64,000 bases of DNA from Rhizobium sp. FKL33 (GTDB lineage Bacteria; Pseudomonadota; Alphaproteobacteria; Rhizobiales; Rhizobiaceae). The notes beneath the pieces are model-generated. The model did no database searches and had not been told where the DNA came from. It worked only from the letters and a program-made list of their open reading frames with translations. The stretch's first letter is position 1. Each line of letters begins with the position of its first letter. Location of the stretch: NCBI RefSeq assembly GCF_005222915.1, contig NZ_STFX01000023.1, positions 1 through 64,000 on the forward strand. The letters are read 5' to 3'. The translations under genes and the position numbers were made by a program. This document shows, one piece after another, positions 1-64,000 of this stretch.

Positions 1-140
1 TCACCCCCGGAACCGCCGCCCCGAGACCCGCGACAGTTGGCTTTGCCACTGCCGCTGAGCTGAACCGGACAGCAGTGGGACAAGCCCGAGCATGACGGCG
101 GCGGCAGGTATGGTCTTTTCAGCGGCAACGGCCTGCACAG

Positions 141-267
141 CCCCTCATCCCCCTGCCGGGACCTTCTCCCCGCGCGGGCGGGGCGAAGGCGGATGTGGCA
201 AGGACGGCGCTCCATCGCCCTTCTCCCCGCAGGCGCGGGGAGAAGGTGGCGGCAGCCGGATGAGGGG
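141..267. repeat. palindromic intergenic mosaic repeat
   Basis: The ends are inverted: it opens with CCCCTCATCC...CTTCTCCCCGCG and closes with CGCGGGGAGAAGG...GGATGAGGGG, so the whole element can fold on itself. Closely similar sequence recurs at 36720-36915. Elements of this kind are common between rhizobial genes (RIME-like mosaic elements is my best recollection of the class). The first 140 bases of the window and 268-299 show no gene. Confidence 0.75.
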
Positions 268-299
268 CCGCGCACAACGCTTCAACGCATCCTCAATAA

Positions 300-635
300 C
301 TAGCTCAGCGCCTCGATCCCCTTGCGCCTGATGAGATCCAGCAACACCAGCGCCGGCCCCGACGGCGTCTTCACGCCGCGTTCGAGCTGCGACACATAGC
401 CGGTGCTGACATTGAGCCGCCGCGCAAACACCGCCTGGCTCAGCCGCGCCTTCTCGCGCATCGCCCGGATGTCGGGTCCGGAGGGAATATCGATGCGGAT
501 CTCCCGCTCCTCCTCCGGCAGATGGCGCAGCGTGATCTGCGCCAGCGTCTCGTCGTCGATGATCCCGCCGCGGTGAAAATCCTGGGCGGTTTCCAGAATG
601 GCCTCGCGCAGTCGCCTTCTCTCGTCGTTACGCAT
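300..635 (-). CDS. HTH-type antitoxin of a RelE/HTH toxin-antitoxin pair
   Basis: A 111-residue protein with a C-terminal helix-turn-helix of the XRE type (RLSQAVFARRLNVSTGYVSQ, then LERGVKTPSGPALVLL). It should neutralise the adjacent toxin and repress the shared promoter. The start is the ATG at 635, which overlaps the last 8 bases of the upstream toxin gene, so translation is probably coupled. The toxin-first order is usual for HTH-antitoxin (HigBA-like) pairs. It interrupts the dispersed phage-head gene set just downstream of the prohead protease. Function is inferred from family and pairing. Confidence 0.82.
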   Translation of the reverse strand: MRNDERRRLREAILETAQDFHRGGIIDDETLAQITLRHLPEEEREIRIDIPSGPDIRAMREKARLSQAVFARRLNVSTGYVSQLERGVKTPSGPALVLLDLIRRKGIEALS

Positions 636-987
636 GATCGATCTCCTTGAGCCGTTCTTCCGCCATCGCGCGTTCAAGCCCAGCCGCATCCAGCGCCAGC
701 AGGTTGCGGGCCAGGTCGCGAAGGGTTTCCAGCTCATCCTCCCCGATATTGCCCCGATCGCTCTTCTCGAAGCCATACACGAACCCCGCCCGGTCGCCGC
801 GCCGGATGGCGATCAGCGTCCGATAGCCGCTCGCGCGCCCCTGACCGACGCGCTCGACCCGCTGCTTGATCACGCCGCCGCCGAGATCGGCGTCGATGAG
901 CCCGCGTTCAGCGCGCAGGATCGCCTCGATCAGCGCCGCTTCCGCAATCCCGACGCGCCGAACGAATTTCGCCATCCACCGGGTCAT
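628..987 (-). CDS. RelE-like toxin (PF06296-type)
   Basis: 119 residues with the signature of the short RelE-like toxins that pair with an HTH antitoxin: GLIDADLGGGVIKQRVERVG, then GYRTLIAIRRGDRAGFVYGF, then DELETL near the end. Family members are mRNA interferases or related growth inhibitors; catalysis is not evident from sequence alone. The ATG at 987 lacks a well-placed Shine-Dalgarno, and the next ATG is at 975; homologues usually start a few residues further upstream, so the N-terminus is uncertain. Its stop overlaps the antitoxin start by 8 bases. The operon probably starts within 988-1029. Confidence 0.82.
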   Translation of the reverse strand: MTRWMAKFVRRVGIAEAALIEAILRAERGLIDADLGGGVIKQRVERVGQGRASGYRTLIAIRRGDRAGFVYGFEKSDRGNIGEDELETLRDLARNLLALDAAGLERAMAEERLKEIDHA

Positions 988-1029
988 GAAGACGCGCCTG
1001 CCGACCTCCGCCGCTCCCGGAACGATAGT

Positions 1030-1572
1030 TCATTGTGCGACAGTTTCAAGCCGCCGCGTCGCCGCGCGGATGCGTCCGGCAAGCCCCAACGCCTTCACAG
1101 CATTCACCCGCGCGCCCGGCAGCATGGGAAAGGTGACGATGGAAATCTCCCAGAGATCCGCTTCGAGGATCCGCCGCACGCCGCTTTTCGCATCCGCTTT
1201 GGCCCGCACCGTTTCGAAACCGATCGACAGCCCGTCGAGCGCCTTTGAGCGCATCAATTCGCGCACCTCCCGCGCCCGCGCCACGCCGTCGGACAACAGT
1301 CCCTCGACATAAAGCCCGCGCGCATCCTCCCGGATCGTCCGCCACACGCCGATCGGCTCGGCCGGATCATGCTGGTAGAGCATCCGCACGCCGCCCGCCC
1401 CGCGCCGCGCCAGCGATTTCAGAAAGGCCCCGTGCTCGACGCTGTCGCGGCCGAGATCGGTCTCGCCAAACAGGCTGGCGTAACCGGAAAACGCGCCGCC
1501 TGCATCCAGCATCTTGAGTTCGGGCGAAACGAAGCGTCGCCCGTCGCATCCGCAGATCGCGGTCCTGATCAT
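1030..1572 (-). CDS. HK97-family prohead protease (GTA/phage head gene)
   Basis: A 180-residue serine protease that cleaves scaffold and capsid N-termini during head maturation. Recognisable family features are GYASLFGETDLGRDSVEHGAF, the MLYQHDPAEPIGVW block with the conserved His, and LDGLSIGF followed by LWEISIVTFPM, which carries the catalytic-serine region. The start is the ATG at 1572 with AGGAG seven bases upstream; an in-frame extension to 1704 has no support. It lies on the same strand as DUF6107, portal and terminase further right, but is separated from DUF6107 by a 3.2-kb adhesin and two small genes. The major capsid gene expected next is not in the window to the left; the toxin-antitoxin pair lies there. 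Confidence 0.9.
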   Translation of the reverse strand: MIRTAICGCDGRRFVSPELKMLDAGGAFSGYASLFGETDLGRDSVEHGAFLKSLARRGAGGVRMLYQHDPAEPIGVWRTIREDARGLYVEGLLSDGVARAREVRELMRSKALDGLSIGFETVRAKADAKSGVRRILEADLWEISIVTFPMLPGARVNAVKALGLAGRIRAATRRLETVAQ

Positions 1573-1750
1573 GACAAACTCCTGGATTTTGAAAAAAGTC
1601 CCGCAGACTGCACTGCCACGACAGACCTGTGGTCGAACACCCTGATAAAGGCGGCTTTGATCATCGGGGAAGAAGAAGGTTTCAGCCTTCTTCCTCTTGG
1701 ACAAGACGATCCCGGCGCGGATGTCGCGAAGCGCCTTAGGACGCGTCCGC

Positions 1751-4700
1751 CTAAAGCAGGAAGTCGCTCTTGGACAAATCGTCGAGGTCCACGCCGGTCA
1801 GCACGATGGTCTCGCTATGGGTGAGCCGGATGACCGTATTCTCGCCGCTTTGCGCCATCAGGCTCTTCAACGCGTCGTAGCTGGCCAGGTCGAAATCGGA
1901 GATGTCGATGACATCATGCGCCGAACCCTTGACCTGGAAATCGGATATGGTGTCGCGCGATCCCGCTGTCGCGACGGTGAAGATGAACCGGTCTGCCCCG
2001 CCGCCGCCGCTCATCAGATCGCGGCCCAAACCGCCATTGATGCGATCCGCGCCCGATTCCCCGGCGATCGTGTCGGCTCCGGCGCCGCCATAGACGGTGT
2101 CTTTGCCGCTGCCGCCGTAAATGGCGTCGCTGCCCGATCCGCCGTCGATGATATCTGCGCCGCTGCCGCCGATCAGCGTATCGTTTCCACCGCGACCTTC
2201 TATCTTGTTGTCTGAAGCATCCCCGACGATCACGTCGCTCTTGCCGGTGCCCACCATATCAATCGGCGAAACCGGTTCGGTGATGACCAGGTTGAACGCG
2301 TCACTCGCCGTGAGCGCGCCGTCGCTCGCGGTTATGACAATCTCATAGCTGCCGACCTGGCTTTTCGTCGGCGCGCCCGTGATCAGGCCGGTCTCGGCGT
2401 CGAAACTCAGCCAGCCCGGCTTTTCGGCGCCATTGACGGTGATAGCGTAGTCGAGATCCCCACCTTCGGGATCACGAAAATGGCCGTCGCCGACGGTGAG
2501 CGAAAGAGCCGTGCCCGATGTCAGCGAGAGGTCGGAATTCGGATTGGAAAGGATCGGCGCGGCATTGGCCGTGCTCTCGTCGACGTCGGCGACCGCGACC
2601 GTGAAACTCTTCGTGACCGCGAGATTGCCGGCGTCCACGGCCGTGACCTCGATCGTCACCGAACTCGCGGCCTCGTAGTCGAGCGACAGGCCGGCTTTCA
2701 GCTTGAGCTCTCCGTTGATCACTTCGAACCTGACGTCGTCGACCGAATAGGTGAAGCTGCTGTCGTCGACATCGCTTGCCGTCACCGCGCCGAGGCTCGC
2801 GCCAACGGCATTCTCGGCGACCGTCAGCACATCGCCGCTCGGCGGCGTGACGACGATATCGGTCGGCGCGTCGTTGACCGCCGCCACCTGCACCGTGGAG
2901 GAGAGCGCGAACACGGCTGTGTCGGCGCCGCCGCCATCGTCCGAGAGACCGGTGATGCGGATGATGCGATCGTTCGTCGTCGGCTTTTCGCTGGTGTTGG
3001 CATAGGCGAGGCCGTCGATCAGGCTTGCGGCCTCCGCTTCGCTGAGCCCGCTGGCGGTGAGCGTGACCGTCGCCACGCCGGAAGCGAGGCTGACCGTATA
3101 GCCAATGCCGCTGCTGGTGACGCCGGCGCCCGCTTTGAGGACAATCGTCACGCCGTCGAGCGTCAGCTGTTCCGCATCGCCGTCTTTGAGCCCGCTTACA
3201 GTCAGCGTCATCCCGGTGATCGTCTGGCCGCTCTCGATGGTGTCGACGCTCACGTCGTCGAAGATGTCGGCGGCAGCCTGGCCTTCGGTGAAAACGGCGT
3301 TCGCGGCTGTGGCGGCGAGCGTCGGAGCGTCGTTCACGCCCGTGACCGTCATTGCATAGGACTGGTCGGTCAGCGTGTTGCCCTGGCCGTCCGACACCGA
3401 GAAGCTGAAGCTCGCGGCGCCGGTTTCGCTGCCGTCGTGGCGGAAGGCGATGACGCCCTGGTCGATGTCGTCCTGGGTGAAAGTCCCGCCCTTGCCGAGC
3501 ACGACGCCGTTCTTGAGCACCGCGCCGTTGGCGACGGCGCCGAGTTTGTAGGTGAGGTTGTCGGCCGTCTGGTCGAGATCGGCATAGAGCAGATCCGCCG
3601 CCGTCAGGGTGATCGTGTCGCCCTCGGCCAGGGTCGTCGCCACATTCGCGAGAGCATGAGGCGCCAGCGACACCGTGGTCAAAACGACGTCGTTGCCGTC
3701 GCCTCCGGCGTAGCTGATCTGGAAACCGGCGCCGGAGACGGTGAAGACCGCCCCTTCCGCCAGTCCGTCGAAGACGCCGCTCACGGCGTCGTCCTGCCCG
3801 TCATTGGCGATGATCGTGAAACTGTCGCCGACGTCGGGCGAAAAGCGCTTCAGAAGGGCGACGTCGAGGACGCCGTCGAGCGAGACGCTGCCGATGACGG
3901 TCACTTGGTCGAATTTGCCGACCGCCGTCCCGGCGATCTCGATCTCGAGCACGCCGTCCGCGCCGAAGCTGAGGTTGCCGGTCGTGAGCGCGCCGCAATC
4001 GGCGCCCGGCCCGAGCGCGCCCTCGACCGTCACCGCGCCGACCGTGCCGGCGCCGCCGAGCGTGGCGTCGGCCTCGATGACGAAAGCGGTGTTGGCGAGA
4101 GCGCCATTGACCAGCAACCGCCCCGAACTCGCCGTCCAGGTCTGCACGTCGCTGTTGGCGCCGGTCAGGGTCCAGGCGGCAGTCCCGGCCGATTCCAGCG
4201 TCTCGAAGGAGGAGACCGTCGACATGTCGAACGCACCGCCCGTGTCGCCGCTGAGCCGGAGCGTGTCGACGCCGCCGCCGATGATGTCGCCGATGATCGT
4301 TCCCCCCTGGACATCGAGGAGATTGACGCCGCTCTCGAAATAGATCGCCGCGGCCCGGACGCCATCGCCGCCGATGCCGCCAGTGACGACGCTGCCGCCG
4401 GCGAGCGTGATGGAGAGGTTCACGCCATAAATACCCTCTCCCCCGGCGCCGGCATAGCCGTTGAACGGAGACCCACTTTCCCAGCCCAGGCCGGCCTTGC
4501 CGCCGCTGCCGCCGGCGACGGAGCCCGCGAGGGTGAAGGATACGCCGCTCGTGTCGTTCAGAAAAAGGCCGATGCCGCCGCGGCCGCCGCTGCCGCCATA
4601 GTAGGACTGCGAACCGCCGCCGTCGCCGCCTGAAGCTCCCGTCAGGGTCGCCGTGATCGTGCCGAGGTCGCCGCTGCTCGTGATGACGGCGCCATAACCT

Positions 4701-4990
4701 CCGGCTCCGCCGCCGCCGCCGTCCAGGCCATACATTCCATATTGCCCGGCCGCGCCCTGACTCCCCGTCGCGGAGATCAGATTCTGAACTAGGCCAACAT
4801 AACCGTGGATGCCGCCGTCACCGCCCGAGTCGCCGCCGCCCTGGCCGCCCTGGACAGCGCCGGCGCCGCCGCCGCCGCCTGAAATCCCATTATACGCCCC
4901 GTTCCCGCCAATCCCGGTCGCAGAATTCACTCCGCCGACTGACGGAAATGCCTTCACCCCGCCTGTGCCGCCGCCTGTAATGGTTGTCAT
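1751..4990 (-). CDS. large RTX adhesin with cadherin-like domains
   Basis: 1,079 residues. The N-terminal third is Gly-rich (GGGG tracts) and autotransporter-passenger-like (a beta-helix pattern ending GNDVVLTTV). Next come a tandem-95/cadherin-like domain, Ig-like and cadherin-like modules and a putative Ig module (PGWLSFDAETGLITGAPT). The last fifth holds RTX nonapeptides (GGNDTLIGGSGADIIDGGSG and followers). The C-terminus has an M10_C-like module and ends LSKSDFLL, a type I secretion signal pattern. There is no Sec signal peptide. Expected role: calcium-stabilised extracellular adhesin. The start is the ATG at 4990 with AGGAG eight bases upstream. It splits the dispersed phage-head locus. 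Confidence 0.9.
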   Translation of the reverse strand: MTTITGGGTGGVKAFPSVGGVNSATGIGGNGAYNGISGGGGGAGAVQGGQGGGDSGGDGGIHGYVGLVQNLISATGSQGAAGQYGMYGLDGGGGGAGGYGAVITSSGDLGTITATLTGASGGDGGGSQSYYGGSGGRGGIGLFLNDTSGVSFTLAGSVAGGSGGKAGLGWESGSPFNGYAGAGGEGIYGVNLSITLAGGSVVTGGIGGDGVRAAAIYFESGVNLLDVQGGTIIGDIIGGGVDTLRLSGDTGGAFDMSTVSSFETLESAGTAAWTLTGANSDVQTWTASSGRLLVNGALANTAFVIEADATLGGAGTVGAVTVEGALGPGADCGALTTGNLSFGADGVLEIEIAGTAVGKFDQVTVIGSVSLDGVLDVALLKRFSPDVGDSFTIIANDGQDDAVSGVFDGLAEGAVFTVSGAGFQISYAGGDGNDVVLTTVSLAPHALANVATTLAEGDTITLTAADLLYADLDQTADNLTYKLGAVANGAVLKNGVVLGKGGTFTQDDIDQGVIAFRHDGSETGAASFSFSVSDGQGNTLTDQSYAMTVTGVNDAPTLAATAANAVFTEGQAAADIFDDVSVDTIESGQTITGMTLTVSGLKDGDAEQLTLDGVTIVLKAGAGVTSSGIGYTVSLASGVATVTLTASGLSEAEAASLIDGLAYANTSEKPTTNDRIIRITGLSDDGGGADTAVFALSSTVQVAAVNDAPTDIVVTPPSGDVLTVAENAVGASLGAVTASDVDDSSFTYSVDDVRFEVINGELKLKAGLSLDYEAASSVTIEVTAVDAGNLAVTKSFTVAVADVDESTANAAPILSNPNSDLSLTSGTALSLTVGDGHFRDPEGGDLDYAITVNGAEKPGWLSFDAETGLITGAPTKSQVGSYEIVITASDGALTASDAFNLVITEPVSPIDMVGTGKSDVIVGDASDNKIEGRGGNDTLIGGSGADIIDGGSGSDAIYGGSGKDTVYGGAGADTIAGESGADRINGGLGRDLMSGGGGADRFIFTVATAGSRDTISDFQVKGSAHDVIDISDFDLASYDALKSLMAQSGENTVIRLTHSETIVLTGVDLDDLSKSDFLL

Positions 4991-5407
4991 GTGAGAGTCT
5001 CCTGGCTTCAACCGCAGGGGCCGAGGTCAGGCCAGCAAGAGGTCGACGAAAAAATGCTGCAATATCGGTCAATTTCCGGCGATATCGCGCACAACCTTAG
5101 CATGCCGCAGCACCGCTTGAGACTGCAGATTTTTGGTCCAGCTTGGATCCATGCCGACAACAGCAATGGCTTTTCCGGCTCGGGTTACGTGACTGGGCAT
5201 CGGCCAAGACCGGAGATGATGGCGCCGCCGAGGCAGAGGCGGGCATCGCAAAGCCGGCCTCACCGCGCCGATCGCGGCCCCATCTCCGCCAGGGCTGCCG
5301 TCGACAGTTAGAGCTGAGCGGCCCCGCCCCCGTCTCGCTGCACACGCCACCATCCTCTAGATTGAAATGTGTTCATCTGCGCGCCAGAAATATCTGGAGC
5401 GACCCTC
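4991..5407. other. intergenic region, adhesin / hypothetical gene
   Basis: About 417 bases separate the divergent starts of the RTX adhesin and the hypothetical gene at 5408. Several short open frames on both strands have Arg/Pro-rich, shadow-like translations and no ribosome binding site, so I call no gene. Promoters for both flanking genes should lie here; I could not pick a convincing -35/-10 pair. Confidence 0.5.
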
Positions 5408-5794
5408 ATGAGGACGATTCTGCCCATGCCAGCCTGCCCTGAAGAAAAGATCTGGGACGAGATCAATACTGGCTGGTCGCGCATGTCGTTCCGCCAGCGT
5501 CATCTCTGGGAGGCGATCAAGCGGCCGCCCGAAGAATGGACCCTGTCCAGCTACGGCCCGTGCTGGGTCGTGGCGATCATCGGTGCGACCGTGGTCTATT
5601 ACAATTCCTATGAAGGCGGCTTCGATCTGTCGCCATGGACGCGCTATGGCGTCATCGACGCCTATCAGGGCCTGCAATATGATCTGGCAGGGGCCGTCGA
5701 GCGCCTGCAGACCATGATCGAAAGCGGCGTCGAAGCGGGACCGCATGGCAGCCGCCCCAGTGCAAGAGAATTCCAGCCGCGCCGCGACCGCTAA
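5408..5794 (+). CDS. hypothetical protein, 128 aa
   Basis: I do not recognise the family. The N-terminal half is charged and Trp/Arg-rich (MSFRQRHLWEAIKRPPEEW); a single hydrophobic stretch (GPCWVVAIIGATVVYY) could be a membrane segment; the C-terminus is basic. The start is the ATG at 5408 with GGAG eight bases upstream; a GTG at 5369 would add 13 residues but lacks a ribosome binding site. It converges on hicB with 13 bases between stops. The codon pattern (G/C in third positions) supports a real gene. Function unknown. Confidence 0.6.
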   Translation: MRTILPMPACPEEKIWDEINTGWSRMSFRQRHLWEAIKRPPEEWTLSSYGPCWVVAIIGATVVYYNSYEGGFDLSPWTRYGVIDAYQGLQYDLAGAVERLQTMIESGVEAGPHGSRPSAREFQPRRDR

Positions 5795-5807
5795 AGCACT
5801 GACGCAG

Positions 5808-6032
5808 TCACGACGCCGCCAGCGCTCTTGTGGTCGGGATCGGCGCCGCGCGCCCCAAGGCCCGGCTCTCGTCCAGCCAGTCGTCTATCGCCTCGCGCAC
5901 ATTGGCGATCGCCTGCTCCGGCGTCTCGCCATCGCTCATGCAGCCCGGCAGGTCGGGAACCGTCGCCAGAAATCCGCCTCCATCCTCTGCAGAGAGGGGC
6001 GTGACGATCACGGTGTCAATCAGCGGCGTCAT
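5808..6032 (-). CDS. hicB: HicB-family antitoxin, orphan
   Basis: 74 residues with the HicB partial RNase-H-like fold: GGGFLATVPDLPGCMSDGET, then PEQAIANVREAIDDWLDESR. HicB normally binds and inhibits the HicA mRNA interferase (about 60 residues). No hicA is visible: the upstream gap to 6106 is 73 bases and the downstream gap is 13 bases before a convergent gene. There is no C-terminal DNA-binding domain. It may be a solitary remnant or act on a partner elsewhere. The ATG at 6032 has GAGGA eight bases upstream. Confidence 0.85.
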   Translation of the reverse strand: MTPLIDTVIVTPLSAEDGGGFLATVPDLPGCMSDGETPEQAIANVREAIDDWLDESRALGRAAPIPTTRALAAS

Positions 6033-6105
6033 GGCGTGGTCCTCGCTTCATGGATCAGTGCTGCGACTTTTCAGACGATACCATATCCGCCAACCACAGA
6101 AAACC

Positions 6106-6471
6106 TCACCCCTTCTCCCTCCCCCACCGTCTCGCCAGCCGCTCGATCAGCCCCAGCCCCCACCAGGCGGTCACGCTCACGCTGGCCGCCCCCGTCAGCA
6201 TCACCTCCGAGGGCGAGAGCGCCGTGGTCACGCCCAGGCGCTGGGCCAGCCACACCCCGGCCGGGCCGCCGAAGATGACGCCGGCGATCAGGCCGGTGCC
6301 GAAGCGGGCGGCGGCTTCGCGGGTTCCGCGCGGCAGCATATAGACGAGCGACAGCGCCGCTCCCGCCGAGGCGCCGGCGGCGCGCTCCATCCAGAAGCCG
6401 GGGTCCTGGGTCAGGTCAGCCATCGTTAACAGTTTCACCGTATCATCCCCCCAATAGTCCAGGCTGATCAT
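6106..6471 (-). CDS. DUF6107 family protein (GTA head-cluster membrane protein)
   Basis: 121 residues with a core repeatedly found between portal and prohead protease genes in rhizobial GTA-like clusters: MERAAGASAGAALSLVYMLP, then RFGTGLIAGVIFGGPAGVWL. Two or three hydrophobic segments suggest a membrane protein; its biochemical role is unknown. I chose the ATG at 6471 because GGAGGAG sits six bases upstream; many homologues begin at the internal MADLTQDPGFWMERAAG (ATG at 6423), which here has no ribosome binding site. Order and strand fit between the portal (10.8-9.6 kb) and protease (1.6-1.0 kb), though both neighbours have been pushed kilobases away. Confidence 0.75.
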   Translation of the reverse strand: MISLDYWGDDTVKLLTMADLTQDPGFWMERAAGASAGAALSLVYMLPRGTREAAARFGTGLIAGVIFGGPAGVWLAQRLGVTTALSPSEVMLTGAASVSVTAWWGLGLIERLARRWGREKG

Positions 6472-6789
6472 CGGCCTCTCCTCCCGGTCCCGGGCGGGTC
6501 CGCAACAGCAAAAAGCCGAGTCTTCAGAATCGCTTGGCTGAGGTCGTTGAGACGCCGAATCCGTTTCAAGGCGCCCAATAAGACTGAGCCTTCACACGCC
6601 TCATGAACCGCCTGCCGGCGTCAGTCCGACATCCTCCGGAACACCCTGATTTCATTGCATTCTTCACCCGCCGCGCCTTTCTCGCCGCCGGTTTCGGCCC
6701 CGCTGAGGCCTCTCTCATTTTGAGTCAATCGCTCTGGACAAGCCCCTCGAAACGCTTAGCTTTAGGCTTGAAGCATCAAGGAGCCGCCC
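6472..6789. other. intergenic region between DUF6107 and the oxygenase gene
   Basis: A divergent 318-base region. It holds the ribosome binding site of DUF6107 (GGAGGAG) and that of the oxygenase (AAGGAG, seven bases before its ATG). I see no gene; the open frame at 6603-6842 overlaps the oxygenase start and has no recognisable product. Promoters for both genes should be here. Confidence 0.5.
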
Positions 6790-7767
6790 ATGTCCGATTT
6801 CCCCGTCATCGATCTCGCCGGTTTCGAGGCCGCCGATCCTGATAAAAAGCGGCAGATGGGGCGGGAGGTGGACCGCATCTGCCGCGCGTCCGGCTTCCTC
6901 GCGGTCGTCAACCACGGGATTTCGGACGAAACCATTGCCAATGTCTGGGCCGCCGCCCGCGCCTTTTTCGATCTGCCCTATGAGCTCAAGGATCAGGCGC
7001 GCGCGCCCTATCCCGGCTATCCCTACGGCTATCTCGGCCCGGGCGCCGAGGCGCTCGCCCGCTCCAAGGGCGTGGAAAGCCCGCCCGATCTCAAGGAAAG
7101 TTTCAATGGCGGCCCGCTCTCGGCGCCCGAAGGGCTGACCGATGAGGAGGCGCTGAATTTCTGCTATGCGCCGACCATCTGGCCGCGCGATCCCCAGGGT
7201 TTCCGAGGCGATTGGGAGGCCTATTACACTGATGTCACCGATCTCGCCGCCCGCATCATGCGCGTCTTCGCCGTGGCGCTCGATCTCGATGAAGCCTATT
7301 TCGAACCCTTCATCGCCAATCCCATCTCAGCGCTCCGGGCGCTCAATTATCCCGAACTCTCCGCCCCGCCGCCCGAGGGCCAGTTGCGCGCCGGCGCGCA
7401 TACAGATTACGGCAGCCTGACCATCCTTCTGCCGCAGCCCGGCTCGCGGGGGCTGGAAATCCTCACGCCCGAAGGCGCATGGCGCGAAGTGCCCCCCGTC
7501 GACGGCGCCTTCGTCATCAATATCGGCGATCTCATGGCCCGCTGGACCAATGACCGCTGGGTCTCCACGCTGCACCGCGTCGTCAACGTCCCCCCCGACC
7601 AAGGCGGCCTCGACCGCCGCCAATCGCTCGCCTTCTTCCATCAGCCCGACTGGTTCGCATCCATCGAAACCCTGCCCTCCTGCCTGGAGGCAGGCGAGAC
7701 GCCGAAATACGAGCCGGTGCTGTCGGGGCCGTATTTGATGGGGAAGTTTAGGAAGACGGTGGTGTGA
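6790..7767 (+). CDS. 2-oxoglutarate/Fe(II)-dependent dioxygenase, isopenicillin-N-synthase-like
   Basis: 325 residues, the usual length of the family. The N-terminal DIOX_N domain reads FPVIDLAGF...ASGFLAVVNHGI. The catalytic jelly roll has the iron triad HTDYGSLTIL (His, Asp) and STLHRVV (distal His), and RRQSLAFFHQPD holds the Arg-x-Ser that binds 2-oxoglutarate. The substrate cannot be told from sequence; bacterial members act on small molecules. The ATG at 6790 has AAGGAG at good spacing. It lies within the dispersed GTA locus on the opposite strand to the head genes, apparently as a single-gene unit. Confidence 0.92.
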   Translation: MSDFPVIDLAGFEAADPDKKRQMGREVDRICRASGFLAVVNHGISDETIANVWAAARAFFDLPYELKDQARAPYPGYPYGYLGPGAEALARSKGVESPPDLKESFNGGPLSAPEGLTDEEALNFCYAPTIWPRDPQGFRGDWEAYYTDVTDLAARIMRVFAVALDLDEAYFEPFIANPISALRALNYPELSAPPPEGQLRAGAHTDYGSLTILLPQPGSRGLEILTPEGAWREVPPVDGAFVINIGDLMARWTNDRWVSTLHRVVNVPPDQGGLDRRQSLAFFHQPDWFASIETLPSCLEAGETPKYEPVLSGPYLMGKFRKTVV

Positions 7768-7800
7768 CGTCGAGTTTATATTTGGTCGGATTTCTTCCCT

Positions 7801-8829
7801 ATGCTTGAAATAGATAGCAGACGCGCGATCGACCCCAAAAGCGTTTCACCAAGTGAGGTGGCAGCGGCAGTCGAAAAGCTTGGACGCCTTACGATCCAGT
7901 TCAGCCGCCCTGAGGCATATACGCCTGAGCTTCTCCGCTCGGTCAATGAAGCTTGCCGCATGGTCCGCGATGGCCTGGAAATTCGCTTCTATGGCCACTA
8001 TGGGCAGAGCTTCGACGCCAAAGTCCTCCGTCACTTGCCGGATGTCTATAACCTCAGCGTCGATTGCCTCACAGTCATCGAGAACGAGGACGAAATCAGC
8101 GCCCTGACCAATCTGAAAGAGCTCAGTATCGGCATCTTCGAGCTGAACCGTCCCGATTTTCTGAAAACCCTGCCACTTGAACACTTGCAACGCTTGTCCA
8201 TTTCCGAAAACAGAAAACGCAACTTCGACCTGTCGCCGCTGGCGGCGTGCAGCCAGCTCAAAGAGCTTTTCATCGAAGGTCATTCAAAAGGCATTGAAGC
8301 AATTGCAACCCTGCCGCATCTCAAGGAATTGCGATTGCGAGCCTACGCCAAGAAGCACGGGCTGGCGTTCCTCAAGGACGCGCCCGCACTTGAGGAACTG
8401 ACGTTGATCTTGGGAGGACGCGACGACATCGACGACCTCTCGAGCAAGACGCTGACTCTGATGCAGATCATCCTCGTGAAAGGCCTCGCGTCCCTCGGCG
8501 ACCTCTCGCGCCTGCCGGCGCTCAGGGCGCTTCGCATTGAGGACCAGATTCAGTTGAAACATCTGGATTTGAACGGCGCGAACCTCGAACGATTGGACGT
8601 GATCAACTGCAAGAACCTGTCGGCGATCGAAGGGCTGGACCGGCAACGACGGCTCCAGGAATTCGTGGCAAGTCGGGTCGCACTCGACCTGAATGGTCTC
8701 CGCGACCGCGATTGGCCGGCCTCCACGCGGGCGGTATGGCTTTACTCCGGCAGCATGAAATGGAATGACGCCACAGAGGCAAAGCTCGCGGCGCGAAATC
8801 TCGCTGGCGATCGTGGAAGATGGCCGTGA
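7801..8829 (+). CDS. leucine-rich-repeat-like protein, 342 aa
   Basis: The protein contains irregular LRR motifs from about residue 75 to 300 (LPDVYNLSVDCLTVI, LTNLKELSIGIF, LEHLQRLSISEN, LPHLKELRLRA, APALEELTLILGG, LPALRALRIEDQ). There is no signal peptide, so it is probably cytoplasmic. LRR arrays mediate protein binding; the partner is unknown. The start is the ATG at 7801 but the ribosome binding site is weak. The gene is less GC-biased than its neighbours. It follows the oxygenase by 33 bases and may be co-transcribed. Confidence 0.7.
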   Translation: MLEIDSRRAIDPKSVSPSEVAAAVEKLGRLTIQFSRPEAYTPELLRSVNEACRMVRDGLEIRFYGHYGQSFDAKVLRHLPDVYNLSVDCLTVIENEDEISALTNLKELSIGIFELNRPDFLKTLPLEHLQRLSISENRKRNFDLSPLAACSQLKELFIEGHSKGIEAIATLPHLKELRLRAYAKKHGLAFLKDAPALEELTLILGGRDDIDDLSSKTLTLMQIILVKGLASLGDLSRLPALRALRIEDQIQLKHLDLNGANLERLDVINCKNLSAIEGLDRQRRLQEFVASRVALDLNGLRDRDWPASTRAVWLYSGSMKWNDATEAKLAARNLAGDRGRWP

Positions 8830-8845
8830 TGAGATTTACTCACAA

Positions 8846-9331
8846 CTATTTGATCCTGAACGCTTTTTCCCGAACCTTCGCCCCGATCATGCTTCCGCCG
8901 GAAAACACGCCGCAAATCTTGGGATGCGCCGCATAATAGTCCGCCGGCATATAGAGATATCCTACGACTGGGTCAGGCAAAGCAGCCTGCCAGCCATCGA
9001 AATCGGCATCCTTCATTGTCGACAATTGGGCTGTGGAGACGCCATTCACGTACAGTTCCTCGAAGGAGCGGTCGCGGCTGCCACAGTCATCGATGACAAC
9101 GAAAAATGTCGATTCCCGGGCCCGCAGCTGCTGAACTGCGCTTTTCCCCAGCGTCACCGCGACCTTGCGCCATCCATCTGACGACGACGGCGTAAGGCCA
9201 GTTATCGTCGATGTCGGCCGGGTCGCGACGGTCTCCCTTGCAGTGACCGCGCCCGGGGCGATGCCGATAGCGCAGGAGGCGACCAGCGACGCGAGCCCCA
9301 ATCCCATGATGACGAAAACGCGTCGCCGCAT
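8846..9331 (-). CDS. hypothetical lipoprotein
   Basis: 161 residues. The N-terminus is a lipoprotein signal: a basic MRRR, a hydrophobic core and a VASC lipobox with Cys at residue 20, so the mature protein should be lipid-anchored. The rest (STFFVVIDDCGSRDRSFEEL, DPVVGYLYMPADYYAAHP) has a beta-rich look and matches no family I know. The ATG at 9331 has AGGAA upstream. It converges on the LRR gene with 16 bases between stops. Confidence 0.7.
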   Translation of the reverse strand: MRRRVFVIMGLGLASLVASCAIGIAPGAVTARETVATRPTSTITGLTPSSSDGWRKVAVTLGKSAVQQLRARESTFFVVIDDCGSRDRSFEELYVNGVSTAQLSTMKDADFDGWQAALPDPVVGYLYMPADYYAAHPKICGVFSGGSMIGAKVREKAFRIK

Positions 9332-9486
9332 CGATGTTCCGTTCCTAAAATGTCGCCCTGTGGAACCCTCGATAGCATCTCTGCCGTGTATGGCAATCCT
9401 TTATGCGCTTGGGGGACTGCCAGCGCTCTCGGGTCTTGTCCGATAGGCAAGTCTGCATAAACGAGGCCGGGAAATGTCGAGCAAGA

Positions 9487-9630
9487 AACCCCCTCTGGCC
9501 TGCCGGCCATCTCCCCCACAAGGGGGGAGAGAGCCCGCAGCAAGCGCCAGCCCGGATCGAGCCGCGCCGGCGCCGCAGATTAAGCCCCTCCCCCTCGTGG
9601 GGAGGGGTTTGGGGCGGGGTCTTCCATTTC
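9487..9630. repeat. intergenic palindromic repeats, second type
   Basis: The 9332-9648 gap holds two short inverted repeats: CTCCCCCACAAGGGGGGAGA near 9510-9530, and CCCCTCCCCCTCGTGGGGAG near 9586-9605 followed by GGGG-rich sequence. They resemble but are not identical to the 141-267 element and probably belong to the same broad class of extragenic palindromes. No gene is supported. The second could also terminate the portal transcript, which ends at 9649. Confidence 0.6.
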
Positions 9631-9648
9631 AAAGCAAGGTCGCCCCCC

Positions 9649-10806
9649 TCAATACCCCACCGCCTCCCGCTTCTCCGCATCCGTCAAAAACCCCGCCGCG
9701 CCCAGCCTCGCCCACAGCGCATCCCGCTCGGCCGCCAGCCCCGAAGCCTGGTCGAGATCGTGGCTCAGCCTGATGTCCTCGCCATAGATCTCCGACAGAA
9801 ACCCTGAAAAGGCCGAGGCCGTGCGGGCGGCGAGCGGCAGCACGGTCAGCCGCCAGAAGGCGCGGTTGGCTTCGGCGTAATTGGCGTAGGTGTTGTCGCC
9901 GGGCAGGCCGAGAAGCAGCGGCGGCACGCCGAGCGCCAGCGCGATGTCGCGGGCGGCGCCGTTCTTGGCCTCGAAGAAATCCATCTCGCGCGGCGTCAGC
10001 GCCATGGCCTTCCAGTCGAGCCCGCCTTCGAGCAGCATCGGCCGCCCCGCCCGCGCCGGCCCCGAATAGCCCTCGGCAAGCTCCGCCTTGAGGCGCTCAT
10101 ATTGGTCGGGGCTCAAATTGCCGCCCTCGCGCGGCTGATAGACCAGCGCGCCCGAGGGCCGGGCGGAATTTTCGATCAGCGCCGCGTTCCATTCGCCGGC
10201 GCGGTTGGAGAGGTCGAGCGCCGTCAGCGCCGCCGACAGCGGCGCAAAGCCGAGGTGATCGTCGAGCGGATGAAAGAGTTTCAGATGCAGCAGCCGCCCC
10301 TCGCCTGTTGCCGGATAGCGCCGGGCGCGGCCGCCGGCACTGTAGTCATAGGCCTCCGCCCAGCCGTCTGCGCCCTCGATCACCCTGATGCGATCGGGCC
10401 TGAGCAGATGCAGTTCGGCGAGCCGCGTCCCGGCCTTCACCGGCAGCGCATAGCCATTGCCGGAGATCAGCAGATGCCCGTACAGCGCCTCGAAAAACTC
10501 CGCCCCCGACTGGCGCGGATTGGGCGCCGCGATCAGCGACAGCGCCGGATGCTCCACCGTTTCCCGCCCTCCGACATGGCAGAGCCAAGCGAGCGAGGCT
10601 GCGGCTTCTGCGATCAGCCGCACGCCGCGATGGGCGATCGGGTTCTTCATGAAACCCTCGCGGGCGAGCGCGGCGTAGGATTTCTCCCGCCACACCAGCC
10701 TGCCCTCGCCGGCAAAGGCGATCAGGCTTTCGAGCCCCTTGCGTTCCGCCGGCGCGGTCTCTTCCCGGCGTCGCCGCCAAGGCAAGAAAGATGCATTTTT
10801 TCGCAT
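9649..10806 (-). CDS. phage portal protein, HK97/GTA type
   Basis: 385 residues, normal for a GTA portal. Family features in order: RGFMKNPIAHRGVRLIAEAA near the start, LYGHLLISGNGYALPV, the HLKLFHPLDDHLGFAPLSAA block, then LALGVPPLLLGLPGDNTYAN, and a C-terminal helical segment. The portal dodecamer sits at one head vertex, docks the terminase and conducts DNA. The start is the ATG at 10806 with an AAGG-type site eight bases upstream. The terminase that should directly precede it is about 9 kb away (20618-22207) on the same strand. Confidence 0.93.
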   Translation of the reverse strand: MRKNASFLPWRRRREETAPAERKGLESLIAFAGEGRLVWREKSYAALAREGFMKNPIAHRGVRLIAEAAASLAWLCHVGGRETVEHPALSLIAAPNPRQSGAEFFEALYGHLLISGNGYALPVKAGTRLAELHLLRPDRIRVIEGADGWAEAYDYSAGGRARRYPATGEGRLLHLKLFHPLDDHLGFAPLSAALTALDLSNRAGEWNAALIENSARPSGALVYQPREGGNLSPDQYERLKAELAEGYSGPARAGRPMLLEGGLDWKAMALTPREMDFFEAKNGAARDIALALGVPPLLLGLPGDNTYANYAEANRAFWRLTVLPLAARTASAFSGFLSEIYGEDIRLSHDLDQASGLAAERDALWARLGAAGFLTDAEKREAVGY

Positions 10807-10870
10807 GAGATTTACCTTATGTTCAATGCGTCATGGCAGCTTCGCGAGAGGGAAAGGAGGTCCACCGGCC

Positions 10871-11161
10871 ATGGCAAATTTCATCCACGCGCGTCAGGGG
10901 CTCAACAAGGGCGACATCGTCGTCGTCCAGTGCTCGCATCAATGCAATGTCTTCCTGATGGACGATCAGAATTTCGAGGCCTACAAAAAACGGGCCAAAT
11001 TCACCTTCTTCGGCGGCCACGCCAAGCTGTTCCCGGTCAAGCTGCCGGCGCCCGCCTCGGGCCATTGGAACGTGGTGATCGATCTCGGCGGCAAACAGGC
11101 CGAAATCAAGCACCAGATCAGCTATATCCGCCAGCCGCAGCCCGCCGCCGCCCAGGCGTGA
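10871..11161 (+). CDS. DUF1883 domain protein
   Basis: 96 residues covering a whole DUF1883 domain: HARQGLNKGDIVVVQCSHQC, NVFLMDDQNFEAYKKRAKF, and HWNVVIDLGGKQAEIKHQIS. The domain is found in small stand-alone proteins and at the N-terminus of some TIR-domain proteins; its function is unknown. The start is the ATG at 10871 with a strong GGAAAGGAGGT eleven bases upstream. It is divergent from the portal gene and unrelated to the head module. Confidence 0.85.
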   Translation: MANFIHARQGLNKGDIVVVQCSHQCNVFLMDDQNFEAYKKRAKFTFFGGHAKLFPVKLPAPASGHWNVVIDLGGKQAEIKHQISYIRQPQPAAAQA

Positions 11162-11261
11162 CGGGGGCTCGCTCAGGCCCGGAGGCGCGGTTCCCGGCTT
11201 CGGGATCGCGCTCCACGGCGTGTCCGCGTGACGCCGCGCAGACGCCGCCCCGTTCCCCGCC

Positions 11262-12956
11262 TTATCTCGCCAGGGTCAGCGCGTCTTCGGCGGGCATCGG
11301 CCTGCCGAAGCGGTAGCCCTGCCCCGAAGGGCATCCCATCTCCAGAAGCGCCTGCATCTGTTCTGCGGTTTCGATCCCCTCGGCGATCGTGTCGAGTTTC
11401 AGGTCGCCGCTCATCGCCACCAGCGCCTTGATGATCGCGGCGTTGGACGACTTGCTTTCGATGCCCGCCACAAAGGCCCGGTCGATCTTCAGCGTCGTCA
11501 GGGGAAAGCGCTGCAGCGAGCTCAGCGAGGCGAAACCGGTGCCGAAATCGTCGAAGGCGAGCCCCACGCCCATGTCGCGGATGCCGGCGAATGTCTGGAA
11601 CGTCCGCTCGTCGTCGCCGAGCGCCACCTGCTCCGTCACTTCGAGCTCCAGCCATTCGGGCTTGAGCCTGTGGCGGCTGAGGGCGTCCTCGATCTTGTCG
11701 GTCAGGTTCAGCGCCCGAAACTGCGCCGGAAACAGGTTGACCCCGACCTTGACATTGCCGCCACCGGCATTGAGCCGCGCCGCCATGTCGGCGGCCTGGT
11801 CCAGCGTCCACCAGCCGATGTCGAGCGCCAGCGCGCTCTGCTCCAGCGCCGGCAGGAAGGCGGCGGGCGGCAACAGGCCGCGAACCGGATGCTGCCACCG
11901 GATCAAGGCTTCGAAGCCGATGATCTCGCCTGTCTTCAGATTGACCTGCGGCTGGTAGAACAGCCGCAGCTGGTTTGCGCCCAAAGCGGTGCGCAGCTCG
12001 TCGCAAGTCGATCGCCGCCCCTGCGCTTCGCTGCGCATGGAATGTTCGAAGAAGCGGAAACAGGCGCCCGACGCCGCCTTGGCGCGATAGAGGGCGAAGT
12101 CGGCGGAGGCCACCAGTTCGTCGGCGTCCGCGCCATCCCGGGGCGCAAGCGCAACGCCCAGGCTTGCGGAGAGTTCGAGGGCGAGCGGTCCGAGGAAAAA
12201 CGGTTTGCGGAACGCGTTCAGGATCGCCAACGCCTCCCCTTCCACCGTGATCCGGTCCGATGCGGGCAACAGCGCGGCGAATTCGTCGCCGCCCAGTCGC
12301 GCCAGCGAGACGTCGGCGCCCAGCAGATAGGAGAGCCGCACGCTGACCGCCTGCAAAAGGCTGTCGCCGACGGCATGGCCATGGATGTCGTTGACCTCCT
12401 TGAAGCCGTCGAGATCGATCAGGATCACGCCCGCCGGCAGGCCGGAGACCAGCCTGTCCTGCAACAACAGCATGAACTGGTGCTTGTTTGCGAGGCCGGT
12501 CAACGTATCCTGCGAGGCCAGCCGCAACAGGCGCGTCTCGCGTTCGCGGCGCTCGGAAATGTCCTTGATCACCGCGCCGGCGCAATAGCCCTGTTCGCCT
12601 TTCCAGACCGACAGCGTGATCTCGATCGGAAATTCCGAGCCATCCTTGCGGATCGCGAAAACCTCCACCGTCTTGCCGCCGAGATTGGGCTGGTGCCCCG
12701 CCGCGACGCGGGCGAAGCCCGCCATATGGGCGCCGCGCATGCGCTCGGGCACGATGAGCGTGATCGGCTGTCCCAGCATCTCGTCGGCCGAATAGCCGAA
12801 CAGGCTGCAGGCCGACGGATTGACGAATTCTATCCGCCCGTCGCTGTTGATGGAAATCAGCGAAAGATTGCTCGCTTCGACGAAGGCGCGCACATTCCTG
12901 AGGATGTAACTTGCAGCCATGCGATCCGATACACCCGTGTAGACCAGTCTCGACAT
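11262..12956 (-). CDS. PAS-GGDEF-EAL cyclic-di-GMP signalling protein
   Basis: 564 residues from the ATG at 12956 (an in-frame TTG at 12971 is possible; neither has a clear ribosome binding site). A PAS domain covers about residues 24-135 (sensor; RIEFVNPSACSLFGYSADEM). GGDEF runs about 140-305, with an intact RLGGDEF at 221-226 and no RxxD inhibitory site just before it. EAL runs about 320-560, with intact GFEALIRW and DDFGTGFASLSSL. It lacks transmembrane segments, so it is cytoplasmic. It may both make and break c-di-GMP; both active-site signatures look complete. Confidence 0.93.
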   Translation of the reverse strand: MSRLVYTGVSDRMAASYILRNVRAFVEASNLSLISINSDGRIEFVNPSACSLFGYSADEMLGQPITLIVPERMRGAHMAGFARVAAGHQPNLGGKTVEVFAIRKDGSEFPIEITLSVWKGEQGYCAGAVIKDISERRERETRLLRLASQDTLTGLANKHQFMLLLQDRLVSGLPAGVILIDLDGFKEVNDIHGHAVGDSLLQAVSVRLSYLLGADVSLARLGGDEFAALLPASDRITVEGEALAILNAFRKPFFLGPLALELSASLGVALAPRDGADADELVASADFALYRAKAASGACFRFFEHSMRSEAQGRRSTCDELRTALGANQLRLFYQPQVNLKTGEIIGFEALIRWQHPVRGLLPPAAFLPALEQSALALDIGWWTLDQAADMAARLNAGGGNVKVGVNLFPAQFRALNLTDKIEDALSRHRLKPEWLELEVTEQVALGDDERTFQTFAGIRDMGVGLAFDDFGTGFASLSSLQRFPLTTLKIDRAFVAGIESKSSNAAIIKALVAMSGDLKLDTIAEGIETAEQMQALLEMGCPSGQGYRFGRPMPAEDALTLAR

Positions 12957-13029
12957 GATCGTATCAAACAACGGTTGCGGACTTCTAAATCGCTAAATTA
13001 GGGGCACCAGGCGCCCAGCGCCGCCGGGC

Positions 13030-13917
13030 TCATGTATGCAGCCGCAGTTTTCCCGTGACGGCGTCGCGCTCCACGCCGGGATTATGCGTCAGCGCCGGCC
13101 AGAGTTCGGCATAGCCGTCCGGCGTCGTAAACAGCGCGTTGCACATCACCTCGCCGGTAAATTGCATGCCCGGCGCGAGATATTGCGGCGGCCGGCCGTC
13201 GAAATAGAGCACGAAGCACAGATAGCCCCTGCCCGCCATCTCCGTGAGCAGCCCGTCGAGCCCGCCGCCCAGTTGCGCCAGTCCCTTCTGGTGCAGTTCG
13301 GCGACGACGAAGCGGATCGCCTTGCGGTCGAGCAGGCCGCGCGCGCCCCTGAGGATCAGCTGTTCGGCGCCTTCTGTGTCGATCTTCACCAGCCGAACGC
13401 CGTCGAGGCCGCGGTCGGCGATCACCGCGTCGAGCGTCGTGGTCGTCATCGTCCGGGCTCCGCCGCGCATGCGCTCGTCGCCGTTGAACGCCACCGGGTC
13501 CCATAGCGCATTGCCGCCCGAACTCCGGGCGTTGAAGAAGAACTCCGCCTGCCGCTCGGCCTCCGCCAGCGGTCGGTCGACGATATCAGGTGTCTCCAGC
13601 CCGTTCAGCCGCGCCTGCAGCCGGATGCGTTCGATATTGGCGGGGTCCGGCTCCACCGACACCACCCGGCCCTCCGGCCCGACCAGCAAGCCGCCCAGCA
13701 CCGAGAAATAGCCGACATTGGCGCCGATATCGACGAACACGTCGCCGGGCCGGAGTGCGAGCCGCAGCAGATTGGTGACGTCGGGTTCATAGGCGCCGCC
13801 GGCGCGCAGAAATTCGAAAATATGGTTCTCGTTGACGTTTTCGTCGTCATGCCGGAAATAGACTTCGGTCACCGGCCGATCCATGCCCCTGATGCGAAAT
13901 TTGTAGTCGGTTTCCAT
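13030..13917 (-). CDS. FkbM-family SAM methyltransferase
   Basis: 295 residues. SAM-binding motif I is GDVFVDIGANVGYFSVLG; VVSVEPDPANIERI is motif II; LVKIDTEGAEQLILRGA is the hallmark FkbM motif. Family members O-methylate sugars or other secreted metabolites; no glycan cluster is nearby, so the substrate is unknown. The ATG at 13917 is preceded by GGAGTGAGG. It follows the GGDEF-EAL gene's start at 73 bases on the same strand. Confidence 0.92.
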   Translation of the reverse strand: METDYKFRIRGMDRPVTEVYFRHDDENVNENHIFEFLRAGGAYEPDVTNLLRLALRPGDVFVDIGANVGYFSVLGGLLVGPEGRVVSVEPDPANIERIRLQARLNGLETPDIVDRPLAEAERQAEFFFNARSSGGNALWDPVAFNGDERMRGGARTMTTTTLDAVIADRGLDGVRLVKIDTEGAEQLILRGARGLLDRKAIRFVVAELHQKGLAQLGGGLDGLLTEMAGRGYLCFVLYFDGRPPQYLAPGMQFTGEVMCNALFTTPDGYAELWPALTHNPGVERDAVTGKLRLHT

Positions 13918-14043
13918 GCCTCACTCCGGCGCTTGTCTCGTCGGAGAGAAGCATGCGGAGCCTGCCCGGAGCCATCGCCGCATGCGGCAGGGAACATGCC
14001 GCCGCCACCGGCGTTAGACGTTTCAGAAATGGCCGGAGTAAAC

Positions 14044-14445
14044 ATGCAGCGCGTTCTCATCGTCGAAGACGAAATCTTCGTGGCTCTCGAATTGGAATCC
14101 ATTCTCGAAGAACTGGGCCACGTGGTCGTGGGCATAGCCGCAGACACCAGGAAGGCCATCGAGCTCGCGGCACTGTCGGTCGACGTCGCTCTGGTCGATT
14201 ACAATCTTCGCGACGGGGCGACCGGCGCTGCGCTGGGCCAGAGGCTCGCGCGCGAATTCGGCATAAAAGTCATCTTCCAGACCGCCAATCCGACATCGCT
14301 CGGCAAGGGCGTGCCGGGCACGATCGGCGTGCTGTCGAAACCCCATGACGCCGACCAGGTGGAAAACGCGATCGACTTCGTGACCGGGCGCAGCCCATCG
14401 GCGCCGCGCGCATTCGTCGTCTTCTCTCGCGACGCCTCGGCCTGA
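14044..14445 (+). CDS. single-domain response regulator
   Basis: 133 residues, one receiver domain and nothing else. The acidic pocket is VEDE near the start, the phospho-acceptor is Asp52 in VALVDYNLRDG, and the conserved Lys is in VLSKPHD. The C-terminal tail is disordered. The ATG at 14044 has GGAG five bases upstream; an ATG at 14029 is less well placed. It converges on an HWE kinase gene with only seven bases between stops, so that kinase is the obvious phosphodonor candidate (inference). Confidence 0.9.
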   Translation: MQRVLIVEDEIFVALELESILEELGHVVVGIAADTRKAIELAALSVDVALVDYNLRDGATGAALGQRLAREFGIKVIFQTANPTSLGKGVPGTIGVLSKPHDADQVENAIDFVTGRSPSAPRAFVVFSRDASA

Positions 14446-14452
14446 GCCCGGT

Positions 14453-15895
14453 TCAGGTCCGGCTGAAACTCGAGGCCGGGCACTCGATCTCCACCGCGAG
14501 CCCTTCCGGCAGCCAGCGGCGCGACAGGCTGCCGCCGAGCTGACCCTCGACGCTCACCGCCGACAGCTTGGTGCCGAAGCCCCGGTGTTGCGGCTCTTCG
14601 TCGATCCTCGGTCCGCCCTGCTCCAGCCAGGCGATGCGGCAGACATCTCCTTGCGTCGACAGCGCGATGTTCACCCTGCCCTCGAGCGTCGACAGCGCCC
14701 CGTATTTGGCGGCGTTGGTGGCGAGTTCGTGGAACACCAGCGCCAGTGGCGTGGCGGCGCGGTCGTCGATCGCCACGTCGTCGCCGTCGATCTGGATGCG
14801 GTTCTCTTCGAGCGCCCGGTAGGGCCGCAGGATTTCCCGCAACAGGTTGCGGATGGTCGGCAGCATCGACAGCGACGCCTCGCTATGCGGCCGCACGAAA
14901 TCATGGGCGCGGCCCAGCGCCGCCAGCCGCTGCTGCACGTCGGAGGCGAAGGCCTTGCTTTCGGGATACCAGCGGGCGGATTGGCCGATCAGGCCGTTGA
15001 TGATCGCGAAGATGTTCTTGATCCGGTGGCTCAACTCCTGGCTCAGCAAAGCCAGGTTTTCGCTGGTCTCCTTGGCAGCGTGAATATCGGTGCAGGTGCC
15101 GTACCAGCGGTCGATCGTTCCATCTGCCCCGCGCAGCGGCAGGGCGCGACCCAGCACCCAGCGATAGTCGCCGGAATGATGCTTGAGCCGGTATTCGATC
15201 TCGTAGGGCTCTCCGCTCGCCAGCGAGCGCCGCCAGGTCGCCCAGGCGCGCTCCTGATCGTCCGGATGGAACAGCGCATTCCAGCCCTCGCCGTCGGTGC
15301 TGCCGTCCGCCATGCCGGTGAATTCGTACCAGCGGGCGTTATAATAGTCGTGATATCCATCCGGCAGCGTCGACCACACCATCTGCGGCATGACGTCGGC
15401 CAAAAGGCGGAAGCGGCGTTCGCTCTGCCGCGCCTCCTCGATCAGCCGGACGATTTCGAGATCGGCGGAGCGCAGTTCCGAAACATCCCGCGAAATCGAC
15501 AGCAGATGCGACGGCCGGCCGCTGTCGTCGAGGACGGGCAGCACCTGCACGTCCCAATATTTCATCGTCCCCTTGGCGGTGCCGGTATAGCCGCGAAAGC
15601 GCGAGGCCTTGTTGTCGCGCCCGGCGGCGACGGCGTCGGCTGCGGCGCGGCGTTCGTCGCCGTTCCAGAAATCGGGCCAGGGGCAATGCTGGATGGCCTG
15701 GAAATCGTCGACCTCCATCACCCGCCTGCCGCCTTCGCTCATGAACAACAGCCGGCCGTCGAGATCGAGGAGTTTGACGCAGTCATTGCTGGCGAACAGC
15801 AAGGTGCGCAACAGGGCGGAGGCTTCGAGCCCGGGTGGAAGATCAAGTGCGCCGACGCTGCGTAAACCTTGATCCGGGCCGATAGTCTCGCTCAT
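14453..15895 (-). CDS. PAS-PAS HWE-family sensor histidine kinase
   Basis: 480 residues. Two PAS domains (about 25-150 and 165-290; the second has MVWSTLPDGYHDYYNARWYE) precede a kinase core. The phospho-acceptor helix is LSQELSHRIKNIFAIINGLI. HELATNAAKYGALS is the N box and WLEQGGP the Trp-Glu segment that defines the HWE/HisKA_2 class, typical of alphaproteobacterial light, stress and general stress signalling. There are no transmembrane segments. The neighbouring lone receiver is the likely partner. The start is the ATG at 15895. Confidence 0.92.
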   Translation of the reverse strand: MSETIGPDQGLRSVGALDLPPGLEASALLRTLLFASNDCVKLLDLDGRLLFMSEGGRRVMEVDDFQAIQHCPWPDFWNGDERRAAADAVAAGRDNKASRFRGYTGTAKGTMKYWDVQVLPVLDDSGRPSHLLSISRDVSELRSADLEIVRLIEEARQSERRFRLLADVMPQMVWSTLPDGYHDYYNARWYEFTGMADGSTDGEGWNALFHPDDQERAWATWRRSLASGEPYEIEYRLKHHSGDYRWVLGRALPLRGADGTIDRWYGTCTDIHAAKETSENLALLSQELSHRIKNIFAIINGLIGQSARWYPESKAFASDVQQRLAALGRAHDFVRPHSEASLSMLPTIRNLLREILRPYRALEENRIQIDGDDVAIDDRAATPLALVFHELATNAAKYGALSTLEGRVNIALSTQGDVCRIAWLEQGGPRIDEEPQHRGFGTKLSAVSVEGQLGGSLSRRWLPEGLAVEIECPASSFSRT

Positions 15896-16250
15896 AAACT
15901 TGCACCGCTCGCGATAAATCTAAGGAGATCCACATAGGTCATCCGCCCATGGATTTCACCCCCATCAACGAGCAACGCGTCGTTTTTGTTCAATCGCCAG
16001 CAAAAACATTGTCTTCAGGCGACTGGGGCGCGCGCTGGCCGCCCCCTCGCCTGCGGCACAATCTGCGGCGTTTGTGTCGTAGACGCCGCGTGTCCGGCCC
16101 GTCACCGAAGCCGCCGATCCTGATCGCCACTCTCGACATGCATCTCGATGATGACAGACGGATGACATGACTTCGGCATCTGCATTTGGACCATTGAGAA
16201 CATGCCATCTGAAGATATATCGATACTTCGCAGCAAATGGATCGAGATCG
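15896..16250. other. intergenic region without a convincing gene
   Basis: 355 bases between the HWE kinase start and the hypothetical at 16251. Overlapping frames on both strands (15949-16170 plus, 15965-16303 minus) give low-complexity Arg-rich translations and lack ribosome binding sites. An AAGGAGAT near 15923 is not followed by a start codon at useful spacing. The kinase promoter should lie here. Confidence 0.5.
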
Positions 16251-16580
16251 ATGGCTCCCTTTCCCACCCGGCCCAAGCTCAGTCTTTCGCGCCTGCGTGA
16301 CATCGGCTGGTCGCTGTGGGACCCGATAGGATTGCTGGGTCCCGAACAGCGATGGAACGAGGGCGACGCGCAAGATTTCGCAGACGAATATGATTCCTAT
16401 CTGATCGAGGCCGCCGGCCTCCTGCGCCGCGGCGCGCCCGATCAGGAAGTTGTAGACCTGCTCGTCAGCAGAGAGACGGTTCGCATGGGCGCGCCCCTGC
16501 GGACCGATACTTATGAACGCGCCCGCTCGACGGTGGCCGCCATCAAGGCGGACAAAGAGCTTTGGACAAACTCAGTATAG
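16251..16580 (+). CDS. hypothetical protein, 109 aa
   Basis: A small soluble protein of the kind found near Rhizobiales house-keeping genes: LRDIGWSLWDPIGLLGP, then DFADEYDSYLIEAAGLLRRG and YERARSTVAAIKADKELW. No catalytic motif is visible. The ATG at 16251 was chosen because homologous-looking sequence starts there; an upstream frame reaches 16167 without support. It ends 28 bases from the convergent kinase gene. Function unknown. Confidence 0.6.
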   Translation: MAPFPTRPKLSLSRLRDIGWSLWDPIGLLGPEQRWNEGDAQDFADEYDSYLIEAAGLLRRGAPDQEVVDLLVSRETVRMGAPLRTDTYERARSTVAAIKADKELWTNSV

Positions 16581-16607
16581 GCGTACGCTTTCCGGAAGAA
16601 GCGACCT

Positions 16608-17108
16608 TCAGCCCATGCTTCTCATGATCTCCGCAACACTGTCTTCGACAGAGAGACGGGCGGTGTCGATCCGCAGATCGGCTTTCCAGGGCTCGTAATG
16701 CCTGTTCTGGATGACCTCCCACGAGGGCGGCGACAGTCCAACGACAGAGGGCGATCTCGTCTCGGCGCGATGGCGGTGGACCGCAGCATCGGAGCAAACG
16801 ATTTCAACTCCAAAGAATCTTCTGCCGCACTCGTCAGCGACATCTCGAAAGGCCTTTCGGGTTTCAGGCAAAGGGTTCACGGAGTCCGCAACCACCGTCT
16901 GCCCGAGCCGCAGGTTATCCGCCGCCAGTCGATAGAGCGTCACATAGCCGCTTGGGCCGACATCCCTTCCCTCCGCCAGTGGCGCGGATGTGCGGATCGC
17001 CTGTTCGACCGTGTCCACCCGCAGATAGACAGCACCTATTCTCCGCGCCAAGGCCTGCGCCACCGTGCTTTTTCCTGATCCAGGCAGTCCGCCGAAAGCA
17101 ATAAGCAT
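16608..17108 (-). CDS. small P-loop kinase-like ATPase (AAA_33 type)
   Basis: 166 residues starting with a Walker A motif, GLPGSGKSTVAQALARR, followed by YLRVDTVEQAIRTS (a DTVE-type acidic site), TVVADSVNPLPETRKAF and a lid-like basic region (HRHRAETRSP). The fold matches gluconate-kinase/zeta-toxin-like small-molecule kinases that phosphorylate an alcohol on an unknown substrate. The ATG at 17108 is preceded by GAGGATGAAGG. It stands alone between two hypotheticals. Confidence 0.8.
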   Translation of the reverse strand: MLIAFGGLPGSGKSTVAQALARRIGAVYLRVDTVEQAIRTSAPLAEGRDVGPSGYVTLYRLAADNLRLGQTVVADSVNPLPETRKAFRDVADECGRRFFGVEIVCSDAAVHRHRAETRSPSVVGLSPPSWEVIQNRHYEPWKADLRIDTARLSVEDSVAEIMRSMG

Positions 17109-17240
17109 CCTTCATCCTCGCTCTGCGACGCCACTCTGGACTTGGCGTTCGACGTCTCCTCTTGGCGCCAAATGACTATTCGACATCGTCGTTCTGGATG
17201 GTATTGGAGTCAACGATACGATGGGAGCCCGAAGGACTCT

Positions 17241-17369
17241 ATGTTTATGAAGTGGGCCTATCTTGCCTTTGTAATTCTGATGATATTCCTTTTCGTTACC
17301 GGTCTTTGGAAGCCAGTATGGTACGCCATCATTGTATTTTATCTCGCCTTATCCGGCAAATCGATGTGA
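17241..17369 (+). CDS. possible small membrane protein, 42 aa
   Basis: The sequence begins MFMKWAYLAFVILMIFLFVT and continues into a second hydrophobic run (VWYAIIVFYLAL), giving two short transmembrane helices. AAGGA lies four bases before the ATG at 17241. No homologue is recognised. Low confidence, since short hydrophobic frames arise by chance, but the ribosome binding site and third-position composition are supportive. Confidence 0.35.
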   Translation: MFMKWAYLAFVILMIFLFVTGLWKPVWYAIIVFYLALSGKSM

Positions 17370-17419
17370 AGGACATGAGTTACGGCCGATCGGTCTACTC
17401 TTGACGCAAAATCTCCCCC

Positions 17420-17653
17420 TCACGCCAAACTCCCCCTCGCCGCCTCCTCCACCCGATAATCCGCCGCAATCCGCAGTTCCCTCAGCGGCCGGACAATCTC
17501 GATCGAGCGCTGATAGTTGGGATGCGCCTTGTAGGCGGCGAGCTGGGCTTCGCTTTCGAATTCGCCATAGACGATCAGGTCCGCCTCGCCGCCCAGCTGG
17601 TCGGTCTTCAGATTGGTCCCGAGCGGACAAGAACACACGATAGAACAGATCAT
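17420..17653 (-). pseudogene. internally deleted copy of the Dabb-domain gene (copy 1)
   Basis: The 77-residue frame (ATG at 17653) matches residues from TNLKTDQLGGEADLIVYGEF to the C-terminus of the intact gene at 19459-19770 almost exactly, but the N-terminal helix region (from SARDRADLDRIRAG to LLEIG) is missing and replaced by a short MICSIVCSCPLG. Copy 2 at 18558-18791 has the same deletion, so one of them arose from the other after the deletion. The reading frame is kept, so a shortened product is possible, but the barrel fold should be incomplete. Confidence 0.75.
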
Positions 17654-17802
17654 GCGGGCCTCTGGCGATGCGGGCTGGCCGCCATTGGCCCAAAGTGGTC
17701 ACCTCGCTCTCGGCGAAAGGTAGCGAAAATCCTAAATTTCGCAACAATTTGGTGTCTTGTGGCTCTGCGGTTCCCCCCACTTGATTCCGAATGAGAGATT
17801 GA

Positions 17803-18483
17803 ATGAGACGATTTTTCAAGCTCGCAGGCCTTTTCTTGGGCCTCCTGATCGTTGCGGCCTTTTTGTATGGTGGAAAAGGATATTGGGACGCCCTGTCGGA
17901 TGCTCCGCAACTACGTCGGCATGCGGACGAGTTGATAGCGCAGGGGCGAGGAAGAGAGTCGCTTGGTGCGGAGCATCTGGCGATATTGCTGAAGGTGGAA
18001 GATCCAAATTTTGAGAGTCATTTCGGAGTAGATTTTTCCACCGCCGGAGCTGGAGCGACAACAATAACGCAGTCGGCTTCAAAGCGCCTGGCTTTCAAGA
18101 AATTCCATCCGGGACTCGGCAAGATTCGTCAAACCGGCTACGCGATGGGGCTGGAAAGCCGGCTTTCCAAAGAACAAATCGTTGCCTTATGGCTCGACAC
18201 GTTGGAGATGGGCGAAGGCCCGGAAGGATGGATGACAGGCTTCCACAAGGCGAGTTCCGCGATCTATGGGCGGCCGCCCGCTGAGCTGAGCAACACGGAG
18301 TTCATTCGACTGGTAGCCGTTCTTATCGCGCCGGGATCGTACAAGCTCAGAGAGAACGATGCTGCGCTTGATGAGCGTGCCGGTCGAATTGAACGCCTGG
18401 TGGCAGGATCGTGTGCGCCCGAAGGATGGAGCGATGTATGGCTTGAAGGCTGCCGGAAAGCTTCAGATATCGAACCAGAATAG
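17803..18483 (+). CDS. compact GT51 peptidoglycan transglycosylase (MtgA-like)
   Basis: 226 residues with an N-terminal membrane anchor (about residues 7-23), then a short glycosyltransferase-51 domain: VEDPNFESHFGVDF with the catalytic Glu66, TTITQSASKRL, and ESRLSKEQIVALWLDTLEMG with the second acidic site. No transpeptidase domain follows. The GT51 QQLAKNL consensus is changed to QSASKRL. It would polymerise lipid II at the inner membrane. It sits between two truncated Dabb copies. The ATG at 17803 has no obvious Shine-Dalgarno. Confidence 0.8.
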   Translation: MRRFFKLAGLFLGLLIVAAFLYGGKGYWDALSDAPQLRRHADELIAQGRGRESLGAEHLAILLKVEDPNFESHFGVDFSTAGAGATTITQSASKRLAFKKFHPGLGKIRQTGYAMGLESRLSKEQIVALWLDTLEMGEGPEGWMTGFHKASSAIYGRPPAELSNTEFIRLVAVLIAPGSYKLRENDAALDERAGRIERLVAGSCAPEGWSDVWLEGCRKASDIEPE

Positions 18484-18557
18484 CATTGCAGCAGCTCTTG
18501 GAAGCATGACACTTGGTGAAGAACCCCATGACCGCAGATGGCGCAAAGCAGCCCCCC

Positions 18558-18791
18558 TCACGCCAAACTCCCCCTCACCGCCTCCTCCACCCGATAATCC
18601 GCCGCCATCCGCATCTCCCTCAGCGGCCTGACGATCTCGATCGAGCGCTGATAGTTGGGATGCGCCTTGTAGGCGGCGAGCTGGGCTTCGCTTTCGAATT
18701 CGCCATAGACGATCAGATCCGCCTCGCCGCCCAGCTGGTCGGTCTTCAGATTGGTCCCGGGCGGAGAAGAACACACGATAGGACGGATCAA
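18558..18791 (-). pseudogene. internally deleted copy of the Dabb-domain gene (copy 2)
   Basis: 77-residue frame with a TTG start at 18791, nearly identical to copy 1 and to the C-terminal two thirds of the intact gene at 19459. The same internal segment is deleted at the same place (junction PPGTNLKTDQ). Upstream it also shares GGCCGCCATTGG-type flank with copy 1 but not with the intact gene. Hence copies 1 and 2 derive from one deletion event. Confidence 0.75.
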
Positions 18792-18918
18792 GCGGGTCTC
18801 CGGCGATGCTGGCCGGCCGCCATTGGTCCAAAGCCGCCTAATGGTTCGGGTTGGAGCCGGACCCGTCCAACCTGCGACGGGGTCATGAGATTAAAGGCCT
18901 TACTCTGACCCCGCCGGT

Positions 18919-19347
18919 TCAACCGCAAATAATGCCGATATACTCTCCACTTATGAATTTCCTGTCGCCACGCCAATAGACGCTATGAACCCAGAAGCCG
19001 TAGGCATCGGCAACTTCATCGTTGGATATCAATACAACCGACACCCTCTCGTCATTGCGAGCGGCTTCAATTTTTTGTCGAGCTTTATCCAACGTATCGT
19101 AGACCATGGCGACATGTTCTTTGCCGTCGTACCCGACGAGGATAAAGCGCTTCTGGTGGGCCTCGACACCCCGCAGTCCGATCCCGAGTGGAACGCCGGT
19201 GATCGACACGCAGTTTCTTTCACCGTTGCAGGCCTCATATGCATGGCAGGACCAAGGGGGAGGTTCTGGATCCTTAAAAGCGCCAGCAGGAGAGGAGATC
19301 AACAGAAACAAAGCAATCCCAGTGAGTCTCTTCAAGAAAGCTCTCAT
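18919..19347 (-). CDS. secreted hypothetical protein
   Basis: 142 residues from the ATG at 19347. A Sec signal peptide is clear: basic MRAFLKR, hydrophobic ALFLLISSP, cleavage after AGA. The mature part carries two Cys pairs (SCHAYEACNGERNCVSI) and a later Cys near the C-terminus, so it is probably an exported, disulfide-stabilised protein; the DUF4189-like pattern (a domain common in small periplasmic proteins) is my best guess, with low certainty. It lies between the second and third Dabb copies. Confidence 0.65.
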   Translation of the reverse strand: MRAFLKRLTGIALFLLISSPAGAFKDPEPPPWSCHAYEACNGERNCVSITGVPLGIGLRGVEAHQKRFILVGYDGKEHVAMVYDTLDKARQKIEAARNDERVSVVLISNDEVADAYGFWVHSVYWRGDRKFISGEYIGIICG

Positions 19348-19458
19348 TCGCGGCGCCTGTGAAAACACAACTGTCTGATTGCTACCGAAAAAGGCTCTTG
19401 TGTCAACGATAACAGGCTATTCTCCATTGACCGCGAATGACGCAAAGCAGCCCACCCC

Positions 19459-19770
19459 TCACGCCAAACTCCCCCTCACCGCCTCCTCCACCCGATAATC
19501 CGCCGCCATCCTGAGCTCCCTGAGCGGCCGGACGATCTCGATCGAGCGCTGATAGTTGGGATGCGCCTTATAGGCGGCGAGTTGGGCTTCGCTTTCGAAT
19601 TCACCATAGACGATCAGGTCCGCCTCGCCGCCCAGTTGGTCGGTCTTCAGGTTGGTCCCGATTTCCAGCAGGATCTTGTCGGGGATCTCTGTGAGGATCG
19701 ACAGCCCTGCCCGGATGCGGTCTAGATCGGCCCTGTCGCGGGCGGAAAAGAAGACGATGTGGCGGATCAT
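19459..19770 (-). CDS. Dabb (stress-responsive alpha/beta barrel) domain protein, intact copy
   Basis: 103 residues: MIRHIVFFSARDRADLDRIR, then EADLIVYGEFESEAQLAAYK and AHPNYQRSIEIVRPLRELRM. This is the complete dimeric Dabb/ferredoxin-like fold; members bind small molecules or stabilise them, and the role here is unknown. The ATG at 19770 has GGAGG five bases upstream. Two shortened copies lie at 17420 and 18558 on the same strand, about 1 kb apart. Confidence 0.88.
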   Translation of the reverse strand: MIRHIVFFSARDRADLDRIRAGLSILTEIPDKILLEIGTNLKTDQLGGEADLIVYGEFESEAQLAAYKAHPNYQRSIEIVRPLRELRMAADYRVEEAVRGSLA

Positions 19771-19830
19771 TGGGGCCTCCGGCGATGCTGGCCCGCGCTT
19801 AGCACGGCCCACGCCCGGCGGGCAATCGCC

Positions 19831-20475
19831 TCACACCGTATAGGTGATCGCCCGGTAGAAGGCGCGGCCGAGCGCCGAGACCGTGTCCGGCACGCTGCCG
19901 GGATTGACGATCGCGCGCGCGCCGTCCCAGTCGCTATGCTTGCCGTGGAAATAGTCCTTGAGCGCCTCGCCGGTGAACAGGCCGGCGATCATGCCGTGAA
20001 ACAGGATCGTCACGCTCTTGGCTTCGTCCAGCGCATCGTCGGGCGTGTCCTCAATGCCGAATTTGCGGTAATTGTCGCGTCCGGTGATCTGCACCAGGCC
20101 GCGGCCGCGATAGCGCCAGCCGTCGCCGCTCTCCTCGGAACCATTGCCCAGCCGGTCGCCATAGCTGCGATTGGCGATTTTTTCGGGCTTGCGCGCATAG
20201 TCCTCGGCAATCTCGGGCGGGTAGCGCCTCGGCCAGACCTGGGTCAGCCGCGCGGCGGAGTAATTGAGATTTTCATGCACCGGCTGCATGGTGTGGGCGG
20301 ATTCGTGGTAGGCGGTCGCCAGAATATAGGCCAGCCAGCGGTCGTCCTCCTGCGCATGGTCGCGCTCCCAGGCGTCGAGCACCGTGTTGAAGCCGTGCCT
20401 CTGGTCCGGCGTCGGCGGTTTCTTGAGAACATTGCGCTCCACCTCTTCGAAAAAGAAGATGCGATTGATGCTCAT
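19831..20475 (-). CDS. GH19-like endolysin / putative chitinase
   Basis: 214 residues. AYHESAHTMQPVHENLNYSA holds the likely catalytic Glu58; YRGRGLVQITGRDNYRKFGI is the GH19 substrate-cleft motif shared by phage endolysins. It should cleave peptidoglycan (or chitin) and would release particles from a producing cell. The start is the ATG at 20475 with AGGGGG upstream; the frame is open to 20607 but homology starts at MSINRIFFFEE. It follows the large terminase (gap 142 bases) on the same strand, so it may be the lysis gene of the phage-head locus; no holin is apparent next to it. Confidence 0.85.
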   Translation of the reverse strand: MSINRIFFFEEVERNVLKKPPTPDQRHGFNTVLDAWERDHAQEDDRWLAYILATAYHESAHTMQPVHENLNYSAARLTQVWPRRYPPEIAEDYARKPEKIANRSYGDRLGNGSEESGDGWRYRGRGLVQITGRDNYRKFGIEDTPDDALDEAKSVTILFHGMIAGLFTGEALKDYFHGKHSDWDGARAIVNPGSVPDTVSALGRAFYRAITYTV

Positions 20476-20617
20476 GCCGGCCCCCTTGCGGTCTGTCTGG
20501 CGCGATGCGGCGCGCCGCGATTGCGTGATCGGATGAATGCTCAAAAATCTGCCTTTCGTCGAGACCATAGCCCAAGCACCTCTAATTGCAGCATTTAATG
20601 TATACAACCTAATTCAC

Positions 20618-22207
20618 CTAGACGTTGCGCACCCTCGGCTCGCCCGCCCCGGTCAGCATCAGCGCCGTCAGCGCCCAGACCAGCGCATCGAGCCGGTCGG
20701 GAGAGGCGCCGGTCGACAGCCCGTCGGGGCCGAAATCGCACATCTGGTCTTCGAGCGCCGGAAAGGCGCCGGCATGGGCGACGCGGCCCTGTTCATAGAG
20801 CGCGGCTGCCGGTTCGGCGCGGGCCCGTTTGCCGCGCCGGGCCGAGACGGTGGAAATGGGCAGGTTGGCGTCGGCGGCGCGCAGCACCGCCGTCACCATG
20901 TCGCCGCCCTGGTTGATCTCGGCGATCACCCGGTCGGCCTGGAAGCGTCTGTAGGCGCGGACGACGGCGTCCGCCCAGCGCGCCGGCGAGGCCCGCTCCA
21001 CCGAGCAATCGGCCAGCACCACCGCGCGGCCATCCTCGCCGAGCCCGGCCACCACGACGCCGCAGCAACTGTCGCGCGCGGCTTCCGACGCCGGCGGATC
21101 GACCGCCACGACAATGCGCCGCATCGGCCCGGGCGCGCGGATGCGGCTCCGTTCGATCAGCGCGCGGCTCCACAGCGCATCGTCGCGATCCTCGATCAGC
21201 TCGCCGTCGAGCTCCTGCCGGCCCAGCCGCGTGCCGCCATAGCGCTGTTCCAGCGCCGCGATGAAGCCGGGGGCGAGATTGTCGGCATTGTCGCGCGTCG
21301 CCAGCCGGGTCAGGACCGCGCCGGGCTCGGCGATCAGCCGCTTCAAGAGCGGCGTCGCGCGCGGCGTCGTCGTCGCCGCCTGCCGGGGTAGAGAGCCCAG
21401 CCGGAGGCCGAATTGCAGCATGTCCCAGGTTTCCTCGGCATGTTTCCATTTGCCGATCTCGTCGGCCCAGGCATAGTCGAATTGCGGCCCGCGCAGGCTT
21501 TCGGGATCTTCCGAGGAGAAGAGCTGCGCCGTCGAGCCGTTCGGCCAGACGAGCCGCTTTCGGCTCACCTCGAAGGCCGGCCTGTCGACCCGGGCGATGC
21601 GCCAGATCCCGGAGACGCCATCCACCATCACCTCGCGGGCGTCGCCCAGCGTCTCTGCGATCAGCGCAATCCGCACCGGGCTGTCGCCTGTCGCCAGCGC
21701 CTGCACCCATTCGGCCCCGGCCCGGGTCTTGCCCGAGCCGCGCCCGCCGAGGATCAGCCAGCTCCGCCAGTCGCCTTTGGGCGGCCGCTGGTCGCGCCTC
21801 AGCGCATGCCGCGCTTCGAGCCTGAGCAGCGCCGGAACCGGCAGAGCCAAAAGCCCCTCGGCGGTCAAAGGCGGCAAGGCGACTTGTTCGGCCTCGACCG
21901 TGGCGTCTTCCCCACCCTCGGTCGCGATCGTCGCCGGAGCGCTTGCGGGCTCCGCCGCCGATGCCGCGTCCGCTATTGCCGCGCCGCTCCCGGCGGCCAG
22001 CACGGTCTCGGCGACGCGCTTGTCCTCGTCGCGCGCGTCCTTCAAATTATGGAGCACCGTTAGCTTTTTGCTCACTCGCTGCAATGTCCTCGTCTTCGCC
22101 TTGACGGTTTTGACGGCCTGTCTCGCGGACGCCGCGACAGCCAACCGACGCGTCCTGAGCGACGGTCCCCGATTGGTCCGTCCATACCTGTAAGGGCCCG
22201 GCGTCAT
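20618..22207 (-). CDS. large terminase subunit, GTA/phage DNA-packaging motor
   Basis: 529 residues. The ATPase domain has Walker A LILGGRGSGKTRAGAEWV at about 151-168 and Walker B FDYAWADEIG; the nuclease domain has VVAVDPPASE and a later Asp in RVIAEINQGGDMV. It packages DNA into heads through the portal. The N-terminus is about 120 residues longer than a typical GTA terminase and is basic then Ala-rich; it could be a fused small subunit or an over-long start. The ATG at 22207 overlaps the stop of the upstream gene (ATGA), which supports translational coupling. Confidence 0.93.
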   Translation of the reverse strand: MTPGPYRYGRTNRGPSLRTRRLAVAASARQAVKTVKAKTRTLQRVSKKLTVLHNLKDARDEDKRVAETVLAAGSGAAIADAASAAEPASAPATIATEGGEDATVEAEQVALPPLTAEGLLALPVPALLRLEARHALRRDQRPPKGDWRSWLILGGRGSGKTRAGAEWVQALATGDSPVRIALIAETLGDAREVMVDGVSGIWRIARVDRPAFEVSRKRLVWPNGSTAQLFSSEDPESLRGPQFDYAWADEIGKWKHAEETWDMLQFGLRLGSLPRQAATTTPRATPLLKRLIAEPGAVLTRLATRDNADNLAPGFIAALEQRYGGTRLGRQELDGELIEDRDDALWSRALIERSRIRAPGPMRRIVVAVDPPASEAARDSCCGVVVAGLGEDGRAVVLADCSVERASPARWADAVVRAYRRFQADRVIAEINQGGDMVTAVLRAADANLPISTVSARRGKRARAEPAAALYEQGRVAHAGAFPALEDQMCDFGPDGLSTGASPDRLDALVWALTALMLTGAGEPRVRNV

Positions 22208-22770
22208 TCCGCCCGCGCCGCCCCGGTCTCTGCAGCGGCGCAGCTTTGCGCGCCGTCGCGCGTGGACAGGTCGGCATCGTCAGGCCCATCCCGCGCCTCG
22301 CCCGGCTCATGCCGCTCGCGCATCTCCGCCGCCAGTTCGCGGGCGCGGGCCTCGATCAGCCGCTCCACCCGCGCCGCCAGCGCCTTATGCGCCCCGGCGC
22401 CGAAACTCGCCTCCTCGCGCGCCGCCCGTTCTTCGGCGAGCGCCCGCTGCAGGCTGTCGAGCTTCTCGATGGTGCGGACAATCTGCTGGATCGCCTCGCT
22501 CGCCGCCTTGGCGTCGGCCTTGGCGGTCTTGTGGTCCTCGCCCTCGGTCTCCATCAGCTGTTGCGCGCGGGCCCGCATGGCGCGGAACATTTTGAGCTCT
22601 TCGCCGAGTTCGGTCACGATCTCGGCGAGCATCCGCGCGAGCTCCCGCGCCTCATCCTCCGCCGCCTTGGTCTCCGGCGCCATCTCCGGGTTCTCACCGC
22701 CCAACAGCGCCCGCCCGATCAGAAACTCCGCCTCAAAACCCTCGAAACCGTCGCCCAGATCGCCCGTCAT
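22204..22770 (-). CDS. small-terminase-position coiled-coil protein
   Basis: 188 residues from the ATG at 22770 (a TTG at 22827 would add 19). It is almost entirely helical and charged: coiled coil from about residue 30 to 155 (ELARMLAEIVTELGEELKMF, RTIEKLDSLQRALAEERAAR). It overlaps the terminase start by four bases. Position and helical character match the small-terminase-like gene of GTA clusters (RcGTA g1 slot); I do not recognise a DNA-binding domain, so the assignment is positional. Confidence 0.65.
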   Translation of the reverse strand: MTGDLGDGFEGFEAEFLIGRALLGGENPEMAPETKAAEDEARELARMLAEIVTELGEELKMFRAMRARAQQLMETEGEDHKTAKADAKAASEAIQQIVRTIEKLDSLQRALAEERAAREEASFGAGAHKALAARVERLIEARARELAAEMRERHEPGEARDGPDDADLSTRDGAQSCAAAETGAARAE

Positions 22771-23012
22771 GGAAAATTTTCCCAACAAAAAAGGCGCGAG
22801 CCTCACGCCCACGCCTTGTCCTACCAACGATGTTTCCCGGCCTTCGCCGCCTCCGGGAGCCAGTCCCGAGCCGCATTTACCGGATCATGTCATAACCCTA
22901 CCAAATCACCGTCACGCCGTCAAGGACTTTTTTCCTATTTTTGTACCGACACGCCCAATTGACTATGCGATAATTTTACTAGCTAATGTCTCACAAGTTG
23001 CATGGGGGCGCT

Positions 23013-23525
23013 ATGGCATTCGGGAGGAAGTACGATCACACGCCATTGTTGGCGCCGGGGGCACACTATCTTGACCTTCAGGAGATAAAGGCCCTTACGG
23101 TCGATCGATTTGACTCATCATATCAACTGCATCGACTTAAGCTATTCCATCAACTTGAGCAGTTTATTCAACTTTTACTCGCAAGTGGCATTCGTGGTGA
23201 CTTAGCAGTCGACGGAAGTTTCTTTACCGAAAAGCCAGATCCTTCCGATGTAGACGTACTGCTTACCTATGATTTTGATATAAGTGGATCGTTGACGCCC
23301 CAGCAGGATGACCTGATTAACCAAATAAACTCAACTTATGTATTTGATAAAATTGACAGTTTCGCGGTTGTAAGATACCCTCGTGACCATCGGTTGTTTG
23401 GTTCAACAATTGATGTCGCCAGCATGAATAATCATTACGGCATTGAAAATGGCGAGCAATGGACCAAGGGTTACGTCATTATGAGATTGTGGGAGACAAA
23501 AATTGGCTGTCGCATCCGCAATTGA
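23013..23525 (+). CDS. nucleotidyltransferase-fold protein (first gene of a two-gene cassette)
   Basis: 170 residues with a nucleotidyltransferase-superfamily active-site pattern: DGSFFTEKPDPSDVDVLL, where Gly68-Ser69 and the Asp79-x-Asp81 pair sit as in pol-beta NTases. The rest fits the DUF6932-like group of short NTases; substrate unknown. The ATG at 23013 has GGGGG six bases upstream; an upstream ATG at 22986 is less likely. The gene is clearly more AT-rich than its surroundings and overlaps the next gene by 23 bases. This suggests a horizontally acquired module such as a toxin-antitoxin or defence pair. Confidence 0.75.
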   Translation: MAFGRKYDHTPLLAPGAHYLDLQEIKALTVDRFDSSYQLHRLKLFHQLEQFIQLLLASGIRGDLAVDGSFFTEKPDPSDVDVLLTYDFDISGSLTPQQDDLINQINSTYVFDKIDSFAVVRYPRDHRLFGSTIDVASMNNHYGIENGEQWTKGYVIMRLWETKIGCRIRN

Positions 23526-24450
23526 ACGGGCAAGGCAAGCTTTTGCCGTTGTGACCCAGATTGAAGAGGAGCTGGTGCGCGATCCGAAGGCGCGCCATCT
23601 TCAGGTCAATCTAGCCGCCGCCCGGAAAATGGCTCAACAGGCTCAGGACAGGTTGTTGGTGCTCGCTGAGAATGACCATGTCGAAGTGTGCAACTACCGG
23701 CTCGTTCCTGTCGACAGTAGACCCTACGCTCTGGCAGCGGTCTCGTTGTCAATGCTGTATTTCCAAAACTTGTTTACTCAAATTCATGATGCTGTACGAA
23801 ACGGGGCGAAGCGGATCTCGGTTGTGGGCTCCGAGGCTCAAAGAGAGAGCTTGTTGGAGTTTGGCTATTCCTATAGCGGATCATTGGGAGTTATGCTGTT
23901 CGTTCCCAGCGAGAAGACCCTCTTTGATGGTTCGCTCGACACATCCATTACGGCCTTGTTCCAAGTAGTTGAAATTGCCAATCAAGACGACGTCAGGGAT
24001 GTGGCCAAGACGCTCGGAACACCTGTTATCAAACGAGTCTATGATTGGTCCTCCAGCAACGTCAATGGCGGCTTTTCTACCGATTTAAAGTGGCGTCGGT
24101 CGGATGGAAAGTTTTTTGGCGAAATGATTACCCGGGACAGAATGGCGCGGATTGTCGAAATTATCGGAAGAACTTCCGATGTGGAGACAATCGACCATTA
24201 TGTCACCGGGGTTTTGGTCGGAATGGACGTCAAGAGTGGTAGATTTAGGCTTACAGTTCCAGACGGTGAGGACTTCGCTGGTGTGTTAGCCAGCCAATTT
24301 CCACGCGAACTGCGCTTTACTGTCAATCGTCCGTATGAAGCTCACATTGCAGAGAGCAAGACGATTAAGTATGCAACTGAATCAGTTGAAAGAAAATTTG
24401 AACTTGTTGACCTTCGAGAGCCACGCGAGAAATCTCTGATTGAGCATTGA
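23503..24450 (+). CDS. unknown protein, 315 aa (second gene of the cassette)
   Basis: Starts at a TTG (23503) with GGGAG seven bases upstream, inside the end of the NTase gene, so the two are translationally coupled. The N-terminus is helical (ERARQAFAVVTQIEEELVRD) and the middle has LSMLYFQNLFTQIHDAVRNG. The C-terminus is beta-rich (VTGVLVGMDVKSGRFRLTV; FPRELRFTVNRPYEAHI). No family is recognised. Base composition is again AT-biased. The next in-frame ATG would delete 42 residues, so TTG is preferred. Confidence 0.65.
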   Translation: MAVASAIERARQAFAVVTQIEEELVRDPKARHLQVNLAAARKMAQQAQDRLLVLAENDHVEVCNYRLVPVDSRPYALAAVSLSMLYFQNLFTQIHDAVRNGAKRISVVGSEAQRESLLEFGYSYSGSLGVMLFVPSEKTLFDGSLDTSITALFQVVEIANQDDVRDVAKTLGTPVIKRVYDWSSSNVNGGFSTDLKWRRSDGKFFGEMITRDRMARIVEIIGRTSDVETIDHYVTGVLVGMDVKSGRFRLTVPDGEDFAGVLASQFPRELRFTVNRPYEAHIAESKTIKYATESVERKFELVDLREPREKSLIEH

Positions 24451-24632
24451 GGTAAAGTAATTCTCTGAGACTACCATGGGAAGCAACATGCGGCCGGAAT
24501 TCTATATTGGATAGTAGACTCAATTCCCCTATCACTTCGCACAAAACAAGCTGGTGCTTTTATCTGCTTAGTTATTCTCTCCGCCGTCGCCGTTTAGTTT
24601 GCGCGCTCAATACGAAATAATGCGGACAGCCC

Positions 24633-26807
24633 TCACCCCGCCTCCGCCACCGTCTCCGGCGCCTTCAACGCCGGCGCCGCCTTCATCTTCTCGCCCAAAT
24701 CCCTCAACAACCGGCTGGTCGCCGTCGACAGCAGCCGCGGGCGCTCGAACACCGGCAGGCCGGCCTGGGCGGCGTCTTCGGCCTTTTTGCGGGCTTCCTC
24801 GGCCACCACGGCCGGGTCGCGCTTTTCGGCTTCCGGGAACGGGTTTTCGACGCCGGGAATGGCGCGGAGCTCGACGCCCTGATGGGCGTAATCCATCAGC
24901 ATCTTGAAGGTCATGGCGGGCAGCGAGCCGCCGGTCATGTTGTTGGTCGAGGTGTAGTCGTCATTGCCGAACCAGATGGCGGCGGCGTAGTTGCCGGTAT
25001 AGCCGCAAAACCAGGCGTCGCGATAGGCTTGCGTCGTGCCGGTCTTGCCGGCGGTCAGCACGCCGTCGACGGCCGCCTTCCGCGCCGTGCCGACGTAAGG
25101 GATGCGGGTCAGCATCTGGTTCATATAGGCGGCTGCCTGTTCCGACAGCACGCGTTTGGCCGGCGGCGCATCGCGGTTGAAGTCGTAAAGCACCTTGCCG
25201 TCGTAATCCATGATCTGCTCGATGCCGTGGCGGCGCGATTCGAAGCCGCCGGTCGGAAACACCGCGTAAGCCGTCGCCTGGTCCATCACGGTCACTTCGG
25301 AACTGCCGAGCGGGATGGTCACATCCTTGCGGATCGGGGTCTCGACGCCGAATTTCTTCGCCTCGTCAATGATCTGCTGGATGCCGTTCTTGCCGAACTT
25401 CTCCTTGGCGAAGCGCACCGGAATGGTGTTGATCGATTTGGCGATCGCCGTCTGCACATCGATGCGGCCGGCATAGGAATTGCCGTAATTGCCCGGGCAC
25501 CAGTTGCCCCAGCAGATCGGCGCGTCGGTGATCGCCGTGGTCGGCGTCAGCCCTTTCTCCATGGCCAGCGAATAGGTGTAGATCTTGAAGGACGAGCCCG
25601 GCTGCCGCAACGCGCGGGTGGCGCGATTGAACTGCGTTTCGCCATAGTCGCGGCCGCCCACCATGGCGCGCACGGCGCCGCCGTTTTCGATCATCACCAG
25701 CGCGCCCTGGCTGACGCGGTAGCTCTCGCCATATTGGCGAAGCCCGGTTTCGACAGCCTGTTCGGCGGCGTGCTGCAGGCCCATGTCGATCGTGGTGCGC
25801 ACCACCAGCGAATGGTCGGAATAGTTGCGCGCCTGTTTCAACACCTCGTCATAGGCCCAGTCGAGGAAAAAGTCGGGCGCCTCCTGCTTGCCGCGATCGA
25901 CCACCGTCGCCGGGTTGCGCCGCGCCTCGATCACCTCGCCTTCGGTCATCAGCCCGCCCTGGACGAGATTGGTCAACACTTCATTGGCGCGGGCGCGGGC
26001 GGCCGGCAGGTTCACATGCGGCGCATATTTGGCCGGCGCCTTGAACAGGCCGGCCAGCATGGCGCTTTCGGCCAGCGTCAGATCGGTGATTTCCTTGCCG
26101 AAATAGAAACGCGCCGCCGCCGCAGCCCCGAATGTGCCGCCGCCCATATAGGCGCGGTCGAGATAGAGCGAGAGGATTTCCTTCTTGGAATAATTGGCCT
26201 CGAGCCAGAGCGACAGGAAGGCTTCCTTGATCTTGCGGTCGAAGGTCCGCTCATTGGAGAGAAACAGGTTTTTCGCCAGCTGCTGGGTCAGCGTCGAGCC
26301 GCCCTGCACCACGCCGCCGGCGCGGGCGTTTTCGCTCATGGCGCGGATCAGGCCGAGAAAATCGATGCCGAAATGGTCGAAAAACCGCCGGTCCTCGGTC
26401 GCCAGCACGGCTTTGACCAGCGCGTCCGGCAATTCGTCGATCGGCACGGAATCCTCATGAATGATGCCGCGATGGCCGATCACATTGCCGTAGCGATCGA
26501 GAAAGGTGACGGCGAAATCCTGCTTCTTGCGCCAGTCGCTCTTGGCGATCTCGAAGGCGGGCTTGGCGAGCGCCAGCATGGCCACCATGCCGACCGCGCC
26601 CCAGGTGAGCGCCTCGCCGGCCAGCTCCACCGGCAGCCGCTTCCAGCCCTTCACCTTGAATTTGCGGAAGAAAATCGTAACGTCTTCCCACCAGTCGACG
26701 AAATTGAACGAGGCGTTCCACAAGGTCGAATCGATCCAGGCGTCGATGCGCAGCAGGATATGCTTCTTGAGGCGCGGTTCTCGTTCTTTCTGCGGGTCGT
26801 CGGCCAT
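24633..26807 (-). CDS. class A penicillin-binding protein (PBP1A-like)
   Basis: 724 residues. The N-terminal cytoplasmic basic tail contains [19 protein letters not shown], followed by a membrane anchor near residues 65-85. The GT51 domain has Glu138 in [14 protein letters not shown] and [14 protein letters not shown] near 169-182. The transpeptidase has SSFK (Ser405), SIN (458-460) and KTGTT (588-592), all three catalytic motifs intact. It polymerises and cross-links peptidoglycan at the inner membrane. The ATG at 26807 faces ycgN across a 91-base divergent gap. Confidence 0.95.
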
Positions 26808-26898
26808 GGAAACTCACGCGTGCGTCAAAGCGATGGAAAATCAAGCCACGGGCATTTCGGATATTTCTAAACCGGGCGGCTTTCTCTATACCACCGCG

Positions 26899-27378
26899 AT
26901 GACCGACACAGAACTGGAAAATACGGCGCCATTTTGGAAGACCAAGACGCTGCGCCAAATGACCGATACGGAATGGGAAAGCCTGTGCGACGGCTGCGGC
27001 CGCTGCTGTCTCAACAAGGTGGAGTTCGAAGACACCGGCGAGATCGTCTTCACCAATATCCGCTGCAAGATGCTCGATCCGCATAGCTGTCGTTGCATGG
27101 ATTACGTCAATCGCCAGAGCCATGTGCCCGATTGCATCCGGCTGACCATCGAGGAAGTCGAAACCCTCACCTGGCTGCCCCCCACCTGCGGCTACCGCAT
27201 CGTGAAAGAAGGCCGCGACCTCCCCTGGTGGCACCCCCTCATCTCCGGCGACCCCGACACCGTCCACGCCGCCGGCGTCTCCGTCCGCGACCGCACCGTC
27301 AACGAGGAGGAGGTCGACTGGGAGGATTACGAGGAGCACGAAGTGGACTGGCCGATGCAGGATGTGGAGGGGACGTGA
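26899..27378 (+). CDS. ycgN: YcgN / UPF0260 cysteine-cluster protein
   Basis: 159 residues. The family cysteine cluster is [10 protein letters not shown] near the start, followed by [20 protein letters not shown] and a further Cys in VPDCIRLT; the zinc- or iron-sulphur-binding role is inferred from these eight or so cysteines. [20 protein letters not shown] and LISGDP complete the family core. The acidic tail ([18 protein letters not shown]) is typical. The ATG at 26899 was chosen by homology ([20 protein letters not shown]); a longer frame overlaps the PBP gene. Function is not established. Confidence 0.9.
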
Positions 27379-27604
27379 TCAAACATCCTCCACACATTGA
27401 AGAGTGATACAAAACCCGAAATATATACCCTTCCAAACCAGGTATTTGCCTGCATATTTATTTTTATTTTTTTCGTGAATTTAACTGCGGGATTTCTAAT
27501 AGAACGATAGGACTCTCGTATCCATTTGCGCTATGTCACAGAACCAACATTGACCTTTCCGCCAAATTGTTAATAGTTTCCTAATCGCTTTTCAGGAGAT
27601 GATT

Positions 27605-30232
27605 ATGGCAACACCAGAAATTTCCGTGTCACGCGTCGATTCAACAGAACTCTACGGCGAGTATGTGACATTCCAGATCAGCCTGTCCGAAGCCTCCGAC
27701 GAGGAGGTGACGATGCGTTTTCGCAGCATCGAAGGCACGGCGACAGGCGATGATTTCAGCAACGGATTGGAAAGCGGAACCGTCGCCATCGCTGCCGGCG
27801 AGACGACCGGACTGGTGTCGCTGCGGATGTACAGCGACAGCACCGACGAAGTCGACGAGTCGATCTGGCTGGAGTTGTTCAACGCGCAGAACGCGATATT
27901 TTCGGGCGGCGAAGCAACGCTTCGCACCCTCGGCGTCATTCGCGACAACGACGGCAGCGGCTCCAATCTCAGCCTCTTCGTCTCCAGCCCCACATTCGTG
28001 GAAGGCGATAGCGGCTCGAAGACAGCGGTGTTCGAGGTCCATCTGTCGCAGCCCTATGGCAGCGACCTGAGTTTCAGCTACACCACAGTGGACGGAACGG
28101 CCAAAGCCGGTTCCGATTACACGGCAGAGACCGGCACCGTCACTTTCCTCGCCGGGCAGACGGTCGCGTCGGTCGAGATCGAGGTGAAGGGCGACAAGAC
28201 GATAGAGGCGAGCGAGTTCTTCTCCCTCGTCGTCACCCCGACCAGCGACATCGCCAGTGGCACGGCGGGCTCCACCGGCATCGCCGCGATCCACGACAAT
28301 GACACGGGCGCCGCCGGCGCGCCGGAAATTTCCGTGTCACGCGTTGATGCGACCGAGCTCTACGGCGAATATGTCACCTTCCAGATCAGTTTGTCCGAAG
28401 CCTCCGACGAGGAGGTGACGATGGATTTCCGCAGCATGGAAGGCACGGCGACCGCCGCCGACTTCAGCAATGGCATGGAAAGTGGAACCGTCACCATCGC
28501 AGCCGGCGAGACAACCGGACTGGTGTCCTTTCGGATATATAGCGAAAGCGAAGACGAAGTCGACGAATCCGTCTGGCTGGAGCTCACAAATGCGCAAAAC
28601 GCCGTGTTCGCCGGCGGAGACACCAGCCTCCGCGCCCTCGGCGTCGTGCGCGACAATGACGGCAGCGGCTCCAATCTCAGCCTCTTCGTCTCCAGCCCCA
28701 CATTCGTCGAGGGCAACAACGGTAAGAAGGCGGCCGTGTTCGAGGTCCATCTGTCGCGACCTTACGCCAGCGATTTGAGTTTCAGCTACACCACCGTCGA
28801 CGGAACTGCGACATCCGGATCGGATTACACGGCCGAAACCGGAACCGTCACCTTCCTCGCCGGGCAGACCGTCGCGTCGGTGGAAGTCGACGTCAAGGGC
28901 GACAAGACCATCGAGGCGGGCGAATTTTTCTCGCTCGTCGTCACGCCGACCAGCGAGATCAAGAACGATGCGACCGCGTCGACCGGCATCGCCACGATCC
29001 TCGACAACGACACCGGAGGGGCGGACACGCCGGAAATCTCCGTCAGCCGCGTGGATGCGAACGAGCTCTACGGCGAATACGTCACGTTCCGCATGTCTCT
29101 GTCTGAAGCCGCCGACGAAGATGTCACGATGAATTTTCGCGGCATCGAAGGCACGGCGACCGCCGGAGACTTCAGCGACAGCCTGCAAACGGGAACAGTT
29201 ACGATCGAGGCGGGAGACACCACCGGATTTGTGTCCTTCCGGATGTATAGCGACAGCGAAGACGAAGTTGACGAGTCCGTCTGGCTGGAGCTTTCAAACG
29301 CCAAGAACGCCGTGTTCGCGGGCGGGGAAACCAGCCTCCGCGCCCTCGGGGTCGTGCGCGACGATGACGGCAGCGGCTCCAATCTCGCTTTGTTCGTCTC
29401 CAGCCCCACCCTCAAGGAAGGCAATAGCGGCGTCACCAAGGCAGTCTTCGAAGTGCATCTGTCGCGGCCCTATGACGACGACCTGAGCTTCAGCTACAAA
29501 ACGGCGGATGGAACCGCGAAAGCCGGTTCGGATTACATAGCCGAGACGGGCAAGGTCAAGTTCCTCGCCGGCCAGACGATCGCCACGGTGGAAATCGACG
29601 TCAAGGGCGACAGCGCGGTCGAGAAGAACGAAAACTTCTCGCTCGTCATCACCCCGACCAGCGAAGTCAAGAACGGCTCGCCCGCCCATGTCGGCACGGC
29701 GACGATCCGCAATGACGACACCATTCACCAGACGATCTACGGAACCGCGCGCAACGACACGCTCTACGGCTATGACGGCAACGACAAGCTCTATGGCCGC
29801 GCCGGCAACGATCTGCTCGACGGCGGCGCCGGCGCCGACAAGCTCTATGGCGAAGCCGGGGCGGACAGGATTTATGGCGGAGCCGGAGCCGACAAGCTGA
29901 ACGGCGGCGACGGCAAGGACATCTTCCTTTTCAAATCCGCCAAAGACTCCACGGTCGCCGCCTCAGGCCGGGATTCGATCCTCGACTTCAACCGGAGAGA
30001 GGGCGACCGCATCGACGTCTCGGACATCGACGCCAACTCGAAAACCAAAACCGACGACGACTTCAGTTTCATCGGCGCGAAGGATTTTGCGAAGACGGCG
30101 GGCGAATTGCGCGTCGAGAAAAAGTCCGGCGACGCCTACGTCTATGGCGATGTCAACGGCGATGGAAAGGCGGATTTCTCATTGCATATCGATGGCGCCG
30201 CCAGCGTCGAAAAGGCATTTTTCATCCTATAA
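27605..30232 (+). CDS. Calx-beta / RTX secreted protein with threefold internal repeat
   Basis: 875 residues. Three units of about 236 residues, each a pair of Calx-beta-like domains (first with VTFQISLSEASDEEVTM and FSNGLESGTVAIAAGETTG, second with LSFSYTTVDGTAKAGSDYTA), are followed by RTX nonapeptides (YGYDGNDKLYGRAGNDLLDG and followers) and an M10_C-like end with ADFSLHIDGAASVEKAFFIL. Calcium-dependent surface or extracellular protein exported by type I secretion; no Sec signal. The start is the ATG at 27605 with AGGAG six bases upstream; the ATG at 27599 overlaps that site. The AT-rich 27379-27604 gap holds TTAA-N7-CTAA at 27570-27584, a CtrA-like pattern with one mismatch (weak). Confidence 0.88.
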   Translation: MATPEISVSRVDSTELYGEYVTFQISLSEASDEEVTMRFRSIEGTATGDDFSNGLESGTVAIAAGETTGLVSLRMYSDSTDEVDESIWLELFNAQNAIFSGGEATLRTLGVIRDNDGSGSNLSLFVSSPTFVEGDSGSKTAVFEVHLSQPYGSDLSFSYTTVDGTAKAGSDYTAETGTVTFLAGQTVASVEIEVKGDKTIEASEFFSLVVTPTSDIASGTAGSTGIAAIHDNDTGAAGAPEISVSRVDATELYGEYVTFQISLSEASDEEVTMDFRSMEGTATAADFSNGMESGTVTIAAGETTGLVSFRIYSESEDEVDESVWLELTNAQNAVFAGGDTSLRALGVVRDNDGSGSNLSLFVSSPTFVEGNNGKKAAVFEVHLSRPYASDLSFSYTTVDGTATSGSDYTAETGTVTFLAGQTVASVEVDVKGDKTIEAGEFFSLVVTPTSEIKNDATASTGIATILDNDTGGADTPEISVSRVDANELYGEYVTFRMSLSEAADEDVTMNFRGIEGTATAGDFSDSLQTGTVTIEAGDTTGFVSFRMYSDSEDEVDESVWLELSNAKNAVFAGGETSLRALGVVRDDDGSGSNLALFVSSPTLKEGNSGVTKAVFEVHLSRPYDDDLSFSYKTADGTAKAGSDYIAETGKVKFLAGQTIATVEIDVKGDSAVEKNENFSLVITPTSEVKNGSPAHVGTATIRNDDTIHQTIYGTARNDTLYGYDGNDKLYGRAGNDLLDGGAGADKLYGEAGADRIYGGAGADKLNGGDGKDIFLFKSAKDSTVAASGRDSILDFNRREGDRIDVSDIDANSKTKTDDDFSFIGAKDFAKTAGELRVEKKSGDAYVYGDVNGDGKADFSLHIDGAASVEKAFFIL
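27608..29733 (+). repeat. three tandem coding repeats of about 708 bases
   Basis: Unit starts are near 27611, 28319 and 29027, each at the GAAATTTCCGT-type codons for PEISVSRVD. The second unit is closest to the first in most blocks and the third is more diverged. The nearly identical DNA argues for recent tandem duplication with ongoing homogenisation; expect copy-number variation between strains. Confidence 0.85.
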
Positions 30233-30267
30233 CGGTGGGGGCTTTACCCGCCCTTCTCCGCCGTCCT

Positions 30268-30355
30268 GCTCGGGCCTGTCCCGAGCATCTGCAACGTGTT
30301 GATATTGCTCGGTGTCGAGGATCTTCGGCACAAGACCGAGGATGACGTCGAGCAA
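30268..30355. repeat. REP-like inverted repeats between two RTX genes
   Basis: GCTCGGGCCTGTCCCGAGC at 30268-30286 is a 7-base-pair hairpin with a 5-base loop. A second, imperfect copy of the same class follows at about 30313-30355 (GAGGATCTTCGGCACAAGAC, then CGAGGATGACG). They lie between convergent genes ending at 30232 and 30365 and could also act as transcription barriers. Confidence 0.55.
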
Positions 30356-30364
30356 GGGGCCCCC

Positions 30365-31531
30365 TCACACCAACCACTCCCCCGCCGCCCTGTCGCTCGC
30401 CGTAAAATCCCCCGTCGCCAGATCCACCACGCCGTCGTCAAACACCGCCAGTTCCACGCTTTTCAGCGTGTCGCGCCCCTCGCCGCCGCCGGAGATCACG
30501 AGAGTATCGAGGTCGATCACATAGTCGTCATGGTCGCCGGAATAGAGCGCGCGGTCGCGGCCGGCGCCGCCGATCAGCGTGTCGGCGCCGGCGCCGCCTT
30601 CGAGACGGTCATTGCCGGCGCGGCCTTCGAGCGTGTTGCGCCCGCCATTGCCGGTCAGGATATCGGCGAAGGCGGAGCCGATCAGGCCTTCGATCGCGCT
30701 GTAGCGGTCGCCCTTGGCTTCGCCGGAATTGTGCGCGGCGTCGGAGAGATCGGCGGTCACGCCCTTGGCGGCCAGTTTGTAGCTCGCATAATCGAAGCCG
30801 TCGCCGCCGAACAGCCTGTCGGCGCCGAGCCCGCCCGCCAGCCGGTCGGCCCCCTTGCCGCCCAGGAGCTGGTCGGCGCCCTTGAGGCCGTAGATGAAGT
30901 CGTCGCCGGCGCCGGTCTTCAGCACGTTTGCCGCGTCGCTGCCGATCACCAGGTCGCGATAGGCCTTGGTGATCTTGCCGCCGTCGGTCGTGTCGTAGTC
31001 ATCGGGCAGATCGCTCCATTTGTGCACCCAGGCATTGTCGATGCGCTGGCCGTCGGTATAGCTCACGCCCTCCTTGATGATCTTGCCCGAGGCGTCATAG
31101 GCCATATAGGCGAGCTGCTGGGTATAGCCGGCCTGGGCGTAGATCGTGTTGACGAAGGCCTGGTTGTCGCCGGCCGGGCTCTGGATGGTCCAGTTGTCCT
31201 CATAGCCTTCGAGCGCATGGCCGAGTTCGTGGATGATGGCGGTGAAAGGCGTATCCTTGACGGCGTTTCCATGCCTGTCGACGTAATGGGCGTGGTCCAG
31301 CTCGCGCATGTCGATATAGATATCGCCGGAATTGAGATAGGCGCTGAAATCGCCTTCGGAATAATGGACCGTGATGTCCTCGCCCTTGGTCGTCACCCAG
31401 TTTTCCAGCATGTCGCGGCCGATCGACGATTCCCGCCAGGCCTCTCTGATCACCGCGACAATGGCCTTCTCGTCGGCGTCGGAAAAGGCGGCGTCGATCT
31501 TCACGGCGGCAAGGACTGACTTCAGCGACAT
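30365..31531 (-). CDS. RTX protein with HExxH metalloprotease-like N-terminal domain
   Basis: 388 residues. The N-terminal half has a zinc-protease motif, AIIHELGHALEGYED (His101-Glu-x-x-His105), preceded by GDIYIDMRELDHAH. RTX nonapeptides follow from about residue 205 (GAGDDFIYGLKGADQLLGGK and on). The C-terminus ends DFTASDRAAGEWLV. Probably a type I secreted, calcium-binding peptidase. The HExxH hints at catalysis but the third zinc ligand cannot be fixed by eye (Glu111 or a later residue). The ATG at 31531 has GGAGA seven bases upstream. Confidence 0.85.
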   Translation of the reverse strand: MSLKSVLAAVKIDAAFSDADEKAIVAVIREAWRESSIGRDMLENWVTTKGEDITVHYSEGDFSAYLNSGDIYIDMRELDHAHYVDRHGNAVKDTPFTAIIHELGHALEGYEDNWTIQSPAGDNQAFVNTIYAQAGYTQQLAYMAYDASGKIIKEGVSYTDGQRIDNAWVHKWSDLPDDYDTTDGGKITKAYRDLVIGSDAANVLKTGAGDDFIYGLKGADQLLGGKGADRLAGGLGADRLFGGDGFDYASYKLAAKGVTADLSDAAHNSGEAKGDRYSAIEGLIGSAFADILTGNGGRNTLEGRAGNDRLEGGAGADTLIGGAGRDRALYSGDHDDYVIDLDTLVISGGGEGRDTLKSVELAVFDDGVVDLATGDFTASDRAAGEWLV

Positions 31532-31735
31532 GCGATGTTCTCCGGTCCGGCGGCCGGCGCGGCCGCGTCTGGATGGGAGACTATGGCGCCGTCTCCGTTA
31601 CCGTCAATGCGGCTCCGGCGCCGCAAAACTATTGAGAAGCAGGCGCTTTCGACATACTGCGTCGCACTCTCCGACAGTTTCGCGAAAGTTTGCCCCCATA
31701 GGCTGGGACCAAGGTTTGCTTAGTGGGGATTCTGC

Positions 31736-32794
31736 ATGGATAATCTGGCGCGCAAGGAAGATGTGGATCAGCGGATCCGGCAGACGATGGCGGATATCGC
31801 CCGCATCGGCGAGCGCAAGCGGCTGATGGAGGTCGCCGACAGCCTGGTCTATTCCATGCCGCCCGAGCGGGGCGTGGAAATGGCGGGGCTGATGAGCTAC
31901 GCCAATCCCTTTTACCTGCCCGAGATGCCCGATGACGCCGCCGAGCGCATCGCCATTCATCTCGCCACGCTGGCCGAATACGCCATGCGCGCCAAATTGA
32001 CGGCCAACCGCTCCGGCAAGCGCAATATTCTCTTGGCCTGCGCGCCGAAATCGGCGTCCACCTTCATCCAGGGCGCCCTGCGCGCGGCGCTCGACCTGCC
32101 CACCGCCAGCCTGTTCACCGCCACCACCGATCCGATGTCTGGTTCTGCGCTCGGCGCCAATCTGCGCGAGCAGGAGCCGGACGAACTGGCGCTGTTGCGC
32201 GCCGGCCTCAATGGCCGCGGCTACGTCACCCAGCATCACGCCCGCTGCTCGCCCTATCTGGCGCGACTGATGGAAACCTATCGCATCCGCCCGATCGTCA
32301 CCTATCGCAACATCTTCGACACGCTGGTGTCGATGGACGACATGGTGATCGAATGGCGCAAGGGCCTGCCGTCGACGGTCAGCAATTTCTTCAACGACGC
32401 CATGCCGCAGAATTACCATCTCCGCGACCGGGAAGCGCGGCTGATGATGCTGGCGCGCCGTTGGGCGCCCTGGCTGACGCAATTCTATGTCAGCTGGCGC
32501 AAAAGCGAGGCGATGGGCTTCGTCGAGCCGCTATGGATCAGCTATGACGCCGATTTCCTCGGCGACAAATCGGCGCTCGCCGCCCGCATCGTCGACTATG
32601 TCGGCGCATCCGGCGACGCGGCGCTGCGCCTGACCGCCGCCTTCGAAGACCGCTCCGACGCCTCCGCCAAGCGCCTCAACAAGGGCGTGGCCGGCCGCGG
32701 CCGCGACATTCCCGACGCTGTCCGCGCCCATGTTCTGGCGGTCGCATCCGCCTATGCCGACGATGTCGATCTCGCGCCGCTGGTCGGCGGCTGA
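31736..32794 (+). CDS. sulfotransferase-fold protein, intact PAPS motifs
   Basis: 352 residues. The 5'-phosphosulfate-binding loop is ACAPKSASTFIQGAL (residues about 101-115, with Lys-Ser and Ser-Thr), and the 3'-phosphate site is TYRNIFDTLVSMDDM (189-203, Arg and Ser conserved). An N-terminal helical region of about 90 residues precedes them. It would transfer sulfate from PAPS to an unknown acceptor. The ATG at 31736 has GGGGA upstream. It is followed 26 bases later by a paralogue; the two are probably one transcript. Confidence 0.78.
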   Translation: MDNLARKEDVDQRIRQTMADIARIGERKRLMEVADSLVYSMPPERGVEMAGLMSYANPFYLPEMPDDAAERIAIHLATLAEYAMRAKLTANRSGKRNILLACAPKSASTFIQGALRAALDLPTASLFTATTDPMSGSALGANLREQEPDELALLRAGLNGRGYVTQHHARCSPYLARLMETYRIRPIVTYRNIFDTLVSMDDMVIEWRKGLPSTVSNFFNDAMPQNYHLRDREARLMMLARRWAPWLTQFYVSWRKSEAMGFVEPLWISYDADFLGDKSALAARIVDYVGASGDAALRLTAAFEDRSDASAKRLNKGVAGRGRDIPDAVRAHVLAVASAYADDVDLAPLVGG

Positions 32795-32820
32795 GCTGAA
32801 CCCGTTTCGAGGATAAACGC

Positions 32821-33885
32821 ATGCACGCACACGCCGCCAATGATGTCGAGAGCCAGATCCGGCCGATGATGACCTGGATGTCGCGCAATCCCAATGGCCG
32901 GGAAATGCTCGACGTCGGCAACGAATTCATCCTGCGCTTTCCGCCGCAGCGGGCGCTGGCCGTCGCCACCGCCATGAGCCTCGCCAATCCGTTCTTCCTG
33001 CCGAAAGTGCCGGATCAGGCCGCCAACGATCTCGCCGTGCCGCTCGAGGATTTCGCCGAAATCATCATGCGCGCCAAGCTGACGGCCCAGAAGGCGCGGC
33101 AGAGCAATGTGCTGATCGCGGCGGCGCCCTTTTCCGGCGCCGACCTCATCCTGAGCGCGCTCACCCGCGCCGCCGGTCTACCCGAAGCCTGCCTCTACGC
33201 CACCACGCTCGATGGTCAGGCGGCAACGCTGCAGGGCGCGGAACTGCGCGAACAGGAGCTCGACGAACTGGCGCTGATCCAGAACGGCCTCAACATGCGC
33301 GGCTATGCCGCCTCGCATGCGGTGCGCTGCACGCCGTACATGTCCCGGCTGATGTCCACTTACGGCGTCAAGCCGATCGTCACCAGCCGCGCCATCGCCG
33401 ATACGATCGCCGCGCTCGACGAGGCGGCTCTCGCCGCCCGCACGGCGCATGACGGTCTCTATCCCGCCTATTTCACCGACGGCCTGCCGGGAAATTTCCA
33501 CCAGCTCACGCGCGACGAGCGGCTGACGCTTCTCGCCTATCGCTGGACGCCCTGGCTTGTGCAGTTCTTCGTCAGCTGGCAGACCTGCGCCCGCGAAGGT
33601 TTGGCGCAGCCGCTGTTCCTCGGCTATGAGGAAGACATGCATGGCGATCTCGATCTGCTTGCCGCCCGCATCGCCGATTTCGTCGGCTATGAGGTCGCCG
33701 ACATCGAAAAGGTGGCGATCGTCTTCGCCGACACCGAAAATCCCGCCGCCGCGCGCCTGAAGACCGACCTTGTCGGCCGCGGCGCCGATCTGCCGGCCGC
33801 GGCGCGCGACTTCATTCAGGCCTCGATCGACGATTTCCGCAACGATGTCGATCTGACGCCGCTGGTGGGCGCAGCGCTCGCCTGA
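32821..33885 (+). CDS. sulfotransferase-like paralogue with degenerate motifs
   Basis: 354 residues, collinear with the upstream protein over its full length (shared LANPFFLPKVPDQAAN, AKLTA, ELREQELDELALI, DDFRNDVDLTPLVG). The PAPS loop equivalent is APFSGADLI: the catalytic Lys is Phe and the Ser-Thr is lost. The 3'-site equivalent is TSRAIADTIAA, lacking the Tyr-Arg-Asn signature. So it should not bind PAPS normally; it may be a regulator or partner of the first protein. ATG at 32821 with GAGGA seven bases upstream. Confidence 0.75.
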   Translation: MHAHAANDVESQIRPMMTWMSRNPNGREMLDVGNEFILRFPPQRALAVATAMSLANPFFLPKVPDQAANDLAVPLEDFAEIIMRAKLTAQKARQSNVLIAAAPFSGADLILSALTRAAGLPEACLYATTLDGQAATLQGAELREQELDELALIQNGLNMRGYAASHAVRCTPYMSRLMSTYGVKPIVTSRAIADTIAALDEAALAARTAHDGLYPAYFTDGLPGNFHQLTRDERLTLLAYRWTPWLVQFFVSWQTCAREGLAQPLFLGYEEDMHGDLDLLAARIADFVGYEVADIEKVAIVFADTENPAAARLKTDLVGRGADLPAAARDFIQASIDDFRNDVDLTPLVGAALA

Positions 33886-33913
33886 TTTGATCCAGAACAT
33901 TGCTTTTGTCGCC

Positions 33914-33940
33914 TCGGGGCCTTCCTATGGGAGGCCCCGA
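33914..33940 (+). terminator. hairpin downstream of the sulfotransferase pair
   Basis: TCGGGGCCT pairs with AGGCCCCGA (nine base pairs, nine-base loop). A U-tract is absent, so it is a weak rho-independent terminator or an attenuator between this pair and the LysE gene 24 bases further on. Confidence 0.5.
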
Positions 33941-33963
33941 CGTCGTTTCAGGAGTTATCGCCC

Positions 33964-34575
33964 TTGCCCGACCTGCCGCATGGCTTTGCCGCCTTCCTTC
34001 TCGCCAGCCTGCTGATAGAGCTGACGCCCGGGCCGAACATGACCTGGCTCGCGATCCTGACGCTTGCGGAGGGACGTCTGCGCGGGCTGATGGCGGTGGC
34101 GGGCGTCGGGCTGGGGCTCGCGCTGCTGGGCGCGCTCGGCGCGCTCGGCGTCTCCGAGATCGTGCAATCCTCGCGGCTGGCCTATGAGATCCTGCGCTGG
34201 GCCGGCGCGGCGTTCCTGGTCTATCTCGCCTGGGAAGGCTGGCGCGGCGGCGAGAAGGAGGAAGGCGGCGGCGAGCGCCGCGCCTTCATGCGCGGCTTCA
34301 TCGCCAATCTCCTCAATCCCAAGGCGGCGGTGTTCTACATCGCCGTCCTGCCGGGCTTCATCACCCCCGATCACGACGTCGCCGCCCAGACCTGGACGCT
34401 GACGGCGGCCTATGTCGTGGTGGCGACGTCTGTGCATGCCGGCATCGTGATGCTGGCCTCGGTGCTGCAGCCATTCTTGATGCAGCCGCGCCGGGCCGAG
34501 ATCGTCCGCAAGATCCTGTCTGCCGGCCTGTTCGGCGTCGCCGTCTGGTTCATCCTGACCAGCAGCCGCGCCTGA
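33964..34575 (+). CDS. LysE-family amino-acid/homoserine-lactone exporter
   Basis: 203 residues with six hydrophobic segments and the LysE hallmark ELTPGPNMTWLAILTLAEG near the start, then GVGLGLALLGALGALGVSE and FIANLLNPKAAVFYIAVLP. Inner-membrane exporter; substrate unknown. The start is a TTG at 33964 with AGGAG nine bases upstream. Its stop lies five bases from that of the convergent DoxX gene. Confidence 0.88.
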   Translation: MPDLPHGFAAFLLASLLIELTPGPNMTWLAILTLAEGRLRGLMAVAGVGLGLALLGALGALGVSEIVQSSRLAYEILRWAGAAFLVYLAWEGWRGGEKEEGGGERRAFMRGFIANLLNPKAAVFYIAVLPGFITPDHDVAAQTWTLTAAYVVVATSVHAGIVMLASVLQPFLMQPRRAEIVRKILSAGLFGVAVWFILTSSRA

Positions 34576-34580
34576 CGACG

Positions 34581-35045
34581 TCACATCGCGGCGGCGGGGG
34601 CGCGGCGGGAAAACAGCCAGTGATCGAGCGACACCGGTCCCGGGCCGCGCAGGACGATCAGCAGCAGGCAGGCCGCCCAGGTTCCATGCGTCGGCCAGGC
34701 GCCGGGATAGACGAAGGTCTGGATCACCAGCGTCATGCCGAGAAGCGCGAGCGCCGCAAAGCGCGTGCCCAGCCCCAGCACCAGAAGCACCGGGAAGAAA
34801 TGTTCGGCGAAAGCGGCCATATGCGCGGCGAGCCAGGGATCGATCAGCGGCAGCTTGTATTCGTTTTCGAACAGATAGACGGCGCTGTCGGTGACCATGA
34901 AGCCGTCGACCTTGGTCTGGCCAGACTGCCAGAACACGGCGGCGATGGACAGGCGCGCGATCAGGGAGACAGGCCAGAGCGGCGCAGCCTCCGCCAGCCG
35001 CAAAGCGCGATCATAGAGAGACAGGGCGGATGCGGTCAGGCTCAT
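34581..35045 (-). CDS. bufD1: DoxX-type membrane protein (bufferin operon, BufD-like)
   Basis: 154 residues, four hydrophobic segments ([19 protein letters not shown] and others), DoxX family. In bufferin operons a DoxX protein is the last gene and is thought to act in the inner membrane on oxidation state or assembly; the role is not proven. The ATG at 35045 overlaps the bufC stop (ATGA), supporting operon membership. Confidence 0.85.
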
Positions 35046-35806
35046 GGCTGTGGCTCCAGTGGTTCGAGCGCGGTGAAACATCCGGCCTGGATCAGGCCGG
35101 TCAGATGCAGGGTCAGGTCGAAATCGGCGACGCTTGCAGCGGCCGTCGCATAGGCCGCGCCCAGCGTCGCCCCCTCTGCCAGCGCGCCGACGAACAGCGC
35201 CCCGCCCGGCGGCAACACGCGGGTCTCCACCAGCATATGCGGACGGCAGACCAGCACGTCCTCGCCCCGCCAGTCGGTGATCGGGGCGGGCTCGGCCTCG
35301 CCTGAGTTCATCGCCCAGATGGTTCCGATGGGATGCGGGGACCTGATCACGGCGAGCGAGGGATGGGCGCGAAAGCGGATCTCCGCCAGCCGTTCGGGCA
35401 GGACTGCCGCGAGCGCCTGCGGATCGAGGGGAGCGGCGTCCTCGGCGTGATAGGCGCGCGAGCGGGCGATCTCCAGCCGCGCGACGTCGGCAAGATAAGG
35501 CAGTTCCGCCACCGGTTCGAAACCGGCCAGAAAGTCGGGCAGGTCGTCGCCGTAGTTCAGCAGCAACGGCGAGCGCGGCGGATGGGCCGAGACGAAGACC
35601 TCGGCCATGGCGGCGAAGAAGGCGTCGCCGACCAGTTTTTCCACCACCGGAAAGCGGCTGGCGAGCACGTTTTTGAGCCCGATGGCGACATTGTCGCGGT
35701 AGACGCGGAAGCGCCGGCCCACCGGCCCGCTCCAGGCGCTGAGACCTGCAGGCGGCGTCTCCTCGGGGGCGAGCAATGCTGAGGCGAAACTCTCGTGGAT
35801 CTGCAT
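35042..35806 (-). CDS. bufC1: DUF2063 protein, bufferin maturation partner (BufC-like)
   Basis: 254 residues. The N-terminal DUF2063 domain begins [20 protein letters not shown] and includes [20 protein letters not shown]; the rest is alpha/beta ([27 protein letters not shown]). In related systems this protein pairs with the DUF692 enzyme to bind the precursor peptide. The ATG at 35806 has GAGG five bases upstream (a GTG at 35809 is worse). It is seven bases from bufB and overlaps bufD. Confidence 0.87.
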
Positions 35807-35813
35807 CACCGCC

Positions 35814-36665
35814 TCATGCCGCCCGCGCCCGGGCGCGGTCGAGGATCACGCTCGCGGCCATCGCTTCGGACCTGAGCGTCGCCCAATCCGGCACGTCATT
35901 GTCCCATTCGATCAGCGTCGGCAGCGGCCCGGTCTTCGCGATGGTTTCCCTGTAGAGCGTCCAGACCGGATCTTTCACCGGCGTGTCGTGGCTGTCGATC
36001 AGCAGCGCGGCGCCATGTTCGTCCTCGGTTTCCGAATGGCCCGACAGATGGATCTCGCCGACATGGGCGAGCGGAAAGCAGGCGAGATAGGCGCGCGGAT
36101 CGAGATTGTGATTGGCGGCGGCGACGAAGACATTGTTGATGTCGAGCAGCAGTCCGCAGCCGGTGCGGCGGGCGATTTCCTTGAGGAAATCGGTCTCCTC
36201 GATGTCGCTCGCCTCGAACAGCAGATAGGTGGCGGGATTTTCGAGCAGCATCCGGTGGCCCAATGTGTCCTGCACCTGATCGACATGGCGGACGACGCCG
36301 TCGAGCGTCGCCTGGTTATAGGGCAAGGGCAGGAGATCGTTGTAGAAATTCTCGCCGTGGCTCGACCAGGCCAAATGTTCGGAAAAGCTTTCCGGCTGAT
36401 AGCGGTCGCAGAGAATCTTCAGCCGCGCCAGATGATCGCGATCGAGCGGGTCGGCCCCGCCAATCGACAGGCCGACGCCATGCACCGACAGCGCGTAATC
36501 CTGCCTGAGTTTCGCAAGCCGCGCATGCGGCGGCCCGCCCGCGCCCATATAATTTTCCGCATGCACCTCGAAGAAACCGAGCGGCTGCGGCTCGCGATCG
36601 ATCTCGGAAAAATGCTCCGGCTTGAAGCCGACGCCCGGCCGGGCGGGAAGCAACGTCTGTCGCAT
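35814..36665 (-). CDS. bufB1: DUF692 multinuclear iron enzyme (BufB-like)
   Basis: 283 residues. A TIM-barrel enzyme of the MbnB/TglH type; visible ligand-rich blocks are [70 protein letters not shown] and [11 protein letters not shown]. With BufC it is known in the family to modify cysteines of the precursor to copper-binding heterocycles. The start is the ATG at 36665 with AAGGA nine bases upstream. A 281-base repeat-filled gap separates it from the bufA genes. Confidence 0.9.
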
Positions 36666-36719
36666 GATCGGGTGTCCTTTGGAGGTGACTGTGTTTGAAT
36701 GGGTTGACGGCGTGCACGG

Positions 36720-36915
36720 CCCCTCATCCCCCTGCCGGGACCTTCTCCCCGCGCCTGCGGGGAGAAGGAGGATGGGGCGCCGTCCTTGCCACATCGCCCT
36801 TCTCCCCGTTTTACGGGGAGAAGGTGGCGGCAGCCGGATGAGGGGCGGAGCACGCCCTCGCCTCAGCCAATCTCCCCCTTGAGGGGGAGAAGGTCCCGGC
36901 AGGGGGATGAGGGGC
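36720..36915. repeat. composite palindromic mosaic repeat inside the bufferin operon
   Basis: Three modules of the same element as at 141-267: CCCCTCATCCCCCTGCCGGG opens it, a CTTCTCCCC...GGGGAGAAGG stem lies in the middle, and GGCAGGGGGATGAGGGGCT closes it. It fills most of the 36666-36946 gap between bufB and bufA, so it lies within the operon transcript and could attenuate expression of bufBCD relative to bufA. Confidence 0.75.
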
Positions 36916-36946
36916 TGTGCACGACGCGCACGCCTTCAAAGCGCGA

Positions 36947-37225
36947 TCACATCGGCGCCGGGCCCTGTTCCAGCGAGCCCATGCCGTCGGGCGTCTTCAT
37001 GGTGACGCAGGTGCCGGCGGGGACGAGCTTCCAGGCGTTCTTCTGGTAGTCGACCTTGGAGGTGCCGGCGCAGGTGGTGCCGGCGCCGGCGGCGCAATCG
37101 TTCTGGCCCTTCAGCGCGACGCCGTAGCATTTTTCCTTGCTGGCTGCGGCGGCGGGGGTCGTGGCGGCGGCGGTGAGAGCGGCGGCGACGGAAGCGGCGA
37201 GGACGGCGGTGTTGACGAGGTTCAT
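36947..37225 (-). CDS. bufA1: bufferin precursor, DUF2282 (BufA1-like), second copy
   Basis: 92 residues. Signal peptide ([20 protein letters not shown]), cleavage after AAA, then a core with four cysteines: Cys33 ([13 protein letters not shown]), Cys44, Cys52, Cys73 ([15 protein letters not shown]). In bufferins two of the four are converted to thiooxazole-type heterocycles that bind Cu(I). ATG at 37225 with GGGAGA upstream. It is 49 bases downstream of the other bufA and its DNA is closely similar in the core. Confidence 0.9.
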
Positions 37226-37274
37226 ATGGTTCTCCCAGTAAAAAGCGAGGTCAGGTTGATGAGGGTGGAGGCGA

Positions 37275-37538
37275 TCAGGCCGGGGTCAGCGAACCCATGC
37301 CGGCAGGCGTCTTCATCGTAACGCAAGTGCCGGCGGGCACCAGCTTGAAAGAGGCCTTGTCGTAATCGACCTTGGAATGGCCGGCGCAGTCATGCTTGCC
37401 GGCGGCGCAATCGTTCTGGCCCTTCAGCGCGACGCCGTAGCACTTTTCCTGTTCGGCGGCGGCGGCCGGAACGGCGACGGCGGCGAGCGCGGAGGCGAGC
37501 GAGCCGGCGAGGGTCAAAGTCAGCATGGTCTTGTTCAT
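37275..37538 (-). CDS. bufA1: bufferin precursor, DUF2282 (BufA1-like), first copy
   Basis: 87 residues. Signal peptide with [13 protein letters not shown] and cleavage near residue 28; four cysteines at 33, 44, 51 and 72, the same spacing as its neighbour except for one residue fewer in the middle loop ([12 protein letters not shown]). Probable periplasmic, post-translationally modified copper-sequestering peptide. The ATG at 37538 has GGAGA eight bases upstream. The promoter-like motif at 37585-37610 lies upstream. Confidence 0.9.
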
Positions 37539-37584
37539 CGATCTGTCTCCGTTGAGCGGCCATTCATCGGCCTGCATCGGGGAA

Positions 37585-37610
37585 TACGGAGACATTTCCG
37601 GCGGTGTTAC
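37585..37610 (-). promoter_or_regulatory. candidate ECF-sigma promoter for the bufferin operon
   Basis: On the minus strand: GTAACA, 16 bases, CGTA, about 47 bases upstream of the first bufA start. The same arrangement with one base different lies upstream of the sigma factor gene on the other strand. SigF-like ECF factors are reported to use a GTAAC-type -35; I recall this and have not checked it. Supports coregulation. Confidence 0.55.
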
Positions 37611-37709
37611 AGGCCTATCAAAATTTTTTCGGCAGAGATCCTTTTCACACCGCCCACACGCAAGCGTGATTGCGCATCGCCCATATTTGAATTTTTTCAT
37701 GTTCGCGCT

Positions 37710-37737
37710 GTAATAAAGGCGCTGATGCCTGCGTAAC
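37710..37737 (+). promoter_or_regulatory. candidate autoregulatory promoter of the ECF sigma gene
   Basis: GTAATA (37710-37715), 16 bases, CGTAAC (37732-37737). Same spacing and nearly the same bases as the motif on the opposite strand. The predicted transcription start would fall about 6 bases before the GTG start, so the message would be nearly leaderless or the true start codon is further in. Weak on its own, stronger as a pair. Confidence 0.4.
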
Positions 37738-37749
37738 GGGGGAAGAGGC

Positions 37750-38310
37750 GTGACGATTTCGGCGCGACAACAGCAATGGGCGGCCTGGATGCGGGCGGCG
37801 CTTTCGGGCGACGAGCGCGCCTATCACGCCTTTCTCACCGATGTGGCGCCGCATCTGCGCGCTATGGCGCGGAGACGTTGCGACATGCTCGGCGCGGATA
37901 AGAGCCTGGCCGAAGACATCGTGCAGGAGGTGCTGCTCAGCGTGCATCTCAAGCGCGGCTCGTGGGATCCGTCGCGGCCGATCGGCCCCTGGCTGGCCGC
38001 GATCACGCGCAACAAACTGATCGACGCGCTGCGCCGCAAGGGGCGTCGCGTCGACATCCCGATCGAGGACGTGGCGGAGACGCTCGCCGCCCTCGACGCG
38101 GGCGACACCGAGCAGGATCTGGGCGACGCCAGCCGTCTCCTCGACCGGCTCAAGGATCCGCAGCGCGACATCGTGCGCTCCATTTCGCTCGAAGGGCGGG
38201 AGGTGCGCGAGACCGCGGCGCGGCTGAACATGACGGAGGGCGCGGTGCGCGTGGCCCTGCACAGGGCGCTCAAAACGCTCGCGGCCCTTTATCGGAGCAC
38301 GGTGGAATGA
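37750..38310 (+). CDS. sigF: ECF sigma factor, SigF-like
   Basis: 186 residues. Region 2 is seen in YHAFLTDVAPHLRAMARRRC and DIVQEVLLSVHLKRGSWDP; region 4 in LKDPQRDIVRSISLEGREVR and AARLNMTEGAVRVALHRALK. GTG start at 37750 with GGGGAAGAGG just upstream. It overlaps nrsF by four bases (ATGA). Divergent from the bufferin operon, the known target of SigF in Caulobacter. Held inactive by NrsF and released by metal or redox stress (family knowledge). Confidence 0.9.
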   Translation: MTISARQQQWAAWMRAALSGDERAYHAFLTDVAPHLRAMARRRCDMLGADKSLAEDIVQEVLLSVHLKRGSWDPSRPIGPWLAAITRNKLIDALRRKGRRVDIPIEDVAETLAALDAGDTEQDLGDASRLLDRLKDPQRDIVRSISLEGREVRETAARLNMTEGAVRVALHRALKTLAALYRSTVE

Positions 38311-38942
38311 AAACCGAAGACCTGATCGCCCTGATGGCGAAAGACGCCAAGTCCGTCAAACCGCTCGGCCCCGCCTTTTCCGGCTGGCTGGCGCTCGGCG
38401 CGGCTGCCTCCGCATTGCTGCTTATCGCCACGATCGGGCTGAGGCCCGATCTCGCCGCAATGATCGCCACGCCGCGCGTCGCCTTCAAGATCGCCCTGAC
38501 GCTGCTGCTCGCCTTTTCCGCCATCCTGCTCGCCCGTCGGATCGGCGAACCCGGCGCCTCGCTCCGCCCGGCCTTCACGCTGATCGGGATCGCGGGGCTC
38601 GCGCTTGTCGGCGGGGTGGTCGCCGAACTCGCCGCCCTGCCCCGGCAGAACTGGATGACCAGCCTGATCGGCCGCAATTCGAATTACTGCCTCATCGCCA
38701 TTCCGACCCTGTCGCTGATGCCGCTCGCAGGCCTGATGCTGGCGCTCCGGCGCGGCGCGCCCGGCCATCCGGCGCTCGCCGGCGCAGGCGCCGGTCTCGC
38801 CGCCGGCGCGGCGGCGGCGGCCATCTATGCCTGGCACTGCCCCGACGACAGCCCGCTTTTCGTCGCCTGCTGGTACATGCTGTCGATCCTGACAGTCACC
38901 CTCGCGGGCAGCCTGATCGGCGCCCGCGCGCTCAGGTGGTGA
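38307..38942 (+). CDS. nrsF: NrsF/DUF1109-type anti-sigma factor
   Basis: 211 residues, six or so membrane segments, DUF1109 family. A short cytoplasmic N-terminus (LIALMAKDAKSVKPLGPAF) binds the sigma factor; the periplasmic-side cysteines that sense stress in the family are likely those in NYCLIAIPTLSLMPLAGL and WHCPDDSPLFVACWYM. The ATG overlaps the sigma stop by four bases, so they are made together. Confidence 0.9.
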   Translation: MKTEDLIALMAKDAKSVKPLGPAFSGWLALGAAASALLLIATIGLRPDLAAMIATPRVAFKIALTLLLAFSAILLARRIGEPGASLRPAFTLIGIAGLALVGGVVAELAALPRQNWMTSLIGRNSNYCLIAIPTLSLMPLAGLMLALRRGAPGHPALAGAGAGLAAGAAAAAIYAWHCPDDSPLFVACWYMLSILTVTLAGSLIGARALRW

Positions 38943-38991
38943 CGCGCCGGATGGCTTTTCCGACAATCAGAGATTGACGAAACCAGCGCTG

Positions 38992-39030
38992 CTCCATTAG
39001 TACTCAAATCATTCCCTGAGTATAATGGAG
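38992..39030 (+). promoter_or_regulatory. extended dyad covering the ribosome binding site
   Basis: CTCCATTA pairs with TAATGGAG and TACTCA with TGAGTA around a 10-base loop, with only a single-base bulge (G39000): 14 base pairs. The downstream arm contains a perfect TATAAT (39021-39026) and the first four bases of the GGAGG ribosome binding site (39027-39031) of the RTX gene at 39037. It could hide the site in mRNA, or act as a DNA operator. Confidence 0.6.
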
Positions 39031-39036
39031 GACAAC

Positions 39037-39894
39037 ATGGGCGTGTTTACTGTAACGCCGGGTGATTTCGAATATACATTTGCGAGCTTTGTCGCGGCGG
39101 TCAACGCCTTCATCTTCGACGAGGCCGACTTCGACAACAAGACGAGCACTTCTTTCAAGTCGGTTATCACCGACGGCCTGTTCGAAGATCTGGGTTTCAC
39201 CGTCAAGGGCAGCGGCTTCCGCTACAATGGCGACAGCCTGGTCGATGGCGTGATCCGCTCGATCACCCCGACCATCGACGGCGAGGCCGTCTTCCGGATC
39301 GCCGGCACACTGGATATGGATGTCTATCGTCCACTGATCATCAAGGAGCTCACCGGCGCCGACCGTCTGGCGCTGGAGCGCAAACTGTTCAGCGAGACCT
39401 GGCATTACACCGGAACGGATGTTCAGGATATCGCCACCAGGAACAGCGTCCTGGGCGGCGACGGCTATCGCTTCAACCCCAAGGGCAACGACATCATCAA
39501 GCTGATGGGCGGCAATGACGATTTCTATTCCGGCGATGGCAATGACAGGCTCTATGGCGGCTCCGGCAATGACCGGGTGGACGGCGGGGCGGGCCGCGAC
39601 CTCGTCCATGGCGGAACCGGCAAGGACGCGCTGACCGGCGGGACCGGCGTCGACACATTCCTGTTCAAGACCGGCGACGGCAAGGACACGATCCGCGATT
39701 TCGACGCCAAAGGCGGAGACCACGACAAGATCGATCTCTCCGACGTCGGTTCGATCAAGGACTGGGCCGATCTCAAGGCGCATCATCTTTCCCGGGACGG
39801 CGCCGATGTGATCATCAATGCCGGTTCGGGCGACGCGTTGCGGCTGGACGATGTCAGGCTCGCCGATCTCGACAGGGGCGATTTCCTGTTCTGA
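39037..39894 (+). CDS. small RTX calcium-binding protein
   Basis: 285 residues. An N-terminal domain of about 150 residues of unknown fold (FTVTPGDFEYTFASFVAAVN, TLDMDVYRPLIIKELTGADR), then RTX repeats (MGGNDDFYSGDGNDRLYGGS) and a C-terminal M10_C-like module ending LADLDRGDFLF. Type I secreted. ATG at 39037 has GGAGG five bases upstream; the in-frame ATG at 39025 overlaps the site. The gene follows nrsF by 94 bases on the same strand and could be read through from it. Confidence 0.87.
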   Translation: MGVFTVTPGDFEYTFASFVAAVNAFIFDEADFDNKTSTSFKSVITDGLFEDLGFTVKGSGFRYNGDSLVDGVIRSITPTIDGEAVFRIAGTLDMDVYRPLIIKELTGADRLALERKLFSETWHYTGTDVQDIATRNSVLGGDGYRFNPKGNDIIKLMGGNDDFYSGDGNDRLYGGSGNDRVDGGAGRDLVHGGTGKDALTGGTGVDTFLFKTGDGKDTIRDFDAKGGDHDKIDLSDVGSIKDWADLKAHHLSRDGADVIINAGSGDALRLDDVRLADLDRGDFLF

Positions 39895-40050
39895 ACGCGG
39901 CGCTTCGCGGATCATTTTCGGGAGCATCAGCATAAAACGCTAAAATTTCGGGGCTCCCGTTCATCAGACGCTAACCAAAACCGGCTGTAACTCTCGATCG
40001 GGGGGATGCATTTGACGTCCCCCCCTGTTGTTACGGAGTGGCGCGTGTTG

Positions 40051-41352
40051 ATGTCTGCAGATTTGGGCCTGACCTATCCTCGAACGACGGCGGCGCGCCC
40101 TGCGGTGCTGCTCGTCGAGGGATCGGAATCGCTCGCGCTGCTGCTCAAGACGCGCATCGAGGACGAGGCCGGCGTCGATGTCGTCTGCCGCCATTCGCTC
40201 GCCGAGGCGCGCGCGGCGCTGAAGACGCGGCGCTTCACGCTCCTGGTCGCCGCCCGCACCCTGCCCGACGCCCCCGACGGCGAGATCGTGGCGCTTGCGG
40301 AAAAGGCCGAGACGCCGTTCATCCTGCTGACCGCCACCTTCGATCCCAAGCTGCGCAGCCGTTTTGCCCGGCAGCATCTGGTCGATTACTTCGTCAAGGA
40401 CAATGCGCATGCCGCGCAGCTGGTGACGGCGGCGATCGCCAAATTCATCGCCAATCGCGACGTGACGGTGCTGGTGGTGGACGACAGCGCCTCTGGCCGC
40501 AGCAAACTCGCCGAAATTCTCAATCGCCAGAACTTCACCGTCCTGCAGACCAGCTGCGCCGAAGACGCCATGCGCCGCATCGACGCCGGCGGCATCGAAC
40601 TGGTGATCGTCGACTATTACATGCCCGGCATGAACGGCTATGAGCTGATCCGCAAGATCCGCGAGACGCATCCCTCCGACCGCATCCGGCTGATCGGCGT
40701 CTCCGCCTCCTCCGACCGCATGCTCGCCGCCGCATTTCTGAAAGCCGGCGCCTCGGATTTCCTCTACCGGCCCTTCGTGACCGAAGAGCTGCAATGCCGG
40801 CTCGACGCGCATGTGGAGACGCTCAGCCAGATCAAGCGCCTGCGCCACCTCGCCGAGCATGATCCGCTCACCGGCCTCTACAATCGCCGCGCCTTTTTCG
40901 ACCATGCCCAGCGCAAGCTGCGCGAACTCAAGGCGTCGGGCCGCCGCGGCTCGGTGTTCATCGTCGACATCGATCATTTCAAGCAGATCAACGACACGCA
41001 TGGCCACGAGGCCGGCGACAAGGTGCTTATCGGCGCCGCCCGGCTGATCCGCGCCCATGCCGAACTGACCGGCGCGCTCTGCGCCCGTTTCGGCGGCGAG
41101 GAATTCGTGGTGCTCTCCACCGACCTGACCGACATCGCCGCCGAAGCCTCGGCGGAGGCGCTGCGCACCCATTTCGCCGCTAGCCGCTTCGACGCCACGG
41201 ACGAGCCGATCGCCGCGACCATCTCGCTCGGCCTCGCCGAACTCGATCCCGGCGAAACGCTGTCCAACGCGCTCAACGCCGCCGACCAGATGCTCTATCT
41301 CGCCAAAAGCGGCGGCCGCAACAGGGTCGTGTCGGACCGGTCGTTTGCGTGA
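40051..41352 (+). CDS. PleD-like diguanylate cyclase with a degenerate first receiver
   Basis: 433 residues. The first receiver (about 15-135) has LVEGSES where DD should be and no phospho-Asp. The second (138-255) has VVDDSA, Asp188 in VDYYMPG, and YRPF instead of the usual Lys-Pro. The GGDEF domain has an intact FGGEEF at 347-352. The architecture is that of PleD, which makes c-di-GMP when phosphorylated at the second receiver. In-frame GTG 40045 and TTG 40048 precede ATG 40051; GGAG sits best before the GTG, so the start is uncertain by two residues. Confidence 0.9.
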   Translation: MSADLGLTYPRTTAARPAVLLVEGSESLALLLKTRIEDEAGVDVVCRHSLAEARAALKTRRFTLLVAARTLPDAPDGEIVALAEKAETPFILLTATFDPKLRSRFARQHLVDYFVKDNAHAAQLVTAAIAKFIANRDVTVLVVDDSASGRSKLAEILNRQNFTVLQTSCAEDAMRRIDAGGIELVIVDYYMPGMNGYELIRKIRETHPSDRIRLIGVSASSDRMLAAAFLKAGASDFLYRPFVTEELQCRLDAHVETLSQIKRLRHLAEHDPLTGLYNRRAFFDHAQRKLRELKASGRRGSVFIVDIDHFKQINDTHGHEAGDKVLIGAARLIRAHAELTGALCARFGGEEFVVLSTDLTDIAAEASAEALRTHFAASRFDATDEPIAATISLGLAELDPGETLSNALNAADQMLYLAKSGGRNRVVSDRSFA

Positions 41353-41425
41353 CGCGTTTTTCCTTGCGTCGGGCGGCGGCCGGGGCCTATCCTCGCCCCA
41401 ACCTCCTCAACGCCGCGTCGCCCTC

Positions 41426-42184
41426 ATGCTCGCCGCCTTTCGCGCCCTGTCCGCCACACAACGCTCGGCCCGCGCCGACCGGCATCTCGCCTATTGCCTG
41501 ACCTTTACGGCCGGCGCGGCCAATGCCGGCGGCTTCATGGCGGTGGGGCAATACACCTCGCATATGTCGGGCATCGTCTCGGCCATGGCCGATCACCTGA
41601 CGCTCGGACAGGCGGCGCTCGTCGGCGCGGGGCTTTCGGCCTTTCTCGCTTTCGTCGCGGGGGCGGCGACGTCGGCGATCCTGGTCAACTGGGCGCGGCG
41701 GCGGCGGCTTCACAGCGAATACGCCCTGCCGCTGATGCTGGAGGCGGCGCTGCTGGGGCTGTTCGCGCTGATCGGCCCTCGGCTGCAGACCTATGCCTGG
41801 GCGCTGGTTCCGGCGACGGTGATGCTGCTCTGCTTCATCATGGGGCTGCAGAACGCCATCATCACCAAGCTGTCGCAGGCGCGCATCCGCACCACCCATA
41901 TCACCGGCCTCGTCACCGACATGGGCATCGAGATCGGCAAGGCGCTCTACTGGAACGCGCCCTCCTCGACCCTGCCGCCGGTCAAAGCCGACCGCGACAA
42001 GCTCGGCCTGCTCGCCAGCCTGATCGGCCTGTTCTTCTCAGGCGGCGTGCTCGGCGCCAAGGCTTTCCTGATCACCGGCTTTGCGGCGGCTTACGCGCTT
42101 GCGGCGCTGGTGGCGGCGCTGGCGATCGCGCCGGTGATCGAGGATCTCGCCGGAATAACCCGCCGGTTCGGCCGAGGGGGATGA
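41426..42184 (+). CDS. DUF1275 (YoaK) membrane protein
   Basis: 252 residues, seven hydrophobic segments. YCLTFTAGAANAGGFMAVGQ, TSHMSGIVS and GLQNAIITKLSQARIRTTHI are characteristic of the DUF1275 family, whose transport substrate is unknown. The ATG at 41426 was chosen because homologues begin near MLAAFRAL; the open frame extends back to 41345 and overlaps the cyclase gene. It may be cotranscribed with the cyclase gene. Confidence 0.85.
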   Translation: MLAAFRALSATQRSARADRHLAYCLTFTAGAANAGGFMAVGQYTSHMSGIVSAMADHLTLGQAALVGAGLSAFLAFVAGAATSAILVNWARRRRLHSEYALPLMLEAALLGLFALIGPRLQTYAWALVPATVMLLCFIMGLQNAIITKLSQARIRTTHITGLVTDMGIEIGKALYWNAPSSTLPPVKADRDKLGLLASLIGLFFSGGVLGAKAFLITGFAAAYALAALVAALAIAPVIEDLAGITRRFGRGG

Positions 42185-42196
42185 CGGGGCGGCGGC

Positions 42197-44380
42197 TCAG
42201 GCCGCCCGGCGGCTTGCGCCAGCGCGGCTCGGCGCTTCCAGCACGAAACGGCCGATGAGCACATCGAGCTTTTCCGCCTCTTCGCTGAGCGCGTGGCTGG
42301 ACGCGTTGGTCTCTTCCACCATGGCGGCGTTGCGTTGGGTCATCTGGTCCATCTGGTTGACGGCGTCGGTGATCTCGGTGACGGCGGCGGCCTGCTGGCG
42401 GGCGTTATCGATGATGGTGGCGATCTCGCCGTCCATGGCGACGATGCGGCCTTCGATCTCGGTCAGGAAACCACCTGACTGCCCGACCAGCTGAACGCCG
42501 GCCGTCACCTCTTCCGACGACTTCTGGATCAGCGTCTTGATTTCGCGCGCCGCCTTGGCCGACCTCTGGGCGAGTTCGCGCACCTCCTGGGCCACGACCG
42601 CAAAACCCTTGCCGCTTTCCCCTGCCCGCGCCGCCTCGACCCCGGCATTGAGCGCCAGGAGATTGGTCTGGAAGGCGATCTCGTCGATCACGCCGATGAT
42701 GTTGGAGATTTCCGTCGACGAATTCTCGATGCGCTGCATGGCGCCCATGGCGGCCTGCATCACCTGCCCGGATGTTTCGGTGCTCTTGCGCGTCGCCGTG
42801 GCGATGTCGCCGACGCGCTGGGCGCGCGAGGCGGATTCGCTGATCGCCGTGCGGATCTCGTTGATCGAGGCGGCGGCCTCTTCCAGCGCCGCGGCCTGCC
42901 GCTGGGTGCGTTCGGCAAGATCGTCGGCGCTGGCGCGCATTTCGTTGACGCCGCCGGTGACGCCGGCCGCAGTGGCCGAGACGCTTTCGAGCGCGCCCCG
43001 CAACTGCCGGAGCGACAGATTGAAGGCGGCGCGCAGCGGTTCGAGATCCTCGGCGAAGCGGATGTCGATGCCGCCCGTCAGATCGCCGCGGGCGAGACTA
43101 TCGAGGCCCTTGCCGAGTTCCCCGATCGCCAGTTGCAGATCGGCGGCGCGGCGGGCGTTTTCAGCCTGCCGGGCTTCGGTGTCACGCAGCTTTTCTTCCG
43201 CCGCGCGCTGTCGGTCCTCGTTTTCGAGCCGGGCATGGCGGGCCTGATTGTCGATGCAGGTGACGATGGCCGCGCTCAGCCGACCGATCTCGTCGCGATA
43301 GCCGGTCGCCGTCACCTGTACGCCCTCTTCTTCCCGCGCGTAACGCTCGGTGGCGACGACGAGCCGTTTCAGCGGCCGCATCACGGTCAGGGTCATCGAG
43401 CCGGACACCAGTAGCGTCACGACGACCGCGCCGATGGTGATCGCCAGTCCATAGGCCATTTCCGCGAATTTCTCGGCGGCGGCGGTTTCTGCCTGGGCGC
43501 GGATGCTGCGCAGATCGGCGATCTCGGCCTCATGCAGCGCTTCGATGCGCGCCGTGGCCTTGCCGAACCAATCCGCCCCGGCGAGATCGGCCAGGGGACG
43601 GTCGCCGTCGCTCATCAACATCTTCTCGCGGATGGCCTCTAGCCCGCGGCTTTCCGGGGTGTTGGGGAGACCCGTGACGATGCGGATCGCCTCGCCATCC
43701 CCCTGCGCGGCATAACGTTTCAACAACGCCTCCTCGGCGCCTGCGAATTTAGAAAAGGCCATAAACAGATCGGCGGGGATTTTACCGGCGTTGATGAAGC
43801 CGTTGCCCATGCCGCGCTCCTGGCCGGCGAGTTCCTTGGCTTCCGCCAGATTGAGGAAATTCGACATGCGGCTGGAGATCGTGTCGGCCTTGTCCGGACG
43901 TGACATGTCGCCGGCCAGTTCGAGCAGTCCTGCGATCAACCCGGTATAGGCGGTGAAAGCCTCCTTGGGCTTGACATCGAGCGCATCGATCTTCGAGCGT
44001 AGGCCGATAAGCCCGGCGACCCCGTCACCGACACCCTTGAGCTTGTTCGTCTCCACGCCGAGCGTTATCGCATTGCTCCCGATGGCCGGCAGCGAGATAG
44101 CGGACGCATCGGTCTTGCCGCGCGCCGCAGCCAGCTTGTCGCCATTGTTTTTGCCCTTCGAACCCAGAAAACCGGCCGTCAAACCCCGCTCGATCTGGAG
44201 AAAATGCACGAGGCCACTGACCTCTTCGACATGGGCGCTGGCGACGATCATTCGTTGGGCGGCCTGATATTGCGCATATTCTCCGAGCAACATATGTGTG
44301 CCGACGACGATGAGAGCGGCGAGAGGCGCGAGCGCGGAGACCCAGAGTCTCATCGTGATGGACGTGTCGGATATGCGCAT
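42197..44380 (-). CDS. methyl-accepting chemotaxis protein with NIT sensor domain
   Basis: 727 residues. A first membrane helix (about 12-33); a nitrate/nitrite-sensing NIT domain ([37 protein letters not shown]), about 45-290; a second membrane helix ([20 protein letters not shown]); HAMP; then the cytoplasmic signalling hairpin with [20 protein letters not shown]. There is no CheR-binding pentapeptide at the end. The ATG at 44380 has GGAG upstream; the ATG at 44401 is an alternative. Nitrate sensing is inferred from the domain. Confidence 0.9.
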
Positions 44381-44687
44381 CGGGTACTCCAGCTCATGCA
44401 TGATTTATTTTAGTCAATATTCACATACCTCCCTAACAAACACTTTATGGTTGGATGCAAGGAATTATGTTTCGCTCTTTTTAATTTAGATCCTTCGCGT
44501 AAAACGGCAGATTCACAGCGACACTCCCTCAAATGACGTAACGTCTGTTGCGCTTGCTCCGGTCTTGCCGCCCCTCAAATGTTAACGCTTAATTCCCATT
44601 CGTCGCCGGTAACCCTTCGTTAACCATGAAATGCAACCATTTATCCACCATGGGGGCATGGGCATCGCATTTTAAGGGGTCTCTAAT
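44381..44687. other. divergent intergenic region with TTAA motifs
   Basis: 307 bases between the chemoreceptor and parA starts, distinctly AT-rich in its first half. TTAACCAT at 44620-44627 matches a CtrA half-site, and GTTAAC at 44581-44586 is another TTAA. These are weak evidence of cell-cycle control of parA. The parA ribosome binding site (AAGGGG) is nine bases before its ATG. Confidence 0.4.
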
Positions 44688-45401
44688 ATGCCAGTTATTA
44701 CAATCGCGAACACCAAAGGCGGAGCAGGCAAGACGACGGCGGCGGTGCTGCTGGCGGTGGAGCTCGCCCATTGCGGCCACAAGGTCACGGTTTTCGACAG
44801 CGACGCCCAGGCCTGGTTCTCCGAATGGTACAATGTGGCGCGGCCGGCGGGCCTGCTCACACTCGTCACCCGGGTGACGCCGGCCTCGCTGGAATGTCAG
44901 ATCCGCGACATGGCGCCGGATGAATATTTCATCATCGATCTCGCCGGCGAGCGCAACCAGCTGACCGCCACCGCGCTGGCCTTCGCCAATCACGTGCTGA
45001 TCCCGGTGCAGGGTTCGGCGATGGACGCCAAGGGCGCGATGAAGATCCTCGACCTGATCAAGCAGATCAAGGCCGAGACCGGCTACGACATTCCGCATTC
45101 GGTACTGCTCTCGCGCGTCAACCCGATGGTGACCACGCATTCGCTCTTGGTCATCAAGGGCCTGCTCGCCCAGCGCAACGTCAATGTGCTGGCCACGCCG
45201 ATCGTGGAGCGCGGCGCCTATCGCGAAATGTTCGACCATGGCGTGACGATCTACGATCTCGACCCGGCGAAAACCTCCAATCTCGACCGCGCCCAGGCCA
45301 ACGCCCGCGAATTCGCCGCCGAAATCATGCGGCTGCTGCCGGCCCGCGTCATCCGCACCACCCGCCGCAAGACCTTCTTCGGCTGGGGCCGGGCGGCGTG
45401 A
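44688..45401 (+). CDS. ParA-family partition ATPase
   Basis: 237 residues. Deviant Walker A KGGAGKTT (Lys10 and Lys15), Walker A' VFDSDAQ, Walker B FIIDLAGE. It closely resembles the small ParA/VirC1-like ATPases that act without an N-terminal DNA-binding domain. No ParB gene or parS site is seen nearby, so its cargo (plasmid, protein cluster or chemoreceptor array) is unknown. ATG at 44688. Followed by a strong terminator. Confidence 0.88.
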   Translation: MPVITIANTKGGAGKTTAAVLLAVELAHCGHKVTVFDSDAQAWFSEWYNVARPAGLLTLVTRVTPASLECQIRDMAPDEYFIIDLAGERNQLTATALAFANHVLIPVQGSAMDAKGAMKILDLIKQIKAETGYDIPHSVLLSRVNPMVTTHSLLVIKGLLAQRNVNVLATPIVERGAYREMFDHGVTIYDLDPAKTSNLDRAQANAREFAAEIMRLLPARVIRTTRRKTFFGWGRAA

Positions 45402-45423
45402 GGCGCGCCTATAACTGACACGA

Positions 45424-45675
45424 TCAGCGACGCGCCACGGGCGCGTCGTTTTCGTTTGGGGCGACATCAGGGACGCGGTCGAGAATGGCGAGCGCCAGAG
45501 CGGGGTCGCCCCGCCTGGCTCGCATTTTCAACGCTTGCAGCGCATCGCGACGCGCCATGCCGTCGGAGATCAAACCGGAGAGAAGCGCGTCGAGCGTGAC
45601 GCCGTCTTCGTTTGCGGCGCGCATCGCCTCCTCCATCAGGCGTTCGTCGAGCGGCAGCGGATAGGTGGTGTTCAT
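45424..45675 (-). CDS. small antitoxin-like protein of a PIN-type pair
   Basis: 83 residues: LDERLMEEAMRAANEDGVTL, then LLSGLISDGMARRDALQALK and RARRGDPALALAILDRVPDV. It has the helical look of antitoxins paired with COG1569-type PIN toxins. Its ATG (45675) overlaps the stop of the PIN remnant by four bases (ATGA). The C-terminal codons (ending VARR) double as the parA terminator on the other strand. Confidence 0.6.
   Translation of the reverse strand: MNTTYPLPLDERLMEEAMRAANEDGVTLDALLSGLISDGMARRDALQALKMRARRGDPALALAILDRVPDVAPNENDAPVARR
45428..45456 (+). terminator. rho-independent terminator of parA, inside the antitoxin gene
   Basis: CGACGCGCC-ACG-GGCGCGTCG forms nine base pairs with a three-base loop, then TTTTCGTTT. 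It starts 27 bases after the parA stop and lies within the last codons of the convergent antitoxin gene. Confidence 0.8.
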
Positions 45676-46028
45676 TCGGGATTGCTCCTGTCGTGATGTC
45701 GAACAAGGTAGTCCCGCGCGTTCATTGCGACAAGTCCGAAGGCGCGCAGACTCGGATGGTCGAAATGCTTGTCCTGGCTGACGATGACGGCGGCGCCCGC
45801 AGCCAGCGCGCATTCGACGTAAAGATCATCCTTGGGGTCATTGAGAAAAGGACGAAACCGGAACCATGGGCTGGTGAGGGTCGCGCATCCAAAGACCGCA
45901 TCGAGAACGATGTCCATGTCCTCAGCGTTCATCCACGAATGTTGTCCAAGCAGACCCGGGCGCTTGAGGACATCTTCATATTCAAGCGCAACCGCCGGCG
46001 AAACGGCAAACTTTATACCGCCCTCCTT
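45672..46028 (-). pseudogene. PIN-domain toxin missing its N-terminus
   Basis: The open frame after a TGA at 46029-46031 encodes a convincing C-terminal two thirds of a COG1569 PIN toxin: VSPAVALEYEDVLKRPGL, FLNDPKDDLYVECALAAGAA, IVSQDKHFDHPSLRAFG. The family's N-terminal catalytic Asp and first strand (usually a short VLDTN-type block) are absent; upstream sequence belongs to another gene. The first ATG at 45932 would leave only 86 residues. It should be inactive as a nuclease. Confidence 0.7.
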
Positions 46029-46209
46029 TCATCTCAAGCACATCGCCCCGCACTTGCGTGTTCTGGCGCGACAGTTTGGTGAATTCCAACTCGAAACGCC
46101 CGATGGCGCTGATGTTTTCGGAAATATTGCTGTTCAGCGTCTTCATGCCGTCGAGAATGACAGAGAACTGGTGGATCAGGCGCTTCTGAAACTCAAAATC
46201 TTCAGACAT
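45982..46209 (-). CDS. hypothetical protein, 75 aa
   Basis: Helical, charged protein (MSEDFEFQKRLIHQFSVILD, SENISAIGRFELEFTKLSRQ, NTQVRGDVLEMKGG). It overlaps the start of the PIN remnant in another frame and its 3' end probably derives from the same rearrangement. No homologue recognised. Its start is the ATG at 46209. Confidence 0.45.
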   Translation of the reverse strand: MSEDFEFQKRLIHQFSVILDGMKTLNSNISENISAIGRFELEFTKLSRQNTQVRGDVLEMKGGRYKVCRFAGGCA

Positions 46210-46314
46210 CGGGCGATCTCGGCGTTGACGAGGAGGATCATACAACGTTGCGATGACCGAGACAACAAGGACAACCGGCGGGGTCAGGCAGGTCAAGCGA
46301 CGGAAGCTTCTGGC

Positions 46315-47301
46315 CTAGCCGGAGTGATCATCCGCCGTCTCGCCGCGCCGTCTGACGCATGAGGCCAGGATATCGGCCAGAACGAAGAAGGGGGCGCCGA
46401 TGAAGAGGATATTGGCGCTCACCGCCTGCCAGAGGGCGATGGGACGCTCGGTGTCTTGCACCAGTGGATTGGGGAAGCACCAGAACAGCCCGGTGATCGC
46501 CAGCACGACGGCGGCGTTGACCAGCAGCCTTTCGCCGGCCCGCGGCCAGACGGCAACCAGGTCCCTACGCATGAGCCCGACAAATGTCAGGGCGGCGAGC
46601 CCCGCGAGAATGACGAGCGTCAGTCCGGCATAGATCTCGGTCGCCGCAAGATAGGCCCGCGCGCCGGGACCTGCGGTCCGGAAGGTCTCCGGCGACAGTT
46701 CCGCGATGAATTTCGGGATATGGGCGGCGCTCCAATCTCCATAGCCGGAATGCGCCAGCGCCAGCGGGAGATCCGGCCCCCGGAGCAACGCCAGAAGACC
46801 GAGCGCGACGACCACCAGAAACGCGAAGCTCCAACCGATTGCGCTCAGGAAGGGCGAGGCATAAACCCGCGCCTTGGCGGGGGCGGATGGTGCGGGCGGC
46901 TCATTCCGCAGCGCGCGCGGCAGCATCAGCCAAAACGGGGAACGCGGCGTCCCGCCCTTATGGCGCACACGCGCATGCAGATAGGCGAACCAGTCCTGCA
47001 ATCCCGACAGCACGGCCGCCAGCCAAGTGAACGCCCAGCCATTGAGATAGGCGACGAGAGCGACGATCGCAGCGAGCGCGGCCGAGGCCAGAGCAAAGAA
47101 GCGGCGATGGCCCGGCAACCGGATGAAGATCGACAGCGCCATGGCGGGGAGAACGACAAACAAGACCGCAGACAACACAATCGGACGGAATGCAAAGAGC
47201 GGGCTGCGCGTCACGATGCCGACCAGCCCGAGGGCGATGACGAAGGACAACACCGCCGGCAGCGACCGACGCGCCAGAGCCGACCAGAGAATGGAATACA
47301 A
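46315..47301 (-). CDS. integral membrane protein, 328 aa
   Basis: About seven hydrophobic segments (LPAVLSFVIALGLVGIV, IVLSAVLFVVLPAMALSIFI, LVVVALGLLALL, IYAGLTLVILAGLAALTF, LLVNAAVVLAITGLFWCF, ANILFIGAPFFVLADILASC). No family is recognised. TTG start at 47301 with GAGG five bases upstream; the first ATG is far inside. It is divergent from the methyltransferase-like gene at 47460. Confidence 0.7.
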   Translation of the reverse strand: MYSILWSALARRSLPAVLSFVIALGLVGIVTRSPLFAFRPIVLSAVLFVVLPAMALSIFIRLPGHRRFFALASAALAAIVALVAYLNGWAFTWLAAVLSGLQDWFAYLHARVRHKGGTPRSPFWLMLPRALRNEPPAPSAPAKARVYASPFLSAIGWSFAFLVVVALGLLALLRGPDLPLALAHSGYGDWSAAHIPKFIAELSPETFRTAGPGARAYLAATEIYAGLTLVILAGLAALTFVGLMRRDLVAVWPRAGERLLVNAAVVLAITGLFWCFPNPLVQDTERPIALWQAVSANILFIGAPFFVLADILASCVRRRGETADDHSG

Positions 47302-47459
47302 AGGAGCCTCTCACCAATGGAACAAGGCGCTTTTAGACCATTCCCCCTTCGCCATAAAGTTGATCTTCCGTGTTTCGCCCGCCGCCCCTCCCCCTTGCCC
47401 CCGCCCCGCATTCGCTCTATCCAGCCGGCTCCCTTTCCCCCGCCCCGGAGGCCTCGACC

Positions 47460-48128
47460 ATGCTCCCCTGGATCACCCTGGATACGGCTCAGATTCCCGG
47501 CGGGGATGAGGTGTTGCGGCTCAAGCAGCGGGGGACGGAGTTTTCGATCATGCTCGGGGCCAACGAGCTGATGAACAGCCGGCTCTACGGCTCGGAAGAG
47601 GCGCTGGCGACGCTCACGCTCGACAGGCTCGCCGGGCGGCCGAAGCCGAGAGTGCTGATCGGCGGGCTCGGCATGGGGTTTACGCTGCGCGCCGCGCTCG
47701 GGCGGTTGGGGCCGGAGGCGATGGTGGAGGTGGCGGAACTCGTGCCGGAGGTGGTCGACTGGGCGCGCGGGCCGATGGCGGCGCTGCATCAGGGCACGCT
47801 CGATGATGTCAGGGTGACGATCACCGTGGGCGATGTCGGCGCGGTGATATCAGGCGGCAAGGCCTATGACGCCATCCTGCTCGATGTCGACAACGGCCCG
47901 GACGGGCTGAGCCGCACCGCCAATGACGCGCTTTACAATGCCCGCGGGCTGGGGCTCGCCAAGGCGGCGCTTGCGAAAGGCGGCGTGCTCGCCGTCTGGT
48001 CCTCGGGCCGCGATCCCGGCTTCACCAAGAGGCTCAATCAGGCAGGGTTCCAGACCGAGGAAAAGATGGTGCGGGCGACCGGCAAATCAGGCGCCAAGCA
48101 CACGATCTGGCTGGCGGTGAAGCCGTAA
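47460..48128 (+). CDS. spermidine-synthase-like SAM-fold protein
   Basis: 222 residues. The SAM-type motif is VLIGGLGMGFTLRAALGRLG, followed by VEVAELVPEVVDWARG, DAILLDVDNGPDGL and GGVLAVWSSGRDPGFTKRL. It matches the spermidine-synthase-like (PF01564-type) proteins that lack some polyamine-binding residues, so the reaction is uncertain. ATG at 47460 with GGAGG eight bases upstream. It ends nine bases from the convergent RTX gene. Confidence 0.85.
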   Translation: MLPWITLDTAQIPGGDEVLRLKQRGTEFSIMLGANELMNSRLYGSEEALATLTLDRLAGRPKPRVLIGGLGMGFTLRAALGRLGPEAMVEVAELVPEVVDWARGPMAALHQGTLDDVRVTITVGDVGAVISGGKAYDAILLDVDNGPDGLSRTANDALYNARGLGLAKAALAKGGVLAVWSSGRDPGFTKRLNQAGFQTEEKMVRATGKSGAKHTIWLAVKP

Positions 48129-48137
48129 TGCCAAGTG

Positions 48138-49472
48138 TCACAGGTCGAAATCGGCGGCGGTGAGATTGGCGAGCTTGACGTTTTCGATAAGGATCTGATC
48201 GTCGCCGACCAGGTCGATGATCACATTCTTGCCGCTCTGACGCATGAAATCGCTCTTGAGTTCGGCGAATGTGTCGAACAGGCCTCGGTCGGCGAAGAAG
48301 CTCAGATCGATCGAATCGTGCCCGGCGCCGGTCGATTGAAACCCCTTGATGCGATCGCTGCCGTTGTCCGCGGTAAAGACGAAGATATCCTCCACCTTGT
48401 CGGCGGCAGATCCGCCGATCAGCACGTCGTCGCCCGCCCCGCCATCCATCGTATCGGCGCCGCCGCGGCCCTTGAGCAGGTTGTCGCCGTCATTGCCGAG
48501 CAGGACGTTGGCGCTCGCGTTGCCGACGCCGCGCAGGTTTTCCGAGCCTCTGAGCTTGAGGTTTTCGAGATCGGCTCCCAGGGTCCAGTTGCGGGCGACG
48601 AAGATCATATCCTCGCCATCGCCGCCGAAAATCTCGTATTGGCCTTCGCCGACAAAGATCGTGTCGGCGCCGAAGCCGGTGTCGACGCTGCCCGAAATCG
48701 CGCCGGCGGTCAGGCGGACCACGTCGTCGCCGGCGCCGAGCGTGAGGCCGCCTTGGATGACGCCGGTGTTGACGATGGTGTCGGCGCCCCCGCTCATGAT
48801 CACGTCGCCCGCGATCACGCCGCTGTTGCGCAGCGTGTCATCGCCGTCGAGCGCAGTGACGCCGCCGAGGATCTCGCCGGAATTGCGGAAGAGGCTTGTC
48901 TCGCCCGTGCCGCTCAGCAGGTTGACCGCAACTTCGGCGCCCGTCGCGACCACGCCCCTGTTGGTGAAATCCGCGCCGGCGCCGATCAGTTCGACAGCGA
49001 CGTCCAAAGCGCTCATCCGACCGACGTTGATCACCGTCGCATTGCTGCCCGAGATGGACATGGCTTTGCCGTCGCCTGCGGAAACCTCTCCGTGATTGAC
49101 GACGATATTGTTGTTTCCATCAATATCCATGCCGTCGCTGTCGCCCCGGATCTCGCCGAAATTGGTGAAACTCGAAGAATTGGTGAAGGCGGTGATCGCG
49201 TCGGCGCTGACGGACACCACACTGCCGCTGGCGCCGATGACGACATCGTCTGTGCCGCTTCGGGTGCTCGTGCTCACGCCGATCAGCATGCCGACGTTGG
49301 ACAGAACGATCACATCGCCGTGGATGACGTAGTTGCGGAAGTTCTCGTTGGACTGCGCCAGGATCGCCGTTCCCGATGTCACCAGGCTGCCGGTTTGCGT
49401 GACGACGACGCTGTCGCTGGCGGCGAGCGAAACGGCGGTGGAGGACAATGTGCTGATGTTGGTCGTGGCCAT
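48138..49472 (-). CDS. RTX protein with irregular beta-helix-like repeats (paralogue A)
   Basis: 444 residues, starting MATTNISTLSSTAVSLAASD at the ATG at 49472 (AAAGGAG six bases upstream). The middle has short Asn-Ser-Gly strands (FTNFGEIRGDSDGMDIDGNN, LRNSGVIAGDVIMSGGADTI, VNTGVIQGGLTLGAGDDVVR) like a parallel beta-helix; RTX repeats follow (LGNDGDNLLKGRGGADTMDG). It ends VKLANLTAADFDL. Same build as the gene at 49534, upstream on the same strand with a 61-base gap. Confidence 0.87.
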   Translation of the reverse strand: MATTNISTLSSTAVSLAASDSVVVTQTGSLVTSGTAILAQSNENFRNYVIHGDVIVLSNVGMLIGVSTSTRSGTDDVVIGASGSVVSVSADAITAFTNSSSFTNFGEIRGDSDGMDIDGNNNIVVNHGEVSAGDGKAMSISGSNATVINVGRMSALDVAVELIGAGADFTNRGVVATGAEVAVNLLSGTGETSLFRNSGEILGGVTALDGDDTLRNSGVIAGDVIMSGGADTIVNTGVIQGGLTLGAGDDVVRLTAGAISGSVDTGFGADTIFVGEGQYEIFGGDGEDMIFVARNWTLGADLENLKLRGSENLRGVGNASANVLLGNDGDNLLKGRGGADTMDGGAGDDVLIGGSAADKVEDIFVFTADNGSDRIKGFQSTGAGHDSIDLSFFADRGLFDTFAELKSDFMRQSGKNVIIDLVGDDQILIENVKLANLTAADFDL

Positions 49473-49533
49473 ATCCGGCTCCTTTGGTTGAGGCATTGGT
49501 CAGGAAGGCGCGCCATCGGTCGCGCCTCAGGCG

Positions 49534-50835
49534 TCAGAAGATGAAATCGCTCGCTCTGAAGTCGGCGAGCGTGACGTTTTCCACCGTCACCTGGTCATCG
49601 CCGGGCAGGTCGATGATCACATTCTTGCCGCTCTGGCGCATGGAATTGGTGTTGAGATCGACGAAACTGTCGAAGGCTTCGTTCTCGCCGAAATCGCTGA
49701 GATCAATACGGTCGTCGCCCGCCCCCGAGATCTGAAAGCCGCGGATCCTGTCGGCGCCGCAATCGAGGTTGAAGACGAAAGTGTCGCGCGCGCCGTCTTT
49801 CGCCGAGCCGCCGATCAGCAGATCGTCGCCGCGGCCGCCATTCAGCGTGTCGGCGCCGGCGAGACCCTTGAGCGTGTTGTCGCCGCGATTGCCGGTGATG
49901 AGATTGGCGGCGCTGTTGCCGACGCCCTTGAGCGCGTCGCCGCCGCGCAGGGTCAGGTTCTCGATATCGAGGCCGAGCACCGTATTGCGGATGACCGAGA
50001 GCGTATCTGTCCCCTCGCCGCCCGAGACCTCGAAGTCGACGGCGCTCAAAAAGATGACATCGTCGCCGGGCCCGGCTGTCACATCGCCGCCGACCACGCC
50101 GGCGAGAAGCTTCAGCGTGTCACTGCCGGCGCCGAGATCGATATCGCCGGTGATGACGCCGGTGTTGATCAGCGTCGCATTGGCGAAGGTTACGACGACG
50201 GAGCCGTCGATCACGCCGGAATTGACGATGCGGGCTGTCGCGCCCGTCTCGCCTGAAATCTGCGCCGCCACGCCACTATCCACCGCGATCACACCGGAGT
50301 TGGACAGCGACAGGCTCGAACCCGACAGCTGGACGGCGACGCCGCCGGAGGTGATTTCACCGCTGTTGGCGACAGCGCCACCATCGCCGGACAGGAGTAT
50401 GCCGAAGCTTGCCGAGTTGATCTCGCCGCTGTTGATCACGCCGCTGTTGATGACCGTGTTGCCGTCTCCCGTTACGATGACGCCGCGAGCGCCGGTGATG
50501 GCGCCGGCATTGTTGAGCCGCAGGAGATTGGCGTTGCCGGTGATCCCGGCATCCTCTGCCAGAATGCCGCCGCCAGCGCTGATCATGATGTCGTCGCCGG
50601 AACTGAAGATCGGGTCGAAGGTGAACTCGTCGAAGGAGCCCAGCGAGACGCCGTCGTCGCCCGCACTTATGATCCGTCCGTCGATCAGCACATTTCGCGC
50701 GACAAAGGCGCCGGCAAGCTCCACTGCGTCGAGGGACGTGATCAGCGACGCGCCGGCGGCGACCACCAGCGTGTCAGCGCTGCGCGTGAGACTGACGGCG
50801 GTGGTGGAGTTGCTGGTCAGGGTCGTCGAGGCCAT
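49534..50835 (-). CDS. RTX protein with irregular beta-helix-like repeats (paralogue B)
   Basis: 433 residues from the ATG at 50835 (ATG at 50856 is an alternative). Same plan as paralogue A: MASTTLTSNSTTAVSLTRSA start, NSGVI repeats, RTX block (TGNRGDNTLKGLAGADTLNG) and C-terminal MRQSGKNVIIDLPGDDQVTV then LADFRASDFIF. The shared C-terminal block is a secretion-signal module. Tandem duplication with divergence of the beta-helix part. Confidence 0.87.
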   Translation of the reverse strand: MASTTLTSNSTTAVSLTRSADTLVVAAGASLITSLDAVELAGAFVARNVLIDGRIISAGDDGVSLGSFDEFTFDPIFSSGDDIMISAGGGILAEDAGITGNANLLRLNNAGAITGARGVIVTGDGNTVINSGVINSGEINSASFGILLSGDGGAVANSGEITSGGVAVQLSGSSLSLSNSGVIAVDSGVAAQISGETGATARIVNSGVIDGSVVVTFANATLINTGVITGDIDLGAGSDTLKLLAGVVGGDVTAGPGDDVIFLSAVDFEVSGGEGTDTLSVIRNTVLGLDIENLTLRGGDALKGVGNSAANLITGNRGDNTLKGLAGADTLNGGRGDDLLIGGSAKDGARDTFVFNLDCGADRIRGFQISGAGDDRIDLSDFGENEAFDSFVDLNTNSMRQSGKNVIIDLPGDDQVTVENVTLADFRASDFIF

Positions 50836-50994
50836 CGTCGTTCTAGCTCCAGTCATTTTGCGGGATCGTCCGGCGATTGCCGGTTGCCTTCGGGTTAACA
50901 AAAGCTAAATTGAAAACCCGGCGGGCGACAAAGCCCATTCCTGGGTGCATCCGTCTCAAATCTGGGCGGATCTGACGATATCGGGGAGAGCGTG

Positions 50995-51870
50995 ATGGAC
51001 CAGATGAACCGCATGCCGAGGCCGGAAGCGCTCGCCGAACGCGCCGCGGCGCTTGCCGCCCATCCCGCCTTCTTTCACGTCGCCCGGGCCGGCGCCAAAG
51101 GCCTGCTCGCCATGTATGACCAGAACCCGGCGCTGGTGCGGCTGATCGGCAATCACCAGAAATGGCTGCTTACCGGGTTGATCTACGGCGCCTATCTCAA
51201 ATCCATCGCGCCAGACGCCGCCCGCCCCTTCTGCGCCGCGCAGGTGATCGAGGATGCGCAGGCGGTGAAAATCCTCAGCCGTAACACGGTGCAGCAGACC
51301 ATGGACGCGCTGTCGGCCTATGGGCTGCTCGGCAAAAGCGAGCATGGCGAGGACGGGCGCGTGACCTTGCTGCAGATTCCCGACCATATCCACGGCTCGA
51401 CGCGCGGCTGGGTGATCATGCATTGCCAGGCGCTGGACGGGCTCGACGGCGGCGACCGCGCGACCCAAGTTGCGGCGCGGCCGGAGCGCTTCGCCGCGAT
51501 CCATCGCGGCCTGATGACAGGCCTGACGGCGCCGGGCGGCTGGCGCGATCCGCCGGAGGACGTGGCGCTGTTCTACGACGCCCGCCACGGTTTTCTCATC
51601 GCCGAACATCTGGCGGCCGAGGCCGAGGATCTCGGCGAGCGCCATGTGGTGAAAGGCCTGACCCGCAGCGGCGTCGAACGCCGCTACGGCATCGGCCGCT
51701 CCACCGTGCACCGGCTGTTCCAGGCGGCGGAGGCGAAAGGCGTGTTTACGCCTCTCGCCGGCGGCGTCGCCGTCTCGAACGGCTTCATGGCCGACTACGC
51801 CGGCTGGCAGGCGCGGAAATTCGCAGCGCTGGATCTGGCGGTGGAGGCCGGCCTTTCCGGCGAGGCCTGA
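50995..51870 (+). CDS. hypothetical protein with HTH-like motif, 291 aa
   Basis: The N-terminal half is helical (ALAERAAALAAHPAFFHVAR); SRNTVQQTMDALSAYGLLGK and RRYGIGRSTVHRLFQAAEAK both look like winged-helix or HTH recognition helices, so a DNA-binding regulator is plausible but not certain. ATG at 50995 preceded by GGGGAG. It ends four bases from the pyruvate-kinase-like gene (convergent). Target unknown. Confidence 0.65.
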   Translation: MDQMNRMPRPEALAERAAALAAHPAFFHVARAGAKGLLAMYDQNPALVRLIGNHQKWLLTGLIYGAYLKSIAPDAARPFCAAQVIEDAQAVKILSRNTVQQTMDALSAYGLLGKSEHGEDGRVTLLQIPDHIHGSTRGWVIMHCQALDGLDGGDRATQVAARPERFAAIHRGLMTGLTAPGGWRDPPEDVALFYDARHGFLIAEHLAAEAEDLGERHVVKGLTRSGVERRYGIGRSTVHRLFQAAEAKGVFTPLAGGVAVSNGFMADYAGWQARKFAALDLAVEAGLSGEA

Positions 51871-51874
51871 GGCC

Positions 51875-53386
51875 TCACCAGGATTGCAGCGCCCTCAGCG
51901 TCGGGGTCTTCTTGAAGACGTGATCGTCCATGCGGGTGAACAGCCGGTCGATCAGGCCGACGGCCTCGACCACGGCGGGGCCCTTGTTGAGCATCACGCA
52001 TTCGGCGCGGGCGGCCATGGCGGCGTCGGTCATTTCGCCGCGCGAGGGCACGCCGTCCTTGACCAGATCCTCCAGCACCTGGGTGGCCCAGATCACCGGC
52101 GTTCCGGCGGCTTCGCAGATCCACAGGATCTCCTCCTGCATTTCGGCCAGCCGCTCGAAGCCGATTTCGGCGGCGAGATCGCCGCGGGCGATCATCACGC
52201 CGAAGGGCCGGCGGGCCCGGGCGATCAGCGCCGGCAGATTGCGCACTGCCTCGGGCTGCTCGATCTTGGCGATCAGCGCGAGCGGTCGGGCCGGTTCGCC
52301 GGCGCGCGAGAGCGCCGCTTCGAACAGGTCGAGATCGTCGGGACGGCTGACGAAGGAATAGCCGATCATGTCGGCGACGCCGATCACGGTCTTGAGATCG
52401 GTCTCGTCTTTCGTGGTGAGCGGCGACAGACCCAGCGCGGTGTCGGGCAGGTTGACGCCCTTTTCCGGCTTCAGCTTGGCGCCGCCGGCCTTGGCCTTGA
52501 CGACGCGGAGCAGCGCCTCGGTCGCGGACTTTTCCTCCACCACCGCTTCGAGCTTGCCGTCGTCATAGCGGACGCGATGGCCGACCTCGAGCCGGGTGAC
52601 GATGTCGGGCAGCGACACCGAGGCGGCGAAGCGGGCGCGACCGTCGAGCTCGGGCGGATCGATGGTCAGGCGGAAGAGATCGCCGGGGGCGAGTTTGCCC
52701 GCCTTCTTCTCGGACGCCACCGTCTCGACGCGGATCTTCGGGCCGGCGATGTCCATCAGCACCGGAATGTCGCGGCCGAGCGTCTTTCCGGCGGCGCGGA
52801 CATGGGCGGCGATGGCGCGCCAGACATCCGGGCCGTCATGGGCGCAGTTGATGCGGGCGACATCCATGCCGGCTTTGGCCAGCGCCAGCACGAAATCGGC
52901 GTCATCCGCCGCCTCGCCGGGCATGGTGACCATGATGCGGCCACGGCGATAGGCGCGCGGCGGGCCGAACAGCAGATCAGTCGCCGCAATCAAACTGTTC
53001 TCGCCGGCGAAGAATTCCTCTTCCGTCGGCGCGGCGTGTTCGGTTGCGCCGCCCGTGAGCGCGGCGAGCGCATGGGCGACCGCATCCAGCGTCGGCAGCA
53101 CCCGGCTTTCCATCCGCCCGAGCGAGGAAAGGCCGCGCGCCATCAGCTTGCGTTGCAGCGGCCGGAGATCGCGATGGCGCAGCGCGAGATAGGCGGCGAG
53201 ATTGAAGAGTTCCGGCCTGATCGCGGCGGGGTCGACGCCGAAACCGGCGATCAGAGCGGGGGCGGCGTCCGTCGCCTCGCGTCTCAAAGCCTTGATCTCT
53301 TCGAAGAGCGCGGTGTTCGCGCCGTCTTCGGCGGCGATGTCTTGCGGGGTGACGTTCTGGGCGGGGCTGTCGACGTGAGCGTCCAT
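51875..53386 (-). CDS. pyruvate-kinase-like protein with N-terminal extension
   Basis: 503 residues from the ATG at 53386. About 150 N-terminal residues form a helical domain not found in standard pyruvate kinase. The barrel then has RIMVTMPGEA, DIAGPKIRVETVASEKKAGK, EKGVNLPD, the catalytic-Lys region ALIAKIEQPEAV, IARGDLAAEIGFERLAEMQE and VIWATQVLEDLVKDGVPSRG. LNKGP replaces the usual LSGET, and the C-terminal allosteric domain is absent. Pyruvate kinase activity is plausible, but the divergent motifs leave it open. Confidence 0.82.
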   Translation of the reverse strand: MDAHVDSPAQNVTPQDIAAEDGANTALFEEIKALRREATDAAPALIAGFGVDPAAIRPELFNLAAYLALRHRDLRPLQRKLMARGLSSLGRMESRVLPTLDAVAHALAALTGGATEHAAPTEEEFFAGENSLIAATDLLFGPPRAYRRGRIMVTMPGEAADDADFVLALAKAGMDVARINCAHDGPDVWRAIAAHVRAAGKTLGRDIPVLMDIAGPKIRVETVASEKKAGKLAPGDLFRLTIDPPELDGRARFAASVSLPDIVTRLEVGHRVRYDDGKLEAVVEEKSATEALLRVVKAKAGGAKLKPEKGVNLPDTALGLSPLTTKDETDLKTVIGVADMIGYSFVSRPDDLDLFEAALSRAGEPARPLALIAKIEQPEAVRNLPALIARARRPFGVMIARGDLAAEIGFERLAEMQEEILWICEAAGTPVIWATQVLEDLVKDGVPSRGEMTDAAMAARAECVMLNKGPAVVEAVGLIDRLFTRMDDHVFKKTPTLRALQSW

Positions 53387-53585
53387 GGCGGGTCTGTCCT
53401 CGTGGCGTTTGACGGGCATCCTACAGGCTCGCCGCGAAGCGCCCATGACAGGGATCAAGCGGCGCGGACGGAAAAGCCTCAGGGCGAGGCGCGGCCATGA
53501 ACCGGATTTTCGAGCTTCGCCATTTGCTTGCCCCGGAATCAGTGCTAACCCTCCGATGAGACTTTCACAGGATCGCCCGCCGTCG

Positions 53586-54167
53586 ATGTTCCGCCTGCCC
53601 TTCCTCGTCGCGCTCGCGCTCCTCGCCGCTTTCGGCCTCGGTATCGGCTCGACGGTGATGATGCTCGACGCCTCCTCCGGTTTCGGCGCGATCCGCATCG
53701 GCGCCTGGAAGGCCTTTCCGGCGGCGCAGACGGCGGATGCCGATCCTTACGCCCGCTCGCATCGCGCCCGCGCCGGACGGCTGCTCTATGGCGCGGCCGA
53801 GGGCCTGAGTTTCACCGCCGAAACCGACGACAGCGGCCAGGGGCTGACGCCCGCCTGCACCTATCTGATCACCGGCCAGACGCCGCCGGCGCGGTTCTGG
53901 ACGCTCTATCCCGCCGACAGCAAGGGCGAGCCGATCGCGGTGAACGCGGCGCTGCCGGGCGCGCTGAATTCGGTGACGGCGCTGCGCCGCGCCGATGGCG
54001 GCTTCACCATCGCCGTCTCGCCGCGGGCGCAGGCCGGCAACTGGCTGGCGGCCCCGGCCGACCGGCCCTACCGGCTGGCGCTGACGCTGTTCGACACGCC
54101 GGCGGCGGGCTCTTCCGGCCTGATCGACGTGAAGATGCCGACTGTCGAGAAGGCGAGCTGCCCATGA
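53586..54167 (+). CDS. DUF1214 domain membrane-anchored protein
   Basis: 193 residues. N-terminal hydrophobic anchor (LPFLVALALLAAFGLGIG), then a DUF1214 fold (ASSGFGAIRIGAWKAFPAAQ, DSGQGLTPACTYLITGQTPP, FWTLYPADSKGEPI). An ATG at 53556 would add ten residues; neither start has a good ribosome binding site. It overlaps the DUF1254 gene by four bases (ATGA). Function unknown; probably periplasmic. Confidence 0.75.
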   Translation: MFRLPFLVALALLAAFGLGIGSTVMMLDASSGFGAIRIGAWKAFPAAQTADADPYARSHRARAGRLLYGAAEGLSFTAETDDSGQGLTPACTYLITGQTPPARFWTLYPADSKGEPIAVNAALPGALNSVTALRRADGGFTIAVSPRAQAGNWLAAPADRPYRLALTLFDTPAAGSSGLIDVKMPTVEKASCP

Positions 54168-54706
54168 TCCGCGCCTCTCTCTTCTCCCTTTTGGTCGGCG
54201 TGGCGGGCGCGGCGCTTCTGCATGTGATCATCGTGCTGGCGCTGCCGGCCTTCACCGGCATCGACGCCTACACCAAGCTGACCAATTACGACGCCGACCA
54301 GCGCTTCGTGCGCTTCGGCGCCAAACCCGACGCGATGGGCTTTTCCAACGGCGATCCCTTCCTGCGCACCGCCGCCTGCCTGGTGTCGGTGGCCGAACGG
54401 CCGGTGCGGCTGACGGCGTCGGCGGGGCCGGTGTTCTGGTCCTTCGCCGTCTACGATTCCGACTCCAACGAGATCTTCTCGATGAACGACCGCTCGCAGG
54501 CCGGCGGCGATCTCGACGCGATCATCGGCTCGCCCGAACAACTCGCACGGCTCCGCCGCGACAACCCCGACGCGGCCTCCGACTATGTGCTGATCGAAAT
54601 GCCCAGGCCGGAAGGCTATGTGGTGATCCGCGCGCTGGCCCCCACCCCGAGCCAGGACAAGGCGGCAAGGGATTTCCTCGACGGCGCGAGCTGCGAAGGC
54701 GGCTGA
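54164..54706 (+). CDS. DUF1254 domain protein
   Basis: 180 residues. Hydrophobic N-terminus (SLLVGVAGAALLHVIIVLAL) as anchor or signal, then DUF1254: YTKLTNYDADQRFVRFGAKP, SAGPVFWSFAVYDSDSNEIF, DYVLIEMPRPEGYVVIRALA. Usually found beside DUF1214, here by ATGA overlap, so the two form one operon and probably one assembly. Confidence 0.78.
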   Translation: MIRASLFSLLVGVAGAALLHVIIVLALPAFTGIDAYTKLTNYDADQRFVRFGAKPDAMGFSNGDPFLRTAACLVSVAERPVRLTASAGPVFWSFAVYDSDSNEIFSMNDRSQAGGDLDAIIGSPEQLARLRRDNPDAASDYVLIEMPRPEGYVVIRALAPTPSQDKAARDFLDGASCEGG

Positions 54707-55263
54707 AGAGCGCGTCTCCCTATACTCGATACGTTGGCAGCGCGACAACAGATGAGTTTAAATCCCGATCTCGTCACTACATATTTTTTCTATTACAATG
54801 TAACGACGACGAAACTCAAACTTATAAGCTCAATACTTTTATATTAGAGATATCTATACCAAAAATGATCAGTGTTTATGCAAGATCTATATATTTAAGG
54901 TAATAATTCGGCAAGAACCGACAGGCTTTATAGCCCTTCAGAACACATAGCCGAAAACCCTGCCTGAGGACCGTCGTCGTCAGGCTCAGGCGTCGAACCA
55001 GCGATGTGGACACGGCCGCGAGGGGGCATCAGGCCCCGGCGTATTCCAGACTGAACCGTCGGCAAGCGACGGCGCGGGTCGGCCGATGCTGATGACGCAG
55101 CCACATATTCACCCCTAAACCCGACGCGCCCCGTCAAGGCGCGGCAACCTCGTCATCGCAAGCAGGAACCGACAGAGACCGCCAGCATCTTTCAGTTCCT
55201 TCAGAAATTGTCCGATGCGCAGCCAGACGCGAACTGTTTCATCAAATCCGAAAAGGCCTTTCC
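54707..55263. other. AT-rich gap upstream of the giant gene
   Basis: 557 bases. The first 200 are markedly AT-rich (runs such as CATATTTTTTCTATTACAAT), unlike the window. The second part is mixed; short frames here (54928-55137 and 55115-55408, minus) look like noise. The AT-rich run and the AT-rich start of the giant gene together suggest a foreign boundary. I found no tRNA or inverted repeat. Confidence 0.5.
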
Positions 55264-58200
55264 ATGAGCACCTACTACACCACCGACGAGACGACCACGA
55301 CCGATTATGTCGACGTGACGGGATATGAACTCTCCAACGAAGTGACCGAAACATCCACTTATGAATACGACCGGTGGTATATTGAATTAACAAATTCAAA
55401 TTATTCATTCCAAATTTACGTTGACAATTCCTATATTTTAACTATGCCCATCACGACATCTGCAGTAAACTTTATAATTCAGCCATTTTATTTTTCAGAT
55501 AAAGAACACCTAATACTTGTATACACAGATAGAACTGACTCCTACGCATACATTTATGACATAGACGGAAATTTAATCAAAAGCTATACACTCACGGGCG
55601 CAAACGATATTTCTAGAGTATCCGTCGACTCGGATACGGGTGACATCGTCATCGAGTATCAAACCTCAGCGATGAGCTCGGAACCCGAATATGCGCTGAT
55701 CGATTCCGGCTACTCCGCCAACGCAGCCCCCACTCTCGCAACCAGCGCAACCGCCGCCACCGACGCCGACACTGCGCTCTCCGTTGACACCAGCCTGCTC
55801 GGCACGGACGCCGACGGCGACACGATCAGCGTCAGCACGGCCTCGGCGAGCAACGCCATCGTGATCGAAGACGGCGAAAACGGACTGCTGGTGATCTATA
55901 CCGGCTCGCTTGCCGAAGGCGAGACCGCGACCGTAGACGTCACCTACACGCTGAGCGACGGCACGGCTGAGACGACCGGCGGCGCGCTCACCGTTAGCGT
56001 CACCGGAACCGGCTCGACCACGCTCAACCTCACTTTCGACCAACTCGTTACGCTCTATGAGAAGGGCTATACGACGCTTGGAGAGATCGGCGGCGTCTAT
56101 ACCGCCATCACCGTCAGCGCCGACAGCGACGACCTGTCTTCTATTTCCACCTATGCGACCGCCTATGGCGCCCTGACCGTCGACCTCACCGAACCGGCGA
56201 GCATCACGGTCGCGCTGGCCGAGAGCCTCATCACCGCCGGCATCGCCTTCGCCGATGGCGACAACATCACGATCTCCGACACCGCCGAAAACATCGAGGC
56301 GCTCGATGCGGACGACATCGCCGCGCTCGCAACCCTCGGCATATCGGAGATCAAGGCCAGCGATGAAAAGCCGGGTCTGAGCCTCGCCCAGATCAACGCC
56401 CTGGCCGATGCCGATATTTCCGCGAGCTATGGCTCGGGCGACTATCTCGCCACGACCTCCAGCGAGACGCAGATCGGCACGACGACATCGAATTACAACA
56501 CCGATCTGACGGCACTCACCGGCGGCGGCTATGCGGTGTCCTGGACCGCTTACGATACGTCCTCGAGCAGCTATCAACTTTATGTCGAAGTGTTCGACGC
56601 CAAAGGCGCGGTCGTCAAGGAGGCCACGGCGATCGCGACGTCCGTCTACTTGTACAGCGGCGGCGCGCTGAGCGCTCTGAGCGATGGCGGCTTCGCCGCC
56701 GCCTGGGCGAATGGCAACCGAACGACGGTCACGCTCGCAACCTTTTCGGCCGAGGGCGACCCGGTCATGCAAAAGACGGTCAACGACACGACCGGTCAAT
56801 ATGTCTCCTATGTCTCGACCGAGGAACTCGCCAACGGCAATCTGGTGACCACCTGGACGACCTACGGACAGGATGGCAGCAGCTACGGCGCTTATATGAA
56901 AATCGTCGATTCCGACGGCGATGTCGTTTTAGCGGAAACGCGCGTCAATACCACGACATCAAATAGTCAGAACCAGCAGGAAGTCGTTGCGCTCGACGGC
57001 GGCGGTTTTGCGATTGTCTGGGTGTCCGATGGACAAGATAGTAGCGGTGCCGGCGTCTATATGAAGGTCTATTCGGCCTCGGGCGTTGAACTTCTCGGCG
57101 AAACCAGGGTCAACACGTATACAAACAGCCAGCAAACCTTTCCGGATCTGACGGCGCTGGCGACCGGCGGCTTCGTCGTCAACTGGTCTTCCGCCGTACA
57201 GGACGGCTCATACTACGGCGTCTATATGAAGGTCTATGACGCCAGCGGCAATGAGGTGCTGGCGGAAACCCGGGTCAACGACACCACGGCAGGCCCTCAG
57301 TATTACAGCGAAATCACCACACTGACCGATGGCGGCTTCGTGGTGACCTGGATGGGCTCCGCATCCGATTCTCACGTCTACGCCAAACAATATGCAGCCG
57401 ATGGGACGGCGGTGACGACGGAGATCCTCGTCAGCACCGCTAGTTCAGGTGAGTTCGACTATTACCCCGGCATCATCGCGCTGAGCGATGGCGGTTACGC
57501 CATCGCGTGGTTCCATTACGAGTCGTCGAATGATGGATATATCCCTCAGCTCCGGATCTTCGACGCCGACGGAAATGCCGTGGGAGATATCCTCTCCGCA
57601 TCCAGTTCGCATGGCAGCACCGACATCTCCTATAGCGAACTCTCGGATCCCTACCCTGAAATCACCGAACTCGCCAATGGCGACATCGTCGTCGCCTGGA
57701 CGTCGAACGACGGCGTCTACACCCGGACTTTTGAATCGGATACCGCCAGCGCCAGCCTCGACGACACAGCCGCCGTCATCAACGGCCTGTCGGTATCCGA
57801 TATCGCCGACCTCGTGGAACTCGGCGTCACGACCATCAACGTCACGGACGCAGGGGCGGTCACGTTCGAGAGCGACATCGCCTCGTCGCTGATCGCCATC
57901 GACGACATGATCATCACCGGCGCGACATCGGTGACCGTGTCGGGCGAAGGCGTCGCCATCGACGATTTCGACGCCGACGACATTGCCGCGCTCGACGCAC
58001 TTGGCGTCACCGCGATGGATGTCAGTGACGACGGCAAGATCACCCTCACCCTCGCCCAGGCAAACGCCTATGTGGCCGCCGGCATCGACTTCGCCAGCGA
58101 CGACACAGTGACCGTCACGCTCTCGGCGACGGAACTTGCTGCATTCGAGACCGATGATCTCGCCGATTTCAAAAGCGTTGGCGTCGACGTGTTCGATCTC

Positions 58201-61200
58201 ACCGACGCGGCGAGCATCACGGTGACCGATGCCGAGGATCTCATCACCGCCGGCATCGCCTTCGCCGATGGCGACAGCGTGACGATCTCCGACAGCGGCG
58301 AAAACCTCGCTGCGCTTTCGACGACGACAATCGCTTCACTCGCCGGGCTCGGCGTCTCGGCGGTCGACGCCAGCGGCGACGGCAAGGTGTCGTTCTCGCT
58401 CGAACAACTGACCGCATTCGACGAGGCCTCGATCGCGCTTACCGCGGACGACGCCATTACCCTCTACGACACGGCGGACAACCTGTCCGGGCTCGACGTC
58501 GATGACGCGACGATGCTCGAAGGGTTCGGCGTCTACACGATCTCGGTCTCCGACGGCGAAGCGGTCAGCATCAGCGCATCGGTCGCGTCCGCGCTTTCCA
58601 CGATCTCCGGCCTCGCCATTTCCGGCGCGGCCTCGGTGACCGTCACGGGAACCGGTTCGACCATCGACGATTTCGACGCCGACGACATCGCCGCGCTCGC
58701 AACGCTCGGCGTCACCGCCATGGATGTCAGTGACGACGGCGCGGTCACGCTCAGCCTCACCCAGGCAAACGCCTATGTGACCGCCGGCATCGACTTCGCC
58801 AGCGACGACACAGTGACCGTCACCCTCTCGGCGACGGACCTCGCCGCAGTCGAGACCGACGATCTCGCCGATCTCAAAAGCGTTGGCGTCGACGTGTTCG
58901 ATCTCACCGAGGCGGCGAGCATCACGGTGACCGATGCCGGGGACCTCATCGACGCCGGCATCGTCTTCGCCGATGGCGACGATGTGACGGTCTCCGACAC
59001 AGGCGACAATCTCGCCGGGCTTTCGACCACGACAATCGCCTCGCTCGCCACACTCGGCGTCACCAGCCTGAATGCCAGCGACGACGCCGTCACCCTCACC
59101 GTGGCGCAAGCCCAGGCGCTGATCGCCGCCGGCATCGCCTTTGCGACCGGCGACGCGGTCACGATCTCCGACAGCGCCGCAAACATCGAGGCGATGGATG
59201 CGGACGACATCACGGCGCTCGCAACCCTCGGCATCTCGGAGATCAAGGCCAGCGACGAGGCCCCTGCCCTCAGCCTCGCCCAGATCAACGCCCTGGCGGA
59301 TGTGGATATTTCGGCTGGCTATTCCTCGGGCGCCTATGCCGCCGCGTCCTCCAGCGATACGCTGATCGGTTCGACGACGTCGAATTACAACACCGATCTG
59401 ACGGCACTCACCGGCGGCGGCTATGCGGTGTCCTGGACCGTTTACGATACGTCCATAGCCAGCTATGTCCTCTATGTCGAAGTGTTCGACGCCAGCGGCG
59501 CGGTGGTCAAGGAGGCCACGGCGATCGCGACGTCCGTCTACTTGTACAGCGGCGGCGCGCTGAGCGCTCTGAGCGATGGCGGTTTTGCCGCCGCCTGGGC
59601 GAATGGCGACCGAACGACGGTCACGTTCGCAACCTTTTCGGCCGAGGGCGACCTCGTCATACAAAAGACGGCCAACGACACGACCGGTCAATATGTTTCC
59701 AATGTCTCGACCGAGGAACTCGCCAACGGCAATCTGGTGACCACCTGGACGACCTACGGACAGGATGGCAGCAGCTACGGCGCTTATATGAAAATCGTCG
59801 ATTCCGACGGCGATGTCGTTTTAGCGGAAACGCGCGTCAATACTACGACATCAAATAGTCAGAACCAGCAGGAAGTCGTTGCGCTCGACGGCGGCGGGTT
59901 TGCGGTCGTCTGGGTTTCCGATGGACAAGATAGTAGCTTTGACGGCGTCTATATGAAGGTCTATTCGGCCTCGGGCGCTGAACTTCTCGGCGAAACCAGG
60001 GTCAACACGTATACAAACAGCACGCAATCCTTTCCGGATCTGACGGCGCTGGCGACCGGCGGCTTCGTCGTCAGTTGGGCCTCCGCCGTACAGGACGGCT
60101 CAAGCTACGGCGTCTATATGAAGGTCTATGACGCCAGCGGCAATGAGGTGCTGGCGGAAACCCGGGTCAACGACACCACGGCAGGCGCTCAGTATTACAG
60201 CGAAATCACCACACTGACCGATGGCGGCTTCGTGGTGACCTGGATGGACAACTCATCCGGCCCTGGCGTCTACGCCAAACAATACGCCGCCGATGGAACG
60301 GCGGTGACGACGGAGATCCTCGTCAGCAGCAGTTCGTCGATCCAGAACTTATACCCCGCCGCCCTCGCGCTGAGCGATGGCGGTTACGCCATCGCCTGGT
60401 TCCATTACGAGTCGTCGATTTCTGGATATATCCCTCAGTTGCGGATCTTCGACGCCGACGGAAATGCCGTGGGAGATATCCTCTCCGCATCCAGCTCGCA
60501 TGCCAGCAACGACATCTACTATGGCGACACCTCGAATGTCTACCCTGAAATCACCGAACTCGCCAATGGCGACATCGTCGTCGCCTGGACGTCAAGCAGC
60601 GGCGTCTACACGCGGACTTTTGAACCGGATACCGCCAGCGCCAGCCTCGACGACACGGCCGCCGTCATCAACGACCTGTCCCAATCCGACATCGCCGACC
60701 TCGTGGAACTCGGCGTCACGACCATCAACGTCGCGGACGCAGGGGCAGTCACGCTCGAGAGCGACATCGCCTCGTCGCTGATCGCCATCGACGACATGAT
60801 CATCACCGGCGCGACATCGGTGACCGTGTCGGGCGAAGGCGTCGCCATCGACGATTTCGACGCCGACGACATTGCCGCGCTCGACGCACTTGGCGTCACC
60901 GCGATGGATGTCAGTGACGACGGCAAGATCACCCTCACCCTCGCCCAGGCAAACGCCTATGTGACCGCCGGCATCGACTTCGCCAGCGACGACACAGTGA
61001 CCGTCACGCTCTCGGCGACACAGCTTGCCGCGCTCGACGCGGACGATCTCACAGATCTCGACGATCTCGGCGTCGACGTGTTCGATCTGTCCGAAGCGGC
61101 GAGCATCACGGTGGCCGATGCCGAGGACCTCATCGACGCCGGCATCGCCTTCGCCGATGGCGACAGCGTGACGATCTCCGACAGCGGCGAAAACCTCGCC

Positions 61201-64000
61201 GCGCTGACGACCACCAAAATCGCCTCACTCGCCACGCTCGGCGTCACCAGCCTCGACGCCAGCGGCGACGGCGCTGTGACCTTCACCTACGCCAAGTATT
61301 CCGCCCTCGTCACCGCCCAGATCGCGCTGACCGCCGACGACACGGTGACCGTCACCGCCACCGCCGACGAGATCTCGGCGCTGTCCACCACGGAGATCGC
61401 CGCGCTCGGAACCTACGGCGTCGACATCATCGACATCGACAGCAACACGCTGACGCTGACCGACGACCAATATGCCGCGTTCATCAGCGCCGGCATCAGC
61501 TTCGACGCAGGCGACGCGATCAACCGCTCTGTCGTCGTCAGCAACCCGGATGACGCCACCGACGCCGACACCGCGCTCACGGTCGCAACCAGCCTGCTCG
61601 GCACGGACGCGGACAAGGACACGATCAGCGTCAGCGCCGCATCGGTCACCAGCGACAACGCCATCGTGATCGCAGACGGCGACGATGGTCTGCTGGTCAT
61701 CTATACCGGCTCGCTCGACGAAGGCGAAACTGCGGAGGTGGATATCAGCTACACGCTGAGCGACGGCACGGCTGAGACGACCGGCGGCGAACTCACCGTC
61801 ACCGTCACCGGAACCGGCTCGACCACGCTCAACCTAACCTTCGACCAGGCCGTCACGCTGTATAACGCGGACTTCACCACGCTCGCATCGATCGGCGGCC
61901 CCTATACCGACGTCAGCCTGACCGCCGACAGCGACGATCTCTCTTACGTCTCGACCTACGGAACCGCGTATAACGTCTCTTCGGTCGATCTGAGCGACGA
62001 CAAGGCGAGCATCACGGTGGCGCTGGCCGAGAGCCTCATCACCGCCGGCATCGCCTTCGACGACAGCGACACAATCACCGTCGCCGACACCGCCGAAAAT
62101 CTCGCCGCGCTCACGACCACGACAATCGCCTCGCTCGCCACGCTCGGCGTCACCAGCCTCGACGCCAGCGACGACGCCGTCACCCTCACCGTGGCGCAGG
62201 CCGAGGCGCTGATCGCCGCCGGCATCGACTTTGACGACAGCGACACGGTCACGATCTCCGACACCGCCGAAAACATCGAGGCGATGGATGTGGACGACAT
62301 CACAGCGCTCGCAACCCTCGGCATCTCGGAGATCAAGGCCAGCGACGAGGCCCCGGCCCTCAGCCTCGCCCAGATCAACGCCCTGGCGGATGTGCATATA
62401 TCCACGAGCTACGCCTCGGGCGCCTATGCCGCCGCGTCGTCTAGCGAAACGCTGATCGGTTCGACGACGTCGAACGGCAACACCGATCTGACGGCGCTCA
62501 CCGGCGGCGGCTATGCGGTGTCCTGGACGGCCTACAACACGTCCAACTACAGCTACGACCTTTATGTCGAAGTGTTCGACGCCGACGGCGCGGTCGTCAA
62601 GGCAGCCACGGCGGTCGCCACATCGGCCTGGTCCAACTCTGGCGGCGCGCTGATCGCGCTCAGCGACGGCGGTTTTGCCGCGACCTGGGCGAATCGCAGC
62701 CAGACGACGGTCACTCTGGCGACGTTCTCGGCTGACGGCGATCTCGTGATGGAGCAGGCGATCAACGACACGGCCGGTTCATCTGTATCCTATGTTTCGA
62801 CAGAAGAACTCGCCAACGGCAATCTGGTCATCACCTGGTCAACCTCAGGTACCGATGGCGACGCCTTCGGCGCGTATATGAAAATCGTCGAGTCCGACGG
62901 CGATGTCGTTTTAGCGGAAACGCGCGTCAACACCTATACATCAGGTAGTCAGGCTCAGCAGGAGGTCGTCGCGCTCGACGGCGGCGGGTTTGCGATCGTC
63001 TGGACCTCGAATGGACAGGACGGCAGCGGGAACGGCGTCTACATGAAGGTCTATTCGGCTTCTGGCGCTGAAATTCTTGGCGAAACCAGGGTCAATACGT
63101 CTACCAATGGGGCGCAAGAAAATGCCGATATAACCGCGCTCGCGAATGGCGGCTTCGTCGTCAGCTGGACCTCCGGCAACGAGGCCAACGTCTACATGAA
63201 AGTGTATGACTCGCTCGGCAATGAGGTTCTCGACGAGGAGACGCCGGCCAGCGACACCAACGGGAACTATCAGCCCTATAGCGAGATCACCACACTGACC
63301 GATGGCGGTTTCGTGATTACATGGATGGAATTCTCGTCCAACTATGAAATCTATGCGAAACAATACGCTGCTGACGGAACAGAGGTGACGTCGAAGACCC
63401 TAGTCAGCAGCGGCAGCTCGTCAAATGAAGAGTACTACCCCGGCGTCATCGCACTGGCCAATGGCGGTTACGCCATCGCCTGGTTCCACGTAGATAGTGC
63501 GCGGCGATACCTCATCCAGCTGCGGATCTTCGACGCGGACGGAAATGCCGTGGGAGATGTCCTCTCCACGTCAGCCTTGAATGGCTCCTCCGAAATTTAC
63601 AATAATGAAAACACGAACCGATACCCGGAAATCACCGAACTCGCCAATGGCGACATCGTCGTCGCCTGGACGTCGAGCAACGGCGTCTACACCCGGACCT
63701 TTGAACCGGACACCGAAAGCGCCAGCCTCGACGATGAGGCGGCCGTCATCAACGGCCTGTCCCAATCCGACATCGCCGACCTCGTGGAACTCGGCGTCAC
63801 GACCATCAACGTCACGGATGCAAAGGCGATCACGCTCTCGGCCGATCTCGCCTCGTCGCTGATCGCCATCGACGACATGGCCATCGCCGGCGCGACATCG
63901 GTGACGGTGTCGGGCGAGGGCGTCGCCATCGACGATTTCGACGCCGAGGACATCGCCGACCTCGCAACGCTCGGCGTCACCGTCATGGATGTGACAGACG
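55264..64000 (+). CDS. giant repeat-built secreted protein, 3' end beyond window
   Basis: The frame from the ATG at 55264 (AAGG upstream) stays open to the end of the window: at least 2,912 codons. The N-terminal 160 residues are Thr/Tyr/Ser-rich and AT-rich in DNA. Then two kinds of unit alternate: (a) beta-strand-rich modules with LTDGGFVVTW, YGVYMKVYDASGNEVLAETR and similar, in three large copies; (b) short 45-residue units such as LATLGVTSLDASGDGAVTFT with ADGDSVTISD. A bacterial Ig-like segment with SLLGTDADGDTISVS appears at 55740-56040 and 61560-61850. No RTX block or secretion signal is seen because the end is missing. Probably a surface or extracellular adhesin. Confidence 0.88.
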   Translation, partial: MSTYYTTDETTTTDYVDVTGYELSNEVTETSTYEYDRWYIELTNSNYSFQIYVDNSYILTMPITTSAVNFIIQPFYFSDKEHLILVYTDRTDSYAYIYDIDGNLIKSYTLTGANDISRVSVDSDTGDIVIEYQTSAMSSEPEYALIDSGYSANAAPTLATSATAATDADTALSVDTSLLGTDADGDTISVSTASASNAIVIEDGENGLLVIYTGSLAEGETATVDVTYTLSDGTAETTGGALTVSVTGTGSTTLNLTFDQLVTLYEKGYTTLGEIGGVYTAITVSADSDDLSSISTYATAYGALTVDLTEPASITVALAESLITAGIAFADGDNITISDTAENIEALDADDIAALATLGISEIKASDEKPGLSLAQINALADADISASYGSGDYLATTSSETQIGTTTSNYNTDLTALTGGGYAVSWTAYDTSSSSYQLYVEVFDAKGAVVKEATAIATSVYLYSGGALSALSDGGFAAAWANGNRTTVTLATFSAEGDPVMQKTVNDTTGQYVSYVSTEELANGNLVTTWTTYGQDGSSYGAYMKIVDSDGDVVLAETRVNTTTSNSQNQQEVVALDGGGFAIVWVSDGQDSSGAGVYMKVYSASGVELLGETRVNTYTNSQQTFPDLTALATGGFVVNWSSAVQDGSYYGVYMKVYDASGNEVLAETRVNDTTAGPQYYSEITTLTDGGFVVTWMGSASDSHVYAKQYAADGTAVTTEILVSTASSGEFDYYPGIIALSDGGYAIAWFHYESSNDGYIPQLRIFDADGNAVGDILSASSSHGSTDISYSELSDPYPEITELANGDIVVAWTSNDGVYTRTFESDTASASLDDTAAVINGLSVSDIADLVELGVTTINVTDAGAVTFESDIASSLIAIDDMIITGATSVTVSGEGVAIDDFDADDIAALDALGVTAMDVSDDGKITLTLAQANAYVAAGIDFASDDTVTVTLSATELAAFETDDLADFKSVGVDVFDLTDAASITVTDAEDLITAGIAFADGDSVTISDSGENLAALSTTTIASLAGLGVSAVDASGDGKVSFSLEQLTAFDEASIALTADDAITLYDTADNLSGLDVDDATMLEGFGVYTISVSDGEAVSISASVASALSTISGLAISGAASVTVTGTGSTIDDFDADDIAALATLGVTAMDVSDDGAVTLSLTQANAYVTAGIDFASDDTVTVTLSATDLAAVETDDLADLKSVGVDVFDLTEAASITVTDAGDLIDAGIVFADGDDVTVSDTGDNLAGLSTTTIASLATLGVTSLNASDDAVTLTVAQAQALIAAGIAFATGDAVTISDSAANIEAMDADDITALATLGISEIKASDEAPALSLAQINALADVDISAGYSSGAYAAASSSDTLIGSTTSNYNTDLTALTGGGYAVSWTVYDTSIASYVLYVEVFDASGAVVKEATAIATSVYLYSGGALSALSDGGFAAAWANGDRTTVTFATFSAEGDLVIQKTANDTTGQYVSNVSTEELANGNLVTTWTTYGQDGSSYGAYMKIVDSDGDVVLAETRVNTTTSNSQNQQEVVALDGGGFAVVWVSDGQDSSFDGVYMKVYSASGAELLGETRVNTYTNSTQSFPDLTALATGGFVVSWASAVQDGSSYGVYMKVYDASGNEVLAETRVNDTTAGAQYYSEITTLTDGGFVVTWMDNSSGPGVYAKQYAADGTAVTTEILVSSSSSIQNLYPAALALSDGGYAIAWFHYESSISGYIPQLRIFDADGNAVGDILSASSSHASNDIYYGDTSNVYPEITELANGDIVVAWTSSSGVYTRTFEPDTASASLDDTAAVINDLSQSDIADLVELGVTTINVADAGAVTLESDIASSLIAIDDMIITGATSVTVSGEGVAIDDFDADDIAALDALGVTAMDVSDDGKITLTLAQANAYVTAGIDFASDDTVTVTLSATQLAALDADDLTDLDDLGVDVFDLSEAASITVADAEDLIDAGIAFADGDSVTISDSGENLAALTTTKIASLATLGVTSLDASGDGAVTFTYAKYSALVTAQIALTADDTVTVTATADEISALSTTEIAALGTYGVDIIDIDSNTLTLTDDQYAAFISAGISFDAGDAINRSVVVSNPDDATDADTALTVATSLLGTDADKDTISVSAASVTSDNAIVIADGDDGLLVIYTGSLDEGETAEVDISYTLSDGTAETTGGELTVTVTGTGSTTLNLTFDQAVTLYNADFTTLASIGGPYTDVSLTADSDDLSYVSTYGTAYNVSSVDLSDDKASITVALAESLITAGIAFDDSDTITVADTAENLAALTTTTIASLATLGVTSLDASDDAVTLTVAQAEALIAAGIDFDDSDTVTISDTAENIEAMDVDDITALATLGISEIKASDEAPALSLAQINALADVHISTSYASGAYAAASSSETLIGSTTSNGNTDLTALTGGGYAVSWTAYNTSNYSYDLYVEVFDADGAVVKAATAVATSAWSNSGGALIALSDGGFAATWANRSQTTVTLATFSADGDLVMEQAINDTAGSSVSYVSTEELANGNLVITWSTSGTDGDAFGAYMKIVESDGDVVLAETRVNTYTSGSQAQQEVVALDGGGFAIVWTSNGQDGSGNGVYMKVYSASGAEILGETRVNTSTNGAQENADITALANGGFVVSWTSGNEANVYMKVYDSLGNEVLDEETPASDTNGNYQPYSEITTLTDGGFVITWMEFSSNYEIYAKQYAADGTEVTSKTLVSSGSSSNEEYYPGVIALANGGYAIAWFHVDSARRYLIQLRIFDADGNAVGDVLSTSALNGSSEIYNNENTNRYPEITELANGDIVVAWTSSNGVYTRTFEPDTESASLDDEAAVINGLSQSDIADLVELGVTTINVTDAKAITLSADLASSLIAIDDMAIAGATSVTVSGEGVAIDDFDAEDIADLATLGVTVMDVTD
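56250..59139 (+). repeat. macro-repeat unit 1 of the giant gene
   Basis: Starts near the GCCGAAAACATCGAGGCG codons; includes the large beta module (about 56461-57720) and then a run of 45-residue short units. About 2.89 kb. Compare with unit 2 starting about 59140: long stretches are identical (for example GTCTCCTATGTC near 56805 and GTTTCCAATGTC near 59695 differ by few bases). Confidence 0.8.
59140..62229 (+). repeat. macro-repeat unit 2 of the giant gene
   Basis: About 3.09 kb; the large beta module lies at about 59352-60610. It is longer than unit 1 because it carries the extra bacterial-Ig-like segment at 61560-61850, a copy of the one at 55740-56040. Strong DNA identity to unit 1 in the large module. 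Confidence 0.8.
62230..64000 (+). repeat. macro-repeat unit 3 of the giant gene (incomplete)
   Basis: The large beta module lies at about 62442-63700; it has more substitutions than unit 2 (for example the first strands differ). The short-unit run after it is cut by the window end. Confidence 0.75.

Follow-up and report, generated by a model that had tools for sequence, protein, structure and literature searches.

The head genes at the start of the window, by which we mean the whole 64,000-nucleotide stretch of Rhizobium sp. FKL33 DNA analysed here, form the front half of a gene transfer agent (GTA) cluster of the RcGTA type that is complete; its other half, from capsid to megatron, lies at the right end of a second contig of the same genome. 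We favour, with a probability of about 0.7, the reading that this is an intact cluster stretched by accretion, with purifying selection on its particle genes, and that it most likely still works as one antiterminated regulon. GTA gene blocks are compact in their usual descriptions. The present one is an intact, selected cluster roughly doubled in length relative to its close relatives, with a pattern of places where insertion is allowed, and one conserved promoter, leader terminators and antitermination together offer a candidate reason for that pattern.

A complete cluster on two contigs

The five head genes, identified from reading frames and a Pfam profile search, all lie on the minus strand in canonical order, as the initial annotation had claimed, and four of them have Pfam matches. 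The large terminase (g2, 20618..22207) matches Terminase_6N/6C (PF03237, PF17289) and carries a variable N-terminal extension of ~130 amino acids, the alignment of its relatives beginning at about residue 130. The portal (g3, 9649..10806) matches Phage_portal (PF04860, E 4e-80; TIGR01537), and the prohead protease (g4, 1030..1704, start codon uncertain) matches Peptidase_S78 (PF04586, E 4e-31; TIGR01543). The g3.5 product (6106..6471) is a DUF6107 protein (PF19602, E 5e-41) with a weak holin match (phrog_198, E 0.005). The TerS-like small terminase (g1, 22204..22770), which has no convincing family match in profile searches, is assigned by its position, by homology to the first gene (g1) of relatives' clusters and by the ATGA overlap already noticed at the terminase, where terS and terL share 22204-22207.

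Capsid and tail genes, suspected to the left of the window, are indeed present beyond base 1 of its contig (C18, on which the window starts), at the right end of contig C43 (locus L035; capsid 16613-17872, megatron 2084-5932). One kind of IS4-like element terminates both contigs: its end occupies positions 1..77 of the window, its terminal repeat (ACTGCTGTCCGGTT) faces out of both, and the two have an 11-bp flank in common. A related element lies between protease and capsid, in the opposite orientation, on one contig of a sister species (G002). Misassembly can be rejected as the source of the gaps, because in both sister species, G003 and G002, one contig carries the genes in this order, over 37 and 47 kb, respectively, from promoter to megatron.

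Together, the window and the end of C43 hold the complete set of g1-g15 homologues, in order and on one strand. The megatron baseplate protein (GTA_TIM, Rcc01698_C, NF048004) reaches 1654 bits (cutoff 800) and matches PF13547 at 1e-130; the RcGTA-type short tape measure model NF058675 gives an E value of 1e-34 at 119.9 bits, below its cutoff of 220. Among the scanned proteins of the window and C43, all but a few short ones, there was no integrase and no replication or lysogeny protein. A second portal and capsid in the genome (on C13) were considered as part of the cluster and rejected, as they belong to another HK97-type phage region whose portal is 30% identical.

The order of g1-g15, the HK97-type head genes and the diagnostic megatron are shared with RcGTA of Rhodobacter capsulatus and with the RcGTA-like clusters of Alphaproteobacteria, as are a DUF6456/GafA regulator encoded elsewhere and a promoter just upstream of terS. 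They differ in size and content: RcGTA is given as ~14 kb (PMC9836097), whereas the cluster here measures ~39 kb plus an IS, has ~25 other genes inside, and includes or adjoins genes for an endolysin and a holin-like protein.

Inserts and permissive junctions

The large gaps seen between the head genes are real, at 9.8 kb (terL-portal), 3.2 kb (portal-DUF6107) and 4.4 kb (DUF6107-protease), but the description of their contents as unrelated genes holds only in part. Two fillers are regular residents of such clusters in a Rhizobiaceae set of 80 loci (Shinella, Martelella, Rhizobium, Neorhizobium, Ciceribacter and others): a GH19-like endolysin gene (19831..20475, minus strand; phrog_181 endolysin, 4e-49), present in 72, and a Dabb-domain gene (19459..19770, minus; PF07876), present in 49. 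The endolysin is strongly diverged between sisters, at 43% identity, and has therefore probably been replaced. Self-comparison also reveals two duplicated Dabb remnants on the minus strand, at 18558..18776 (~93% identity) and 17420..17638 (~92%).

An insert block in the terL-portal gap (10871..18483) has Pfam matches to a transglycosylase, an AAA kinase-like protein, an HWE histidine kinase, a response regulator, an FkbM methyltransferase and a PAS-GGDEF-EAL protein, and includes a DUF1883 gene; the FkbM and DUF1883 genes adjoin the portal in both sister species, and in G002 an EAL gene is found there as well. The block between portal and DUF6107 (6790..9331) holds a dioxygenase, an LRR protein and a small protein without a family, and the dioxygenase occupies the same place, on the opposite strand, in 9/9 genomes of the genus. 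Further left, all on the minus strand, are a HicB-like antitoxin (5808..6032; PF15919), a large RTX/cadherin-like insert (1751..5011; PF00353, PF16184), and a RelE-family toxin (628..987; PF06296, 5e-38) with its HTH antitoxin partner (300..635; PF01381).

The adjacency assumed for rhizobial relatives does not hold strictly either. Counted over 77 Rhizobiaceae loci, gaps of more than 700 bp are frequent at g2|g3 (terL|portal, 72/77), g3|g3.5 (portal|DUF6107, 43/73) and g8|g9 (32/58), and absent at g6|g7 (0/60), g7|g8 (0/60), g9|g10 (0/58) and g12|g13 (0/48). Insertion is thus concentrated at a small number of junctions, and other junctions have none. The other Rhizobiaceae clusters share the order, the promoter element and these permissive junctions but have smaller gaps: the largest terL|portal gap in the 77 loci is 9.0 kb, in G003, and outside the window's clade it does not exceed 6.0 kb among the loci measured, while G010, from outside the set of 80, has one of ~10 kb with a phage-like segment within.

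Promoter, leader hairpin and transcription

The core of the GTA promoter element lies at 22908..22937 on the minus strand and consists of an inverted repeat (AGGA/TCCT), a -35-like TTGAC and a conserved spacer (GGCGTGACGGT), followed by a -10-like TAGGGT. It has no mismatch to the consensus and is the sole match in the window, with none in 100 shuffles, and eight of the nine congeners each carry a single genomic copy. The spacer between -35 and -10 is conserved across the family. In 69 of the 77 loci this near-invariant element lies upstream of the terminase genes, within 900 bp in 64 of them (reversed control, 0); of the 13 loci that lack it within this distance, 5 have it farther up, 3 offer hardly any upstream sequence or none at all, and 5 show no such element. 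Searches for GTAs in Rhizobiaceae, and studies of them, can start directly from this element.

Between promoter and terS, the leader contains a terminator-like hairpin of 11 pairs followed by a T run (22791..22817, minus), which is also found in G003 and G002. Such hairpins occur in 24 of the 64 family leaders scanned, against 2.4 expected; the z-score for the fold of the whole leader is only -1.6. By the criteria of this analysis the hairpin is absent from 6/6 compact congeners and from G019, a member of another genus, and is therefore not needed for the basic cluster. The hairpin was rejected as a predictor of insert size, having no association with the terL-portal gap (24 versus 40 loci, p 0.68), and terminator-like sites show no excess over positions 3500-23200 (16 versus 15.0 expected).

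A DUF6456 (GafA-type) protein is encoded once per genome in all nine congeners and, among 14 control genomes, in Caulobacter only. DUF6456 corresponds to gafA in PMC9765227, and for the Caulobacter crescentus GTA, which is under GafYZ/IHF control, PMC11150451 describes antitermination by GafZ, a single promoter that carries an element between its -35 and -10, an early terminator in the transcript and a DUF6456-type protein. In Caulobacter, terGTA consists of three 150-bp repeats that follow the first gene, and here a terminator-like hairpin lies in the leader before terS; the sections of PMC11150451 consulted make no mention of inserted genes in the Caulobacter GTA.

In the history that these data support, genes of foreign origin (toxin-antitoxin modules, signalling and transport genes, the IS4-like element) entered between particle genes at a small number of permissive junctions, junctions with overlapping or nearly touching genes remained closed, and purifying selection preserved the particle genes. 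We propose that the GafA-type activator works at the single conserved promoter before terS, and that an antiterminated polymerase would pass the leader terminator and the inserts, as shown for GafZ in Caulobacter. Such read-through from one promoter would explain why the cluster tolerates insertions. We infer that this species may use antitermination, produce particles and transfer genes.

The inserts could instead cut the transcript, leaving downstream blocks on their own promoters or at mismatched expression levels, which we consider unlikely but worth weighing. Inserts on the opposite strand inside the cluster (the dioxygenase, an MFS gene and a HigBA-like pair) point in this direction, as do five sigma-70-like sites in 3500-23200, but that number is about what chance would give (3.3 +/- 1.6), the GTA promoter element is single in the window and in eight of nine congener genomes, and inserts occur throughout the family with the particle genes conserved nonetheless.

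Selection, descent and toxin-antitoxin genes

The particle genes are held by purifying selection. All are open in the window genome (G000), 16 align to those of G003 without stops, and dN/dS is below 1 in all 16 tested of 17, g10.1 being left out. Values against G003 are 0.05 for capsid, 0.08 for portal, 0.08 for protease, 0.14 for g15, 0.26 for terL, 0.31 for DUF6107 and 0.32 for terS, with 95% bootstrap upper bounds for these seven of 0.10-0.74. The suggestion that selection keeps the head genes is thus borne out for all five (0.08-0.32), with only moderate constraint on TerS and DUF6107. A GTA or prophage remnant in decay, collecting insertions since its genes no longer matter, would account for the large insertions, the duplicated remnants and the broken reading frames in the G002 assembly (86% complete; capsid, g15, dioxygenase and MFS), which are either sequencing errors or real decay. 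We judge it very improbable, given the open, constrained particle genes and the promoter that matches the consensus. No head gene of this genome shows pseudogenisation, and among the relatives' loci compared there is none in which the fillers are present and the head genes missing.

In comparison with close relatives, the head-gene order is shared, and in congeners outside the clade of G000, G002 and G003 it is compact. Two compact congeners, G001 and G004, need only ~20 kb for the same cluster, and the order persists in compact form in the congeners outside the clade as far as contigs reach, with terL split in G006 and no DUF6107 match in G007. It recurs, again compact, in G019, whose contig stops at g10, and in G048, from another family of the order, which has no match for TerS or DUF6107. 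A single clade unites the three expanded genomes (support 1.0). These results support the first of the two histories initially offered, an ancestral cluster opened by insertions with its frames intact. The second, separate acquisition and assembly of the head genes in pieces, to which the unequal gaps and the foreign genes in between might point, can be discarded for practical purposes, given that compact congeners share this order, as do a second genus and a second family.

In Rickettsiales, GTA genes are dispersed and no longer form one compact block. The block described here is likewise not compact, but has retained its order, strand and single promoter.

Among the matches listed, titles and abstract openings in the open-licence literature name no toxin-antitoxin-rich or insertion-stretched GTA clusters, promoter element or megatron fusion gene, though we do not claim absence from print; the word 'toxin' occurs 0 times in the passages of PMC9836097 consulted.

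Of 80 clusters, 35 contain genes classed as toxin-antitoxin, against 1 of 71 upstream flanks, in a count of related, non-independent loci that leaves out solitary HTH_3 and Phd-like genes on both sides. By gene family the contrast is 15/94 inside versus 2/86 outside (p 0.002). The comparison carries some bias, in that candidates were chosen by eye from short representatives and afterwards checked against Pfam, one HicA-like gene (L112) falling under its cutoff; Pfam tallies of inserts and flanks cover the top 25 families each. Enrichment through single families was set aside as only suggestive, because three of each come from the one expanded clade, and the inside/upstream comparison was used instead: TacA has 4 of 32 matches (30 genomes) in GTA clusters, and PIN has 3 of 133 (9 genomes) within g1-g15, with one more directly upstream of the promoter in G004. 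The excess within clusters offers a lead, open to testing, as to what maintains GTAs in genomes. As a speculative extension, Rhizobiaceae GTA clusters might be protected landing platforms, in which toxin-antitoxin modules would accumulate at fixed junctions, because selection acts against losing the block and an antiterminated polymerase, starting at a single tightly controlled promoter, reads all of it, and would be co-opted as addiction anchors or shapers of producer-cell death. The window itself is one of the most crowded cases that we encountered.

Structure and history of the cluster

The five head genes lie where the initial annotation placed them, all on the minus strand: the TerS-like gene (g1, 22204-22770) and TerL (g2, 20618-22207), which share an ATGA overlap, portal (g3, 9649-10806), DUF6107 (g3.5, 6106-6471) and prohead protease (g4, 1030-1704). 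The window starts at base 1 of its contig, and the capsid and tail genes sought beyond its left edge were found at the right end of C43, another contig of the same genome. A genome search returned two HK97 capsids. One adjoins the portal of a separate HK97-type phage region on contig C13, and that portal is 30% identical to the window's. The other, 1 kb short of C43's right end, is followed, on the same strand, by head-tail connectors, tail tube, tail proteins, an NlpC/P60 peptidase and a megatron (g15) scoring twice the cutoff of the NCBIfam GTA-megatron equivalog, with a 68-aa holin-like protein after it. Since C43 carries the genes from capsid to megatron, the window contains the first half of a complete RcGTA-type cluster.

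At the right edge of C43 and at the start of the window's contig lie the two ends of an insertion sequence, with an identical, outward-facing 14-bp terminal repeat. Beside these repeats the contigs share 11 bp, but this flank sits within a dispersed intergenic repeat and so is weak evidence for the join when taken alone. A 4.3-Mb contig of Rhizobium sp. G21 (G002) has a transposase gene with ends of the same kind between protease and capsid; the window contig's flank matches the protease side and the C43 flank the capsid side, each at ~85%. This transposase, identified by sequence, is the sole DDE_Tnp_1 match among the insert representatives, and from it and the ends we read the element as IS4-like. 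Its orientation in G21 is reversed relative to FKL33; the element may thus have inserted independently in each. In Rhizobium sp. SG_E_25_P2 (G003), whose protease and capsid share a contig, 1.1 kb separates the two and the element is absent.

These two strains and R. setariae (G001) are the nearest named relatives in our sample of the genus, nine genomes in the collection, and FKL33, SG_E_25_P2 and G21 form one clade. From promoter to megatron end the cluster measures about 39 kb plus the insertion sequence in FKL33, 37 kb in SG_E_25_P2 and 47 kb in G21 (whose megatron is in three pieces as assembled), and 20 kb in the compact R. setariae and G004. Between terL and portal the gene content of the three expanded species is largely different, apart from FkbM and a DUF1883 gene, common to them, and an EAL gene in two. 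The portal-dioxygenase interval holds an LRR gene and a small gene in FKL33, two other genes in SG_E_25_P2, and 3.6 kb with no called gene in G21. Dabb-gene remnants are repeated between inserts in FKL33 and its sister species, and in SG_E_25_P2 the last 211 bp around the portal end recur 1.1 kb downstream at 84% identity. No such repeats of cluster genes were found in the compact genomes, and the repeats seen in the congeners G005 and G006 lie outside the particle genes. The pattern in the expanded clusters looks like insertion with target-sequence duplication. The locus is a GTA cluster that has grown by accretion rather than a new type of system, and we hold the structural and historical part of this account to be secure, at a probability of about 95%.

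Another genome, G010, has a phage-like segment (L085:2897-15365) that carries a portal (29%) and a protease (41%) of its own. On one side of the segment is a terL cut close to the 3' end and on the other, 10 kb away, a second piece of that end; the GTA portal of G010 is in two pieces.

Leaving out g10.1, 16 of the 17 particle genes align between FKL33 and SG_E_25_P2 over their full or nearly full length without stops, the N-terminal parts of terS and terL not being alignable, and their dN/dS is 0.02-0.32. Selection on the five head genes, suggested earlier, was borne out (0.08-0.32, bootstrap upper bounds below 1). With 95% bootstrap intervals, computed for seven genes, the values are 0.32 (0.17-0.63) for terS, 0.26 (0.18-0.37) for terL, 0.08 (0.03-0.17) for portal, 0.31 (0.11-0.74) for DUF6107, 0.08 (0.02-0.20) for protease, 0.05 (0.01-0.10) for capsid and 0.14 (0.11-0.18) for megatron. 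Several inserts are constrained as well (TacA 0.14, MFS 0.15, PIN 0.19), and constraint therefore does not set the particle genes apart.

Permissive junctions and their occupants

The survey covered 80 loci around portal whose records have public names, the best 80 among 498 confirmed; seven belong to the window's genus, and two are MAG records that bear the names of other genera. Gaps above 700 bp are frequent at terL|portal (72/77), portal|DUF6107 (43/73) and g8|g9 (32/58), and occasional at DUF6107|protease (8/69), protease|capsid (6/74), g11|g12 (4/51), g5|g6 (1/64) and g1|g2 (1/71). None was seen at g6|g7 and g7|g8 (0/60 each), g9|g10 (0/58), g10|g10.1 (0/55), g10.1|g11 (0/53), g12|g13 (0/48), g13|g14 (0/36) or g14|g15 (0/29). 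FKL33 itself has inserts at g14|g15 and g11|g12, so a zero count in this sample is not a ban. The earlier description of the gaps as filled by unrelated genes holds for the foreign inserts, but not for the regular residents among the gap genes: a GH19-like endolysin (72/80 loci), Dabb (49/80) and an MFS-like gene (31/80).

The window's endolysin (19831-20475) is 43% identical to that of SG_E_25_P2, whereas identity between the same genomes is 88-98% for TerS, TerL and portal; the endolysin was therefore likely replaced from elsewhere. DUF6107 may be a lysis protein, given a weak match to holin family phrog_198 (E 0.005).

The window's inserts include RelE/HTH and a HicB-like toxin-antitoxin (TA) gene, and the C43 half has TacA with a GNAT partner, FitA/PIN, a Gp49 (HigB-like)/HTH pair and a weak MazE-like gene below the Pfam cutoff. 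Genes classed as TA occur inside 35 of the 80 clusters (32/73 outside the window's genus) and in one of 71 upstream flanks, with 421 kb of non-GTA DNA compared inside and 370 kb upstream. The commonest case, at the portal|DUF6107 junction, is a CopG-like gene in 23 loci, accompanied by a ParE gene in 17 loci. Counted by gene families, the figures are 15/94 inside and 2/86 outside (p 0.002). Because the loci share descent and classification was partly by eye, this excess is a lead, not a measured rate.

Promoter, leader and control

Upstream of terS lies an element with the consensus TAGGAAAATAaTCCTTGACGGCGTgACGGTnnTTTGaTAGGgTT, in which bases are conserved between the -35-like and -10-like boxes and beyond the expected start. 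It occurs no more than 900 bp from the terminase match in 64 of 77 loci (reversed control, 0), and once per genome, each time upstream of terS, in eight of the nine genus genomes; that of G21 has a one-base deletion. Among the other 13 loci, five show none, three offer at most 270 bases upstream, and five (L101, L102, L115, L119 and L160) have the element 1.2-1.9 kb upstream of the first terminase match, which is TerL in L160 and TerS in the other four. The stretch separating the promoter from the first gene may thus also accept insertions. Upstream of the window's promoter, on the opposite strand, are a DUF6932 protein gene (PF22014) and an unnamed gene behind it (22986-24450); tblastn of both against the relatives' fetched regions gave no match for either.

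Terminator-like hairpins stand between element and terS match in 24 of 64 leaders, against 2.4 in shuffles; the window's is at 22791-22817. Each of the nine genus genomes encodes one DUF6456 protein, a domain listed as gafA in PMC9765227. According to PMC11150451, the putative binding element of GafZ in Caulobacter is located between -35 and -10, and the protein enables polymerase to run through terminators, rrnB T1 among them. GafZ resembles the C-terminal part of GafA (PMC11150451), and for this reason we equate it with the DUF6456 part, a join of our own. An antiterminated polymerase, as with Caulobacter GafZ, would read past the inserts' own terminators and leave downstream particle genes unsilenced; if true here, this would be sufficient reason for the tolerance of inserts. 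We give this explanation about an even chance. Hairpin presence showed no association with insert size, and by the criteria used the leaders of compact congeners have no hairpin, both of which count against it.

A TerL-megatron fusion elsewhere in the family

At least four genomes, of 131 searched in the family, have a single in-frame gene that fuses an N-terminal TerL ATPase with the C-terminal half of the GTA megatron (L087:11955-14435 in G016, L088:6400-8760 in G012, L183 in G117, L184 in G065). The P-loop and DE motif are kept and the junction is identical in the four; in G012 and G016 the gene replaces the cluster, between the cluster's usual neighbours. The one paper that a literature search for such a fusion brought up deals with phage T5. 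The four genes come from four genera, with 44-60% identity to the G016 protein, show no stops in the parts examined, and have dN/dS of about 0.28-0.63 at high dS; the gene thus seems to be kept. In a fifth genome, G132, TerL and megatron parts share one 1075-aa frame with different spacing.
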